From Henricia sp. BOLD:AAB3569 (Eukaryota; Echinodermata; Asteroidea; Spinulosida; Echinasteridae), in contig JBBELK010000308.1 of the NCBI GenBank assembly GCA_037783545.1, positions 744,001 through 808,000 on the forward strand: a DNA stretch of 64,000 bases, written 5' to 3'. The notes below the pieces were generated by a model, which ran no database searches, was not told the DNA's origin, and saw only the letters and a list, made by a program, of their open reading frames with translations. The position numbers and the translations under genes were made by a program. This document shows positions 1 to 64,000 of this stretch, piece after piece. Position 1 is the first letter of the stretch; every line of letters starts with the position of its first letter.

Positions 1-29
1 CTGCAAACGTTGTATTTCTCCCCTGGGGA

Positions 30-66
30 GGGGGGGTGGGGGGGGGGGGGGGGGGGGGGGGGGGGG
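30..66. repeat. Poly-G tract
   Basis: Almost uninterrupted G run broken by a single T. It is a simple repeat whose length is probably unreliable in the assembly and which could form G-quadruplexes. Nothing else is recognised in the first 390 bases. Confidence 0.9.
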
Positions 67-399
67 AGATTACCCCGTTTGAGAACCAGTGGACTAGGCC
101 AACTGTGGATTTCCTGGTAGACTTTGCAATATCGTTTGGACATCTTAAAAGCTCTAGGCAAAAAGAGGGACATGTAAAAACCTTGAAACGGTAACACGAA
201 AAGGGCAAGTCATCATTCATTTGCCTTGAGACTTCAAGCAAAGTTCATGTTATTTACACTTAATGTCAACCATGCAACCACACCCTGTTGTTAAGCCATC
301 TGTGCACAGAAAATGGTTTGGCTAAAAAAACAAGATCACACTTGGGCAGATCACAACTAAGCGCAGCAGAGACAAATGTTCACATCAGAGCTGGTTTGG

Positions 400-693
400 A
401 CATAGCATGTACTGTATGCTACAGGAGGCAGAGTGTGTGTCGAGTCAACCACATCAAGACATAGCGCGTACTGTATCCAACAGGAGGCAGGGTGACGTCG
501 AGTCAACCAGATCAAGACATAGCACGTACTGTATGCTACAGGAGGCACAGTGTGCGTCGAGTCAACCACATCAAGACATAGCGTGTACTGTATCCTATAG
601 GAGGCAGGGTGAGCGTCGAGTCAACCAGATCAAGACATAGCGTGTACTGTATCGTATAGGAGCCAGGGTGTGCGTTGAGTCAACCAGGTCAAG
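400..693. repeat. Minisatellite, about 58-bp unit x5
   Basis: Five consecutive units begin near 400, 459, 517, 576 and 635. Each contains GTACTGTAT, AGGAGGCA and CGAGTCAACCA blocks. Alternate units share variants (GCTACAGG against CCAACAGG or CCTATAGG), which hints at a two-unit higher-order period. The array ends 10 bp before the start codon of the C1q gene, so it occupies that gene's 5' UTR or core promoter. Open frames across it follow from its periodicity and are not genes. Confidence 0.9.
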
Positions 694-703
694 ACAAAGC
701 ACT

Positions 704-3489
704 ATGGCCAAAGAGGTGAGTAGTCTGAGCTCCCTAAGATTTGACGTCTCTGAGCTAGAATTTCTCATTATTTGCTAAAGTTCAATCGGGTTGTGATTTC
801 TCTTAACTGAGCGGTGTTTTCAAAAAGATTAAACATTTGCGTTTGCGGAGCATACATGTAGGCCCATACGATAACACATGCAGATTTAGCCCAGGTTGCA
901 CGTTGGGTTGTTTTTCATAGATAGCACAAGTTACGGAGCATAGGCCCATACAGGATGCCCAAGCGATATTTAACACATGCAGATTCAGCAAGCTTTGATC
1001 TTTAGATACACCTTCCATTGATAGTCTTTACCAAGGGAATAAAGTGGGTTGCCAGTCTTAAAGGAACACACCGGTTTTGTTGAGCTATTTTGGGCTCGAA
1101 ATAGACCCATACATTATTCTGAAAGTCATTCCGAAATAAACTACCGTGATTTGAGACCACCAGTTGGCTTCATAGCTCAATTGGTAGGGCGTCTGCATGC
1201 TAAGCAGAAGGTCTGCGGTTCAAATCCCGGTGGAGCCAAGTTGCTTTTCACTGCATCCAGATTTCCCATTTGTCCACATTTGTATCAAATTCATTCACCC
1301 CGGCCGTCCCTGCGTTATAAACCCTAAAAAAAAAATTACTTTTTCATACCAAAATAAACTAAATAGATCCTGAAAAGAAACCATCAAATTTTGCCGTTTT
1401 TGAGCATTTTTCAAAAAATCAAGATGACGTGATTTATCTGAACAAGATTTCTGGTTCGGATAAATCACGTGGTCTTGGAGTTTTATTTCTAGCCGTAGAA
1501 ACCAGCGCGAAGTGCGAGTTGCTCTTGTCATTCGCGGTTGGTTTCTCTTCTTGTTGGAAAATAATGTCCTACGAACACTATGTACATACCGTATTTTCCA
1601 ATTTATACACAAAACTGCCAACAGATTTCATAAGAAGGGTTTCTGGGTGTTGATATGGACGAGAGAATCTCTCAGATTTTCGCGTCTTCACTTCGCGGCG
1701 ATAAATAATATCCGAAGAAAAAACAGTAAATTCCGGACGTTGAAGAAACCAACTAGTTGCGTTCGACTTGTGTTAAAGTTGCTTCGTCGAGTCAGCGCTG
1801 ACCTAGGGGGATCATGCAAGGTGTGTCAGTCAGGGAAAACAAGGAAACAAGGTTAAACACGCGTCGACCCATATCGAACCCATTTACAAACACATGATAC
1901 ATAATACATCGCCGTACGGCTGCGTTGGCTGGTAAAGCGTTTAGCCAAACATTTGGTCTCTTTTGTTAATTTTGAACATTTCTAGTTAAAAGTACGTGAC
2001 ATTTTGATAATTTTTTTTCACAACGACCATCGAAAAAATTATTGTCAAGGATGCTAGATCGCTACATTATGTAAACAGTAAGCCGGTGTGTTCCTTTAAA
2101 GGCACAGGCTTGTCAGCAATGCGCGCGCGCGCATTGCTGACGAGCCTTGCCTTTAAGGCCTAAACTAATTGTTTTGCCATCGTTTGACCGACCAAAAAAA
2201 TATACTAAATTTTGTCAGATTTTTTAGCTCTAATATTGTTGCTCTCCACCTCTTAGGATAAAAAAAAGAACAAAATTATAATTTAAGGCGTGTTTGTTTT
2301 GGACGGATCCAGATCAAGATCTGCGCAGATCTTGGGTGAATTTAATCACTTCACGCAGTTTTTGATCGAGATCTCTGGAATCCTTCTCGTCAGGTACCGG
2401 TAGTTCAGTGGGAGATCTAAAATGCCGACGTAAACATCGCAAAGATTTTTGAGTGAATAAATTGTGTCGTTTACATTTCCAATCACAACACATCATGGGT
2501 AAAATTTTGTCAAGAAATTGGAAAAACTTGGTACGTGTAAATGAATTACCATTCACGTGATTTGGGATCCTTGTTGAGACCAGTTTCGTTTGTTTTTACG
2601 GGATCTGGATTAAGATCCGTCATGAAAAAAAACGCTTCTTGAAGGTAGGCATCATTGTGAAAGCAGTACTTAGTTCGAATGTTTTGTATTTCCTGGATTG
2701 CAGGGCACACGTAAACTGGGATGGATCATTTTGGCAGCAGTAATCTGCTTTCTCGTGAGTTCTAACCAAGCCACGATAACCACCGTTCCAGAGGGCGCAT
2801 CAACACACGGACACTGTGCCTGCTGTTCCGGTCAGCCAGGTATACCCGGCATACCTGGATCTAATGGACTGCAGGGTCCCCTGGGACAGAAGGGTGATCT
2901 GGGACTTGGTCTACCAGGACCCAAAGGTGATATCGGCGAACAAGGGCTTCAAGGTGAGAAGGGAGAGTACGGAGTTCAGGGAGTTCAAGGTCCGGCAGGG
3001 TTCAAGGGTGATATCGGTGACGGAGGACAACATGGGGCGATAGGTGAAAAGGGACAGAAGGGACAGCCTGGAGAAGCACCTACACCGCCCTCTATCGTTG
3101 CCTTCGATGCTTATCTTAACACGCACCCACAGCTGAATGAATTGGATGTCATCGTCTTCGATGCTGTTGAAACCAACCTAGGTGATGCTTACGATTCGCA
3201 AACGGGTGTCTTCACCTGTTCGATCCCCGGTGTGTATTACTTCGCAGTCAACATCTTGGGTTTTCAAGTCCCTTTTTATGCATTACTGAGGAAGAACGGG
3301 GTTCTTTTGCTGTCTATACACGACAGTCACAGAGGCTACTACCACCAGTCCAGCTCTTCGGCTGTCGTAGTGTTGGCTGCTGGTGACAGGGTTTGGGTTG
3401 ATACCGGCTATAGTGGCATAACAATGCATTCAAACAACAACAAGTATACTCGATTTTCTGGGTTTTTGATTCGCGAACTCCAAGGCTAA
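704..3489 (+). CDS. Secreted collagen-like C1q-domain protein, two coding exons
   Basis: Exons are 704-715 (ATGGCCAAAGAG, then donor gtgagt) and 2704-3489 (acceptor ttgcag, stop TAA), giving 265 aa. The large frame in exon 2 has no ATG before the signal peptide; the 12-nt first exon supplies it in phase 0, and the predicted protein starts MAKEGTRKLGW. Residues 1-27 form a signal peptide. A Cys-rich spot at 42-45 (CACC) could cross-link chains. Residues 47-129 are 27 Gly-X-Y triplets with one two-residue interruption, and about 135-263 form a C1q globular head. Family knowledge: such proteins trimerise, are secreted, and bind ligands in innate recognition or matrix. The 2-kb intron is almost wholly transposon. 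The gene lies opposite to, and possibly inside, the minus-strand CCDC91-like gene. Domain call is firm; orthology within the large C1q/TNF-like family is not assigned. Confidence 0.88.
1062..2095. mobile_element. TTAA-flanked piggyBac-like MITE, family A copy 1
   Basis: The ends AGGAACACACCGG and CCGGTGTGTTCCT are inverted repeats bounded on both sides by TTAA (1058-1061 and 2096-2099). Related copies lie at 12131-12460 and, reversed, at 22110-22863. A 208-bp SINE is nested inside at 1144-1351. TTAA duplication is the hallmark of piggyBac-type transposition; no transposase is visible, so the element is non-autonomous. It fills much of the C1q gene's intron. Confidence 0.85.
1144..1351 (+). 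mobile_element. tRNA-headed SINE nested in family A MITE
   Basis: The insert is bounded by a perfect 10-bp duplication AAATAAACTA (1134-1143 and 1352-1361) and has an A-rich tail. Positions 1166-1238 fold as a tRNA: 7-bp acceptor stem, 4-bp D stem, and a 5-bp anticodon stem around a loop reading ATGCTAA. The nominal anticodon is GCT, but there is no long variable arm, and the T stem has two central mismatches, so it is not a functional tRNA gene. The sister MITE at 22110-22863 lacks this insert. Confidence 0.75.
2096..2156. repeat. Near-perfect 60-bp palindrome flanked by TTAA
   Basis: The two arms meet in an alternating CG core (about 2117-2132) and both outer ends are TTAA. It abuts the right end of the family A MITE, sharing that TTAA. 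It could be a minimal solo foldback relative or a terminal duplication of a TTAA-targeting element. Confidence 0.7.
2287..2632. mobile_element. Harbinger-like MITE, degraded copy
   Basis: It starts GGCGTGTTTGTTTTGGACGG and ends in ATCCGTCATG followed by an A-rich, degraded inverted end. The same internal blocks (GATCGAGATCT, AACATCGC) are seen in the intact copy at 4897-5300. It lies in the C1q gene intron, about 70 bp before the exon 2 acceptor. Confidence 0.65.
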
Positions 3490-3914
3490 CAAATCAAAGC
3501 GTGCATCACAGACAGAATGCATGCATAACATAATAAGCCAGTGAAGACGTGATTGGTCAATTACATGTAAACGAGATAGGGGTGTGCCAAACGAATCGAA
3601 TATCCAATCTTCCATCGAATGTTCAAATAGCATTTAACCGAATCGAATATTTGGTATGACCTTTTCTTTTGATGTGCAAACCGGCCTACATGTAAAACGA
3701 GATACCAGGTACATTTTAAAATTAAACAATACTTAAGAACGCGGCCAGTCCACATCGGCTCGCTGGGTTCACATTTAAACATTATATAGAACCTTTGCAC
3801 GGGGCATTGTCATTGTGTCATGCATGAGTAGGCACTTTATGGATCTATTGTTACATCATTTAAATATGAAAACCTGCCCCCAATCATGGCCTCTAGTGCA
3901 AAGGGTCTATAGGG

Positions 3915-4333
3915 CAGGGGTGAGATTTAAGGAAAACAACAATTCCGGAAGGGGCGTGGCTTCCTTGGAGGAGGGGGAGGGGGAAAGACAGAGCATGTAG
4001 AGACAACTCTTGTGATTGTTTTAAACATCACCATCGTGCAAATTGCAATGTCAAAAACATTTTAACCGGTTATCACAAGAACCAGTTTTGTTTTAAATAT
4101 TTACCTTGTACAAATGTGGATAATATTAAAAAGAATCTAGGCATCAATCATCAATCGTTGAGGGCGCTCGTAAAATAAATATGGTGGATCGCGGAGCACA
4201 CAACAAAAAAGAGGAACTATTAAATCCACAAAGAAATTCAGATATTTCACAATGAAAAACAGAAAACTCTAAAATCCGGACGTGTCGGTAAAATTCCGGA
4301 AATTTAGAAAAATCCGGACAAATCTCACCCCTG
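3915..4333. mobile_element. hAT-like MITE (CAGGGGTGAGATTT ends), copy 1
   Basis: Perfect 14-bp terminal inverted repeat CAGGGGTGAGATTT, with ATAGGG repeated just outside both ends. The CAGGGGT start is typical of hAT elements. A longer, reversed copy lies at 28161-28846 and shares the GAAGGGGCGTGGCTTCC and ATTCCGG blocks. Confidence 0.8.
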
Positions 4334-4896
4334 ATAGGGAGCCAAAGTCAGTATGTTCACCTTATCAGTTGTGAATCTCGCTTACAGCTTTTAAAAGCAT
4401 TTTCAAATGTTACTGAACACAAACACTGAATTTTACAGATTTTTGGGTTTAAATCGCTCCGATAGAGTTCGTAGTTAGCTACTTGGCATTCAACGAGGTA
4501 AAACCGAAGTCAATGGAACGTTACGTAAATTAGCTTGAAAGGTCATGTCGTCTGCAGTCAGGTCATGTCAAAGGTCATGATAGTCTCCTCCACAGGCAGT
4601 TTGGGCTCCGAGTATAAAACAATATCTTGCTGTACACTGATTGAACTCAGTTGGGTACAGCGAGTACTGGGCGTTTAATACATGTAGTATAAAGTATTAC
4701 TAAAAATTGCATGCTGTATGTATGTAACCAAAATGCACGCTGCATATAACCCAAAGAGGCTGCGTCTGAATTATACGGCTTAAAATCAAACACGAGTCTA
4801 TAGAAAGTGAGCCGGCCGGCTACCACTGACTTGTGGGTGATTGCAAAGCACAGCCATATAATTGGGATGAATTCCATACTAATGAATGACATATTA

Positions 4897-5300
4897 GGGC
4901 GTGTTTGTTTCGGACGGATCCAGATTCAGATCGGCGCATTACCAAGGTGAACCCGTTCACTTCGCACACATCCTGATCGAGATCTGTGATCTGTGGAATC
5001 CTTCTCGAGAGATGGTTCAGCGCTAGATCCAAAATGGCGACGTAAACATCGCGAAGATTTTTGTGAGTAAAACCGTGTCGTTTCAATTTTCAGAGGCAAC
5101 ACACGATGCAACAAAGTTAGGCTGCTTGTTTATTTACGACGAATGTAGTAGGAGAAATTTGGAACAGAAATTTGACAAATTTGGTAAACAAATTGCAATT
5201 CACGTGATTTGAGATCCGAGTTGAGAGCAGTTTCGTTTGTTTCTGCGCGGTAAAACACCTCGGGATCTGGATTCGGATCTGTCATGAAACAAACACGCCC
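4897..5300. mobile_element. PIF/Harbinger-like MITE, intact copy
   Basis: Inverted ends GGGCGTGTTTGTTTC and GAAACAAACACGCCC are flanked by TTA on both sides (4894-4896, 5301-5303), matching the 3-bp TWA duplication of PIF/Harbinger elements. Related sequence occurs at 2287-2632, and a 5'-truncated copy is at 21763-21837, also followed by TTA. Confidence 0.8.
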
Positions 5301-5794
5301 TTAGTGTACCTACATGTAGTGTATGTATACATTATATTATTTAAATATTATGTGACTTAATTTTGACTTAATTTTGGATCCATTAAACTCAGATTTCTTG
5401 CAATTTTATATTCAGACATGGACAAATTCAGTGAACCGTAACTTTTCTTCTGAATATCGTATGAACTTGAAACAAGCACCAATTTAAAGATTAGAAATTG
5501 GTTTTTATGAAAAGGGACGTTTGATAAAGTACGCATGGAAGGGGGAGGCGAAGGAGTCGGGAGAGAGGGGTTCAGGGCCAATGTATATGCCAATGTTGTA
5601 CTAATATGGATGACGTCACAAATTTTGCTAAATTTTACATACAGGGGAGGGAGGGTGTTCGAAAAAGTCTGCATTTCGTGCATACGTACTTTGTGGATTT
5701 CCCAAAACTGCAAAAAACCCAAATTGATTTGGGGCTGAATTAACTACAGCTCAATTGTGGTGGACGGTCAAAAATATAAAGAAGATTCTCGTAC

Positions 5795-8700
5795 CTCATT
5801 TCCATAAAGGTCCTCGTCGAGCCCGATGTCATTGTTTTCCGGTCCGTTCTTGATTGGATGGTTTTGTGTCGGGACTGCTGCCCCCGCTGCTGCTGCCTGC
5901 GCCTGTAGCAATACGAACATAGGGTAAAGGCCTTGCGCATCAAGTAGTGCGTGCTAAGTTAAAGATGTTTTGTCCGTGCATTTGGGTGTGGCACCTCAAA
6001 TTTTTTTTTTAAAAGTTTGAATTGATATTAAAAGTTATTCGCTTTCAAATGAGACAACAAAATAAGAATTGATCAATGTTGAACAATAACTGTCAATATT
6101 TTGAATTTTTGTCAATCCGCCAATAAATCCACTTACAGCAAGACGTACACTTACCCAAGTCTGACTTCCCGTGTTTGGTTTGTAATGCGCAGCATACATC
6201 GTGCCCTCTGGACTGGTGGCCTGTCTAATCTCCTTTCTTCTGTCTCAGAAAGTCTTATGAGACCGAGACAGAAAAAAAGACATTAGACATGCCACCAGTC
6301 CAGAGGGCATGCTGTACGCCGCGCATTACAGACCAAACACGGGAAGTCAGACTTGGGCAAGTCTACATGTAGGCAAGGCGCAAAAACGGGAATATAAAAA
6401 CAGCTTTTTCACAGGGTTGCTGATGTCTAAAATACAAAGTATGATGTTTTGTCGTTAAAATAAAGTAAATGCTTAAAAAATTAGTTCGGAGAAAACAAAA
6501 AATGAATTTACTGAGAACCACGGACTGTGTGTCTTTAAAGACTATCGAATAGCTGCCATCTTGTGGGGCAGTTTCTTTGTTCCATGAGGACATGCATGGT
6601 TGCACATTTTATGCGTGCAATGTCGACCAATTTAAATGACAAAAGTTGCCCTACAAGATGGCAACTATTTGATACAGTCTATAGTGGCCACCTAAGAGGA
6701 ATCCGAATCGATTCCAAAAGCATAGAAAAATCATCCAAGCCTGGAGGGAAGTATGCTACAAAATTCAATGCTGGCCCAGGCTGTGCGAGACGTGAACACA
6801 ACGTCGTCCATCTTGACACAGGCACAACAATGTTTTTCCTAGACTGATCGAGTTAGCATTAGAGGCGTTCGAGAAGCATAGCGGGGTGTTATGGCCTAGC
6901 GGTCTAGTGCGTCGAACTCAAGTTCCTGCGCCAGTACTAGAATGTGGGTTCGATTCCGGGCCGTGACGGGTTGTGGCACTTGTGCTCTTGAGCAAGACAC
7001 TTAATCAAACTTGTTCTGTCCTTCGGAAGGGATGTAAAGCCGTTGGTCCAGTGTGTTACATGTAACGCACTTTAAAGATCCCAGAGCATTCTTTCGTGAA
7101 GAGCAAGGGGAGGATTCCCCGGTGTCTCTGGCCGTGTCTAATTCAACTTAGAAGTTGATAGTTATTCGAATATCTATATGTTAATTGATCCCATTCCTGT
7201 AATTGGCGGTCCTTCCGCTGTTGGATGTGGTGAATAAATAAATAAAAATAAATTAAACAATTAAATAAAATACACTGTGTAACACCAACTTACACAGGAG
7301 CATTCTTTTTGCCATCAAGTGATACACGAAATCTGCCCCGGTGGCAGCCACTACTACCCGAGCTTGCGGCAGGGTCTCTGGTGGAAGGCTCGGTGTAAAG
7401 ACGTCACCTAGTAACCGTGTGGAAGTTGCGAGTACGTAGCAAAACATGGTGAACAGTTTGGAATCGCGACGCGAGTACGAAGAAAAACACAGATTTATGA
7501 CACAAATAGAAGGGAATAGGGGTGTAAATACATTTCGCTTATTATCAGTAGATGTCCGTGGGCATTGACAAAGTTTATTACGGTACTTTTAGCAAAGCTG
7601 CCAACCCTCCCGTATTTTACAAAAATTAATTCCTGGCAAATTACCTATCCTGGGACTCCTATCACAGATACAAACCCTCCTGGATTGTCAATTAACAACC
7701 TCAGAGATTTTTAGATGTGTCGGAAGTCGGAAGATCAGCCTATTTTCCAGGTTTCTGCTCCAAAATACGGGAAGTTGGCAGCTGGGTCTTTCTATAAATT
7801 AGGGGTCCAATTTTTGTATCCCCCGTTACATTTTACATCTTGTTTTTGTAAATTCAGGACACATTCTTTAAATACTTTCCATCTCATAGAGTACATAAAG
7901 TACAATTCAAAAAAAATAGTTTACAGGCCATTTTAATGATTTTTGTACGAAAAATAACACATGTCAGGTGTAACGGGGGACACTAAATGTCACACTTTTG
8001 GACCCCTAATTTATAGAAAGATCCAGCTATGCTTTAAGACAACTATTTTCATGCGGCACAGGCTTACATTATCCTGACGAGTCAAACAATCAGTGTTTAT
8101 AAAAACCCCGCTTGGCAACAACCTTTGACTTGTGTTCCTAGAATTCAAACTGAAACCCCGTGTTGTTCGTTTTGCATCTTCTAGGTACTTCCACCGGTGT
8201 AAACCAGGGTTTACTTTTAGAAGGCTAAAAGTGTTGTTTTGGACGTTTATATTGGGATGTTATCATTTTCTATATAACACTTTTAGCCCCTTAACATTTT
8301 AACCCCCTTCGTCGTGTGGAACATTCTTACACGCCCTCAAGAGGCCAAATACCCATGTGTAAATTCTGACCGTAAATTCCAAATCAGACATTTAAAAGCT
8401 CACCATGGTGGTCCTTGTAATCTCAAGACTTCTGTACCCTTGTCGTTCATTGTCCATGATGACTCAAACATCAAAAAAGGATAACAGGGAGCAAAATTAT
8501 GAGTAAAATCGAAAATTTTCAGCAAGCATGGTACCACAGACTTCGTGCTCTAGCATTGTCTAGCCGCGTCAAAAGGAAAATAGTTCCGCCAACGCGAATA
8601 AATTCTGTTGACCGTAGCACCTCAGCTGAAAATGTAGATCACGGCTTTACACGTTGCCCCTATAGAGCGCCCTCTACACCAAGTTTAGAATATCCTCAAG

Positions 8701-11700
8701 ACCAACGTTCGCCTTGATGTTTGTACATGTACTTTTATTTTAATATAACAGCCGTCGGTACGGTATACCCTTTCACTTTGGGGTACGGAACGTACGAGTG
8801 GAGTCCAGATTAAACACGGCTGACGAAAATGATAACGTCCCAATATAAACGTCCAAAACAACACTTTTAGCCTTCTAGAAGTAACCAGGGTTGCAGTCGA
8901 GTCCATTAGAAGTCCATCACAAGTTTAGAACGGATATAATCACAAGTCCTGCACAAGTCCTGCACAAGTCCAGTAACAAGAAGCAAAGGATGAACACGCA
9001 CAAAAGAATGCCTTTGTTGGAGTTCATCTGAATAGCTTGTGACTTGAATTAAAGGAGCATGACCAGAGTTTCTGGAAAATAGTTTTCGATGTAACTTACC
9101 AATATTATCAAGTAACTCCCATACACACCTCCCATGTCCCAAAAACCCGAAAACATTCGCGATTTCCAGTAAAAAATTGAACAAAACTATTGAGTCGGCT
9201 TTCAGTGGATAAACGTTGATACTGGAAAATTAGTTTACAAATAATCGGTGGATTTTCGACGATATCCTCGGAAATATGCGGCCTAGAAGCGCGGGAGTTT
9301 CAGTTTCGTAATCAGAAAAATATAACGGATGTTATGATATAAAAATCTCATGACCCATAAGGTAAGTCCCGGGGAGTTATGGGTAAAAAAAGGTGATCTG
9401 GTCACACTCCTTTAAGACCCAGGGACTTGTGGAAGACTTGTGAGGACTTGTGAAGGACTTGTGATGGACTCGACTACAACCCCGGTGTAAACCCAGTGTA
9501 ATTCGGTGTAAGCATCTAAAACACTCCTATTACCTGTGCTTGTTGTCTTGAGGCTTCTGCTTGTGACGTTAGCTCTGGGGCAGCAGCTGGGACGAGCTGG
9601 GGTACAGGGTCAGCAAATGGGGCGTCAATTTGGGGCTGCGGGGGTGGTTGGGCTTTGGTCTGGGCCATCAGGAGGTCCGGCTGGCCAGCGGAAGAGTTCT
9701 GAATGGAAGCTGTAATAACAAGTTATCCAAAGTTGTCAACATTTTCACAGTTGTACAAAGCGTGGGAAGTGGGGGACGGGTCAAAGGCAGCGTACATGTA
9801 GGACTTTACATGCACTGCATTATTTCGGGGGAGAAAGAGGCCAGGGAGGTAAAGCGCAGAGTGCATTGCCCTTGCAACTTGAAGCAATTGTTGCTTTCAG
9901 TTGCTGTCAATGTGCGCGCACGTGATCAGATGCACGCGAGCAACTGGCAGCAACTAGTTGCAAATGCGCATACATCGACGCAACTGACTGCAACTGGGTA
10001 CAACTAGTTGCCAGAAGGTAGAACATGAACAACCCGCGGCAACTGGGAATTGTCCAGTTGCCAGTAGTTGAAAGTGCGCGTACATCAACCTTTTTAATAA
10101 GCAACTGAAGTTGCTCCCAGTTGCCGCGAGTTGCTTCGAGTTGCCGGAAACACCAGTTGCCACTAGTGCAATGTCGATGTACGCTAGGTTTTAGAGTTGG
10201 ATGATTTGTCGATTCCATTTTTTTTCTTTCTTCAAAACCTTGTTAAATGAACATGGATGTACACACGGAAAAGGTACCGAACAAGTATTTAAAGACATAA
10301 ATATTCACAAATGCAAAGAGAGAATTTCTTCGGAAACTTTCTTTAGAACAGATGTGTTCTTCATGTTGTGAGATTCCGCCAAAAGTAAACATGCGACCAA
10401 GGCAGTCTAAATGAATATTTAAATTAGATTTTGAATACTTGAATAGTAAATGAACTCACTGACTTACCAATAGCAAATGAAGCCCATGGAGAGGGGCTGG
10501 CTTCAACACCCGGTGCCGGCACCTGGTGACCCAGCTCAGGGGGAGGGGGCGTGGCTTCCTCAAACCCTCCAAACTCACCCCAGTCATCGTCCAATCCTGC
10601 AGCGGCTCCCTGCAAGTGTGCAATGTTAAGAATTTGAGGTGAGTTAAAGGGGCCAGGTCACAGTTTGCGCATGCGCCAAATCCTTTACATTTTTGACATA
10701 CGTGTGCGCGTAGAAGAATGTAGTGCAATTTAGTTACACAATGCCATTGGTTCGTGTGCATAAATGTACATCGTGTACTTAGCACGTGCTGCATGGGCAG
10801 TATACAGTGTTCATGACTGTTTACAATACGCAGAATTCAACTACATAGTACACCGTGTTGCGCGCCTTCATTTGATCGCGCGCTCTCGGTGTCTGGAAAA
10901 AATCGGTACAGCGGCAGCAGCCACGGTCTCTTTCCATCGACAGAAGATGTGATGTAAAATTGCTGTCGGGACCAAATAAGCATACAGTTTTGGTGGAAAT
11001 CAAGGTTGAACAGATTGCTGCATCCAACCATCAGACCATGTTCATGATGTTATTCATATCATTCGATGTCGTTTCTGTCATGCTTTGTCTGGTTTTTTGA
11101 TGGGATGAAAATACGGTATTTTTTTCATATACATTGAACACGGATTTGGGTAAATTTATATGTTGGAATCGATAGCTTATTCAATTCTAAGATGTACTTT
11201 CCACTGACACTTCCGTCGCAAATGTTGCATTTCTGAGATAAATAAATGATAAAATTACTGCATAAAGTAATGAACAAAATGACGTGCGAGCGGTCTGTGC
11301 GTAAGCGCGACCACAGAGGGCGCTGCGCGCGCGCGTGAATGGTTATCTTGTGCACTAACTGAAGGCAATTTTTGAGAAAGAAAACATGTTTTTTTCTACA
11401 GAAAAGCAACATTTGCGACAAAAGTGCAAGTGGGAAGTATATCTTAAAATTACATTATGTGTTGATTCCAGGAGGTAATTTCCTTAAAATCTTTGTTCAA
11501 TGTATACGAAAAAAATACCGAAAATACTCCATGCCAACCCATTCACAAGGTATCACCTCTGATTGCGAGTCAGTTACCCAAACTATTCGGCCACGGTACC
11601 TGGCCGTGAAGAATGTTTACAAATGTGGGAATTTTTTTCCGTTCAGTTTGAACATGGATTTTATATATTGGACATTATTATTATTATTATTATTTATTCA

Positions 11701-11865
11701 TGCCAATAATGTACATCATAAACAAGATGGGCATAGGAGCGACAAAAGCAGGCCCACATGTACCTGGCCTTGCGCGGGGGCTACTCCTCCCGCAGCAGCG
11801 GGAGCTCGCTGCTGAGCGCCCGCAGCGTTCTGCGCATCCGGGAAATTCGCCCAGTTTTCAGCCAT
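5795..11865 (-). CDS. CCDC91: CCDC91/p56-like adaptor-ear-binding protein, first four coding exons (3' part missing)
   Basis: Exons on the minus strand: 11865-11764 (ATG), 10609-10468, 9709-9534 and 5896-5795 (or from 5902: two in-frame acceptors, cag-gcgcag, sit 6 bp apart). All junctions keep frame (174 aa). Seen: an N-terminal ENWANFPD, then an acidic DDDWGEFGGFEEA at residues 41-53, PSPWASF about 30 residues later, a Pro/Ala/Gln-rich stretch, and NDIGLDEDLYGNE. Family knowledge: DDxFGGFE and WxxF motifs bind the gamma-ear domains of GGA and AP-1 adaptors at the trans-Golgi network; human CCDC91 opens with DDDDFGGFEAAE followed by PWAAF. Aftiphilin and synergin share such motifs, so identity rests partly on linkage to the FAR gene. 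The coiled-coil part expected for CCDC91 is not found in the window and presumably lies beyond the left edge. Confidence 0.6.
6141..6369. mobile_element. Foldback element, arms about 90 bp
   Basis: Two long inverted arms (sharing AAGTCTGACTTCCCGTGTTT and TCTGGACTGGTGG) surround a loop of about 40 bp. It lies in an intron of the CCDC91-like gene and could form a strong hairpin in its pre-mRNA. Confidence 0.8.
6545..6684. mobile_element. 130-bp palindromic MITE, copy 1 of 4
   Basis: Inverted ends read CGAATAGCTGCCATCTTG and CAAGATGGCAACTATTTG; the middle holds GAGGACATGCATGGTTGCAC. Related copies lie at 14469-14580, 38170-38283 and 48418-48550. Confidence 0.8.
6884..7265 (+). mobile_element. 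tRNA-derived SINE, full length
   Basis: A pol III A box (TGGCCTAGCGG from 6892) and a perfect B box (GGTTCGATTCC, 6947-6957) form a tRNA-like head with a long variable region. A conserved body follows (TTGAGCAAGACACTTAA, CTTCGGAAGGGATG, AAAGATCCCAGAGC) and then an AATAAATAAATAAAAATAAA tail. A reversed relative lies at about 49010-49352. Confidence 0.85.
7783..8024. mobile_element. Hairpin MITE with AATTAGGGGTCCAA ends
   Basis: Inverted ends CTTTCTATAAATTAGGGGTC and its complement enclose a second inverted pair (CCCCCGTTAC / GTAACGGGGG). The AATTAGGGGTCCAA terminal block also appears in the TA-flanked element at 56374-56823, so the two are related. Confidence 0.7.
8203..8892. mobile_element. 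DNA element with about 65-bp inverted ends
   Basis: The segment from CAGGGTTTACTTTTAGAAGG to about 8270 is repeated inverted at 8826-8892 with few differences. The interior has no credible coding capacity. It joins directly onto the next element at about 8886. Confidence 0.7.
8886..9476. mobile_element. MITE with GTCGAGTCC ends and ACAAGTCCT subrepeats
   Basis: Left end CAGGGTTGCAGTCGAGTCC and right end GGACTCGACTACAACCCC are inverted. Inside each end, short ACAAGTCCT / AGGACTTGT units are repeated several times. The CAGGGTTG start is hAT-like. Confidence 0.7.
9850..10192. mobile_element. CAACTG-dense foldback element, copy 1
   Basis: Packed with CAACTG/CAGTTG hexamers and ACTAGTTGC blocks, ending in CAATGTCGATGTACG. 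A longer copy in the same orientation lies at 42990-43472 and shares most of its sequence (for example GCGCACGTGATCAGATGCAC). It sits between CCDC91-like exons 2 and 3. Confidence 0.8.
11115..11519. mobile_element. Foldback MITE with 8-bp target duplication, copy 1
   Basis: Starts GGTATTTTTTT and ends AAAAAAATACC. It is flanked by a perfect 8-bp duplication GAAAATAC (11107-11114 and 11520-11527). Inner inverted blocks (GGAATCGATAGCTT, GTCGCAAATGTTGC) are shared with the copy at 19486-19888, which also has an 8-bp duplication. Confidence 0.85.
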
Positions 11866-12130
11866 CGCTGCAACTATTGCCGTCTAAGACCCGAGGAAAA
11901 CGTCTGACGCAATCAAAACTGATCCCAACGATCCTACAAGATAGCATAAAACGGGGAGCAGAGGCACTTCTGCTTAGAAACGAGAAGACAAGCAGTGAAT
12001 TTTAGTTTTAAAACGACATTCTTCCGTCTACAAAAAGCCGCTGGAGGCAGCCATTTTGGATATGATTGTATGTGTGTGTGTGTGGATCAAAAGTTAACTC
12101 CAGTAATGAAAGTCAAGTGGGTCCAATTAA

Positions 12131-12460
12131 AGGAACACACCGGCTTTGTTGGGCTATTTTAGGCTCGAAATAGACCACATGCTGAAGGTCTTAAATATAA
12201 GAAACCACAAAATTTGGCCGTTTTTGAGCATTTAAAAAAAAAAAGTCGCCGTGAGGATCGCGCGATAGTGACAGCTGGTAAAGCGTATAACCCGACTATT
12301 GACCATTATTGTTAATTTTATCATGGTGATTTTATTAAGCTTTTTCAGTTAATAACGGGACATTTTGATGATCTTTTTTCACAATTAAGGACCATCAAAA
12401 GATTATTGTCAAGGATATGCTACATCACTAAATTAAGTAAACAGTTAGCCGGTGCTTCCT
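12131..12460. mobile_element. TTAA-flanked MITE, family A copy 2 (short)
   Basis: Starts AGGAACACACCGGCTTTG and ends GCCGGTGCTTCCT, flanked by TTAA (12127-12130, 12461-12464). It is an internal-deletion relative of 1062-2095. Confidence 0.85.
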
Positions 12461-12477
12461 TTAATTATCATAAATCC

Positions 12478-12592
12478 GGGGCGAGTTCAATAGCACAATA
12501 CGTACGCCGGTATTGGGTATTTTCCTATACCTTCACCGTTGGTATTGTCGGTATGTAACGTATTGCGCTAATGAACGCGCCTCAGGATTTAG
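12478..12592. mobile_element. Palindromic MITE, TTCAATAGC...GCGCTAATGAA type, copy 1
   Basis: Inverted arms carry CAATACGTA and a GGTATTG core. A second copy lies at 52968-53093, where the ends read GCGCGTTCAATAGCGCAATA and TATTGCGCTATTGAACACGC. Confidence 0.7.
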
Positions 12593-13092
12593 GGCATTGG
12601 GCTGTTTTTGAAAGATAACATTTTATTAAATTAATACGTTTTGGCGGCCAAATAGACTTAAGACGGTGACGTCATCTTTGCATACATGTGGATGCTATAT
12701 TTAACTGTTTACTATATTTGGATCTATATTTTGTGATGTTTCAAGTTTAGTACACGCGGTCTAATTGTTGATTTAGAAGTTTCGGCGCTCCATGGACTCG
12801 CACACGCGCCTGTCAACGGCAGACGATTATTAAACTTCCACCAGCCAATATGTCATTGTGAACGGAAACAAATAACGTTCACAGGACAACAAAATCAAAG
12901 GTATCAAAAATATTATTTTATTGTTAATTGTTACAAGTGATACAAAACGGCACAAAGCACTTGTATTTTTCACTTTTACAGTAGTTGTCATTATTCAACA
13001 ATCGAACAAATGTTCACTAGACTTGGTAAAGTTTATTGTATTTTCACTCTTAGTAGTCTGATACCCAATAGATGATTCGTTCCATGTGGAAA

Positions 13093-13495
13093 TTAAAGTG
13101 TCAATTTCGGCACAGCATCCGTTTTTGGGGAACTGGGTACCAGATTAACACCTGATATCGCCAGACAACCGGTGCAAAGGTCGGCGGCTCGTTTGGGATT
13201 GAAAAAAACGAAAATCTCTCTGCACGGAAGCCGAAAAAAAGCAGCTTTTTGGCTCAATGAGATGGTAAGCACAAAGCCGCATGGTTGGGAGGAACGGCTG
13301 GGAACTTGGTTGACAGAAAGTCGGGAAAAGGTGGTCTGAAAGTGAAGGGGCCGTCCGTGAAGTACGTCATGTACTAGCCCCGCGAGCAGTGCTTCGGAAA
13401 CCTCAGCCCTGTCTTCTAATTTCTTCCTCCATGTATACACCAAATGTGTGGCAAACTCACGCAAATGAAATTTGTCCCATGGCTCTGATATTTGC
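13093..13495 (-). CDS. Possible orphan terminal exon, weak death-domain-like pattern
   Basis: A minus-strand frame of about 130 codons ends at 13093, and an AATAAA polyadenylation hexamer lies 170 bp downstream (12922-12917 on the minus strand). No ATG opens it. A possible acceptor (aaatatcag) lies near 13485. The readable part includes EPWDKFHLREFATHLVYTWR followed by KKLEDRAEVSEALLAGL. The spacing Trp-Arg, then Arg-Ala-x-Val-x-x-x-Leu-Leu, recalls the last helices of death domains, but this is a visual impression only. The frame's 5' edge runs into a foldback element, so it could be the last exon of an unseen gene, a gene fragment broken by that insertion, or a chance frame. Confidence 0.3.
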
Positions 13496-13506
13496 TCAAT
13501 AGGTGC

Positions 13507-13867
13507 ACTCACCCCAGTTTATAAATATTCCGAAGAGTACGCATCGATCCGATGTCTAGTTTCGGTGAAATCGTGGAAGTTTGAGACTTTCCGTGCGTTA
13601 AATTCCGACTTTCACCATGCGCGAGAGCGGAGAGGTCAACACAATCTAGACTGGTTCGCTGTCCTCATATTTATTTCCCTTCATCTTACGACGAAGGGAA
13701 GTAAATTGAGGATGTGGAACCAGTCTAGCGTTGACCTCTCCGCTCTCGCGCATGGTGAAAGTCGGAATTTCACGCACGGAAAGTCTCAAACTGTCCCCAC
13801 GATTTCACCGAAACTAGACATCAGGTCGATGCGTACTATTCAGAATATTTATAAACTGGGGTGAGTG
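13507..13867. mobile_element. Foldback element, arms about 165 bp
   Basis: Almost the whole segment is one inverted repeat: CACTCACCCCAGTTTATAAA at the left is mirrored at the right. The arms share CTCTCCGCTCTCGCGCATGG. The loop is near 13680. It abuts another foldback at 13868. Confidence 0.85.
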
Positions 13868-14222
13868 TAGCTAAGATAATCTCAGCTCTTTTTTTATCAT
13901 TTTTCATTGGGATGTGGTCTTTTAGCAGTAGAGCTGAGAGAAGTTATGAACATGAACCCGCCATCGCAAAACAAAACAAAAGTCAAATGTGTCAAGTCTG
14001 GTAACCAATGCGCATTGGTATTCCTTTGTACACAGACTAGACACTTGGTTGTTTTTGAACAAGACAAAAACGGCTAGGCTGTGAGCATACCGGTTTGTTT
14101 CGCTAGAATTGTTTGCAAAATAATCATCGTGGCTGGTTATTTCCCTCAAGGACCTGCGTAGTGGTTATGCCTGGCAAGGTTTGGGTGAGTTTTAGGGGGA
14201 ATTAGTGTGTCACGGTGAGAAA
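13868..14222. mobile_element. TAGCTAAGATAATC foldback, partly deleted copy
   Basis: Shares TAGCTAAGATAATCTCAGCT and the CTGCGTAGTGGTTATGCCTG block with the larger copies at 16468-17045 and 44634-45268. One arm is shortened. Confidence 0.75.
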
Positions 14223-14253
14223 ATGACACATTTGACTTACCCATTGTTTAAAG

Positions 14254-14336
14254 CAACCCACGGGGTCAACCCACGGGGTCAACCCACGGGGTCAACCCAC
14301 GGGGTCAACCCACGGGGTCAACCCACGGGGTCAAGT
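14254..14336. repeat. Minisatellite, 13-bp unit CAACCCACGGGGT x about 6
   Basis: Six near-perfect head-to-tail copies without spacers. Confidence 0.9.
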
Positions 14337-14468
14337 AGACACTGCAAACCCAATCCACATACACACCGCAGATTCGAACCTGGGATGCCAGAGGTGAAAG
14401 GCGAGGAAAGAACCACTACGGTACGCCAACCCAACCGCCCATATAGGAGTCTTGCATAATCGCCAACA

Positions 14469-14580
14469 TCAAGTTCATTGAGGACATGCATGGTTGCACA
14501 TATTGTGCTTCTATTGTTGAACGGTTTAAGTAACAAAAGGTGCCCCACGAAATGGCGGCTATTCGATACGGTCTATTCGG
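14469..14580. mobile_element. 130-bp palindromic MITE, copy 2
   Basis: Shares GAGGACATGCATGGTTGCAC and the GGCGGCTATTCGATACGG end with 6545-6684; the left end is truncated. It runs directly into a truncated copy of the CCTCAACACAC element (14582-14716). Confidence 0.7.
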
Positions 14581-14732
14581 TACCTCAACACACTTCTTTT
14601 GTTAACCACCAACACCCCCTAAAAACTGAAAGGAATTCCTTTGAAATGTTTGAGACAATGGGGGAACAATGGCAGGGGCATACCCTCTGCCACATATCGT
14701 GGTGCATATATGCAGCAAGTAGGCCTACAATA

Positions 14733-15330
14733 CAATAGACCGATCCAGTAAGCTCCGCCCATTTTGGAATTGACCAATCACAGCCTCAGATAACCAAAAA
14801 GCAGATCTTCATTTTGGTTACCTGAGTCCTCAAAATTTTGTGCACAGAGCTACGGCAAATGCAGCACGAGTAACGCAAAAACACCATAAACATCATTTTT
14901 ATCAGTGCAGAGGAGGCCTAGTGGGTTTAAAACGGATTGTATTTATAAGACTATCCTAACCTACTTTTAATCTCTTCATAAATGTGTTTTTGTTTAAACG
15001 TGAAAAACTTACCAAAATTAGCTTGTCGTTTTGCTAAGTTGTGCATTCACTTCGTTCTAGATGTGTGTCGAGATGTTTTTGTTCAATGACGCGCGTTACG
15101 CGTATTGCAGGCGTGTTGTACGTGCACGCATATAACCGGATACTTAAGTGCACATTTTGCTTTCGAGCGTGCAGTTTCTGTGTGCGTGTGCCTGTTTCAA
15201 TACGCGCTGACCAGGGCGCGGACGCTGACGCACGGCACGGCAACGCGACTCTACTGCACACGTGCATCGCACGTGTGGCATGTTGCTAGGCAATTTATAA
15301 ATGGGCGGAGCTTACTGGATCGGTCTATTG
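14733..15330. mobile_element. DNA element with 30-bp inverted ends (CAATAGACCGATCC), copy 1
   Basis: Left CAATAGACCGATCCAGTAAG is mirrored at the right by CTTACTGGATCGGTCTATTG. A second copy at 39625-40205 shares both ends and the CA/CG-rich interior (GTGCACATTTTGCTTTCGAG). Confidence 0.85.
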
Positions 15331-15487
15331 CCTGCTACACCTGAATATTTCAAATACCGGTATTTCTGCAGTGATGGTGGTTTTTTAAAATTGTTTTTAC
15401 TTGATACACACATGGGCCTGGTGAGGTATCTTTCAAAATATGCATAACATGCAACATATGGCCTGTCCTAAGATGTATAATTCTGTA

Positions 15488-15660
15488 TACCCAGCGCGAT
15501 ATGTGGCAGAGGGACTCTCCCCCTAACGCCCCTATACCTCAACACACTCCTCCCTTTTGTTAACTCACCAATCCCCCTGAAAGGAATTCCTTGGATGTTT
15601 GAGACACAATGGGGGAACAATGGTAGGGGCGAGGTTCTCCGCCACATATCGTGCTGCATA
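15488..15660. mobile_element. CCTCAACACAC short interspersed MITE, three copies nearby
   Basis: Inverted ends ATATGTGGCAGAGG and CCGCCACATAT enclose CCTCAACACAC and AAAGGAATTCCTTGGAT. A second copy is at about 15828-15972 and a truncated one at 14582-14716, so three relatives lie within 1.4 kb. Confidence 0.7.
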
Positions 15661-16467
15661 TGTAATTCTGTTAGAACGTTTTGTATGATTAGTCTTATTT
15701 CAGGAATTTCACAGCCTTTTTATGTTAGGAATTAAGAATTACATGTAAATACCTAACATTCCTGAAGTTCAATTTTTAGATTTGCATGCTTGACCAAGTT
15801 TTTATTTCAGTCTGTTCTTTCTCTCTTGATATGTGACAAACGACTCCCCCCTTTATACTGCTTCTATACCTCAACACACTTCCCCTGAAACCTGAAAGGA
15901 ATTCCTCTAAAATTCCTTGGATTTTTTTGACACAATAGAAGGGAGTATCCTCTGTCACATATCTGCTGCATATGCCTGCTTGGAAGCCCAAGTGCTGTTA
16001 TGTAACAGTTACACTCCTGTTTGTTAGCTCTACATTGGTGTGGGCGCTCTGGTGTGACATTCTTTACTAGGGCATGTGATCTTGCTAGTGGGTGTGCACA
16101 GTACAGCACTTGTGGACGTAGTCAAGTGGTGTGCAGTGCCTATTGGTCTTGGTTGATTTCTTGGTTGCCTCTGTGCTGTTAGGTTCTGAAGGTACATATG
16201 TACATGTAAACTATACAACTGAACATTGTATTGTTGTATTGCCCCAAGTTGCAGCCTGTTAATGCCCTGAGAACTTTGATGTTTCTGTTGAAAGTGCTTT
16301 TTTAAAAACATAAAATTGTACGCTCCGACCCCTCGAAATACAAAAATGGCATTCATGTCCTTTTGCTAGCAAAGTTTAATGAGTGTGTTCTGCTTTTTTT
16401 GGAAAGATTACCATCCACAAATACCCACTGGGACCCCATACACTAAACTTATTATAGGGCTGCTGGT

Positions 16468-17045
16468 AGCTAAGATAATCTCAGCTTTTGGTTTATCATT
16501 TTTCATTGGGATGTGGTCTTTTCACCAGTAGAGCTGAGAAGCTTTAAGAACATGAACACGCTATCACAAAACGGGACAAAACACTAATGACACACTAATT
16601 CCCCCCTGGGACTCGCCCAAACCTTGTCAGGCATAACCACTACGCAGGTCCTTGAGGGAAATAACCAGCCACGATGAATATTTAGCCAACAATTCCAGCG
16701 AAACAAACTGGTATGCTCACAGCCTAGCCGTTGTCTGGTTGTTATGTTGTGTCTAGTCTGTGTACAAAGGAATACCAATGCACATTATTTACCAGACGTG
16801 ATCTAAAAATAACTTATTTTTAGATCATTGGCTAAATATTCATCGTGGCTGGTTATTTCCCTCAAGGACCTGCGTAGTGGTTATGCCTGACAAGGTTTGG
16901 GTGAGTCCCAGGGGGGAATTAGTGTGTCACGGTGAGAAAATGACACATTTGCGTGTTCATGTTCTTAAAGCTTCTCAGCTCTACTGGTGAAAAGACCACA
17001 TTGAAAAATGATAAAGCAAGAGCTGAGATTATCTTGGCTTAGGCT
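16468..17045. mobile_element. TAGCTAAGATAATC foldback, copy 2
   Basis: Long inverted repeat of about 575 bp. Arms share TAATCTCAGCT, AGTAGAGCTGAGAAGCTT and AATTAGTGTGTCACGGTGAG; the loop is near 16800. Confidence 0.85.
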
Positions 17046-18017
17046 AGGCTGCTGACAACTTTCAAATTCCTTATTTTTTCCTTAGTAAATTCATGACACT
17101 TTCCCCTCTTAATTTTGCATTTTTATAAACAAACTAACATTTGTACGTGGTTTGTGGGTGTCTGTACATGATAATCTACCCACTTTTTCTTTCTTCAACA
17201 ATTCAAAATTTTCCTTACGTTTTCTGCCATGTCCCATAGACTTTGCATATGGCATCTCAATGGCAACCAGTGAATGAAAATTATGCTTTACTTGTATCTA
17301 CAACGTCGCAATATGGTGTGCCCATGGTGACAAGCGAAGGAACAAGCCGTTGTCGATGCAACATGTACACGTATCTAAGCATCAACGAATTTGTTTTCAC
17401 TCCAGTCACGGTGCTATGCCTATATACAAAGGCATATGACACCGGGTCACAAAAGTGCCAGAATGTGCGACCGACAGAATAGCCATTATGCATTGAGTAT
17501 TTACAGATTGCGTTTCATACATATACTGGGGCCACATGCAAACTGTCTGGATGGATTTTCCCTCAAAAGTGCGATGACATGTGCAAGGTCCAAAGACGAG
17601 ACAATTGTTCCATAATTTTTGCAGAACATGACCTTTGTTCCATAGTTCTGTGATCCCATATAATTTATTACTTTACTCATTATTTGTGCTGCTTATCTTG
17701 TGATTGTTGACCCACATTGACGTTAATATAATTCTGCCTTTGTGAGGATCTACACGCATTGGGAACGGTCGTGTTTTAGAGAGCTGAACAGATCGTTGGA
17801 TTCGCATCATTATTTTAGTTAGCTGATAGCATTTGTTTCCATCGTTGGATAGTTTTGTGCATGTCCAAGAACTACTTGTTGGTGTTGACAAATATTTGTG
17901 GATAATGCCTGGTTTTGTTGATGAAACTGGTTCATTGGAACCTGACGAAAGATCTGCAGATTGGATTGAGACAGACGAATTGGTCTCTGTGAGTCAGAGT
18001 AAAATTTTTTGAAAGAA

Positions 18018-18518
18018 TTGACAGTGAGGACTCGACTCCCGAAATGGAGAAATTCTCCCCTTCTGGCGAATTCTCCCAATCGGGAGAAGTTTTTTTCCCT
18101 CGATGCAGAGATTTTTACCCGATCGGGAGAATTATATTCTTCGTGAGCATTTGCGCACGTACATGTATCCGCTCATTTGCGCATGCATAGAATTAGCTAT
18201 AACAGAATTGGGCGAAGCGAGGCAAGTTTTGCAAAATAAAATTGAAAATCTATGTAAATTTGGCTTTTTGCCGACAATTTGGCACCAAAGACGATCGTTT
18301 CTGGTGTAATTTGTGGTCTGTGCCTAAGGACGGCACGGTTTTCATGACGATCATTGTAGATTTTATGCCTGGATTTCTCCTATGGTCGCATGCTTGTATA
18401 TTGTAAAGCGTCTGCATCACTGGGGTCACGTGACAAGGCAAATTAAGGCCATATGTTCGGATACAATTGTCTCCCGATTGGGAGAATTCGCCAGAAGAGG
18501 AGAGTTTGAGCCCTCACT
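18018..18518. mobile_element. MITE with CAGTGAGG / CCTCACTG ends
   Basis: Terminal CAGTGAGGACTCGA is mirrored by TTGAGCCCTCACTG. Inside lie inverted CGAATTCTCCCAATCGGGAG blocks. ATTGA occurs just outside both ends. The right flank (ATTGAGAAGTTGATCATGGC) is itself mirrored at 19114-19133, suggesting that this element sits inside an older inverted-repeat element reaching to about 19138. Confidence 0.65.
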
Positions 18519-19254
18519 GATTGAGAAGTTGATCATGGCTTCAGACCTTGTGTACAAAACATGAAGCTGAAAAATGTTGGTATGAATTCTGTTCACTGGT
18601 TGCCACTGATATGCCGTGTGTTAAGTCTATGGAACAGGGCAGAAAAAGTTTAAGTATTTTCAAGGAAATTGTTGAATGTTTTTCACTTCTAAAATTACTT
18701 CCCCTTGAAATATTTACAAGTTTTGCTGGTTATTAAAGTCATTAATAAAAAATGGCGGCCAGTAAACGGAATTCTTTTCGAGAGTGTTTCCTCGCAAAAT
18801 CTTCACAAATTCTCAACTTGGGTTTTTCCATCAAATCTACTCGAACCGATGCTTGATGAGTCGTTTTAACAAAACAAAATTCTGATCAATTTTTTAATCT
18901 CATCACTTTTTGTCGTTGACCCAAAAACCATGTGGAAAAGCTAATTAGGGCAAAATGTGGCAAGAATTGAGAAGTTGATCATAAATATTTTTTTCTTTAA
19001 AATGACTTATCAAGCAAAGATTTGATAGAAATATCAGAATTTAGGAGTGGGAAAATTTCATATTTTCTTGGAAATCACTATTACTCTTTCAGCCAGTCTC
19101 ATATGTTTTACTCGCCATGATCAACTTCTCAATTCTTTCTGTTTCAACTTTAATAATTTATCCTGCTTCTGACATTACATGTAGACTAATTTACAGGACA
19201 TGTTACAATTAATGTTCTATAAATTGTTTTTCACATTTCTCGTCTGAGCAGACG

Positions 19255-22200
19255 ATGGACACCAACGTTACCACAGACTCCATTCCAGAGTTCTTCCGGG
19301 ACAAGAGCGTCTTGATCACCGGAGCTACTGGCTTCATCGGCAAGGTGCTGGTTGAGAAGCTCCTACGATCATGCCCTGATCTCAAGCACATCTACCTATT
19401 GGTCAGGCCCAAGGCTGGACAGACGGCAGCCGAGAGACTTCAGGCAATGACCGAGACCAAGGCAAGTTGGCTTGGGCAAAGACTGGGTATTTTTTTAGTT
19501 TATGTCCCAACTCGAATTTAATGAAAATAACTATTGGAATCGATAGCTTGGACGATTTTAGAATACCTTTTCCATTGGCATTTCCGTCGCAAATGTTGCG
19601 TTTCCATGAAAATTGTGTTTTTGTCGCGGCCCGCCTCCATACAAAAGTGTGTGAAACTGCAGTGCGTGAAGCGCGCGAAGAAAGAGGGCGTGCGCGTGAT
19701 GATCAGTTTGGTTTCTGGCCGGCCGCTTTGCGTTCAATCATATGCAATATTTTTCCCGTGATTTTTCTCAAACGAAACATTTGCGACAGAAATGCATGTA
19801 AGTATTCCTATTCTAAAATCCTCCAAGCTATTGATTCCAATAATAATTTTCCTTAAATTCGAGTTGGGACATAAACTAAAAAAATACCAAAGACTGGGCA
19901 GTGAGGAGACTTCGTAGGTACAATACCATGCATTCGCACCCAGGATTTTCCTTATGACAATGCAAAATTAGGAGGGAAAAGTGTCATGAATTTACTAAGG
20001 AAAAACTTGAGTTGTCATTGGTTTAGTAGGCACTTTCATCACGTGACCGAAAGTGCCTCGGTTTAGCGCTTGGGGTCTCGGAGGGTGTCCGTGCATGGTA
20101 ATCTTGCCAGTTATGGTACATTAACTCACTGGCTTCCTTTATTGTTCATGTCATCTGGTTTTATTGCTCGCAGTTGTTTGACAAGATCCGGGACGTCCCG
20201 AACCTCCTGGAGAAGCTGGTGAGCATAGAGGGCGACATTCAGGATCCCAATCTCGGTCTGTCGGAGCAAGACGTTGCACGTCTGCAGGAAGAAGTGCACA
20301 TTGTGTACCATAGCGCTGCCACCGTACGATTTGACGAGAAACTAGGGTGAGTGTTGCGATTTCAGTGAGTGGTTTAGATTGAAATTGCCATAGAGGGCTA
20401 CACTCAGAAATCCAACCTGTCTGTTGGCGCAAGACGAGGCCCGTCTGCAGGAAGAGGTGCACATTGTGTACCATAGCGCTGCCACCTTACGATTTGACGA
20501 GAAACTAGGGTGAGTGTTGCGATTTCAGTGAGTGGTTTAGATTGAAATCGCCATAGAGGGCTACACTCAGAAATCCAACCTGTCTGTTGGCGCAAGACGA
20601 GGCCCGTCTGCAGGAAGAGGTGCACATTGTGTACCATAGCGCTGCCACCGTACGATTTGACGAGAAACTAGGGTGAGTGTTGCGATTTCAGTGAGTGGTT
20701 TAGATTGAAATTGCCATAGAGGGCTACACTCAGAAATCCAACCTGTCTGTTGGCGCAAGACGAGGCCCGTCTGCAGGAAGAGGTGCACATTGTGTACCAT
20801 AGCGCTGCCACCGTACGATTTGACGAGAAACTAGGGTGAGTGTTGCGATTTCAGTGAGTGGTTTAGATTGAAATCGCCATAGAGGGCTACACTCAGAAAT
20901 CCAACCTGTCTGTTGGCGCAAGACGAGGCCCGTCTGCAGGAAGAGGTGCACATTGTGTACCATAGCGCTGCCACCTTACGATTTGACAAACAAATTAGGG
21001 TGTGTTGCAATTAGCGCTGGAAGTTACCGTTTATTTTTCTAAACATTTAAACGTCAATTTAACGTACGTTTAAACAAATAGTAAACATAACAAAAAGTGA
21101 AACTTATTACCGCGCTCGCAATATAAAGTTCTTTGACCTGGTATCATGTGCGTTCGCGCGGCACCACTGACACTTTATTGAACTGGAGCATACATGATGC
21201 AGGCCACGGAAGTTCAGCTAGGCTTTGCTGTAATAGGATACTTTCGAGAAGTCACTCAAACCCAAAGTCAGCAACCAATGAGAGAATGGAATCAATAACA
21301 GTTCCAACACAACTACGATCGTCGGCTCCACAGTGTTTACCGCCCTGCTATTTGAATTCAACTTGCAAGATGAAACCAAAAAAATCAGTACAATCGCTTC
21401 CGCCCACAAACGCAACTAGAACTGTTCATCTTCGGCTTGAAACCACAAAGGTTACTGACCGTTGGGCTCAACACAGCGGTATGCTGCCTGATTCTTTCAA
21501 AACAAAACTGCCTCTTTAGAAATTTCTGGCAGCGCAAAACGGCCATTAGATCTTTGAAAAAGGAGGATCGTTTTTTCACAAGTTGGTTTCGGATATCCGT
21601 TTAGCATTTTTCTAAACGGATAGTTACATTTCGGATGTTAAACGTTTACACGGTCGCAGCACTAGTTTACAATTCAGGAATAGAGGGCGCTCTTGTCTTG
21701 CCACAAAACAAAGTGGAGCAGTTGCAGGTGCATATGTACCAGTTGTCACCATGCGATTTAATGAGATCCTAGTTGAGAGCAGTTCAGTTTGTTTCTGCGG
21801 GATCTGGAATCGGATCTGTCATGAAACATACACGCCCTTACATCCACTGCCACAATCAAGAAAGCATTGATTGTGGCTGTGGACGTGAGACGACTTGATG
21901 CATGCGCAAAACTTCAACATTGATGTCATCATGCGACAATTCAAAAATCCATAATTTGAAATTTCTTTTTTTGAAGTTTTTTTTCCTATCTTTGCAGTAT
22001 TTCATTAAAACTCAATGTGGGTTCAGTCCAAAAGATGATACAGCTATGCAGAGGAATGAAGAAGCTTGAGGTAAACGGACCCTTTTACTCGCCCTGTTTG
22101 TCACTTTAAAGGGACACACCGGCTTACTGTTTACATAATGTAGCAATCTAGCATCCTTGACAATAATATTTCGATGGTCGTTGTGAAAAAAATATCAAAA

Positions 22201-25200
22201 TGTCACGAAATTAACTAGAAATTTTAAAATTAACAAAAGAGACAAATGTTGGGCTATACGCTTTACCAGCCGTCGCGATGTATCATGTGTTTGTAAATAA
22301 AGGTGGCATTCGATATGGGTCGACACGTGTTTAACCTCGATTCCTTGTTTTCCCCGACTCATCACACCTTGCATGATCCCTCGGGTCAGCGCTGACTCGA
22401 GGAAGCACATCGAACGCAACTTTTGTGTCTTTAGCGCCCTCAATAGGCCTATGCTGTTTTTTTCTTCGGATATTATTTATCGCCGCGAAGACACGAAAAT
22501 CTGAGAGATTCTCTCGTCTATATCAACACCTAGAAAACCTTCTTATGAAATCTGTTGACATAGTGTTCGTAGGACATTATTTTCCAACAAGAAGAGAAAC
22601 CAACTACGAATGACAAAAGCAACTTGAACTTAGCGCTGGTTTCTACGGCTGGAAATACAACTAACTCACAAGACCACGTGACTTTTCGGAACCAGAATCC
22701 GGTTCCGAAAAGTCACGTGACCTTAATTTTTTGAAAAATGCTAAAACGGCCATATTTGACGGCGTCTTTTTAGGATATATCTAATTTACTCTGGAAAGCG
22801 CTTCAGAATAATGTATGGGTCTATTTCGAGCCCAAAATAGCCCAACAAAGCCGGTGTGTCCCTTTAAATTACCATACCTTATACATATTTTAAAAAGTAC
22901 CCATCACGGGTCAATTCACAATCATATCGTCGCATGGCTGACTAAAGGCGGATACACACTATCGCGGAAAAATCACACTTTCGCGCTGCGCTCACCGCAT
23001 TGCATGAGCTGCCAATCGCCGATTATTCCAAAATAGAAAATTCCACTCTGGTAACTTGGGGCTTCTCTGATACCTCATTGGCTGCGCGTTGGAAAGGTCA
23101 GTGCACCGCGGTCAAAGTTCAACAAATTTGAACTTTGACCCAGCTAAAAACGTTTTGCGCGTCGCGATAGGCCGCGCACAAGCGGTAAACCAGTTTGTGT
23201 ACAAACCAATGGAACAGTGTGATTTTTCTGCGATAGTGTGTATCCGCCTTCAGTGACGAATATGCGGCTTTAAAGCAGCTGCGCATTCGTCACTTCATCA
23301 GCTATGCGACGATATGTACCAGTGGTTGTGTCGGTGGGTGTTGAGATTTTGACGCCATATCATTTGTAACATTTTTCTCATTACCATTCTGAAATGTTGA
23401 CCTCTCAATCAAGGATATCATAAAAAAAAACAATTGTTTGGTAGATTAATTGTTTTCAATTTTATCTTCTCGGAACAAGTTAAAGTTGTTTCTTCTATTT
23501 TAAGGAAAAACTTGATTGCCAAATGCTTTTCAAGATTTGGGAAAGATCTATTTACTAAATGTCCCAGTTAATAACAATTTTCCCCAAATTTTTTTTTTAG
23601 GTTTTCTTACACGTGTCTACTGCATACGCCAATTGCGACAGAAACCATATTGAGGAAGTTGTGTACCCACCGCCCCTTGATCCATACAAACTCATGTCTG
23701 CCACCGAGTAAGTACAGTCCACCGAACTCGGCTTGGATGCGCATAACCGCGCCTTCTCATTAGCATAGTTTTGGGCACCTAATTTGCATGGTTTTGGGCA
23801 CTTTTTCATTGAATTGTATGTATGTGTACTTTCTAAATGTTTGTGACGATCATGCGTGTTATGTTCTGAACCACGGCCTGTGCACGAAGTGGTTTTGAGG
23901 CGAAGTGGCATTTGGGCGATGTAGTGTTTGGACGAAGTAATTTGGGGTGAAATGGGACTTGGGCGAAATGGTTTTGGGGTGAATTGAATTTGGGGCGAAT
24001 TGAATTTGTCTCAGGAGACGAAAACTAATTGTTTTACTTATTTCTCAAAGACTATAGCACTTAAAGGGCCCCTTATTTAGGATTTTTATCAATGAAATAT
24101 ATGCTTTAAAACCACTTTACTCAGTTAAAGTCATAAAAATCTTATTTGGAGCTTGCTTTGGGGGTTAAAACAAAGGTTTTTAGTTTTTATGCTAATGAAA
24201 ATATGCATATTCATGACCAAGGTCACGATGTCACAAGAGGCAAACACTGGAAAATCACATTTAACTGTGCACAAAAGATTCCACTTTTTTCTCAATTTTC
24301 CTGAAACTTTTGTAATCCATGGCTGTTTGAGTTTGTTTTACTGTTGCCTGCTGTAAGCCATGAAAAAACTGGGGGTAGAAACTGCAGCAATTTGCCACAA
24401 GTCCAACTTGAAGTCTTATGTTTTTTCTTAACTTTTCCCTTCTGTCTTCCTTATGTGATGCATCCAAAACAGCGCCCTCTGTCTGTGATTTATTGCAATG
24501 AAATCTTCAAAGTTGAAAAAGGCCACCTTTTATTGAATTTACATCCAAACGAACAATAGTATGTCTTGTTGAACAAGTAATCCGTCATTATGAAGCAAAG
24601 CTTAGGCACAAAGTTGTTTAGGATGTCACAGGCCCTTTAAGACAAAACAATTTCAGGGGAAGTTTTCTACGGTCATCCTGTTTATATTGTGTAAGTTGGG
24701 CGTAAATCTGTGAACATTTCTGATTTTCGAGATTACCAATGATTTACATGTATACTGCCTCCAAGACTGCCACCCTCCCTTATTAGCAAAATATCAGTCG
24801 GATATTGTTATTCTTTTAACATTTTTGCCCCCAAGGTGGATGTCCGAAGAAATGATTACGTCTCTCACTCCCAAAGTCCTGGGCAACCGACCCAACACAT
24901 ACACCCTGACTAAGGCACTGGGAGAGTATGTCCTATTACAGGAGGGCGAGGGGTTACCCATATGCATTGTACGTCCTTCGATTGTCGGCGCTGCTTGGAA
25001 AGAACCATTTCCGGTATAGTGAATTTCTTGGGATTTTTATTATAAGAAAATTACAGTAAAATATATTGACCCCTTCTCAGTGACTAACCATTTTCCAATT
25101 TATTCCCATGGAGCGGGAGACTGCACTTGCAGTTTTGGTTATATATGTCACTGGGGCTGGAGACTTGATGACTCGTTTTTATTTCAAGTCGTAAAGCAAT

Positions 25201-28200
25201 TTTATTTCCCAAGTCCGGTCACAAGTCATTTCCTCCAGAGTCGAGTCACAGGTCAAAAACTGACTTGAGCCCAAGCCAACAAGATGAGAGACCAGCTCTG
25301 CCCTGGTAGTACTGACCCATGAGTTAATTCACTCGCACTTAAAACTGCATATATGCAGTTCCCCGCCGTGAAGGGGTGAAGTTAAAACCGGATACCTCGA
25401 CTCTATTTATCTTAAAGTCACGGCACATTCCAGAAATTAGCCTTTTGTATGAATAGCGTCTGTTATATCGAGGTACCTTCTTTCATATGCACACTTAGCA
25501 ACAAAAATTTAGTCTGGTCAAGTAGATACTATGTGGTGGTGCATGCGGCAGGTGTGAAGTACAGAATCCATACCTTGTTCGCCGTAACAGAGATGCCAAC
25601 ATCTACGATTTAGGCGTACCGTTAGTTTGCACAGACTTATAAACCTATAGACCACCAGGTCCTATTCAAAACTACACGGCATTTTGTGATTTGAGCGGTG
25701 CACGACTAAAACAAAACTATGGGCAAATTCACCTCTTGGTATAGGGATTTTACTCGCAGTCAAACTGTTCCAGTCAAAAAATTGTATCGGCCATTTTTCA
25801 ATTTTAACAAAAACTATGTACTAACTATGTTTCATGTAGATTACAAATTGTTCGGTTTCTGTGTGAAAAATGAAACATTAAGCGATTTATAGACAAAAAA
25901 ATAATTTTAAATTTCAATCCTCGCGTGCGCTTTCAGTCTGCTTTGCGCGCGTCGTGCGTCTATCACCCATACTTCATAGGAGCTCGTAGAATAAGCACGG
26001 CGTACGCATGTTTTAGAATAGCCGCGAGCGCTTTGAACCCGCGCGGTTAGCTCATGCAGCCCATTGTGTCGTCATTTGCTCATACTTTTCCAAATCACGA
26101 TTTTCAATGCCTGATCGTTGGTCTATAGGTTTATAGGTCTGTGGTAGTTTGTACAATTGTTTCAGCCAATGACGATCAGTATTGTGACATAATTCTAGAA
26201 TGCTTAGCTTTAAATGTGGGATTTAAATGGGGCCTGGGTTTAAGTTATAAAATTGTGTGTACAGCGAGTGCCTCTTTTTAAAATTGCAATGTTGGCATCT
26301 CTGCCGTAGGAGAGAATGGCATAAACCAACCAGACTGTTGGTTGCTAGGCTATAGTGTGCACCACGTAGCAACAACAGCATAGTACGACTTTGTAATACC
26401 GCACCTCCATTTGAAAGTGAAGAATTGAGCGTCTGCCTTTATGCAAATATTACACATAAAAGGCTACCTGGCCAAATATTGAATGCACATCTGACCCATG
26501 GGGCTAGCGAGTAAGAACTATTCGTGCCTCCCTTAAATTCTACATGTACCTAAATTTTTATCCATTTTCTTGAATTTTGACTTGACATGAGTTTACTGTA
26601 CACCAAATTGCATTTAGAGTAACCCGAAGTTCAAAATCTAAACTCCTCAAAAAGTTCGGAAAGTCAAGTTTGACTGACGATTTCTCTCTTGTTACTAAAT
26701 CATTTCCCTTGAATTTGATATCATTGGAAAGCCCTGTTATTCCTCTTTACAGTGATGTGTCATTTGTTATGATTAATCAATTGGGAGATGTGCAGTATAG
26801 CTGAATACAGGGGTGGGTGGAAAGTTAAATGTCACAAAATTCACTGCTATTGTCATGCAGTGCATTCCCCTTTTGCTTGGAGGATGGGAATGTGTCAATG
26901 CACTTTTTGACATTTCACTTTATACTTGCCCCCGTATTCAGCTATACTGCACATCCCCAAATTGCTTAATCATAACAAATGACACATCATCGTAAAGAGG
27001 AATAACAGGTCTTTCCAATGATATAAAATTCAAGGAAAATTATTTTGCAACAAGAGAGAAATCGTCGGTCAAACTTGACTTTCCGAACTTTTTTTGAGGA
27101 GTTTAGTTTGATTTTTCAGAGTTGGACTGAAATTTTTTTTGTTATCCTTTTAGGGATGGATAGACAATTTCAATGGTGCTAGTGGACTATTAATTGCAGT
27201 AAGTAGTTAATTTTTTTTAAAGAGTAACCGTGTTTTTTGTTAAAAGTAACTCTTTGCATTTTGTTCCATTATTGGTTTCAACATATGCAGGGATGCAGTC
27301 TCAGAATTCCGGCTTTTTCATATTTTGGAAAAAGAAATCCGGCAAAGCCTTTTTTCCAGGCCGAACAAATAAACGGCCAGAAATATTATTTTCAACTCTT
27401 CAAGTCCAAAAAAACGTGGAAAATTGTCCGGATTTGGCCTATGTCATGTACCATGTGTACAGCCTATGTACATGATTTGCACACATACAGTATGTCTGTA
27501 TCCCGGTTTATAATCATTCATGGGTAAAGTACCACGAAACCAGACTATTGATCAGAAGTACATAGACTATAGAGGGCGCTGTATCCATACAGCAGTGGTG
27601 CCGGTGACATTGCACAATGTCAATGTACATGTACGTACATGTACCACATACTGTACATGTATACTGTACATGTGCTGGCAAGTCCATGCACACGTACTTG
27701 GCCTACATGTACATGCATGCAGTTATGATAGTGGATTTTTGTTCCGGCCCTGAAGGTAAGAACCACTGGCATCCCTGCATATGGGGCCGGCCAGAAAGTC
27801 TGGGTTTGCCTTGGAAAATCTGGGTCAAGCTTTCCCCAGGGCTTAAAGGTGCATGCTTTTTGGCTGTCTGAAATGAGAGCTTGTGTAGTTTGAAAAATGT
27901 TGGCCGAAAAACTTGCATGTATAAAGAGTAAATAAACAAATTTTAAAGATTGTACAAAACGGAACATTCGTTTGTCAGAGGGTTAAATAGAACTTTAATT
28001 TGTTGTTTTTTTTGGCAGACGGGAATGGGGCTGTTGAGATCCATGATCGCTGATTCGGATGCCATCGCAGATATCTCGCCTGTGGATTACGTTTGCAACG
28101 TGCTTATTGCTGCGTCCTGGCACACCGTCGTTCACAGGTAGGCCTCAGAATATATTAATCGGGGGTGAGATTTTTGCGGATTTCCGGAATTATACTGATT

Positions 28201-31200
28201 TTATGTGGATTTTCGCTTTTTTGTTGTGTGCTCTGCGGCCGCGATCCACATTTTTTTTGCCCTTTTTCACGAGCCCCCTTAATTGTTTTGATTCAGTAAT
28301 TTTGCGAAGCAAACTTGTGCGAGTCTAGTTGTCACGCAAGTGCCATGACATACAGCGCTGTACCATGTATGTACTGTGCCGCTCGGCGACCTGACCGAGT
28401 CTGCAACGAGTAGCGAACCGGACGTGTACAAGTCTAATCCATATGCAAGCGCCATCTTTGCCTGCATTGCAACGGTCTGGGGTGTGATGTGTGCATAGAC
28501 GTACGTGTGCAGTGTGCGCGGCCGACTGGCGCGATGCGTCAAGCAGTTGCCAACAAACCAATTTTACCCTGCGCTTTCGCTTCACCGTCTTCAACGATCG
28601 ATGTTGCCTAGATTCTTTTTAATATTATCCACATTTGTACAAGGTAAATATTTAAAACAAAACTGGTTCTTATGATACCTGGTTAAAATGTTTTTGACAT
28701 TGCAATTTGCACGATGCCGATGGTACGGTGGTGTTTAAAACGATCCTTTGAAAAGTTGAAGTTTGCGTGGTCTCTACGTCTCGCACATACCCCTAAAGGA
28801 AGCCACGCCCCTTCCGGAATTTTTGTTTTCCTCCAATCTCACCCCTGCAGATGTTAGTCCAAAAGGATCGGGCTATTTTGTTTTTCAACTGTTGGTTCCT
28901 TCCTTGACTAGCCATAATTAGCACCCCTGTAAAAAAATTAGATAGCAGAAAGAGTAGTTTCTTTGTGATATAACAAAGAGTTTGCCCCGTTGTCTTCAGA
29001 AGTATCGTCTCTTGATTTTTGTAAAAAAACAGATGGGTGTTAATTTTCATTTCTCAAAGCCTAAAATATGGATACTTGGTAAAGTTTTCTTGTCAATTCA
29101 TGAAATAAAATTATCTTGGGTCACTGCAAACGATTCAATTGGCCTTTAAAGGGCCCCTGAAATGCTCAGTAACTTTATGCACAGTTTTTGCTGCATGTGA
29201 AAGATTACTTGTGTAGAAAGACAATAATACTGTTCATTTTGATGCCCCATTAATAAAAAGTGGCATTTTTCAACTTTGAAAATTTCTTCACATAAACTCA
29301 CAGAAAGAGGCACTGTTTGGGGCATGTCACTTTAGGAACACACGGCAGAAAAGCAAAGAAAAAACATAAGACTTCAAACTGGAATTGTGGAAAAATGCTG
29401 CAGTTTCCAGCCTTAGTTTTTTCATGGTTTGCAATAATATGTAAAACGAACCTAAACTGTAATGGGTTACAAAAGTTTCAGCAAGTTGGAGAAAATTGTG
29501 GAAACTTGTGTGCACAGTAGAATGAGATTTTCCTGTGTTTTCCTAATGTGACATCACCACTTTGCTCTTGCATATGTAATTTTTCATTAGCATAAAAACC
29601 AAAAACCTTGATTTTAACTCCCCAAACAACTTCCAAGTAGGGTTTTTATGATTGTAAATTAATGGACTAGTTCCATAGCACATATTTCATTGATAAAAAC
29701 ACCAGGGGCCCTTTAAAAACACCAGGGGCCCTTTAACACAGTGCACAGAAATGATAAAGGGCTTCATATTTTGTTTCTTCCAACATTTCGTAGACCTGCT
29801 GCCACACCAATCTACAACTGCGTCACAAGTTCGACGAATCCCGCAAAGTGGAATAGAATCGGTGAGTGTAACTGCTAAACACCCGGTGTTGAAATATGGA
29901 CCATTTTTGTTGGTGTTGGAGACAAATTCAAAACTGTTTCTTTGCATTTTTATATCATGATAACAATTGTTATCGGCTGTTATTTCTGTCTTGTCTTAGA
30001 CATGGTTCCATACTACTACACAAAAACACCCTTGGAGAGGGCCATCCGAAGACCCAATGCGGTATTCACACAGAACATGTAAGAAATTCTTTTTGAGACC
30101 TGTACATAGGCAATACCAGAAATTAAGACGTACACTTCCGAGACTTCAAAGTCTTGCAATGCTTGGTGTTCAATTTGCTTGATTTTAAAGGCCCTATAGA
30201 TCTGTTTTTGAGCGATTCTGAGAATAAAACCATTATAAATCAAAAGAAAAACAAACTCATCCGCAGAAATTTCAGTTCTGTCAAATGTACCACGTCTTCT
30301 AAAAACATGAAAATCCATATGCATTTTACCAGTCTTGGCTGGGTGTTTCGAATATTCGTTCTTAGTTGGTCGCATACTCTGTGGCTCGCCCCATGCACTC
30401 TGTGGCGCGCGTCATACTGTGTGTGTGCGCAACCTATGTGATGCATTAAAAAATGCATCGCGTTTGGAACGGCGTACACAGCGCCCATTTCGGACCGCCC
30501 TGATGAGAAGTAAATCGTTTGCAAACGATCCAAATAATGTTATCGTCATGGACTATATTCTGGTAAAATTATATCATCTCGGGCGGAAACATTTCGTTGG
30601 ATAGTTGCTACCAGTTCAATCTTTACTTTGAGTAAGGTTTTCCTTGTCAACTCGTTGATTAACTTTTGGAGTCATTGCAAATGATAGTCGGCCTTTAAAC
30701 ATGTTCTTCAAGTATTCTTGATGGAAGTGTAAACTGATTATGCCATTCTAAATAAGCTGCCATCCAAAGTTATTAGCATTTCCAAGGTTCTACAGAGTAT
30801 AGTCTTTTCCAAGATGCTCCCCCTCGAAATACTACATATCAACATTTGTTGTCACTGCCGTGAAATGTCAACATTTTATAGTACATGTAAAGTTGTATGT
30901 GGCCCTCGACACCTCCCCCACACCATTCCTACGCTTTGTAGTTCTGTGAAAACCTTAGACAGCCCTGAACGTGAAATATAAATCAGTTTCGCATGTATTC
31001 ATTCACCCTGTTTACACTTGATCCCGAGCTCGGGATCAGCCCCAGATCACAACTGAGTGTAAACGATCTCGGAACCAAATTGGCCCCGGATCAGACCCCG
31101 AGATTTTGGTCTCGCGTTGGCGGAGGGTTCGATCCCGAACTCGGGATTAGTTTGCGGTTAGATAAGCAATTAATCTTTACTGCAACCTGCCGCATCCGCT

Positions 31201-34200
31201 CCACAGCCCTAGCGGGGGAAAAGCCCGCGAAATTCAAGTGGCCTTGTACACTGTACATGCACAACCCATGCACACACAGAGCATGACCTTTGACTGCAAC
31301 TTCTGGCACCGCGCTCGAGATCAACTACAGAATGTAAACACGGCACTCGGGATCATTGCGGTTAACACTGACGCATTCTTATCAGGGGACCAATCTTGAT
31401 CCCGAGCTCGGGACCAGTGTAAACACGGTGATTGAGTACCTCAGCAGGGATTTGGCCTTGGTGGCCTCGGTTAATGTCAAGATCTGCCAAGCTATTTTTT
31501 TTTAAATTTGGTTGCCTAGGATGGAATTTTTTAACTTGCAATATCTCAGATTAAACACCAATTTTGTTCTTCTTCTAGCTTTATGCACAACTATTGGAAT
31601 ATGGTTGGCTCAAAGATTCCGAGTTACTTTGTGGATATGATGCTCCATCTTAAAGGACAGAAACCAAAGTATGTACTTAAGATATTCCACGTTCGTAACA
31701 CTAGAGTTTAAAGATAGTATACATGATTGGTAAACTGGACAAATGTGACCGGTTCCAGCAAAACCCAACACTTGTGATGAAACTTCAAAATTTAAGTTTT
31801 GGTATCAGCTTAGTGTGCATACAAAAAGGTATCTTTTAAAACATGTTTGAGGAAATTCTGATAATTTTTGGCGAAGTTATGACCAATTAAAGTATGACAG
31901 ATCAGAAAAAGTGAAATGGAGCTATTGGTCTTTAAAGTTTGACAAACTAGTTGATTATTTAATTTTGTCAATAATATGAGGAATTGAGACAGTTCAAACA
32001 ACAAAACAAATCTTGAATGCAGGGTTCTCCCCACGTACAAACGTGCGTATCGGCCCGATACGCTGAAATTCCGACCCGATACGCAGGAAAAATTGCCGAT
32101 CAAAAAATTCAGCTCCCGATACGCACCACAAAAAATCAAAAATATCACACATGGTGCTGCTAAAAAATACAATAAAATTACCAGACATAAATTCTCTCTC
32201 GTGGAAAAAGAACCTCAGAGAATTCATGGCAAAATATACTTCATTCTGATTAGCACGGCCGACCAAAAACAGCTCTCGATACGGTACGGCTGGCCCGGTC
32301 CGATCCCCCGGTGCTGGTCCACGGGCGCCGGAACGGAACGTGCCTAGTCTGGTTTCCGGACCAAAATATTGCCGACTTTAGTAGGGCGGTAACTAGTCCA
32401 ACTCATGCCGATCACCTTTTGTTAACTTAACGTCATTGGCCAGAATTTACCAGCAACGGGTCATATTATTTTTATCAGCCAATCAGCATGCGTTTTACAA
32501 CACGGGTTGGCCTCTTACTCTGAAGGGGAAATTCACTGCACGTGAAATTCCCTGCACTAGTGGTCGGATGTACCCAAAGGTACCGACCCGGAAGTATATT
32601 GTGTCCAACGCAGCTTGTGTGCAATATACGTGCATAGCCATACACACATCTGGTATCCGACTGCGGCCCCAGACTGGCTCGGCCCCAAACTCGGCCCCAG
32701 ACCAACTCGGCCCCCATTGCCTTGTGTACAAACTCGGCCCCAGACTGACTCGGCCGCAATTGCCTTGTGTACAAACTCGTACCCAGACTAACTCGGCCCC
32801 CATTACATTGTGTACAAACTCGGCCCCAGACTGACTCGGCCCTAATTGCCTTGTATACAAACAAGTTGAAAAAATAAAAAGATTTTTAAAGATTTTTTTT
32901 TTTTAAACAAAAAAATTCATCTGCACAAAAACAATCTTAAACTGAGTTAAAGAATTCATAACAAGCCCTTCAAGTTCAGGACCCCAGGATAGCTCTAAAA
33001 TGCACCAGAAAGCTTGTAAAGTCACAAATTTTTCCGGGGCCCTTAAGCGGGCCCCGGACCCCACGCCGTGGCTTCGCAGTTGGGCCCCACACATTTTCAA
33101 ATAACCTGGGGAGAACCCTGGAATGCATCCCGACGTTGATTCTGCCAAATTTTCAAGTTGGTCCCAGAGGCCATTTAAGGTTGTGGGCCCATATCACGTA
33201 ATGGGAAATCCCGAGAAGCGTCGGGTTTTGCCAGAGTCGGTCACAAATAGTTTTATCCCCCTGTGTGATTGAAGATATGCATGATTAGAACCAACCTGAG
33301 CAAAAACAGCTCCGTACTTCGTCTAACTTTTGAGAAAACAGTCAACAAAGGGTTTGCAGTCATTTCGCCCTGAACCACTGCCTGTGCACGAAGTGGTTTT
33401 GGGGCGAAGTGGCATTTGGGCGATGTTGTGTTTGGACGAAGTTATTTGGGGCGAAATGGCACTCGGGCGAAGTGGTTTTTGGGAGAAATGGTTCTGGGGC
33501 AAATTGAATTTGTCTCATGAGACGAAAAATAATTGTTTTACTCATTTCTCAAAGACTACAGCAATTCTGACAACCATTTCAGGGGAAGTTTTCTACGGTC
33601 ATCTCATTTATATTGTGTAAGTTGGTCATAAATCTGCGAACATTTCTGATTTTCGAGATACCAATCATGTATACTGCCTTTAAAGTTTGTAACGTGAATT
33701 AACCTGATATGCACTGCACATAAATTTACACGGTGACTCAAAGGGGAGACTCCGGAAGCGCTGTCCCCTACATGTATGTCGGGCCATTGGTTGCAAACAG
33801 CTGTTGTTTACATTACATCACTGGGCCAGAAGGATAGTTGATAGCACCTATTATGCAGGGTACACGAATGAATGGAGCTTGGCCAGAGGCCCAGATTTCC
33901 CTGGGTTGGCCTGTAACTAGTAAGTTAACTCAACATTAAGGGACCATTTGTGACCCGCTCTGCAAAAAGGTACAATAGCAGTGAATTTTGTGACATTTCA
34001 CTTTACACCCACCCCCATATTCAGCTGTGCTGCACATCCCCCAATTGCTTAATCATAACAAATGACAAATCATTGTAAATAATAATAACGGGGCTTTCCA
34101 ATGATACCAAATTCAAGAAAAATTACTTGGTAACAAGAGAAATCTTCAGTCAAACTTGGAGTTTCCAAACTTTTTGAGGAGTTTACATCCTCAAGGAGTT

Positions 34201-36602
34201 GACATCGTTTATAAGAGTTTGTCCAATCTTGTAAACTATCTTAGAATGGTTAAGATGTGCGACCGCATCAACAAGACAACGCAGACGCTCAAGTACTTCA
34301 CCTGCAATCACTGGGAGTGGAGTAACCACAACTTGGAGGCGTTGCAAGCCGTTATGTCTGAGGATGACAAGAAAGTAAGATAAGACAAGACGAGTTCAAT
34401 GCATCCTAATTCCCATACCAATGTCCCAAAATAAGACTGACCCTATCTAAGATGCATCTTAGTGATTTGTGAAATCGGCCCCTGGGGCCGATTTCATGGT
34501 GCTGCTTAAGCGCTAGCTGAAAACGTGTGCTTACTGTAGCAGAAAAGTTGTGCTAACTTTAAGGCTATTTCACGGCCGCGGTGTGCTTAAGCATGTGCGT
34601 GCTTGGAAACGGACATTGTTGCGTCATTAGTGTTTAGCAAATTATGCCTCTGAAGCTAGCAAACGTTTAGCAGTGCTTAAGGTTACGGTCTCCATGAAAT
34701 AGCCGGAGCCTCCATTAGCACAAAATCAGCTGCTAAACAGTGCCATGAAATTGGCCCCTGGTCATGTATTTAAATCAAGTAACAAATCTTGCCACAAATT
34801 ATCAACTAGCCACTGAGACCAATTTCACAAGACAAGTTCAATGCATCCTAATTCCCATACCAACGTCCAAAGCTTCGTGAAATCGGCCCCTGTCATGTAT
34901 TTAGATCAAGTAACGGGTCTCGCCAGTTAGTACAAATTCTCAACTAGCCACTGGGCATGAATCTTGTGAATGTGTCTTTGGAAGTTTCTCAAGAAAAAAA
35001 ATCTTTGAAAAATCTTTTGATACCCTTACAGGTTTTCTACATCGACATCCGGCCTTTGGACTGGGATTCCTACATCGAGAACTTCTGCATCGGGACCAAG
35101 AAATACGTACTGAAAGAAGACACCAACTCACTCCACGTTGCCAGAAAACACATCAGAACGTAAGTTTTTAAACTTCAGTTACTATACTCTCCAACAAAAG
35201 AAACTGTGCATGGTAAAAATTGCTGTATTTTTTCAAGAAGGTGCAAAATAAACACCAAATTCACAGACAATATTCTCTGACATTGTTAGAAAAAGGTTAT
35301 GCACTCAAAACCTGCTCATGGCATAGTGCAGGACTTAGGCATGCCTGGGTGTTGATTTCACAATAGGGGTCCTACAGGTTGTTATGTAACAGAATTCTAT
35401 AAAGTTCAGGTCTCGTTAGCAAGCCGTATAAAAGGACTACCCAAAAGTCAATATTCTCTTTCATGCGCGTGTCATTGGCTCCATGAGGCGAAGATGCACA
35501 GCAGTGATTAATGCACAAGGGGGACACACTCGATACTGACTTTGTGACTTCAATATTGGCAAGTCAGTTTTCAGCAACCTCTGAGAACGCGAAGAACACA
35601 TTTTGTACATTTCAAGTTTGGTTAACCATTTGAAAGATTTCATGGACTTTCATTAACAGTTTATTCCAGCGAGTTATCTGCCATGGCTGAAAAAATACAG
35701 CAATTTTTATCATGCACAGTTTCTTTTGTTGGAGAGTATAGTTTCTCCCACAGAGGTACCATTCAAAGGAGCGTGTCCAGATCACATTTTTGAGGCCCCA
35801 TATTTCTCATGGGTGTTGAGATTTTGATACCATATCATTTGTCATATTTGTCATGAAATTTCACGCTCTCAATCCGTATACTTTCAAGAATATGTTCAAA
35901 GACTTCCGATGGTTTGTAAACTAATTTATCCATTCCATAAAGCAGTGCAGTGATTATACCAACCTTTTTCCTAACACATTGTGTGCATTACAAAAACTCT
36001 GTTTGCTAGGATAGGGCGACAATTTGTGTGTAAAAAAGCTATATTAGGGCGACACGCTCAATAGGGCGACAATTTGGTGTCGCCCTAATATTTTTGAGTT
36101 TAAAAACCATTTTTAGGTCAAAAACAATTTTTTTTAAAAATCGAGAACCATTTTTATTAGGTCTAGAACCGTCTCTCAGGTCTGTAACCATTTTTGGAAG
36201 CTTCGGGTAGAGAAATTTGGTGTCAATTTGAGTGATTCTTCCCGAAATTTCGGTGGTCCCCGGGGAAAGGCTTCCCGAATTGTCGCCCTATTGCCGTATC
36301 CAGAGTTTTTACAAATCTTATTATTATTGCAAATTTCCTAATTTCTTCCCATGGACAGTATTTTGGGGGTTATCTATTTATTATTGTTGGGTTAGAGCAA
36401 AATCAGCGTTTGTTACCATTTTGTTTTTTTGGCCTCCCATAGTCTTCGCAACATCCGTTGGGCGTTCAACACTGCACTGGTCATTCTTCTATGGCGTTTC
36501 CTGATTGCCCGTTCGCAGATAGCGCGAAACCTCTGGTATTTCGTCACTAATCTGTTCTTCAAATTCCTGCGATACTGTCGCGCCACAAGCTCCACCCACT
36601 AA
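19255..36602 (+). CDS. FAR1: Fatty acyl-CoA reductase (FAR1/FAR2 orthologue), complete, 13 coding exons
   Basis: Exons: 19255-19461, 20174-20346, 21998-22070, 23601-23707, 24836-25013, 27154-27198, 28019-28137, 29794-29861, 30000-30078, 31579-31668, 34245-34374, 35032-35159, 36443-36602. Every junction keeps frame: 1557 nt, 518 aa (human FAR1 is 515). Function (family): NADPH-dependent reduction of fatty acyl-CoA to fatty alcohol for wax and ether lipids, on the peroxisomal membrane. Seen: Rossmann nucleotide motif TGATGFIG at 22-29, catalytic YxxxK as Y209-TLT-K213, [20 protein letters not shown], the C-terminal FAR domain ([18 protein letters not shown]), and a C-terminal hydrophobic anchor in the last exon. 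An acceptor 3 bp before the ATG implies a 5' UTR exon upstream. Intron 1 probably uses a GC donor; intron 2 opens with decoy half-exon copies. In-frame sequence before 34245 is repeat-derived and excluded. Human FAR1 and FAR2 are vertebrate duplicates, so the symbol is the family's. Confidence 0.93.
19462..19467 (+). other. Probable GC-AG splice donor of FAR intron 1
   Basis: Exon 1 ends ACCAAG, followed by GCAAGT. Residue K69 then joins LFDKIRD in exon 2, exactly where human FAR1 reads K-LFDRLRD. No GT lies at a frame-compatible position nearby. AAG|GCAAGT matches the stringent consensus of GC donors. Confidence 0.75.
19486..19888. mobile_element. Foldback MITE with 8-bp target duplication, copy 2, just inside FAR intron 1
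   Basis: Flanked by AAAGACTG (19478-19485 and 19889-19896). The outer 30-plus bases of both ends (GGTATTTTTTTAGTTTATGT onward) are identical inverted repeats. The duplication starts 16 bp after the GC donor. Family shared with 11115-11519. Confidence 0.9.
20347..20998 (+). repeat. Four tandem copies of half of FAR exon 2 plus its donor (163-bp unit)
   Basis: Units begin at 20347, 20510, 20673 and 20836. Each holds the start of intron 2 and then a degenerate copy of the second half of exon 2. All copies share the same 2-bp deletion and other changes relative to the true exon, so they would shift frame if spliced in. The first three end in the intact donor CTAGG|GTGAGT; the fourth has lost it. 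Units differ at only a few sites, so amplification is recent. The minus-strand frames across this region are periodic artefacts. Confidence 0.92.
22110..22863. mobile_element. TTAA-flanked MITE, family A copy 3 (reverse)
   Basis: Ends AGGGACACACCGGC and GCCGGTGTGTCCCT lie between TTAA sites (22106-22109, 22864-22867). Its body is the reverse complement of 1062-2095 without the SINE. It lies in FAR intron 3. An internal palindrome surrounds GGTTCCGAAAAGTCACGTGA. Confidence 0.88.
22944..23255. mobile_element. MITE with GGCGGATACACACTATCGC ends
   Basis: The left end GGCGGATACACACTATCGCG is mirrored at about 23217-23250. An outer inverted pair (ATATCGTCGCAT at 22924 and ATGCGACGATAT near 23305) suggests insertion into an older palindrome. 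Confidence 0.75.
23862..24770. mobile_element. Family C (GGGCGAAGTGG) element copy, interrupted
   Basis: The left part to 24060 and the right part from 24641 to about 24770 together match the uninterrupted family C copies at 51063-51545 and 55303-55804. The left terminus is lost. The insert is the family B element at 24065-24636. Confidence 0.8.
24065..24636. mobile_element. TTAA-flanked MITE, family B copy 1, nested in family C
   Basis: Ends AGGGCCCCTTATTTAGG and CACAGGCCCT with TTAA on both sides (24061-24064, 24637-24640). Joining the flanks gives GCACTTAAGACAAAAC; intact family C copies read GCACTTCAGACAAAAC at this place. Confidence 0.88.
25080..25373. mobile_element. GGAGCGGGAGACTGCACT interspersed repeat, copy 1
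   Basis: Closely matches 62142-62590 in the KIF18A-like gene, sharing GGAGCGGGAGACTGCACT, CAAGTCGTAAA and GAGACCAGCTCTGCCCTGG. It lies in FAR intron 5, about 70 bp after the donor. Confidence 0.75.
25565..26325. mobile_element. Nested inverted-repeat element in FAR intron 5
   Basis: The outer pair GAGATGCCAACAT / ATGTTGGCATCTC and the inner pair AAACCTATAGACC / GGTCTATAGGTTTATAGG are both inverted, consistent with one element inside another. No coding potential seen. Confidence 0.6.
26630..27118. mobile_element. Foldback element, arms about 210 bp; half copy at 33990-34190
   Basis: AACTCCTCAAAAAGTTCGG at the left is mirrored by the AACTTTTTTTGAGGAGTTTAG block at the right. Inner arms share TGCACATC and TTGGAAAG/CTTTCCAA blocks. 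A single arm recurs at 33990-34190, ending about 55 bp before the acceptor of FAR exon 11. Confidence 0.85.
28161..28846. mobile_element. hAT-like MITE (GGGGTGAGATT ends), copy 2, reversed
   Basis: Left GGGGGTGAGATTTTTG and right CAATCTCACCCCTG. It carries the same blocks as 3915-4333 in reverse order plus about 300 bp of extra interior, so it is closer to full length. It starts only 24 bp after the donor of FAR exon 7. Confidence 0.85.
29150..29732. mobile_element. TTAA-flanked MITE, family B copy 2
   Basis: Starts AGGGCCCCTGAAATGCTC after TTAA (29146-29149). The right end (ACCAGGGGCCCT, then TTAA) is present twice in tandem, at 29702-29716 and 29722-29736. The terminal doubling could be replication slippage or a one-ended insertion. 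Confidence 0.88.
31006..31423. mobile_element. MITE carrying repeated GATCCCGAGCTCGGGATC palindromes
   Basis: TGTTTACACT-GATCCCGAGCTCGGG ends are inverted around the element. The 18-bp palindrome recurs in exact or mutated form near 31020, 31131, 31347 and 31397. It lies in FAR intron 10. Confidence 0.8.
31745..33245. mobile_element. Non-autonomous element nested in family C, with minisatellite core
   Basis: Inverted ends GTGACCGGTTCCAGCAAAAC and its imperfect complement (GTTTTGCCAGAGTCGGTCAC). ACAAAT repeats outside both ends. The interior holds the 43-bp minisatellite and no transposase-like frame. Confidence 0.7.
32672..32863. repeat. Minisatellite, 43-bp unit x about 4.5
   Basis: Units contain AACTCGGCCCCAGAC, ACTCGGCC and TTGCCTTGTGTACA. 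Every frame is open for long stretches because the unit lacks stops; these are not genes. Confidence 0.88.
35758..36440. mobile_element. Two repeat families in FAR intron 12, up to the last acceptor
   Basis: The GTGTTGAGATTTTGATACCA family (also at about 56265 onward and 23335-23580) is interrupted at 36011-36291 by a MITE with ATAGGGCGACAATT / AATTGTCGCCCTAT ends. Its other end, near 36355-36400, matches 56940-57040. It forms most of the intron before the last FAR exon. Confidence 0.65.
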
Positions 36603-37169
36603 GCAGCTAGCTCCTTCCATTAATCCTGTGCTATTTATAGCCTTAACAGTGCAGAGATAGTTGCCCTGCCCACTTTTTTTTTTCCAGGGAGTCCCACCCA
36701 CCTTATTTGCTTTTACAGTAACCCTTTGTATGTAAATCATTCAATTTAATATTGCTGGCCCCACCCAGTAGATTTCCACCTACGTACATGTATACGCAGT
36801 TTGCCCTTAAATAATCGAAATAAAAACATGGCCTCATTTGAGGAATTTTCTCCACGGTATTTTTATATGGACAAACATTTGACAAGTTTTTGTAAACTTA
36901 TAAAATCCTTACTTTCAAAAGTTTCTCGGACAAATACATATCCTCGGAGTAATTCCAGTGCAGAATATGCTAATTTATATCGTGTGTATTTGGGAAAATA
37001 ATTATGAAAATATGGTTTGTGAGAACTGCATGTACTTTACAAAACACAATTTTCATGGGTTGGTCAGATACTTGTATTTCATACCGTTTTAAGTTGCCAA
37101 ACGAAAGGTTTACTTATCACTACTCACAACTCATTGCTTGGGCACGGCGGCCACTGGCCTCTGTAAATT

Positions 37170-37820
37170 TTGAGGCCTGTTTGAAATATATGTACACTCG
37201 ACCAAAATAGTTCCGTCACCAGTAAGACATTTGTGGATATTTATTATGAAATTGGATTTAATGTAGGAAAATAATATATCAAATTTTAGCTGAATATATC
37301 ACTTGAAGGAATAGAGCTCAACGGAGTCCAAGAGGCAAGCTTCATGGGAACAGAAATGCAACAAAGGAGTGTGGGGTCTGAATGAAAAAAAAAAAAAAAA
37401 AACGTCAACTCTATTGCACTCAAGCAATAGAGTTACAGTTCAGTATTTTTTTTCCACCATATCTACATGTAATGCAATGGCACGATTCAGATTGGACATT
37501 TTAACCATTTTGATTTGGATGTTTTTGACAAGACATTGATAAATCCAAACTCACTTAAAAATGTCCTAATTGTCTACACACAAATTGCCCAAATCACAAG
37601 TTGCATTGTTCTTTGGTGTTTTTCATTCTGACCCCACACTCCTTTGTTGCATTCCTGTTCAGTGAAGCTTGCCATCATGATCTCTCGAGCTCTATTCCTT
37701 TGAGGGATATGTTCAGCTAAAATTTGTTATATTATTTTCCTACATTAAATCCAATTTAATAATAAATATCTGTAAATGTCTTACTGGTGACAGAACTTTT
37801 TTGGTCGAGTGTATATTAAA
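37170..37820. mobile_element. Large foldback, arms about 210 bp
   Basis: Arms share ACTCGACCAAAA / TTTTGGTCGAGT, CACCAGTAAGACATTT and ACTCCTTTGTTGCATTCCTG blocks. The loop spans about 37400-37610 and holds an A17 run. It lies between the 3' ends of two convergent genes. Confidence 0.85.
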
Positions 37821-38169
37821 AGCAGCTGAAATGGCCTTTAAAGTGAAATATTTGGCCCAAACAAGCTTTAAATAAAGTAGCATAGAATTTTTGGTCACGG
37901 CCAAATATCTAGACATTTCAAAAATTAAAATATAGACATAGTAGCCATCATCCAAGACGTCCAATTATAGAGAAGTTGAACCAGTCTTTAAGACTTCGTT
38001 TTGTTGAAATATCTCGATGGGACATTGCCAAGAGTGAGCTAAAATATTTTTGTTATAAACCTTTATCGATTATTTGGATTTTTTGTATATATATTGAAAT
38101 ATTTCTCGAGGATCCTAACAGAAAAAAAATCCACACTTGTTTCCTGAGCTTTACTGGGAAAAAACAATA

Positions 38170-38283
38170 GCCGTTATTGTGGGGCAGTTTCTTTGTTCCG
38201 TGAGGACATGCATTGATGCACATTATGTGCTTGCATTGACCAAGCTGCCCTACAAGATGGCAGCTATTTGATACGGTCTATGT
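38170..38283. mobile_element. 130-bp palindromic MITE, copy 3
   Basis: Shares GGGGCAGTTTCTTTGTTCC and AAGATGGCAGCTATTTGATA with 6545-6684. Confidence 0.75.
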
Positions 38284-38999
38284 CTAAAATCATGATTTAA
38301 TGGTTGGATGTAAGTGTATTTCTTGCATAGCTTTTTTTCCAATTTTTTTTTCCAAAAGTGCATTTTGCAGCAGAACAAAATCGTCACTAATGCCTTGCTG
38401 CATGGTTTAATCTTTAATTCTTTGTCAAATCTTTTCTGGGAAAAAAATTTATCTATGATGTAAAAAAGGTAATATTATCCGAATGAATGTAACTCAATTT
38501 AAAGAATATTTAGTATTTACAAATTTAATTCCAGTGATTCTACAGTAGACTACTAAAGTGTGACGCCAGTTGCCATTGTAAATGGGTCTAAACATTAGCT
38601 GGTAATCTAAAACGGCCATTGCTAAAGTGCAGTGAAACAGTTTAACTGGTTTTAGTGCACACGTAGACTCGGTAACCTTGGCGAAATACTTTTAGTAGTC
38701 TATAATCTATTATATAACGCCCAAGTACATGAAGTAGATCCTTGTCGCCTGACTGGACAATAGCAGGTCACGTGGTGTTAAATATTTAATCCATCTAATG
38801 CTACGTCACTAACTGCAGTTTTGTGCCCACTGTACGTGTCAAATGACGACCTCGGACAACTTTTTACAACTCGGGTTTTGTCGCCGAGATTTTGGACAAT
38901 TCTAATGCCGCTAACATCAAAATAAACTCTAAGGGTAAACTTGAATAATTTGTAAAAAAAGTAGGACAAGGATTTACTTGGCCGTCATATAAAACAAAT

Positions 39000-39128
39000 A
39001 ATGAATGTTTTAATTTGTGCAATGGAAGGAATATGTTCCATTCAACTCGGCTTTGCCTCGTTAAATGGAACATTCCATCTTTCACCTCATGAAAATATTC
39101 CTCCCATTGCACTCGTAAACATTCATTA
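39000..39128. repeat. Palindrome with AATGAATGTTT / AAACATTCATT ends
   Basis: Imperfect hairpin; arms include GTGCAATGG / CCATTGCAC and ATGTTCCATT / AATGGAACAT. Probably another short MITE. Confidence 0.65.
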
Positions 39129-39624
39129 TTTTTAAACTATAAATTGGGTCAATTTAGATGTATATCTAAAAATATCTTGTGTAGTTTCTCTGTGCATTGG
39201 GTGATATTTATTGCTTTATATGGTATTGAATATAGGTGGTAAAATTTGTGAAATCTTTCTGAAATATTGGTTCAACTTAATTTTATAAAATGGTTATTTG
39301 GTTGGCAAAGAGCTATATATGCGTAATAAGGCAGTTCTGTACAGATGGATCTTGTGTGCACTCTTTAAAGCTACATTTGCCTTGAAACAAACGGGGGAAT
39401 AAATCATGAAAAAATGAATCGATGTTGGACTATTTTCTTCGTATTAGTCGGAGTCGTTAAATGAAGGGACAATACTTGTTTGAAGTTACATGTATTGACT
39501 AATTTAATAAAACCTTCATGAGAATCTTGTTTTCAACGTTGGCAACTCAATTAATTTTGATAAACCCTTCAACTATGCGATATGTGCTGCGCCACATTTG
39601 AAAAGGATGACGTCGACCATGCAA

Positions 39625-40205
39625 CAATAGACGGATCCAGTAAGCTCCGCCCATTTTGGAATTGATCAATCGCATCCTCGGGTTCAGGTAGCCAAAAAGA
39701 TCGCCATTTTTGGCTACCTGAGTCCTCTGGCTTTTGTGCAGAGCTACGGCGAAATGCAGCACGAGTGACGCATAAACGTCATTTTTATCAGCGCAGAGGA
39801 CCCTAGCCGGTTTAAAACGGATTGTATAAGACTATCCAAATCTACTTTTAATCCCTTCATAAATGTGTTTTTGTATAAATCGGTAAAACTTGCCAAAACT
39901 CGCCAAAATTAGCTTGTCGTTTTGCTATGTTGTGCATTCACTGCAGTCTAGATGTGTGTCGAGACGCGTTACGCGTAATGCAGGCGTGTTGTACGTGCAC
40001 GCACACGACCGGATACTTAAGTGCACATTTTGCTTTCGAGCGTGCAGTTTCTGCGTGCGTGTGCGTGTTTTAATACGCGCTGACCAGGGCGCGAATGCTG
40101 ACGCACGGCGCGGCCACGCAACTGTACTGCACACACGTGCCTCACATGTGTGGCATGTTGCTAGGCAATTTCTAAATGGGCTGAGCTTACTGGATCGGTC
40201 TATTG
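39625..40205. mobile_element. DNA element with 30-bp inverted ends, copy 2
   Basis: CAATAGACGGATCCAGTAAG at the left is mirrored at the right by CTTACTGGATCGGTCTATTG. Same family as 14733-15330. It ends 142 bp past the METTL15 stop and may contribute to that gene's 3' UTR. Confidence 0.85.
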
Positions 40206-40346
40206 CATGGATGATGTCAAGATTGATGTCTTGTTTTTTTTACTCCCATACGTAGATAGTTTGTGGTATTCCACTATTGAGCAGACGCATACTTCACAAA
40301 ATGACGTTTTCCCCTCTTTGGTCTAAAATACGTTTGCCTTGCCCCA

Positions 40347-43300
40347 TTAGAGTTTTATGGCTACTCTCAGTTTTGCCGACCTCGACCGAGGATTTTGTTC
40401 AATTTCTTTATCGGTCGGTAAAATAACTTTATTCCGGTTAACTGGTTCCCAAAGTTTTTGTTCATCTTGGCTTTCTGAATCAAAACCAAGCGGGTCCTTG
40501 GGCTCTCGATGTCTCTCGTGAATATTCATGCCTTTCTCGTTCACCTCTCGTCCCTGGAAAAACCTCTTAACAATTCTATCCTCGAGCGAGTGGAATGACA
40601 AAACTGCCAATTTACCGCCACTGGGCCGAAGGAACTTTCCCGCTGTTGCTAACCCCGCGCTTAACTCGTTCAATTCATTATTGACGAATATTCGGAGTCC
40701 TTGAAATGTTTTTGTGGCCACGTGAGCCTTCCGACCGATCATGTCCTTGTTTCTCCGTGAATCGGAGTGTGTGAACGCGCACGAGATGACCGTTGCAAGT
40801 TCCGAGGTGGTCGTGATTGGCTGGTACTTCTCGCGATACTCCACGATCGCCGCGGCAATTTTTTTGGCCGATGTCTCTTCTCCGTAGGTTTTGAATATTT
40901 TGGCAATAGTGGTCATGTCGAGGGTGTTTACAACGTCTGCTGCTGTTGGTTGAGAAGGGAACCTTAGAAAAGAAAGAAGCCAATGACCGTATTAATATTG
41001 GTTGGAAGGCCATCAACCAAGTTCTTACCAAGACCCTAAGACAGTAGACAGAAACCCCATCATTTGTCGTCATGCATTCATATCAGGAACTCCATGTTTG
41101 CTAATTAATAATAGGCAGTTCTTATACAGCGCATTTTAGATCCGACGGATCTCTCATTGCGCTTTCTGCATTATTACCCCTGGTCATTGGGCTCAGTAAT
41201 ATCATTCCTTAATCATTGTCAGCTCCCTGGGAGTATACAGTTCCGTGCTGCTTATGCACACGGGGACTAATCAAACACATCAGCTTTCTCTACCCTCACA
41301 GGTACCCATTTCCTCCTGGATGGAGAGAGGCAATTCATGGCAAAGTGCCTTGCCCAAGAGCACATGCACCTAGGACAAGCCGGGATGGGATTCGAACCCA
41401 CGACCTGTGGATTTACCATAGTCTTGGATTCAACAAGCTACACCACTCGGCCATGGTGCCCTATTTGGTACCTCTGCAAATCCTCCCCTGGGCATTAGGC
41501 TTGGGCCGAATCCTCTATGGAGTTGATAAGAATAAATTCCAAGTTGGGAATCGGTACCGCAATTTGTCTTTTGGATAAATCGATTCCCATTATCTTGGCA
41601 ATTCCGGGTAGTACGTGGCAATTCTGACTAGCAATACATGCAGAAATTACAAAATTCCTGCAGCAGAACAAAATTTGGCAGTGTTTGCCAGACATGTATT
41701 ATTCAAATTTTAGTGCCAACTTTTGTTTTGAAAATGAATCAAATCTGAATGAAAACACGAGTCCCATGTAGAATCGGAATCGATTCCAAAAATGTTTGGA
41801 CTCGCCCAAGCCTACTGGGCATCCCCAATCAACAAGAAGGCCATCAACTGAGTTGCACCAAGACCCTCGCCCTAAAGGGGTACATCAAAACCCCATTACC
41901 TGTCACCATCCATTCGCATGTCCAGAGGTCCATCTGTGCTAATCGCAAAGCCACGCTCAGGAGTGTCAAACTGCATGGAGGAGCATCCACAATCAATGAG
42001 AATCCCGTCAACTGAGTTTGTGCCAAGACCCTCGCCCTGAAGTAGTCTCTCCAACTCGCTGAAGCGGCCAAGAAGTGGATGTAATCTTCCCCTACGATGG
42101 AACCACAAGTGTTAGATTTAAAAAAAGTTGTTCAGTGTAAACATTAGCTGTTCATGTAGATTACAATTTTAAGACTAACGTCTGTGAAGCGGGAAAAAAA
42201 GTTACCATCACAAGAAAACAAAAGTAAAACAAATACTTGATTTCCATTTTAAAAATGATATGGACCTTATCACACACTTATCCAGGAAACCCCACTCGAG
42301 GTACCTACATCATTATTACCCCTGATCATAGGGCTCCATTATATCACTCCACAATAGTCCATATACCATCTCAGCTCCCCGGCGAGTTTGCAGCCCAGGT
42401 TGCCTATCAGGCTCAATGGCTAATCAAACACATTCACTACCTACTCAGGTACCTATTTACTCCTGGGTGGAGAGGAGCAATGCTCAAGAGCACACGCAAC
42501 ATGGACAGACTGGACCAGGATTCGAGCCCACCACCTTTGGAACTAACTAAGCTTTTGAATACAATTCACTAGACCACTCTGTCTTGGCACTCCATTTTGT
42601 TCAGAAAGAGACATTTTGTTTAGAAAAAAATTAATTAATTACGACTTACTCATATTTCTTGGCCATATTCTGGGCTAGGCTGTGGGCCACAGGGTCCCTG
42701 TCTAAAACATACACCTTTAAATCGTTACTGCGGTCGAGAAGCGCCCTCGTGTGTCCACCAGCGCCAAAGGTCATGTCTACGAAAACCTGCAAGTTTAAAG
42801 GTACCCATTTATACACCTGGGTGGAGAGAGACAACGTGGAGTGAAGTGTCTTGTCCAAGGACACTATTACCAAGATCGAGGAATCGATTCCCCTAAAAGA
42901 TGAAATCAGGATTCTGATCCCTAACTTGGAATTGATTCTAATAATCGATTATAATAATCGACTTCAGGGAGAATTCTACCAAGCTTAATGAGCGTAGCGT
43001 ACATCAACAATGCAACTGGAAGCAACTCAACTGATTAGTTGCTGTCGATGTGTGCGTAGCGCGCTCATCGACAGCAACTGGAGCATCCAGTCATGTCTAC
43101 ATTTCCAGAGCGCGCACATCAACACGGCAACTCGGTAAAGCACAGAGTACATTGACCTTGCAACTGGAAGCAACTGTTGCTTGCAGTTGCTGTTGATGTG
43201 CGCGCACGTGATCAGATGCACGCGTGCAACTGACAACAACTAGTTGCAAGTACGCATACATCGACGCAACTGACCACAACTAGTTGCCAGAAAGTTGAAC

Positions 43301-44302
43301 ATGAGCAACTCGCGGCAACTGGGATTTTTCCAGTTGCCAGTAGTTGCAAGTGCGCATACATCAACCTTTTTAAGCAACTGATCAGTTGCTCCCAGTTGCC
43401 GTGAGTTGCTTCCAGTTGCCGAAAACACCAGTTGCCACTAGTTGCTTCCAGTTGCAATGTCGATGTACGATAGGCTTTTAATAGTCTGAAGATATTGAAC
43501 AACTGAAGTAAGCAAAACAGTTTTAGCTAAAAGCTAGAGTAAATTTCTGCTCAGATACCTGATTGTCTTGAGGAGACAATATCTCTATAATTTCTCTCCT
43601 CATGACTGGGACGTGAAGTTCATGTGTTTCCTCTTCATCAGGGAGATTGTCTTGAACCTTTAAGACTTCTAGGTCACGGGAAAAAGAAAGAATATTTTTT
43701 GATTATACAGATTCTTTTCTGGAAACGAAACTTTTAAAATTTTAATACGTCAGCCGAACAGTTAACCAGTTAACTGAAACTTTAAAAATTGCAAACTGGT
43801 TACTGAATTAACCAACTTTAACCTGGGACCAATTTCATGGCGCTGCTAAGCAAAACAATTTGCTTAGCACAGGATTTGCTTGCTTTAATTTGCGAAAATG
43901 GATTGCCAGCCAAAATCGTAAGTGATGTGTTTTAAAAGGTATACTCCTACTCTTGTGAAGAACACAAATTGGCATATAATTTTGGCTTTTAATCCATTTT
44001 AATTTTTATAAAGACAATAAATCCTGTGCTAAGCAAATTGTTTTGCTTAGCAGCGCCATGAAATTGGCCCCTGATCTCACACATGACCTCCCAAATGTCT
44101 TGATTTCCAATGCTCCTTCTCTCCCCGCCTCCGGTCCACCCCCTCCCTCCCCATTATTACCTTGCATGCGTGACCTTCTGACCCCTGCCACGCCCCTTGG
44201 AGGGTGCAAGACTTTGGCAGTAACAGAGAAACTCCTCACATTCCTTGGCGTGAACTGCACCAACCCGGAGAAGTGAAATAATTTCATCATTCTGCAGTAC
44301 AT
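40347..44302 (-). CDS. METTL15: METTL15, mitochondrial 12S rRNA N4-methylcytidine methyltransferase (RsmH family), complete
   Basis: Minus-strand exons: 44302-44161 (ATG), 43668-43559, 42786-42650, 42091-41900 and 40962-40347 (TAA). All junctions keep frame: 1197 nt, 398 aa (human METTL15 is 407). Function (family): SAM-dependent N4-methylation of a cytidine in the mitochondrial small-subunit rRNA, needed for mitoribosome assembly; bacterial homologue RsmH/MraW. Seen: a basic, acid-poor N terminus ([20 protein letters not shown]) fitting a mitochondrial presequence; HVPVM at the domain start; SAM motif [10 protein letters not shown] at 88-97; [43 protein letters not shown]; and C-terminal [10 protein letters not shown]. 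The first exon is almost purely targeting peptide. Introns 2-4 carry SINEs. It is head-to-head with the KIF18A-like gene, as in human. Introns and the leader argue against bacterial contamination. Confidence 0.94.
41105..41465 (-). mobile_element. tRNA-derived SINE in METTL15 intron 4
   Basis: Read on the minus strand: a GGGCACCATGGCCGAGTGG A-box region, B box GGTTCGAATCC, then GCTCTTGGGCAAGGCACTTT and CTCTCTCCATCCAGGAGG. Same orientation as the gene. Confidence 0.85.
42290..42595 (-). mobile_element. tRNA-derived SINE in METTL15 intron 3
   Basis: Same family and orientation as 41105-41465: B-box region GGGCTCGAATCC, then CTCTCCACCCAGGAG and a GGTACC block. It is more diverged and has a deletion after the head. 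Confidence 0.75.
42799..42865 (-). mobile_element. SINE fragment 13 bp upstream of METTL15 exon 3
   Basis: On the minus strand it carries GACAAGACACTTCACTCC and CTCTCTCCACCCAGG, ending AAATGGGTACCT. This is the conserved body of the same SINE family. The exon 3 acceptor (AAACTTGCAG) follows immediately, so the branch-point region lies in SINE sequence. Confidence 0.65.
42990..43472. mobile_element. CAACTG-dense foldback element, copy 2 (longer)
   Basis: Inverted ends GCGTACATCAACA-TGCAACTGGAAGCAACT and the matching AGTTGCTTCCAGTTGCA-TGTCGATGTACG. The interior is a dense series of CAACTG/CAGTTG hexamers. It contains the whole of the 9850-10192 sequence type. It lies in METTL15 intron 2. Confidence 0.85.
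43813..44075. repeat. Short inverted-repeat element in METTL15 intron 1
   Basis: CCAATTTCATGGCGCTGCTA at the left is mirrored by TAGCAGCGCCATGAAATTGG at 44046-44065. AAGCAAAACAATTTGCTTAG and its complement lie just inside. Related GGGGCCGATTTCATGG-type sequence occurs at 34487-34760 in FAR intron 11. Confidence 0.75.
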
Positions 44303-44633
44303 CAATGAAGTGGTCTTGAGACTGGTTCAAGTCTAGGACTCTTCAACTGATGTCAGGCATTCATTCCACTAAAAAATAAATTAAAAATGAAGAAAAATTT
44401 GAAATTTTCACCCAACTAAATTCATATTTCCTTGCCAAATTTGCACTTTCTGGGCATTATCATATTGGCGAATGTGTATCGATATGGAATTTTTCGCAAT
44501 TACTCATAGTCATATAAACTTTAATCCAAATATGGGTGAACTCTCCGGTTACATGTGTTTTCCAACAACAGACTCAGCCAATAAAACGAAATGGTTCCCA
44601 GCTCTAGGCCTATAGAAAAGTGCACATGTAATA

Positions 44634-45268
44634 GCTAAGATAATCTCAGCTCTTGCTTTATCATTTTTCATTGGGATGTGGTCTTTTCACCAGTAGAGCT
44701 GAGAAGCTTTAAGAACATGAACACGCTATCACAAAACAAATGTGTCATTTTCTCACCGTGACACACTAATTCCCCCTAAAACTCACCCAAACCTTGTCAG
44801 GCATAACCACTACGCAGGTCCTTGAGGGAAATAACCAGCCACGATTTGCCAACAATTCCAGCGAAACAAACCGGTATGCTCACAGCCTAGCCGTTGTCTG
44901 GTTGTGACCTAAAAATAGATCACGTCTGGTAACCAATGCGCATTGGTATTCCTTTGTACACAGACTAGGCAGATAGACTTTTTGAACACAACATAACAAC
45001 CAGACAACGGCTAGGCTGTGAGCATACCGGTTTGTTTCGCTGGAATTGTTGGCAAAATATTCATCGTTGCTGGTTATTTCCCTCAAGGACCTGCGTAGTG
45101 GTTATGCCTGACAAGGTTTGGGTGAGTTTTATGGGGAATTAGTGTGTCACGGTGAGAAAATGACACATTTGTTTTGTGATAGCGTGTTCATGTTCTCAGC
45201 TCTACTGGTGAAAAGACCACATCCCAATGAAAAATGATAAAGCAAGAGCTGAGATTATCTTAGCTACA
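44634..45268. mobile_element. TAGCTAAGATAATC foldback, largest copy, arms about 300 bp
   Basis: TAGCTAAGATAATCTCAGCT at the left is mirrored at the right. ACATGTA directly repeats on both sides (left 44625-44631), a likely target duplication. Both arms contain ACCAGTAGAGCTGAGA and CTGCGTAGTGGTTATGCCTG. Other copies are at 13868 and 16468. Confidence 0.88.
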
Positions 45269-45642
45269 CATGTAAGCAAATTAATAGACATGATTCAATA
45301 TTGAAAAAGCTACACACGCAATATGCCAATGACAAGTCAATATTCATACAATCCAGATTTTGTGTTTTGATTTTGAGGCTTTTCAATTGAACAATTTTGC
45401 CCAAGTGTGCATCTATCAACTTCTTTGATGTAAAATCCAGATGGTTCTTGACTTCTGACAGATCTTCAAACCACATCACTTGCACTTGCAGAGTTGCAAA
45501 AAACGTTAGCACGTGCACCGTGTTTGTGGCGTAGCGCCCTCTAGGGCCCCCGCGGTGCCATGTTTTCGATTTTCACCGTTAATAATTTTGTACGATTTGC
45601 AGTCCATACTCGACATCGCTGACGGTCACCGTCATGATCTGT

Positions 45643-45708
45643 CCAATCAGCGACGACTATCTATTTTACCGACCAATCAGATGACAACGCTTTTCGGCAG
45701 TTTTCGAA
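45643..45708 (+). promoter_or_regulatory. Candidate KIF18A promoter core: two CCAAT boxes and a CHR-like TTCGAA
   Basis: CCAATCAG at 45643-45650 and 45673-45680 are 30 bp apart in the same orientation. TTCGAA at 45703-45708 lies about 30 bp further on. Known pattern: G2/M genes, mitotic kinesins among them, often carry NF-Y CCAAT boxes spaced about 30 bp upstream of a CHR element (TTTGAA or TTCGAA). A splice donor 122 bp downstream fits a first exon starting here. Site assignment is inference. Confidence 0.5.
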
Positions 45709-45724
45709 TGAATGAATGCGCTAT

Positions 45725-45830
45725 GCAGAGAGGACATTTAATTTCTATGGAAGATCGTGATTTCTGCAAAATGTCTGAATTTTGAAAGAAAAAAATATCA
45801 ATATTGTGTTTAAATTGCCTAAATTTGAAG
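45725..45830 (+). other. Probable non-coding first exon of the KIF18A-like gene
   Basis: A strong donor AAG|GTAAGA lies at 45830/45831, and a matching acceptor (TTACAACAG) ends at 46882, 86 bp before the start codon at 46969. The implied 5' UTR intron (45831-46882) is filled with two palindromic repeats. The 5' boundary is a guess from the CCAAT/CHR positions. Confidence 0.45.
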
Positions 45831-46121
45831 GTAAGAATTTCTTGAGTCTTTTGTTTAGAATGCAGGAGTTGATTCTGGGTGTTTATAAGGAGATTTTAAG
45901 AAAGTTGTGTTGAAACTGCCTGTCATGCCTGTGTGTTGTGTTTACGCTCATGCCCATGGCGTTCGGACCGCTCTGCACCCTACCCTTGCACCCCACGCGT
46001 GCCCGGCCGGCTTGGTCACGTCCGATGGGAACCAGTCGGCGGCCTGGGCCAGCAAGATTACTCCGGCCGGGGGTATTTTTTTGTATGCATTGTATTGTCA
46101 TTGAACAAAGATTCTAAGGAA

Positions 46122-46238
46122 ATTACCTCCTAGAATCTAGACCCAGTAACCCATGCAGTAACTGAGTCGTTAGGCGCCCCCAAAAAAAAAGATTCGTAAA
46201 AACAGGGCCAACGACTCAGTTACTACTGGGTCTACCCA
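46122..46238. mobile_element. Palindromic MITE (TAGACCCAGTAAC ends)
   Basis: TAGACCCAGTAAC / GTTACTACTGGGTCTA and ACTGAGTCGTT / AACGACTCAGT are inverted around an A-rich loop. Confidence 0.75.
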
Positions 46239-46253
46239 CTGTTCCTTGCTCTA

Positions 46254-46680
46254 TGGTCTACCTTACCCCTAGAACTATGGGGGATACTTATCCCCCATAG
46301 GTCATGTGTTTTTTTTCCAATATGGCAGCGCCTGAAGTTTAAGATCGGACAGAAACTTTTCTTGCTAGCGCAATAATCCGCTGCCCAATCGCCACCAAAC
46401 TCCGTCTGATAGTTCTTGAGACACTCACCTTGCGTGTATCTACGGAATTTCAGTACTATTTGTCCATTAAATTGTCCAGAAATTATGTTTCAAAATCAAC
46501 GGGTACATGTGCGATCCATCCACATGTGCGTGTTTCAGGCGCCTGAACCCATGGAACCACGCATTATTGCGCTAGCAAGAAAAGATTCTGTCCGATCTTA
46601 AACTTCAGGCGCCGCCATATTGGAAAAAAAACACATGACCTATGGGGGATAAGTATCCCCCATAGTTCTAGGGGTAGGTC
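46254..46680. mobile_element. Near-perfect foldback, arms about 130 bp
   Basis: ACCCCTAGAACTATGGGGGA at the left is mirrored at the right. Inner arms share GGACAGAA, CTTGCTAGCGCAATAA and CGCCTGAAGTTTAAGATCGG. Little divergence between arms suggests recent origin. Confidence 0.88.
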
Positions 46681-46968
46681 TACCTAGAATCAACATATAT
46701 TTCTAAGATAAACTTTCTGCATGCACTTTAGTTTTGTCGCAAATGTTGGTTTTCTAAAGAAAAATCAAGTTTTTCTCCTTCAAAAATTGAAGGAGAAAAA
46801 AAAGCAGTGCTTTTGCTTAGAACTTAGAATGTTCAGCTTTTTAATTAGAAAAAATAAAATCTTTCTTCATTAATTACAACAGATTGAGGAAAAGTCTGCA
46901 AACGGATTGCATCATTTGCAAATCTAAGTAGGGGCCTACTGGTATATTTACTGTTGCATGTCAACACA

Positions 46969-49900
46969 ATGCCCTCGTCACAACATCGCCGAGCCAGCAG
47001 GGGCCATCGGCCGTCATTGTCCGGCAGCGACGCCACAGAATCGAATAAAAATGGCAACATCCGAGTCGTGGTCCGGATCCGACCCCCTAATGCTGCCGAA
47101 TTGGAGAAGGGGTCCGGGTCTAGACCCGTGGTTGAAATGCTGGATGAGAAACTACTTGTCTTCGATCCTAAGGTATAAATCTTCAGACGTTTTTTATAGT
47201 TTATACAGTATAAAATACATTGTAACAAATGTACGTATACTATGTGTAAAAAAAAAGTCCGTGGAGACAGTGGTGGAAAGCACGTGCTGCAGCACCCCTA
47301 ATGTCATTGCACACTTCCTTGATTGTTTCTGCGCAACTTATCAAGAAGTGCAAAGGGACGGAGTCAGGTCAACTCGACCGTTTACCAACTCGACTCGTAC
47401 CAACTCGACTCGTACCAACTCGACCGTGTACCAACTCGACCGCAAACCAACTCGACCGCGCACCGAACCAACTCGACAGTCACCGCCGACAGCAACCCGG
47501 GCACCAGTAAAGACATGCCGACAAACCCACGGCCGGCCGCGTGTCATGTTCAGTGTGCGAGCGAGCCGACATTCACCGGCCAAATCCAGCGACGCGACAC
47601 GGCTTCTCCTGTTTTGCATTTGTATGGTCGAGTTGGTTTGCGGTCGAGTTGGTACATGGTCGAGTTGGTTGACGATAGATTTTTTTCCCGGTCGAGTTGG
47701 TATTCGGTCGACTTGACTGACATTCAAAGGGACCTCTGAGTGATTATAGAAAATGTTCTTGACATTGGAGAACACCAGTCGATAGTTGCTGATTCTGAAA
47801 TTTGAGGTTTTTCATCTCGGATTTATACGGTACAGTAGTTCAAATGAATTTGGTCAAGTGCTTACAGTAATTATGTGACACGCTCTAGGAACAGGTAGAA
47901 TAAGTCGTGCAGGTTAGGTCGAGTTTTCGCGACCATAAGAAATCTGCGGCAGATCAACGCTCATTAAAATAAAAAAACACAATGGAAATTCCAGGCGGAA
48001 CACAGACATTCCAGGCGGTATCTGGGCACCGCCAGGAATTTCCATTGTGTTTTTGTGTTTTAATGAGCATGGTCTGCTGCAGAGTTCTTCTTATGGTCGC
48101 AAAAACTCGACCTAGCCTGCGTGACTTATTCTACCTTTTTTTCAGAGCGGGTCACGGGTTAAGCTAAAACAATTTAAACACAATTACTTTCAATACAGGA
48201 AGACACTCCCCCAAGTTATTTCCACGGTCGTCGGATGGCCCGGCGCAACTTTATGCAGCGCAAGAACAAGGACGTGAAGTTCGCTTTTGACCAGGTCTTT
48301 AGCGAGAGGGTCACGCAGCAATATGTGTATGAGAACACGACCAAGGCCATTGTAGACAGCGTGCTTGCAGGATATAATGCAAGTGGTAAGACTCAAGGAC
48401 TTTACCTTCTATAGCATGTATCGAATAGCTGCTATCTTGTAGGGAAACTTTTGATATTTAAATTGGTAAGCACAAAATGTGCAACCATGCATGTCCTCAT
48501 GGAAAAAAGAAACTGCCCCTCAAGATGGCAGCTCTTCGATGTGGTCTATATACTCGATAAGGTGACGTCCTGGACTCTAGGCCTTAAAGCCCCAATACAT
48601 CATTTGCAAATACCAACAATTTTACTTCACGAGTTGACAAGAAAAACCTGACTAAAAATGTTGATAGCAATGGTAACAAACACTACATGATTTTTTTCTG
48701 TGTAAAATGGTACCTTTGTGAGAGAAATTGCCAACTGAGGGTGCTTTTAAAAAATATCTGCAGATTTTTTTTATTTATTTCCTGTGTGAAATGGTACCTT
48801 TGCGGGCAAAATTGCCCACTGAAGGTACCTTTTTAAATTGTTTGTTACCATTCATTTAACAACACAGAAACCTTGCTTGGATTTTTCAGGTTTTCTGAAG
48901 TATTACTGCATCTATGTGGCTGAAAATTCTACAAGGCAGTTTATCAACATTATTCTTCAGTTCCTGTTTTAAATTTTTTTAAATTTATTTATTTGGTTTA
49001 ATGAACTTCAGTTCGCAGCCCATAGGCTGAGATGCATGAAGCTTACTTTTTGTATGTTCCACCTAAACATCGAGATACATAGGTGGGTGGTGCCATTGGC
49101 AGCTGATGGCCAGAGACACTGGGGTATCCTCTTACTCTTCACAAAATAGTGCTCTGGGATCTTTGAAGTGTATTACACAACACATTGAACCAACAGCTTT
49201 ACATCCCTTCTGAAAGATGGAGCAATTGTGGTTGAGTGCCTTGCTCAAGGGCACAGGACCCCCACGGCTGGATATCGAACCCGCAACACCAAGCTTTTTT
49301 ACCCCTGTTGCGAGTCATTGACCTTAAGCACTCGGCCACGGTACCCCACAAGGTTTTCCAATCATGTAATCCGTCTTAAAGGGCCCCTGAAATGGTGTTT
49401 TTATCAATGAAATCTGTGCTATGAAACTAGTCCATTAATTTACAACCATAAAAACCCTACTTGGAAGTTGTTTGGGGGCTTAAAATCAAGGTTTTTGATT
49501 TTTATGCTGATGAACATTTACATATGGGTCTGTCCACAGTAATGGGGTACATTTCTGTAACATTCAAGATCTTAGGTCCGTGTTCACTTCAAATGTCTTA
49601 ATTTTATCTTTAAATTATCAAGCTAAACTGAGGAAATAACTTTTTCACCAAGGAGTAAGAAAAATAGTCCTACAACATACATTTCTGAAAACCCCGTGCA
49701 CAAATTTTCCTATTACGCGTGTAACAAAGACGGAAAAAAATGTCACAAAATGGTCTGTCCACGTTACCTACGTAATAGGAAAATTTGTACACAAGCTTTT
49801 CAAAAATGTATGTTGTGGCAGAAATTTTTTACCTTTTTGGGCAAAAGTTATCTCCTGAGAACAAAACAAGGACATTTCTTTAATTCTGAGATAAACTAAA

Positions 49901-52900
49901 GACATCTGAAAGGAATTATTGACTTACTTTTCAAATGTACCCCATTACTGTGGACAGACCCATATGCATGAGCAAAGTGGTGATGTCACATTAGGAAAAC
50001 ACAGGAAAATCTCATTCAACTTTGCACAAAAGTTTCCACAATTTTCTCCAACTTGCTGAAACTTTTGTAACCCATGACGGTTTAGGTTTGTTTTACATGT
50101 TGCCTGTTGTAAACCATGAGAAAACTAAGGCTGGAAACTGCAGCATTTTTCCACAATTCCAGTTTGAAGTCTTATGTTTTTTCTTTGCTTTTCTGCTGTG
50201 TGTTCCTAAAATGACATGCCCCAAACAGCGCCCTCTTATAGTGAGTTTATGTCAAGAAATTTTTAAAGTTGAAAAATGCCACTTTTTATTCATGGGGCAT
50301 CAAAATGAACCGTAGTATTGTCTTTCTAGACAAGTAATCCTTCATATACAGTAAATACTGTGCATAAAGTTATTGAGCATTTCAGGGGCCCTTTAAACAC
50401 CCAAAGTTTGATTTTTATTTGTTTTTCTCTCCTGTAGTGTTTGCCTATGGTGCCACGGGGGCAGGCAAGACCTTCACCATGCTTGGTGCACCTGACTGCC
50501 CAGGGGTTATCTTCCTCACTATGGTGGATCTCTACCGACGCATCGGAGAGATTGCACAGGACAAGCTGTGTGACGTAGCTGTGTCTTATCTCGAGGTAGG
50601 TTACGGTTTGGAGATGCACTGTTGAATCAAATGACTGTCGCTTTGGGAAAAAGAGACAATTTTTATTGGGATTTGTTTTTCATCTTGAAAGTGACAGAAG
50701 CACCTTTATTTAATATGAGGAAATTTCAACTGCATTTGTACAACATTTTTGTGAAACGCATATTTGTGAAACAGTTGGCTCTCTGCTTTTAATAAGCAAA
50801 AATTATGAGAATTCAATTGGCACATCTCTATGGTTGGAAAGCTGTCGTTACATGTAGCCTTTCCTCCAACTAAAGGCAAGACCAAAAAGGGCACCATCTT
50901 TATATTAAGGCAGTTATTAGGGCACCATAGGATTCTATATATTTTCTGTCTGCCCAAGGACACTCAAACTGCTAAAAAACAGATAATTTCCAGCCAATTA
51001 AGACTCGCATCTTCAGGCCGGTTAAGTGGGCAAATGCGAGTGTGAAAACAAATCTGACTTAAAGATAGTATACATGATTGGTAAACTGTTACAAATAGTT
51101 TTATCCCCCTGTGTGATTGAAGATATGCATGATTAAAACCAACCTGAGCAAAAACCAGCTCCGTACTTCGTCTAACTTTTGAGAAAAAAGTCAAAAAAGG
51201 GTTTGCAGTCATTTTGCCCCCCAAACCACTTCGCCCTGAACCACGGCCTGTGTACGAAGTGGTTTTGGGGCGAAGTAGCATTAGGGCGATGTAGTGTTTG
51301 GACGAAGTGAATTGGGGCGAAATGGCACTCAGGCTAAGTGGTTTGGGGGCGAAATGGCACGAATTGAATTTTCGTCTCATGAGACGAAAAATAATTGTTT
51401 TGCTAATTTCTCAAAGACTATTGCACTTCAGACAAAACCATTTTTGGGGGGAAGTTTTCTACAGTCATCATGTTTATATTGTGTAAGTTAGGCGTAAATC
51501 TGTGAATATTCCTGATTTTCGAGATACCAATCATGTATACTACCTTTAAAAATGTCTGACAGGTATATGTTGCCAGTAAGCCACTGGCAATGTTAGCTTT
51601 CCAGCCGGATGTAGACATTTCTAAAGCCGCGCTGAGAGCAGTGCCCTGTGGCAGAACAGTTAAAATACAATTGACTTTTTGTGTGTGTGTTTAGGTTTAC
51701 AATGAGAACATCCGTGATCTCCTGGCTCCCTCCGGCTTGTTAGCCCTTCGAGAGGACCCACAACAAGGTGTCGTCGTCAGCGGTCTCACGCTACATAAGG
51801 TATACACAGCTTTAGCACAATTTTGTTTCATATGGAAAATAGAGAGCTAGACAACTTAAGAATCATATATAGGGCCATTTCACGGTAAGGCCAAACAAAA
51901 TAAATGGTGTGTTTACGGTAACCCGACCTACTTGGAATTTGAGGCCAAATTGCCGACCTCAAACGTTTTATTGCCAATTTTCATGATTTTCAAGTTCATA
52001 ATTTTAAATGAGCACTATTTGCAATAATTTCCAACGAACATACCATTTTCTACACTTGTACATGAACACATATACTTGTAAACAACGTACACTGAGGACT
52101 ACGTGTACAACACCGAGGACGTAGTTTGCGACCGCGTGCTTATATAGCCAGCCTCAGTAAAACGAATTGCGTAATAGCCCCAAATACAATTGCCACACCA
52201 TAATAAGGCCCAAATGCCTCTGCTTAAAATGATTTATTGCCAAAACTTAGATAAATAAGAATACCAAAGTCGTCCCCTGAATACAAACTGGGGAAAAAAC
52301 ACCTTTTTGCCCTGATTTTATTTCAAATGTGATTGTCCATAGGATGGTTATTTAAAATGCATCATTTTGATGAACCTGACATAATTGTTTGACAGAGGGT
52401 TGGTAAAGTGGAGAACGGTTGTCTCGGTCGACCGAGAAGGAGGATAAACCAATTTATTCAAAAATAAGCCCGGGCAGACGCCATCAAACGGAATAAAAAT
52501 GAAATATTTGATATTTTATCAATTTGAAAGCTGGGAAGAGTTTATTATTCTGGCCATATTGACAAAGCGATCCGTCGTCATTGTCTTATCCAACGGTTTA
52601 CCGCCGAACTGAAATAGTATAAATATAATATATATCTTATTAGTTTCTGGGGGTCAACCGTTGCAGTCTCGTCGAATGGGGGCGCTTTTAAATACAATAA
52701 TCACATGTATTTGCCAAACAAAACATACTACAGGCCTGGAATACAAACAAATAAATAAATAAATATTTTTCTTGTAAATTGCGGTAATGAAATGAGGAAA
52801 TAAATACGAAATGAAACACAAGAGAAACGAAATATGTTCAACTGTCTGGACGGTCGACCCTTGTCGAAAGACCAGTGAACATATATACCTTTCTACCCTT

Positions 52901-55900
52901 GGCAGAATGCCAAGCAATTAACATTGTAAGTACATGTGTTCTACACCTGTTGATGAATACAGGGAACCGGGGGCGCGTTCAATAGCGCAATACGTATGCA
53001 TACCGTACCGACAATACCTTCAACTTCAAAGATATAGGAAAATACCCATTACTGGCATACCTATTGCGCTATTGAACACGCCCCATGACAATGCAATACA
53101 AATATGTGCGTGGGGAAGTTTTTTTTCTACAAAGGTCAACAGTATCCTAGCTGTAGCCGTCAGTTGCAGAATCGGCATCACAGTGAAAAACACCATAACA
53201 GGGACGGATCTAGGAATTATTTTCAAGGGAGGAGGTGTTCTGCCACTGCGAGTGCCGACAAAATTGTGGGGCGAGGGTTACCATTAATATTTATATCGGC
53301 ATGTTGCCGACACTGGCGGACTCGCAGAACATGTATTACATTTAAAATTTAGCCAGAGCAGGGGGAGCGGTGTTTGACCACGCCTCCCCCCCCCGCCCCC
53401 CCCCCCTACCCCCCCATTTCAATGTTGTTCGGAGTTGCGTCCGCCGCGGCGAGTCCCAGGCCCAACATTGAAATGGGGGTGGGGGGGGGGGGGGGTCGAG
53501 AGGGTCGAGATTGGCTCATTAAGTTCAGTAATTTTCGGCAAAGAAGCGAGGATGGTATTTATGATAAATATGAAAGGCCCGCCTCCCACCCATACATGTA
53601 ACACTGTGTAGTTAAAACATACTTGCCATTTCTGTAGTAATCACAAACCGAGGACGAGCTCGGTTTGCAGGCCGTCCTCGGTTTGTGTGAGTGTATTCAC
53701 ATACAAGACCTCGATTCGCATCTTAGACAAGTCCATGTTTAATAGTGTTAATAGTGAGTTTCAAACATTGCAAAACAACACGCAAATGCATGAACTGAAA
53801 TGTAAAAAAAAATGACAAAATAAAATTATTTTCCTACCTACCTACCTGGATTTTTTAAGGCCGTTACCGTAAACGCACCATTTGTTTTGTTTGGCCTAAT
53901 TGCGACATGGGTTTAATAAGAAATAATTTCAATATTGTGTGATGACCACCAAAACCTATAGACCGTTATCACGATGCGGCTATCTTCCCTTTTCTCCTAT
54001 TAAAATGAACTTAACCAAAGCGAGGCTTGCAGAAAAAAATTGTTTGGTCCCGTTTTGAAATTGTTGATTGTGTGCATCACAATGGCACACGCGTTGCGTG
54101 ATCAAGAAAACGTGCAGCATGGACAGTGCTACTCGGGAGATTATACGCGCTAGTGCACGTTCACGCAGACGCACTGATCGTACCTGACATGTACTATCGG
54201 GAATATTTATAAGACAAAGATGGACACACCGTAATAAAGGTCAGTAACTCTCAGATAATCAAGGTTTTGTGCTTGTGTGATTTCTTAGCATAGCAATCTT
54301 GTCTGCATACTTATATGCAAATGTCGTGATATACAATAGAAATGTGACTGACATTTGTCCCGTCCATAAAAAATTCTCTCTCCCGTTCGTAATTAGGGAT
54401 TAAAAGTGGGTTTGAAAGGTCTTAAACATACATTTAAAACCGGATAGGGGCCTGGACGCTGAGGCCAATGAAATTAGATTACTAGTTTCTCGTCAACGAT
54501 TTATCAAATTTTGGTGAGGGATTTTTTTCATTATTCATTATTCATTATTTAATCAAGGAAAAATACAACCTTTACACGTACGCGAACTGCCATTTAGAAA
54601 CTGATTATTAAGTCTCTAAACTCGCCCAGAAATGGTTTGGTGCCAGTATCAATTCCATTGAGTTATACCGGGTAGCTTGTGTTTGAAGGAGCAAGTTGAG
54701 ATGACAAAATCATGGGAAATGACAAAGGTGATGTCTGGCTATAAACACAAAAGGTGCAAAACACAGATCGCGATTGCACAACTGAAATGGAAACGTTTCG
54801 AATGGGAGTAGTTTGCATCTGATTTTCCCCTTTTTTTGAAAAATAATGAAATTTTGGCCTAATGAAATATTTTGGTGCGGGGTCAAAATCACATGCGGGC
54901 GCTGACGAGAAACTAGTAATCTAATTTCATTGGCCTGATAATGGCCCAAGCCAAAGGCTTCAACTTATGCTAAACATAGTTATTTTTATTTTATTTTGTT
55001 GCCCTACTTGCAGCCCCGTAGTGCAGAAGAGTTACTTCGCATGTTGGAGTTTGGCAACAGCAAACGTACTCAGCACCCGACAGATGCCAATGCACAGTCC
55101 TCAAGATCTCATGCTGTCTTCCAGGTGAATAGGGAGTTTTATATTGTGTGATCGTTTGGTGAGACGATTCATACAATGAGCGTAGAAATGACTCGCAATA
55201 GTCGGTATTTGTGGGGCTTGACTTGGTCTTGACTTTTGGCCAATCATGTTTGCCTTTTTAAAAAATAATCCCGGCGTCAAACTTATTAAAAATGATGTTT
55301 AAAGGCAGTATACATGATTGGTATCTCGAAAAACAGAAATGTTCACAGATTTACGCCCAACTTACACAATATAAACATGATGACCGTAGAAAACGTCCCC
55401 TGAAATGGTTTTGTCTGAAGTGCTATAGTCTTTGAGAAATGAGTAAAACAGTTAGTTTTCGTCTCATGAGACGAAAATTCAATTCGCCCCAAAACCATTT
55501 CGCCCAAATGCTATTTCGCCCCCAAACCACTTCGCCCGAGTGCCATTTCACCCCAAATCACTTCGTCCAAACACTACATCGCCCAAATGCTACTGCACCC
55601 CAAAACCACTTCGTGCACAGGCTGTGGTTCAGGGCGAAATGGTTTTGGGGCGAAATGACTGCAAACTCTTTTTTGACTGTTTTCTCAAAAGTTAGATGAA
55701 GTACGGAGCTGGTTTTTGCTCAGGTTGGTTTTAATCATGCATATCTTCAATCACACAGGGGGATAAAACTATTTGTAACAGTTTACCAATCATGTATACT
55801 ATCTTTAAGTGTAATTTGGAAAATATGTTATCCAAAGCAGATGCCCAGTGGTAAAATATTATTTTTCGATTTGCACTGAAAGTTGCATACTGTATATTGA

Positions 55901-58900
55901 TATGAAAGATGCATACAGTTTTACCAACTGTTAAATACCATTTTTTATGATTTGGTGATGATTGATAAAATTAAAAATATCCTTGAACAATTTGGGCAAA
56001 TATTATGGTGTTCTTTTTGTCGTTGACCTTCAGGTTTTTGTGCGGCAGAAAGACAGGACGGCCAACATCAGCACCAATTTCCGAATCGCCAAGATGTCGC
56101 TGATTGACCTGGCAGGGTCGGAGCGGGCCACCGTCACAACCAACAGGGGCGCGAGGTTCCGTGAGGGGGCGAACATCAACCGTTCACTACTGGCACTAGG
56201 GAACTGCATTAATGCGCTCGCAGACAATAAAAAGGTAGAAAAACAGTTAAAAGAGCGTGTCTAGATCAAAATTGACCACCCATTTTTCCCACGGGTGTTG
56301 AGATTTTGATACCGTATTATTTGTCATAGGTTTATCATTACCATTCTGAAATTTCGTGTTCTCAATCCGTATATGGGTAATTCCCAAAATTAGGGGTCCA
56401 AAAGTGTGACACGCTTTTTAAGATTTCCAAGTGTTTTTAATGACTGAAAGTGGTTTCCCAGTAGAAAATAATTATTTTTATTTGTACAAATGCCACTCAA
56501 ATTTAATGTTTGTGTGTAGATATGGCACCAAGGTTAATGCAAACTCATTGTACAGCCAATTTTCATTGGCGTAGGTAACCCAGGACACCAAACTCCTATT
56601 CAATACCATGGAACAAATTATAAGCCTTTATGGTCTTTTGTTTTGAATATTTTTCAGGAATCAGAAAACAAAATATTGAAGAAAATGATGCTGCCCCCTA
56701 TAATCACAGGCCACAGTCCATTATTGAGAATTTGTGGTCATAAGTGGTGATTTTTGAAGCAGAGAGTGTCGTACGTAACTGGGACACCAAAGATTTTGGA
56801 CCCCTAATTTTGGGAATTACCCATATTTTCAAGGATTACGTCAACAAAATCACAGATGTTTTGTAAACTAATTTATCCGGTTCCATAAAGCAGAGCAGTT
56901 AATTACACCAACCTTTTTGCTTCCACATCCAAATTGGAGATTGCAAATTTCCTGTTTTCTTCCCATGGATAGTATTTTGGGGTGGTATTTTGGGGTGGTA
57001 TTTTATATGATTATTAGGTTAGAACGAAATTCATCTCTGGAAAAATCTGAATAATCCTTTCACTTTTCTTTACTTATATCTTTGTACAGAGCAAAGGTCA
57101 TATTCCATACCGCAACAGCAAACTGACTCGACTGTTGAAGGATTCACTCGGGGGAAACTGCCAGACGGTTATGATCGCCGCTATTAGTCCGTCCAGTCTG
57201 ACGTACGAGGATACACTAAACACGCTCAAGTACGCCAGCCGGGCCAAGAATATACGAACCTCGGTGAGTATATAGCGTATAGAAATACCAACTAAGGGCC
57301 TGGGCTCAGTGTCCACCCTGTAATGTGGGATATTCCTGGCGCTGTTGCCATTATTACCGCTGCCATCGGGGAATCACGAGAACAATTTTGCTTCAACTAG
57401 GTGGCTGCCTGGCCAAGGCACACAACCCTATCAGCACTTAGATTGTGGCATTCACCCTACATGGTACTCCTGGTGCTGTTGCCATTATTATCGCTGCCAT
57501 CATGGAATCACCAGAACCATTCCACTTAAACAAGGTGGCTACCTGGCCAAGGCGCACAACCCTATCAGCAGTTAGATTGTGGCATTCCCCCTACAGGGTA
57601 CGCCTGGTGCTGTTGCCATTATTACCACTGCCATCAGGAAATCACGAGAACCATTTCACTTCAACTAGGTGGCTGCCTGGCCAAGGCGCACAACCCTATC
57701 AGCAGTTAGATTGTGGCGTTCCCCCTACATGGGAACTCCTAGTGCTGTTGCCATTATTACCGCTGCCATCAGGGAATCACCAGAACCATTTCACTTCAAC
57801 TAGGTGGCTGCCTGGCCAAGGCACACAACCCTATCAGCAGTTATATTGTGGCATTCCCCCTACAGGGTACTCCTGGCATTGTTGCCATTATTACCGCTGC
57901 CATCAGGGAATCACCAGAACCATTTCACTTCAACTAGGTGGCTGCCTGGCCAAGGCACACAACCCTATCAGCAGTTAGATTGTGGCATTCCCCCTACAGG
58001 GTACTCCTGGCACTGTTGCCATTATTACCGCTGCCATCAGGGAATCACCAGAACCATTTCACTCCAACTAGGTGGCTGCCTGACCAAGGCACACAACCCT
58101 ATCAGCAGTTAGATTATGGCATTCCCCCTAACAGGGTACTCCTGGTGCTGTTGCCATTATTACCGCTGCCATCAGGGAATCACCAGAACCATTTCACTTC
58201 AACTAGGTGGCTGCCTGGCCAAGGCACACAACCCTATCAGCAGTTAGATTGTGGCATTCCTCCTACAGGGTACTCCTGGCGCTGTTGCCATTATTACCGC
58301 TGCCATCAGGGAATCACCAGAACCATTTCACTTCAACTAGGTGGCTGCCTGGCCAAGGCGCACAACCCTATCAGCAGTTAGATTGTGGCATTCCCCCTAC
58401 AGGGTACTCCTGGCACATGTTGCCATTATTACCGCTGCCATCAGGGAATCACCAGAACCATTTCGCTTCAACTAGGTGGCTGCCTGGCCAAGGCGCACAA
58501 CCCTATCAGCACTTAGATTGTGGCATTCCCCATACCAAAGCATTAATTGTTGTTTCTTTCACTATTAACAGCTGAAACAGAATGTCGTCAACGTGGACCT
58601 GCACATCAGCCGCTATACAAAGATTGTGGAGGAATTAAGAACCGAGGTAAATTTTATTTTAAAAAAGCCTGTTCAGATTTTTCGTTTGAACCTAACAATC
58701 ATATAAAATACTGCCTCAGAATACTATCCATGGAACAAAAATGGGAAATTTGCTATCTCAAAATTGGATGTGGAAGCAAAAAGGTTGGTGTAATTACTGC
58801 ACTGATTTATGGAACCGGATAAATTAGTTTACTAAACATTTGTGGCATTTTGACAATATGTTGGCCTTTCTATTTATATGATATGAGTGGCTTGCGACAG

Positions 58901-61900
58901 GCTTGCAATGCATAGTTCCGACCTGTCAATCAAGCCGAACCCGTCGACCAATCACAACAGAGCTAGCAGACAGCGCCCACATAGGTCAAAGTGCATTGCC
59001 TCACAAACAACATCACGATTTTCTGCCCATACGTTGTATGCGGTGTTTCGGGTAAATTTTTGGTTTCAAGGCCGGGCAATTCACTGTTCAAAGGTAAGAA
59101 AGCGAATTGTTATGAATATATGACATCTCTGTATCACTGGCCTTTTACTTGGTGTGTGCTACGGTAATTGTCGACCCTGAAACATGAATACCTTTGAGTT
59201 TTCTCCAATGAATCTGTGCTTTCCGTTGAAAGTCCCATTGGTTTGTGCAGTGTGTGTAGCCATTTTGACGATAGCGTGTGAGGCATAGCAACTGCTCTTG
59301 TGATATTCACATTGTTGTCATTATTTAAACGGCTTCTTCATTTATCTTTTAAGGTGTCAGAATTGAAGATCAAACTTCAGAACTACGAATCGGGCAGTGT
59401 AGTAATGCCAATGGCTCCATCGTGTGATAACAGTGACGACAGAATTCATAGGTAAGTGTTAAAGACAGATTACATGATTGGAAAACTTCTAAGAACAGGA
59501 ACAACAGCATTACATAACTAAAGAATGTTGATAAACTGCCTTGTAGAAATTTCAGCCACATAGATGCTGTAATACTTCAAAAAACCTGAAAAATCCATGC
59601 ATGGTTTTTGTGATAAATGAATGAGTAGCATGCTTTGAGTTTTAGCGTGTCCTCGGGAAACGCACTTAGTATTTTAGTAGTGCATACCGCGCCGTGAATG
59701 GGCAAAATTACTTGCACGTAAACAAAATAAAATATGTTTGCAAACAATTTTTTAAAGATCCTTCAGTTGGCAATTTGTCCACAAAGGTACCATTTTAAAA
59801 GGGGAAGAATTTCTGGTGGCGTTTGCTACCATTGCTATCAACACTTTTAGTCGGATTTTTCTTGTCAACTGATGAAGTAAAATTTTGGGTCAGGCCTAAC
59901 AAAATAAATGGTGTGTTTACGGTAACCCGACCTACATGTACCTAGAATTTTTGAGGCCAAATTGCCGACCTCAAACTTTTTATTGCCAATTTTCAAGTTG
60001 ATAATTTTAAATGAGCACTATTTGCAATATTTTCCAACGAACATAACATTTTCTACACTTGTACATGAACATGGTTAATAGTGTTAATAGTGAGTTTCGA
60101 ACATTGCAAAACAACACGCAAATGCATGAACTGAAATGTTTTAAAAAATGACAAAATAAAATAATTTTCCTACCTGGATTTTGTTTAGGACGTTACCGTA
60201 AACGCACCATTTATTTTGTTTGGGTCACTGCAAATGATGTAGGTGGGCTTTTATAAACGTCCTTTTTTACATTTGCCCTTTAGGTTGCAAGCAGAACTCC
60301 ACAAGGTTTTTGCCCAACGCTGTAGCAAAAGGAAAGAGCTGCTTGAGCTAGAATCATCCGACAGGCACCTTACGATCCTAATCAGCCGCAAACAGTCAAT
60401 GGCCGAACGAATACGACTGGTGTATGGAGGCTCCACACAGGGTGACAAGGTACAGTGACACGTCACTATATAATGTTATAACACGCCTCTTTGTGGTTCT
60501 CAATCCTAACTGGCTGAAACGCAGTCACATGAGGTTCACTAATCTAGGCTAGTGCATGAAATTTGCGCCAGCGTGAACTAGACGCCCGTATCAAGTTTCG
60601 GGCGCGAGCGTTAAGACTTCACGCGCGCATGATTCCCTGCTAGTGTTCCTGACCGGTCACTAGTCTCAAAAACTAGTGACCGGTTACTGCGCCCTCTGGA
60701 GGTTGCTTGTTAATGTATTAAATTTAATTCCATCTTAAATTTAATTCCATGTGTGTATTTTTGCCTGAGGCGTGTTATAAAACACATATGGACTGGCATA
60801 ATTCGGTCTCAAGTGCACGTCTATGTGCCCCTCGTGACTGTGAGTGACCACAAGAGGGTCCTATTTCCCCTCGGGGCCCATAGACTTGCACTAGTGACCT
60901 CATTGCCAGTCCATATGTGTATAATAGTCACAAGTGTACTAGATTTCTATCCCATCATGCGCAGCGTGCAGTGAATTGTGGGGGAACCGTAACGGCACGT
61001 ATTCTTATAATATTTCATGGCCAAATTAAGTGGCCTTCTTTTTCTTTAGACCTAAGCTTTCTGTCATGTGGAGCACTATGGCGGATCGGTCTAGTGGATC
61101 GTATTCAAAACCTGGGTGAGTTGTTGTGGGTTCGAATCCCGGTCCGGCCCATCCATGGTGCGTGTACCCTTGAGCAAGGTACTTTGTCACGCATAATTGC
61201 TTCTCTCCACCCATGGGTAAAATGCATGGGTACCTGGTGCTTGCAGTAGGGAAGGAAACTGCAGACCCGGCCGAGCAGTAGTCGGCTCTATCGCCGGGTA
61301 GCCTATAAAAAAAAATGCAGGCTTACAAGCCAAGAAGTTGAAAGATGACCGTCCGCAGCAAAGCGCGGAAACCGCGCGTGCCCATCCTTTCCTTTTTTTC
61401 TGTCACGAACACCATTATTAACTTTAAAAACTTCTTTTTAAATGTTTTCTCTCCTTGTACAGACAATGGGCCGGTTTGAGCGGCATATCGCAGCCTCCGT
61501 AGCGCGCCAGACGCGGCTACGAGAGCGTAAACCGGCTGTAGAAGACCGGATTAAGACGAACCAGGAGTGGCTCGACAGGGTCAAAGGTCAGATTGAGGTC
61601 GAATGGGGTCAGGACCAGATTCCAATGGTAATTAAATCAGTCATTTCGCATTTGCTTATGAAACTTATTTTTCCCAAATTCTTGGACCAGTATGATATTG
61701 TAGAGTGCCAATCGAAAGTAATACATTTATTGACAATAGGGCTGTGCATTTTCGAATAATTGACTATTCCAAATTTAATTTAAAATCTTTTTAAAATCAA
61801 TCCCAATCCCAATTCCATTATATAAACTCATGTATTGTATTCAGGTTCTTCAGGAGAGCGTACGATCGAGACACCTCGAGGTTGAATTGAAGGACTGCCG

Positions 61901-64000
61901 ACGTCAGATTAAACACCTCAAGAGGTTTGCTAGACAGCAAGATAATCATCAGCAGAGCTCGGAGAGGTAAAATACGCAGCATTGCTAAGCTGTCTGAGTT
62001 TCCCTTTACTTTTTTGTTTTGTTTGTTTCCGTAAATCAACCTTTTAAGTAGTCTGCAAGCGTTTACTCTAGTCCACGTTATTTCACTTGAGACATTTTAC
62101 TGGACCCCTTCAGGTAATTAGTTGATTAACCACTTCGCGACGGCTAGGCATTTTTCAATTTATTCCCCTGGAGCGGGAGACTGCACTAGCAGTTTTGGTT
62201 ATGCAGTATACATGTATGTCTCTGGGGCTGGAGACTTGTTGACTAGTTTTTATTTCAAGTCGTAAATCAATCTTATTTCCCAAGTCCAGTCACAAGTCAT
62301 TTTCTCCAGAGTTAAGTCACAGGTCAAAAACCCAAAACTGACTTGACCCCAAACCAACAAGATAAGAGACCAGCTCTGCCCTGGGGTCGATTTCACAAAG
62401 ATTTACGACGCGTCGCAAATACCAAATCCATCGCAACTCCCCAATCCCATGGCAAAATTACAAAGGGTTCGGCGACTTGCGATGGGTATGGTACTTTTCT
62501 TTGTGAAATCGACCCCTGGTCTAATTCATGGGCTAATTCTGTATAACCGCCCCCAAGACACTCACACTTAGAACTGCATATGCATTTCCCTGTTGCGAAG
62601 TGGTTAAAGTTCTTTGAACAAATAAAAAACAATATGGTTTTTTTTCTAAAGATGCTCAGACTTTTAGCAAGCTTTTTTTTTTTTTTTTTTTTTTTAACTA
62701 CTACGTGTCAAAAAAAAAAACTGTCCTACTTTTAATCTTGAATAACCTTGTCATTTTTCAACTTATTTAAACGAAAATTTCACATCATGTAAACAAGACC
62801 TGACAAATTTAATGGAGTGAGTTTCATCAGTTTTGTCCAAAAGGGTGAGATTTAATGGCCATACGAAGAAAAAAAAGACACCTAAATTTCAGAATTTGCC
62901 ATTTTCGACTTGGCATCTGCCATTTTCAAGTAAACTGTCTACATGTATGTCCAAGGTCCCTTTGCACCTCCTAATGAAATGCTTGAAGCAATCAAGATGG
63001 TTTGCAATAACATTTGGAGTGATCCTGCCTTTCTTCATAAGCTTTCTGACTGCATGCAGCACACATTCCACCACCGTCTCCAGCGATGTAATGACATTGA
63101 AGGAGGCGAAGTCGAAAGTGGCGAATTCTGAAATTGACTTTTTTTTTCGTATGACCATTAAATATCACCCTCTTGGACAAAACTGATGAAACTCACTCAG
63201 TAAAATTTGTCAAGCTTTGTTTAAATCCGTTGGAAAATGACAAGGTTGTTCAAGATTAAAAGTAGGACAGGTTTTTCAGACACGTACGTAGTATAAGGGT
63301 TTATTTTTGCCCTACCCGGTATAACTTGATTAGCACTGTATACCCCGAGACACATAGCATGCTTCATAGCGTGCTTGGTTGGGACTCGAACCCACGACCA
63401 TGGTTGTAATCAAGTTTTGTCAGACACTGCTCTTGGCATGAGGGTTGCGCTCATGTGTGTTGAATCATAGGTGTTGTGGTTCAGGCCACGAATCGCTTTG
63501 AAAATATAGGGTGGAAATAAGTGGGTTTATTATACATCAATGATTTATTATACATCAATAAGTGCAAATCTAATGAAGAAACCAAAATTTGGAGGGGAAA
63601 AAATATGAAGAATTTATTAGGAAAAACTTTCTGAGTTGTCCCATAGCCTTAGTGCATGAGGGCTTATGTGACGTCCGACTTGTAAATTCTTTCCAATAAG
63701 TGGTTATTTAATGAGCAAATTTGCCGACATGATAATACTTTCTGGGGCTTCTTCTTTGCATTTTAGAGCTAGTCTAAAAACCACGTCACATCGCACCTCT
63801 GGTCTTATACCCCTTGTCCGATATAACAGGTTAATCACGAGTCTCCTAACGACAGTCCGTAAACAGTTCTACCTGCTGAAAGGCTCGGGATTGGCCACTT
63901 CGGACGTGATGACAGACTTTGAGGCAATCCAGAAACAAGTTGAAGGTGACCGGGAGGTCGCGTGGGCCGACCAGAGCGTGTCGGAGGTCGCAGAGGTCAA
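46969..64000 (+). CDS. KIF18A: KIF18A-like kinesin-8 motor, 13 coding exons, 3' end beyond window
   Basis: Exons: 46969-47172, 48199-48385, 50438-50595, 51695-51799, 55014-55124, 56034-56234, 57090-57263, 58572-58646, 59354-59451, 60284-60449, 61463-61627, 61845-61966, 63767-64000+. All junctions keep frame; 666 aa are visible. Function (family): plus-end-directed kinesin-8 that accumulates at kinetochore microtubule ends, dampens their dynamics and aligns chromosomes. Seen: [14 protein letters not shown]-binding GATGAGKT at 135-142, SSRSH at 247-251, DLAGSE at 280-285, [20 protein letters not shown], then neck and coiled-coil segments. [20 protein letters not shown] and [13 protein letters not shown] match kinesin-8, not kinesin-1. 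The chosen ATG is the first in frame after an in-frame TTG/CAT stretch; a spliced 5' UTR is likely. Resemblance to human KIF18A extends past the motor; KIF18B is less likely, supported by METTL15 next door. Confidence 0.93.
47262..47365 (+). pseudogene. Fragment of a repeated coding-like sequence (TPNVIA..LDCF)
   Basis: The segment can be translated as VETVVES, then [12 protein letters not shown]. The minus strand of 62889-63158 translates as LETVVE, then [12 protein letters not shown]. Across the shared TPNVIA/LDCF codons four third-position changes are silent. It sits 90 bp inside KIF18A intron 1 and has no start, so it is probably the remnant of a mobile or captured coding sequence of unknown identity. 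Confidence 0.4.
47355..47735. mobile_element. Inverted arrays of CAACTCGACC / GGTCGAGTTGG
   Basis: About seven CAACTCGAC units at the left (47370-47477) face about five GGTCGAGTTGG units at the right (47625-47702). Outer CAAAGGGAC blocks occur at both ends (47350 and 47726). The units resemble the ACTCGGCC units at 32672-32863. Confidence 0.75.
47888..48145. mobile_element. Foldback, arms about 110 bp, before KIF18A exon 2
   Basis: GGTAGAATAAGTCGTGCAGG / CCTGCGTGACTTATTCTACC-type ends. Inner arms share CGACCATAAG and CACAATGGAAATTCC. It ends about 50 bp before the exon 2 acceptor at 48198. Confidence 0.8.
48418..48550. mobile_element. 130-bp palindromic MITE, copy 4 (reverse)
   Basis: Carries GTGCAACCATGCATGTCCTC, the complement of the core in 6545-6684, plus inverted TCGAATAGCTGC and GGCAGCTCTTCGA ends. 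Confidence 0.75.
48575..48965. mobile_element. Interspersed repeat shared, inverted, with 59485-59880
   Basis: ACAAGAAAAACCTGACTAAA, AATGGTACCTTTG and ATCTATGTGGCTGAAA blocks recur in reverse complement at 59485-59880. Both copies are in introns of the KIF18A-like gene, so they could pair in its pre-mRNA. Confidence 0.7.
49010..49352 (-). mobile_element. tRNA-derived SINE, reversed, in KIF18A intron 2
   Basis: On the minus strand: GTACCGTGGCCGAGTGC A-box region, GGGTTCGATATCC B box, then TTGAGCAAGGCACT, AAGGGATGTAAAGC and AAAGATCCCAGAGC. Same family as 6884-7265. Confidence 0.85.
49380..50392. mobile_element. TTAA-flanked MITE, family B copy 3, carrying a nested element
   Basis: AGGGCCCCTGAAATG and CATTTCAGGGGCCCT ends lie between TTAA sites (49376-49379, 50393-50396). 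The interior matches 29150-29732, except for the 438-bp insert at 49525-49962. Confidence 0.9.
49525..49962. mobile_element. TA-flanked Tc1/mariner-like MITE nested in family B
   Basis: Ends TGGGTCTGTCCACAGTAATG and CATTACTGTGGACAGACCCA are perfect inverted repeats with TA on each side. Joining the flanks at one TA restores TTACATATGCA, as in the complement of uninterrupted family B sequence near 29569-29588. Confidence 0.9.
51063..51545. mobile_element. TTAA-flanked family C element, intact copy
   Basis: AGATAGTATACATGATTGGT and CCAATCATGTATACTACCT ends lie between TTAA sites (51059-51062, 51546-51549). The middle is a degenerate array of GGGCGAAGTGG / GGGGCGAAATGG units ending in TCTCATGAGACGAAAA. 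It ends in KIF18A intron 3, 150 bp before exon 4. Confidence 0.88.
52968..53093. mobile_element. Palindromic MITE, copy 2
   Basis: GGGGGCGCGTTCAATAGCGC at the left is mirrored by GCGCTATTGAACACGCCCC at the right. Same family as 12478-12592. Confidence 0.8.
53382..53495. repeat. C-rich run, CG-rich loop, G-rich run hairpin
   Basis: Polycytosine (53388-53417) and polyguanine (53475-53494) runs flank inverted CCCATTTCAATGTTG / CAACATTGAAATGGG. It is prone to cruciform or G-quadruplex formation and to assembly error. Confidence 0.8.
53945..55013. other. Remainder of KIF18A intron 4
   Basis: GAAATTAGATTACTAGTTTC (54467 onward) and its complement near 54910-54930 bound a further inverted-repeat element of about 470 bp. 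The rest is unique AT-rich sequence. Confidence 0.5.
55303..55804. mobile_element. TTAA-flanked family C element, intact, reversed copy
   Basis: AGGCAGTATACATGATTGG and CCAATCATGTATACTATCT ends lie between TTAA sites (55299-55302, 55805-55808). The core is the reverse complement of that at 51063-51545: CCACTTCGCCC and CCATTTCGCCC units. Confidence 0.9.
56265..57040. mobile_element. GTGTTGAGATTTTGATACC repeat, interrupted, in KIF18A intron 6
   Basis: Matches 35766-36400 in FAR intron 12 on both sides of the insert at 56374-56823. The right part (ACCAACCTTTTTGCTTCCAC and TTCCCATGGATAGTATTTTG) recurs inverted at 58656-58835. Confidence 0.75.
56374..56823. mobile_element. TA-flanked Tc1/mariner-like MITE, nested
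   Basis: Ends TGGGTAATTCCCAAAATTAG and CTAATTTTGGGAATTACCCA with TA on each side (56372-56373, 56824-56825). Removing it with one TA gives CCGTATATTTTCAAG, against CCGTATACTTTCAAG in the uninterrupted host copy near 35875. Confidence 0.9.
57322..58532. repeat. Satellite-like array, 134-bp unit x about 9, filling KIF18A intron 7
   Basis: Nine units share TTGCCATTATTACCGCTGCC, AACTAGGTGGCTGCCTGGCC and CACAACCCTATCAGCA. The array begins about 60 bp after the exon 7 donor and ends about 40 bp before the exon 8 acceptor. Units are about 90% or more alike by eye. Long open frames across it reflect the period (134 mod 3 = 2) and are not genes. Confidence 0.95.
59893..60225. mobile_element. MITE short form of the 51883-53905 element
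   Basis: ACAAAATAAATGGTGTGTTT and AACGCACCATTTATTTTGT ends; the body contains TTGAGGCCAAATTGCCGACC, as in the long form. It is 60 bp before KIF18A exon 10. Confidence 0.85.
61068..61330 (+). mobile_element. tRNA-derived SINE in KIF18A intron 10
   Basis: A-box region TGGCGGATCGGTCTAGTGG, perfect B box GGTTCGAATCC (61129-61139), CCCTTGAGCAAGGTACTTTG, GGTACCTGG and an A9 run near 61307. Confidence 0.8.
62105..62608. mobile_element. Repeat with CCACTTCGCGAC / GTTGCGAAGTGG ends, carrying a nested MITE
   Basis: The outer inverted ends enclose a copy of the 25080-25373 sequence. It is interrupted at about 62385-62520 by a MITE whose ends read GGGGTCGATTTCACAAAGAT and CTTTGTGAAATCGACCCC. The uninterrupted copy at 25280-25320 lacks that MITE. 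Confidence 0.8.
62695..63290. mobile_element. Large foldback enclosing a coding-like core
   Basis: AAAAGTAGGACAG-type ends are mirrored (ACTGTCCTACTTTTAATCTT at 62721 against AAGATTAAAAGTAGGACAG at 63253). Arms of about 200 bp surround 62940-63090, whose minus strand can be read as [18 protein letters not shown] followed by [17 protein letters not shown]. The core resembles 47262-47365. It lies in KIF18A intron 12. Confidence 0.75.
63335..63480 (-). mobile_element. Possible SINE head fragment
   Basis: On the minus strand, CATGGTCGTGGGTTCGAGTC resembles the tRNA-like head of the SINEs above, but the expected body does not follow clearly. Confidence 0.35.

What the first reader, a model, noticed from the sequence alone, without database searches (positions are those of the whole stretch)
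5795..64000. CCDC91-like, FAR, METTL15 and KIF18A linked in 60 kb: a pre-duplication version of the vertebrate 11p/12p region
Seen: four genes in the order CCDC91-like(-), FAR(+), METTL15(-), KIF18A(+). Established: human METTL15 and KIF18A are head-to-head on 11p14; CCDC91 and FAR2 are close neighbours on 12p11; FAR1 is on 11p15; 11p and 12p carry other paralogue pairs such as BMAL1/BMAL2. Inference: the ancestor had one linked block that split after whole-genome duplication, with reciprocal loss leaving KIF18A/METTL15 on one copy and CCDC91 on the other. It would be an unusually compact microsynteny across deuterostomes.
Basis: partly seen in the sequence, partly recalled or inferred. Interest (0 to 1): 0.75.

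Follow-up and report, generated by a model that had tools for sequence, protein, structure and literature searches.

The report
Unduplicated starfish neighbour-gene cluster
A starfish chromosome carries side by side five genes whose human relatives lie scattered over two duplicated regions of chromosomes 11 and 12, which fits a pre-duplication arrangement, although the genes themselves are ordinary.

Summary
FAR(+), METTL15(-) and KIF18A(+) are confirmed by Pfam and solved structures. CCDC91(-) is confirmed by coiled-coil and C-terminal exons that lie left of the window; its in-window exons rest on a motif and splice borders. The source is a starfish: echinoderm mitochondrial code, 16S/ND2/ND1 inverted (asteroid gene order recalled).

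New here: the next gene recognised to the right is liprin-beta (PPFIBP), whose human copies lie in the same two regions. CCDC91-FAR-METTL15-KIF18A-PPFIBP spans about 137 kb. By identity, FAR splits before human FAR1/FAR2 (52%, 46%, against 59% between them). This supports a pre-duplication segment.

Not shown: that the tight cluster is ancestral. Human order differs beyond METTL15-KIF18A; no other animal genome could be searched; recalled BMAL, LIN7, ERGIC2 and STK38L queries found nothing within 100 kb each side; a second FAR-family match exists elsewhere; whole-genome linkage searches did not complete. The reading is partly supported: a new example of a known kind.

The parts
10468..10609 (-). 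CCDC91 exon A with motif DDDWGEFGGFE and PSPWASF
   Evidence: AG/GT borders; resemblance to the human CCDC91 N-terminus recalled; no tblastn or Pfam match
9534..9709 (-). CCDC91 exon B (by position)
   Evidence: AG/GT borders, phase continuous with exon A
5795..5902 (-). CCDC91 exon C (by position); further exons lie left of the window, to coordinate -15831 (C308 about 728.17 kb)
   Evidence: AG/GT borders; left-hand exons by tblastn
19264..36593 (+). FAR (fatty acyl-CoA reductase), 12 coding exons modelled
   Evidence: tblastn; spliced model; Pfam
40350..43669 (-). METTL15 (mitochondrial 12S rRNA N4-methylcytidine methyltransferase), four exons found; 5' end not located
46969..64000 (+). KIF18A (kinesin-8), continues past the window end
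2674..3489 (+). C1q-like collagen gene on the other strand, between CCDC91 exon C and the left-hand CCDC91 exons; not part of the linkage argument
   Evidence: ORF; Pfam C1q E 6.6e-28

Best explanation
This is an ordinary, unduplicated segment of a starfish chromosome. It descends from the same ancestral linkage group that vertebrate genome duplications turned into the human 11p/12p paralogous regions. In the ancestor CCDC91, FAR, METTL15, KIF18A and liprin-beta sat on one chromosome. In vertebrates FAR and liprin-beta kept a copy on both descendants, CCDC91 survived only on the 12p copy and KIF18A-METTL15 only on the 11p copy. Shown here: gene families, order and strands, the echinoderm source, FAR's pre-duplication position by identity, and liprin-beta as fifth neighbour. 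From papers or recall: human locations. Inferred: descent of the linkage and reciprocal loss. The products do their usual separate jobs (recalled): trans-Golgi adaptor accessory, fatty alcohol synthesis, mitochondrial rRNA methylation, mitotic kinesin, liprin scaffold.
For: Gene families. FAR identities 52/46/59%. Echinoderm/starfish mitochondrion. Human neighbourhoods, passages only: KIF18A next to METT5D1 on 11p14 (PMC5322952); STK38L, ARNTL2, PPFIBP1, REP15, FAR2, ERGIC2 listed along 12p11 (PMC10415337); PPFIBP1 with CRY1 on chromosome 12, PPFIBP2 and BTBD10 with CRY2 on chromosome 11, as paralogons (PMC4558521).
Against: Human and starfish orders differ beyond the METTL15-KIF18A pair. Four of five further queries from those human regions (LIN7C, BMAL1, ERGIC2, STK38L; recalled) found nothing in C308:644001-908000; only liprin-beta did. 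A second FAR-family match over the cut-off lies on C219 (E 4.2e-7), so single copy is not established. KIF18A was not compared with KIF18B. Positions of CCDC91, FAR1 and PPFIBP2 on their arms are recalled. No second invertebrate was examined and no tree was built.
Confidence: 0.78

Rival explanations
1. The genes share an ancestral chromosome, but the tight five-gene cluster was assembled in the starfish lineage by shuffling within that chromosome; it says nothing about ancestral neighbourhood. (Compatible with the linkage-group part of the best explanation.)
For: Local order decays while macrosynteny holds: PMC11175523 reports no apparent microsynteny conservation between two hemichordates (legend passage), and PMC7269912 speaks of extensive internal gene order rearrangement (passage). 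Human 12p order differs from starfish order.
Against: Five consecutive recognised genes with human relatives in the two paralogous regions; METTL15-KIF18A kept as neighbours.
Confidence: 0.45
2. The linkage is coincidence: unrelated genes happen to be neighbours, and the match to 11p/12p is selective reading.
For: Both human arms are large targets; FAR1, PPFIBP2 and KIF18A are far apart on 11p (recalled). Other flanking genes (a rhodopsin-type receptor, an MFS-like gene, C1q genes) were not tied to 11p/12p, and four of five extra queries were negative.
Confidence: 0.08
3. The CCDC91 call is wrong, or the in-window exons belong to another gene (for example aftiphilin, which has a similar motif by recall).
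For: Exons A-C are short and low-complexity, with no tblastn match to CCDC91 at E up to 10 and no Pfam hit; the join to the left-hand exons is untested.
Against: Same-strand exons to the left match the CCDC91 coiled coil and C-terminus, 51% over 33 residues, E 8e-6, so a CCDC91 gene is at this place in any case.
Confidence: 0.05

Closest known systems
Human 11p15-p14 / 12p11 paralogon (CRY2-PPFIBP2-BTBD10 with CRY1-PPFIBP1; FAR1/FAR2, BMAL1/BMAL2)
   Same: Contains relatives of all five genes, two of them on both sides (FAR1, PPFIBP2 arm positions and CCDC91 recalled)
   Different: Duplicated, dispersed over megabases, different order; here within about 137 kb
Deuterostome/chordate ancestral linkage groups (Simakov et al. 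2020, PMC7269912; hemichordate assemblies 2024, PMC11175523)
   Same: Conserved same-chromosome linkage across deuterostomes
   Different: They treat whole chromosomes; only passages were seen, and KIF18A and liprin do not occur in the main text of PMC11175523
KIF18A-METTL15 neighbour pair of human 11p14
   Same: Same adjacency (PMC5322952 passage); divergent orientation here (human strands recalled), at most about 3.3 kb between coding parts found
   Different: 5' end of starfish METTL15 not located, so a shared promoter is not shown

Membership tests
Pre-duplication segment of the 11p/12p paralogon | Genes belong to the same families as the human genes | tested here: met
   KIF18A versus KIF18B not separated
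Pre-duplication segment of the 11p/12p paralogon | Orthology shown by gene trees | not tested
   No tree was built; only FAR pairwise identities
Pre-duplication segment of the 11p/12p paralogon | Single copy, splitting before the vertebrate duplicates | tested here: inconclusive
   FAR identities 52/46/59% fit, but the genome search, whose counts are lower bounds, shows another NAD_binding_4 match over the cut-off on C219, E 4.2e-7 with stops. Not tested for the other genes
Pre-duplication segment of the 11p/12p paralogon | Species is an outgroup to the vertebrate duplications | tested here: met
   Mitochondrial code 9 and 16S, ND2, ND1 opposite to 12S and COX1; ND names by eye, asteroid order recalled
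Pre-duplication segment of the 11p/12p paralogon | Further 11p/12p genes linked on the same scaffold | tested here: inconclusive
   Liprin-beta yes; BMAL1, LIN7C, ERGIC2, STK38L no match within 100 kb each side of the window; rest of the 3.72-Mb contig not searched, as the tool did not complete
Ancestral microsynteny block | Same close neighbours in at least one further independent lineage | not testable with these tools
   No other animal genome is held; human order only from paper passages and recall
Ancestral microsynteny block | Conserved gene order and orientation | tested here: inconclusive
   METTL15-KIF18A adjacency kept; CCDC91-FAR-PPFIBP differs from human 12p (CCDC91 place and strands recalled)

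The most novel reading that the evidence does not exclude
The five-gene cluster CCDC91-FAR-METTL15-KIF18A-PPFIBP is an ancient bilaterian or deuterostome microsynteny block held together by selection (for example shared promoters or regulatory elements inside neighbours), and vertebrate duplication allowed it to come apart by complementary loss.
Probability: 0.2. Interest if true: 0.55.

Novelty: new member of a known kind. Interest (0 to 1): 0.35.

Why it matters
If confirmed in other outgroups, it gives a clear local example of reciprocal gene loss after vertebrate genome duplication, and a compact anchor tying human 11p14-15 to 12p11. It does not change what is known about any of the genes.

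Tried and rejected
Rejected: that CCDC91 is only a motif look-alike (left-hand exons). Rejected: that the four copies after FAR exon 2 are alternative exons. The 163-bp copies at 20389-21000 lack the exon's 5' part and acceptor, carry a 2-base deletion, and read upstream in the exon's downstream frame they meet a TAG (by hand).

Tried without result: literature for this synteny. Ten paper searches, the whole cap; no listing showed a paper naming this cluster (one search listed 10 of 19 papers). A codon-usage scan of the flanks led to liprin-beta, a receptor and a transporter-like gene; in the left flank I recognised, by eye, nothing conserved besides CCDC91 and C1q. Pfam was run on six flank pieces: one receptor over the cut-off, two MFS_1 matches below it, three without a hit.

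Whole-genome searches did not complete: PF14598 (meant for BMAL), PF16017 (BTBD10; 27, 67, 74, 77, 80, 83, 85, 93, 96), PF07970 (ERGIC; 28, 71), PF08409 (TMTC; 29, 97). What these accessions stand for is recalled. One search was unanswered too; its repeat was answered.

Full report
What is there. The window is C308:744001-808000 of an unnamed 740.7-Mb assembly. tblastn with recalled human proteins over C308:644001-908000 finds, in order, CCDC91(-), FAR(+), METTL15(-), KIF18A(+). A junction search gave spliced models for FAR (12 exons), METTL15 (4) and the KIF18A motor part (8). It accepted only GT-AG, in-phase, stop-free joins, so that the joined frames are open is partly by construction. The FAR 1-2 join fits badly there; a GC-AG donor right after ETK would fit human better, a judgement by eye. 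Pfam confirms FAR, METTL15 and the kinesin; solved structures confirm KIF18A and METTL15.

CCDC91. The identification rests on same-strand exons left of the window: tblastn E 1.5e-8, 5e-7, 1e-5 and 8e-6. Coiled-coil matches are weak evidence alone; the C-terminal 33-residue match at 51% is the better one. The in-window exons A-C were not matched by the CCDC91 query at E up to 10, and the joined protein has no Pfam hit. They are assigned by strand, position, the motif DDDWGEFGGFE (resemblance to human CCDC91 recalled), and AG/GT borders with agreeing A-B-C phases.

What organism. On the 16,221-bp mitochondrial contig, COX1 codon AAA aligns to bovine N at 9 of 11 sites, TGA to W at 13 of 13, AGA to S or A at 5 of 5, ATA to I at 13 of 26; the one AGG aligns to G. 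This is code 9, echinoderm (or hemichordate). 16S (Rfam), ND2 and ND1 (named by eye) and several tRNAs lie opposite to 12S and COX1, the asteroid arrangement as I recall it. So: most likely a starfish.

The fifth gene. A codon-usage scan of the flanks turned up liprin-beta on the + strand, confirmed by PDB Liprin-beta-1, E 6.5e-65, and tblastn with both halves, window coordinates 78213-120995. I recognised no other conserved gene between KIF18A and it. From CCDC91's last match to liprin-beta's last match is 136.8 kb. Human PPFIBP1 lies on 12p11 with ARNTL2 and FAR2 (PMC10415337, passages) and near PTHLH (PMC8085669, passage). PPFIBP2 is linked with BTBD10 and CRY2 on chromosome 11, and PPFIBP1 with CRY1 on chromosome 12, in paralogous regions (PMC4558521, passages). 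KIF18A and METT5D1 (METTL15) are listed next to each other on 11p14 apart from a microRNA (PMC5322952, passage). CCDC91 on 12p11 beside FAR2, FAR1 on 11p15 and PPFIBP2 on 11p15 are recalled; CCDC91 has no occurrence in PMC10415337 or PMC8085669.

Pre-duplication test. Starfish FAR is 52% identical to FAR1, 46% to FAR2, and these are 59% identical to each other (recalled human sequences). That fits one gene before the vertebrate split, though it is not a tree. The FAR family search gave four matches: three exons of this gene and one on C219, E 4.2e-7, over the cut-off, with four stops read through. That search's counts are lower bounds, so FAR's single-copy status is open.

Limits. No other animal genome is held. 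Linkage in one starfish plus human cannot separate an ancestral cluster from local reshuffling of genes on one ancestral chromosome. The literature warns about the latter: macrosynteny holds in deuterostomes, while two hemichordates show no apparent microsynteny conservation (PMC11175523, passages; PMC7269912, passages). Order on human 12p differs from the starfish order. Recalled LIN7C, BMAL1 (part), ERGIC2 and STK38L queries gave no match at E up to 0.05 in C308:644001-908000: four of five extra queries negative, liprin-beta the one positive. LGR4 and the BDNF region were not searched.

Verdict. Observation confirmed and extended by one gene. The pre-duplication reading is likely as far as shared linkage goes. 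The claim of unusually compact ancient microsynteny is open. Interest is modest: a new example of a known kind.

Noticed in passing
20389-21000: Four tandem 163-bp copies of the last 124 bases of FAR exon 2 plus its donor lie in the following intron, 85-89% identical to the exon, with a 2-base deletion; they look like dead exon copies.
   Followed up: yes
41819-41877: A 60-column match to METTL15 exon 3, 83% identical, lies just downstream in the intron: a second exon-fragment copy in the same window.
   Followed up: partly
2674-3489 and window coordinates -3902 to -2695: Two C1q-like collagen genes on the + strand lie between CCDC91 exon C and the left-hand CCDC91 exons; Pfam was run on the first only, the second is by resemblance.
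   Followed up: partly
57334-58535: 134-bp tandem repeat, 8.9 copies, in a KIF18A intron.
   Followed up: no
G000:C955: Three equal-scoring COX1 places spaced exactly 16,221 bases, the length of the mitochondrial contig C2104: a head-to-tail mitochondrial concatemer, probably an assembly artefact.
   Followed up: no
L022 9304-10000 (C308 about 887.3-888.5 kb): Rhodopsin-type receptor in a 403-codon open frame, right of liprin-beta; its first 232 residues match Pfam 7tm_1, E 8.4e-33.
   Followed up: partly
G000:C219:3375587-3376117: A second FAR-family (NAD_binding_4) match, E 4.2e-7 with four stops read through: possibly another FAR-like gene or a relic.
   Followed up: no
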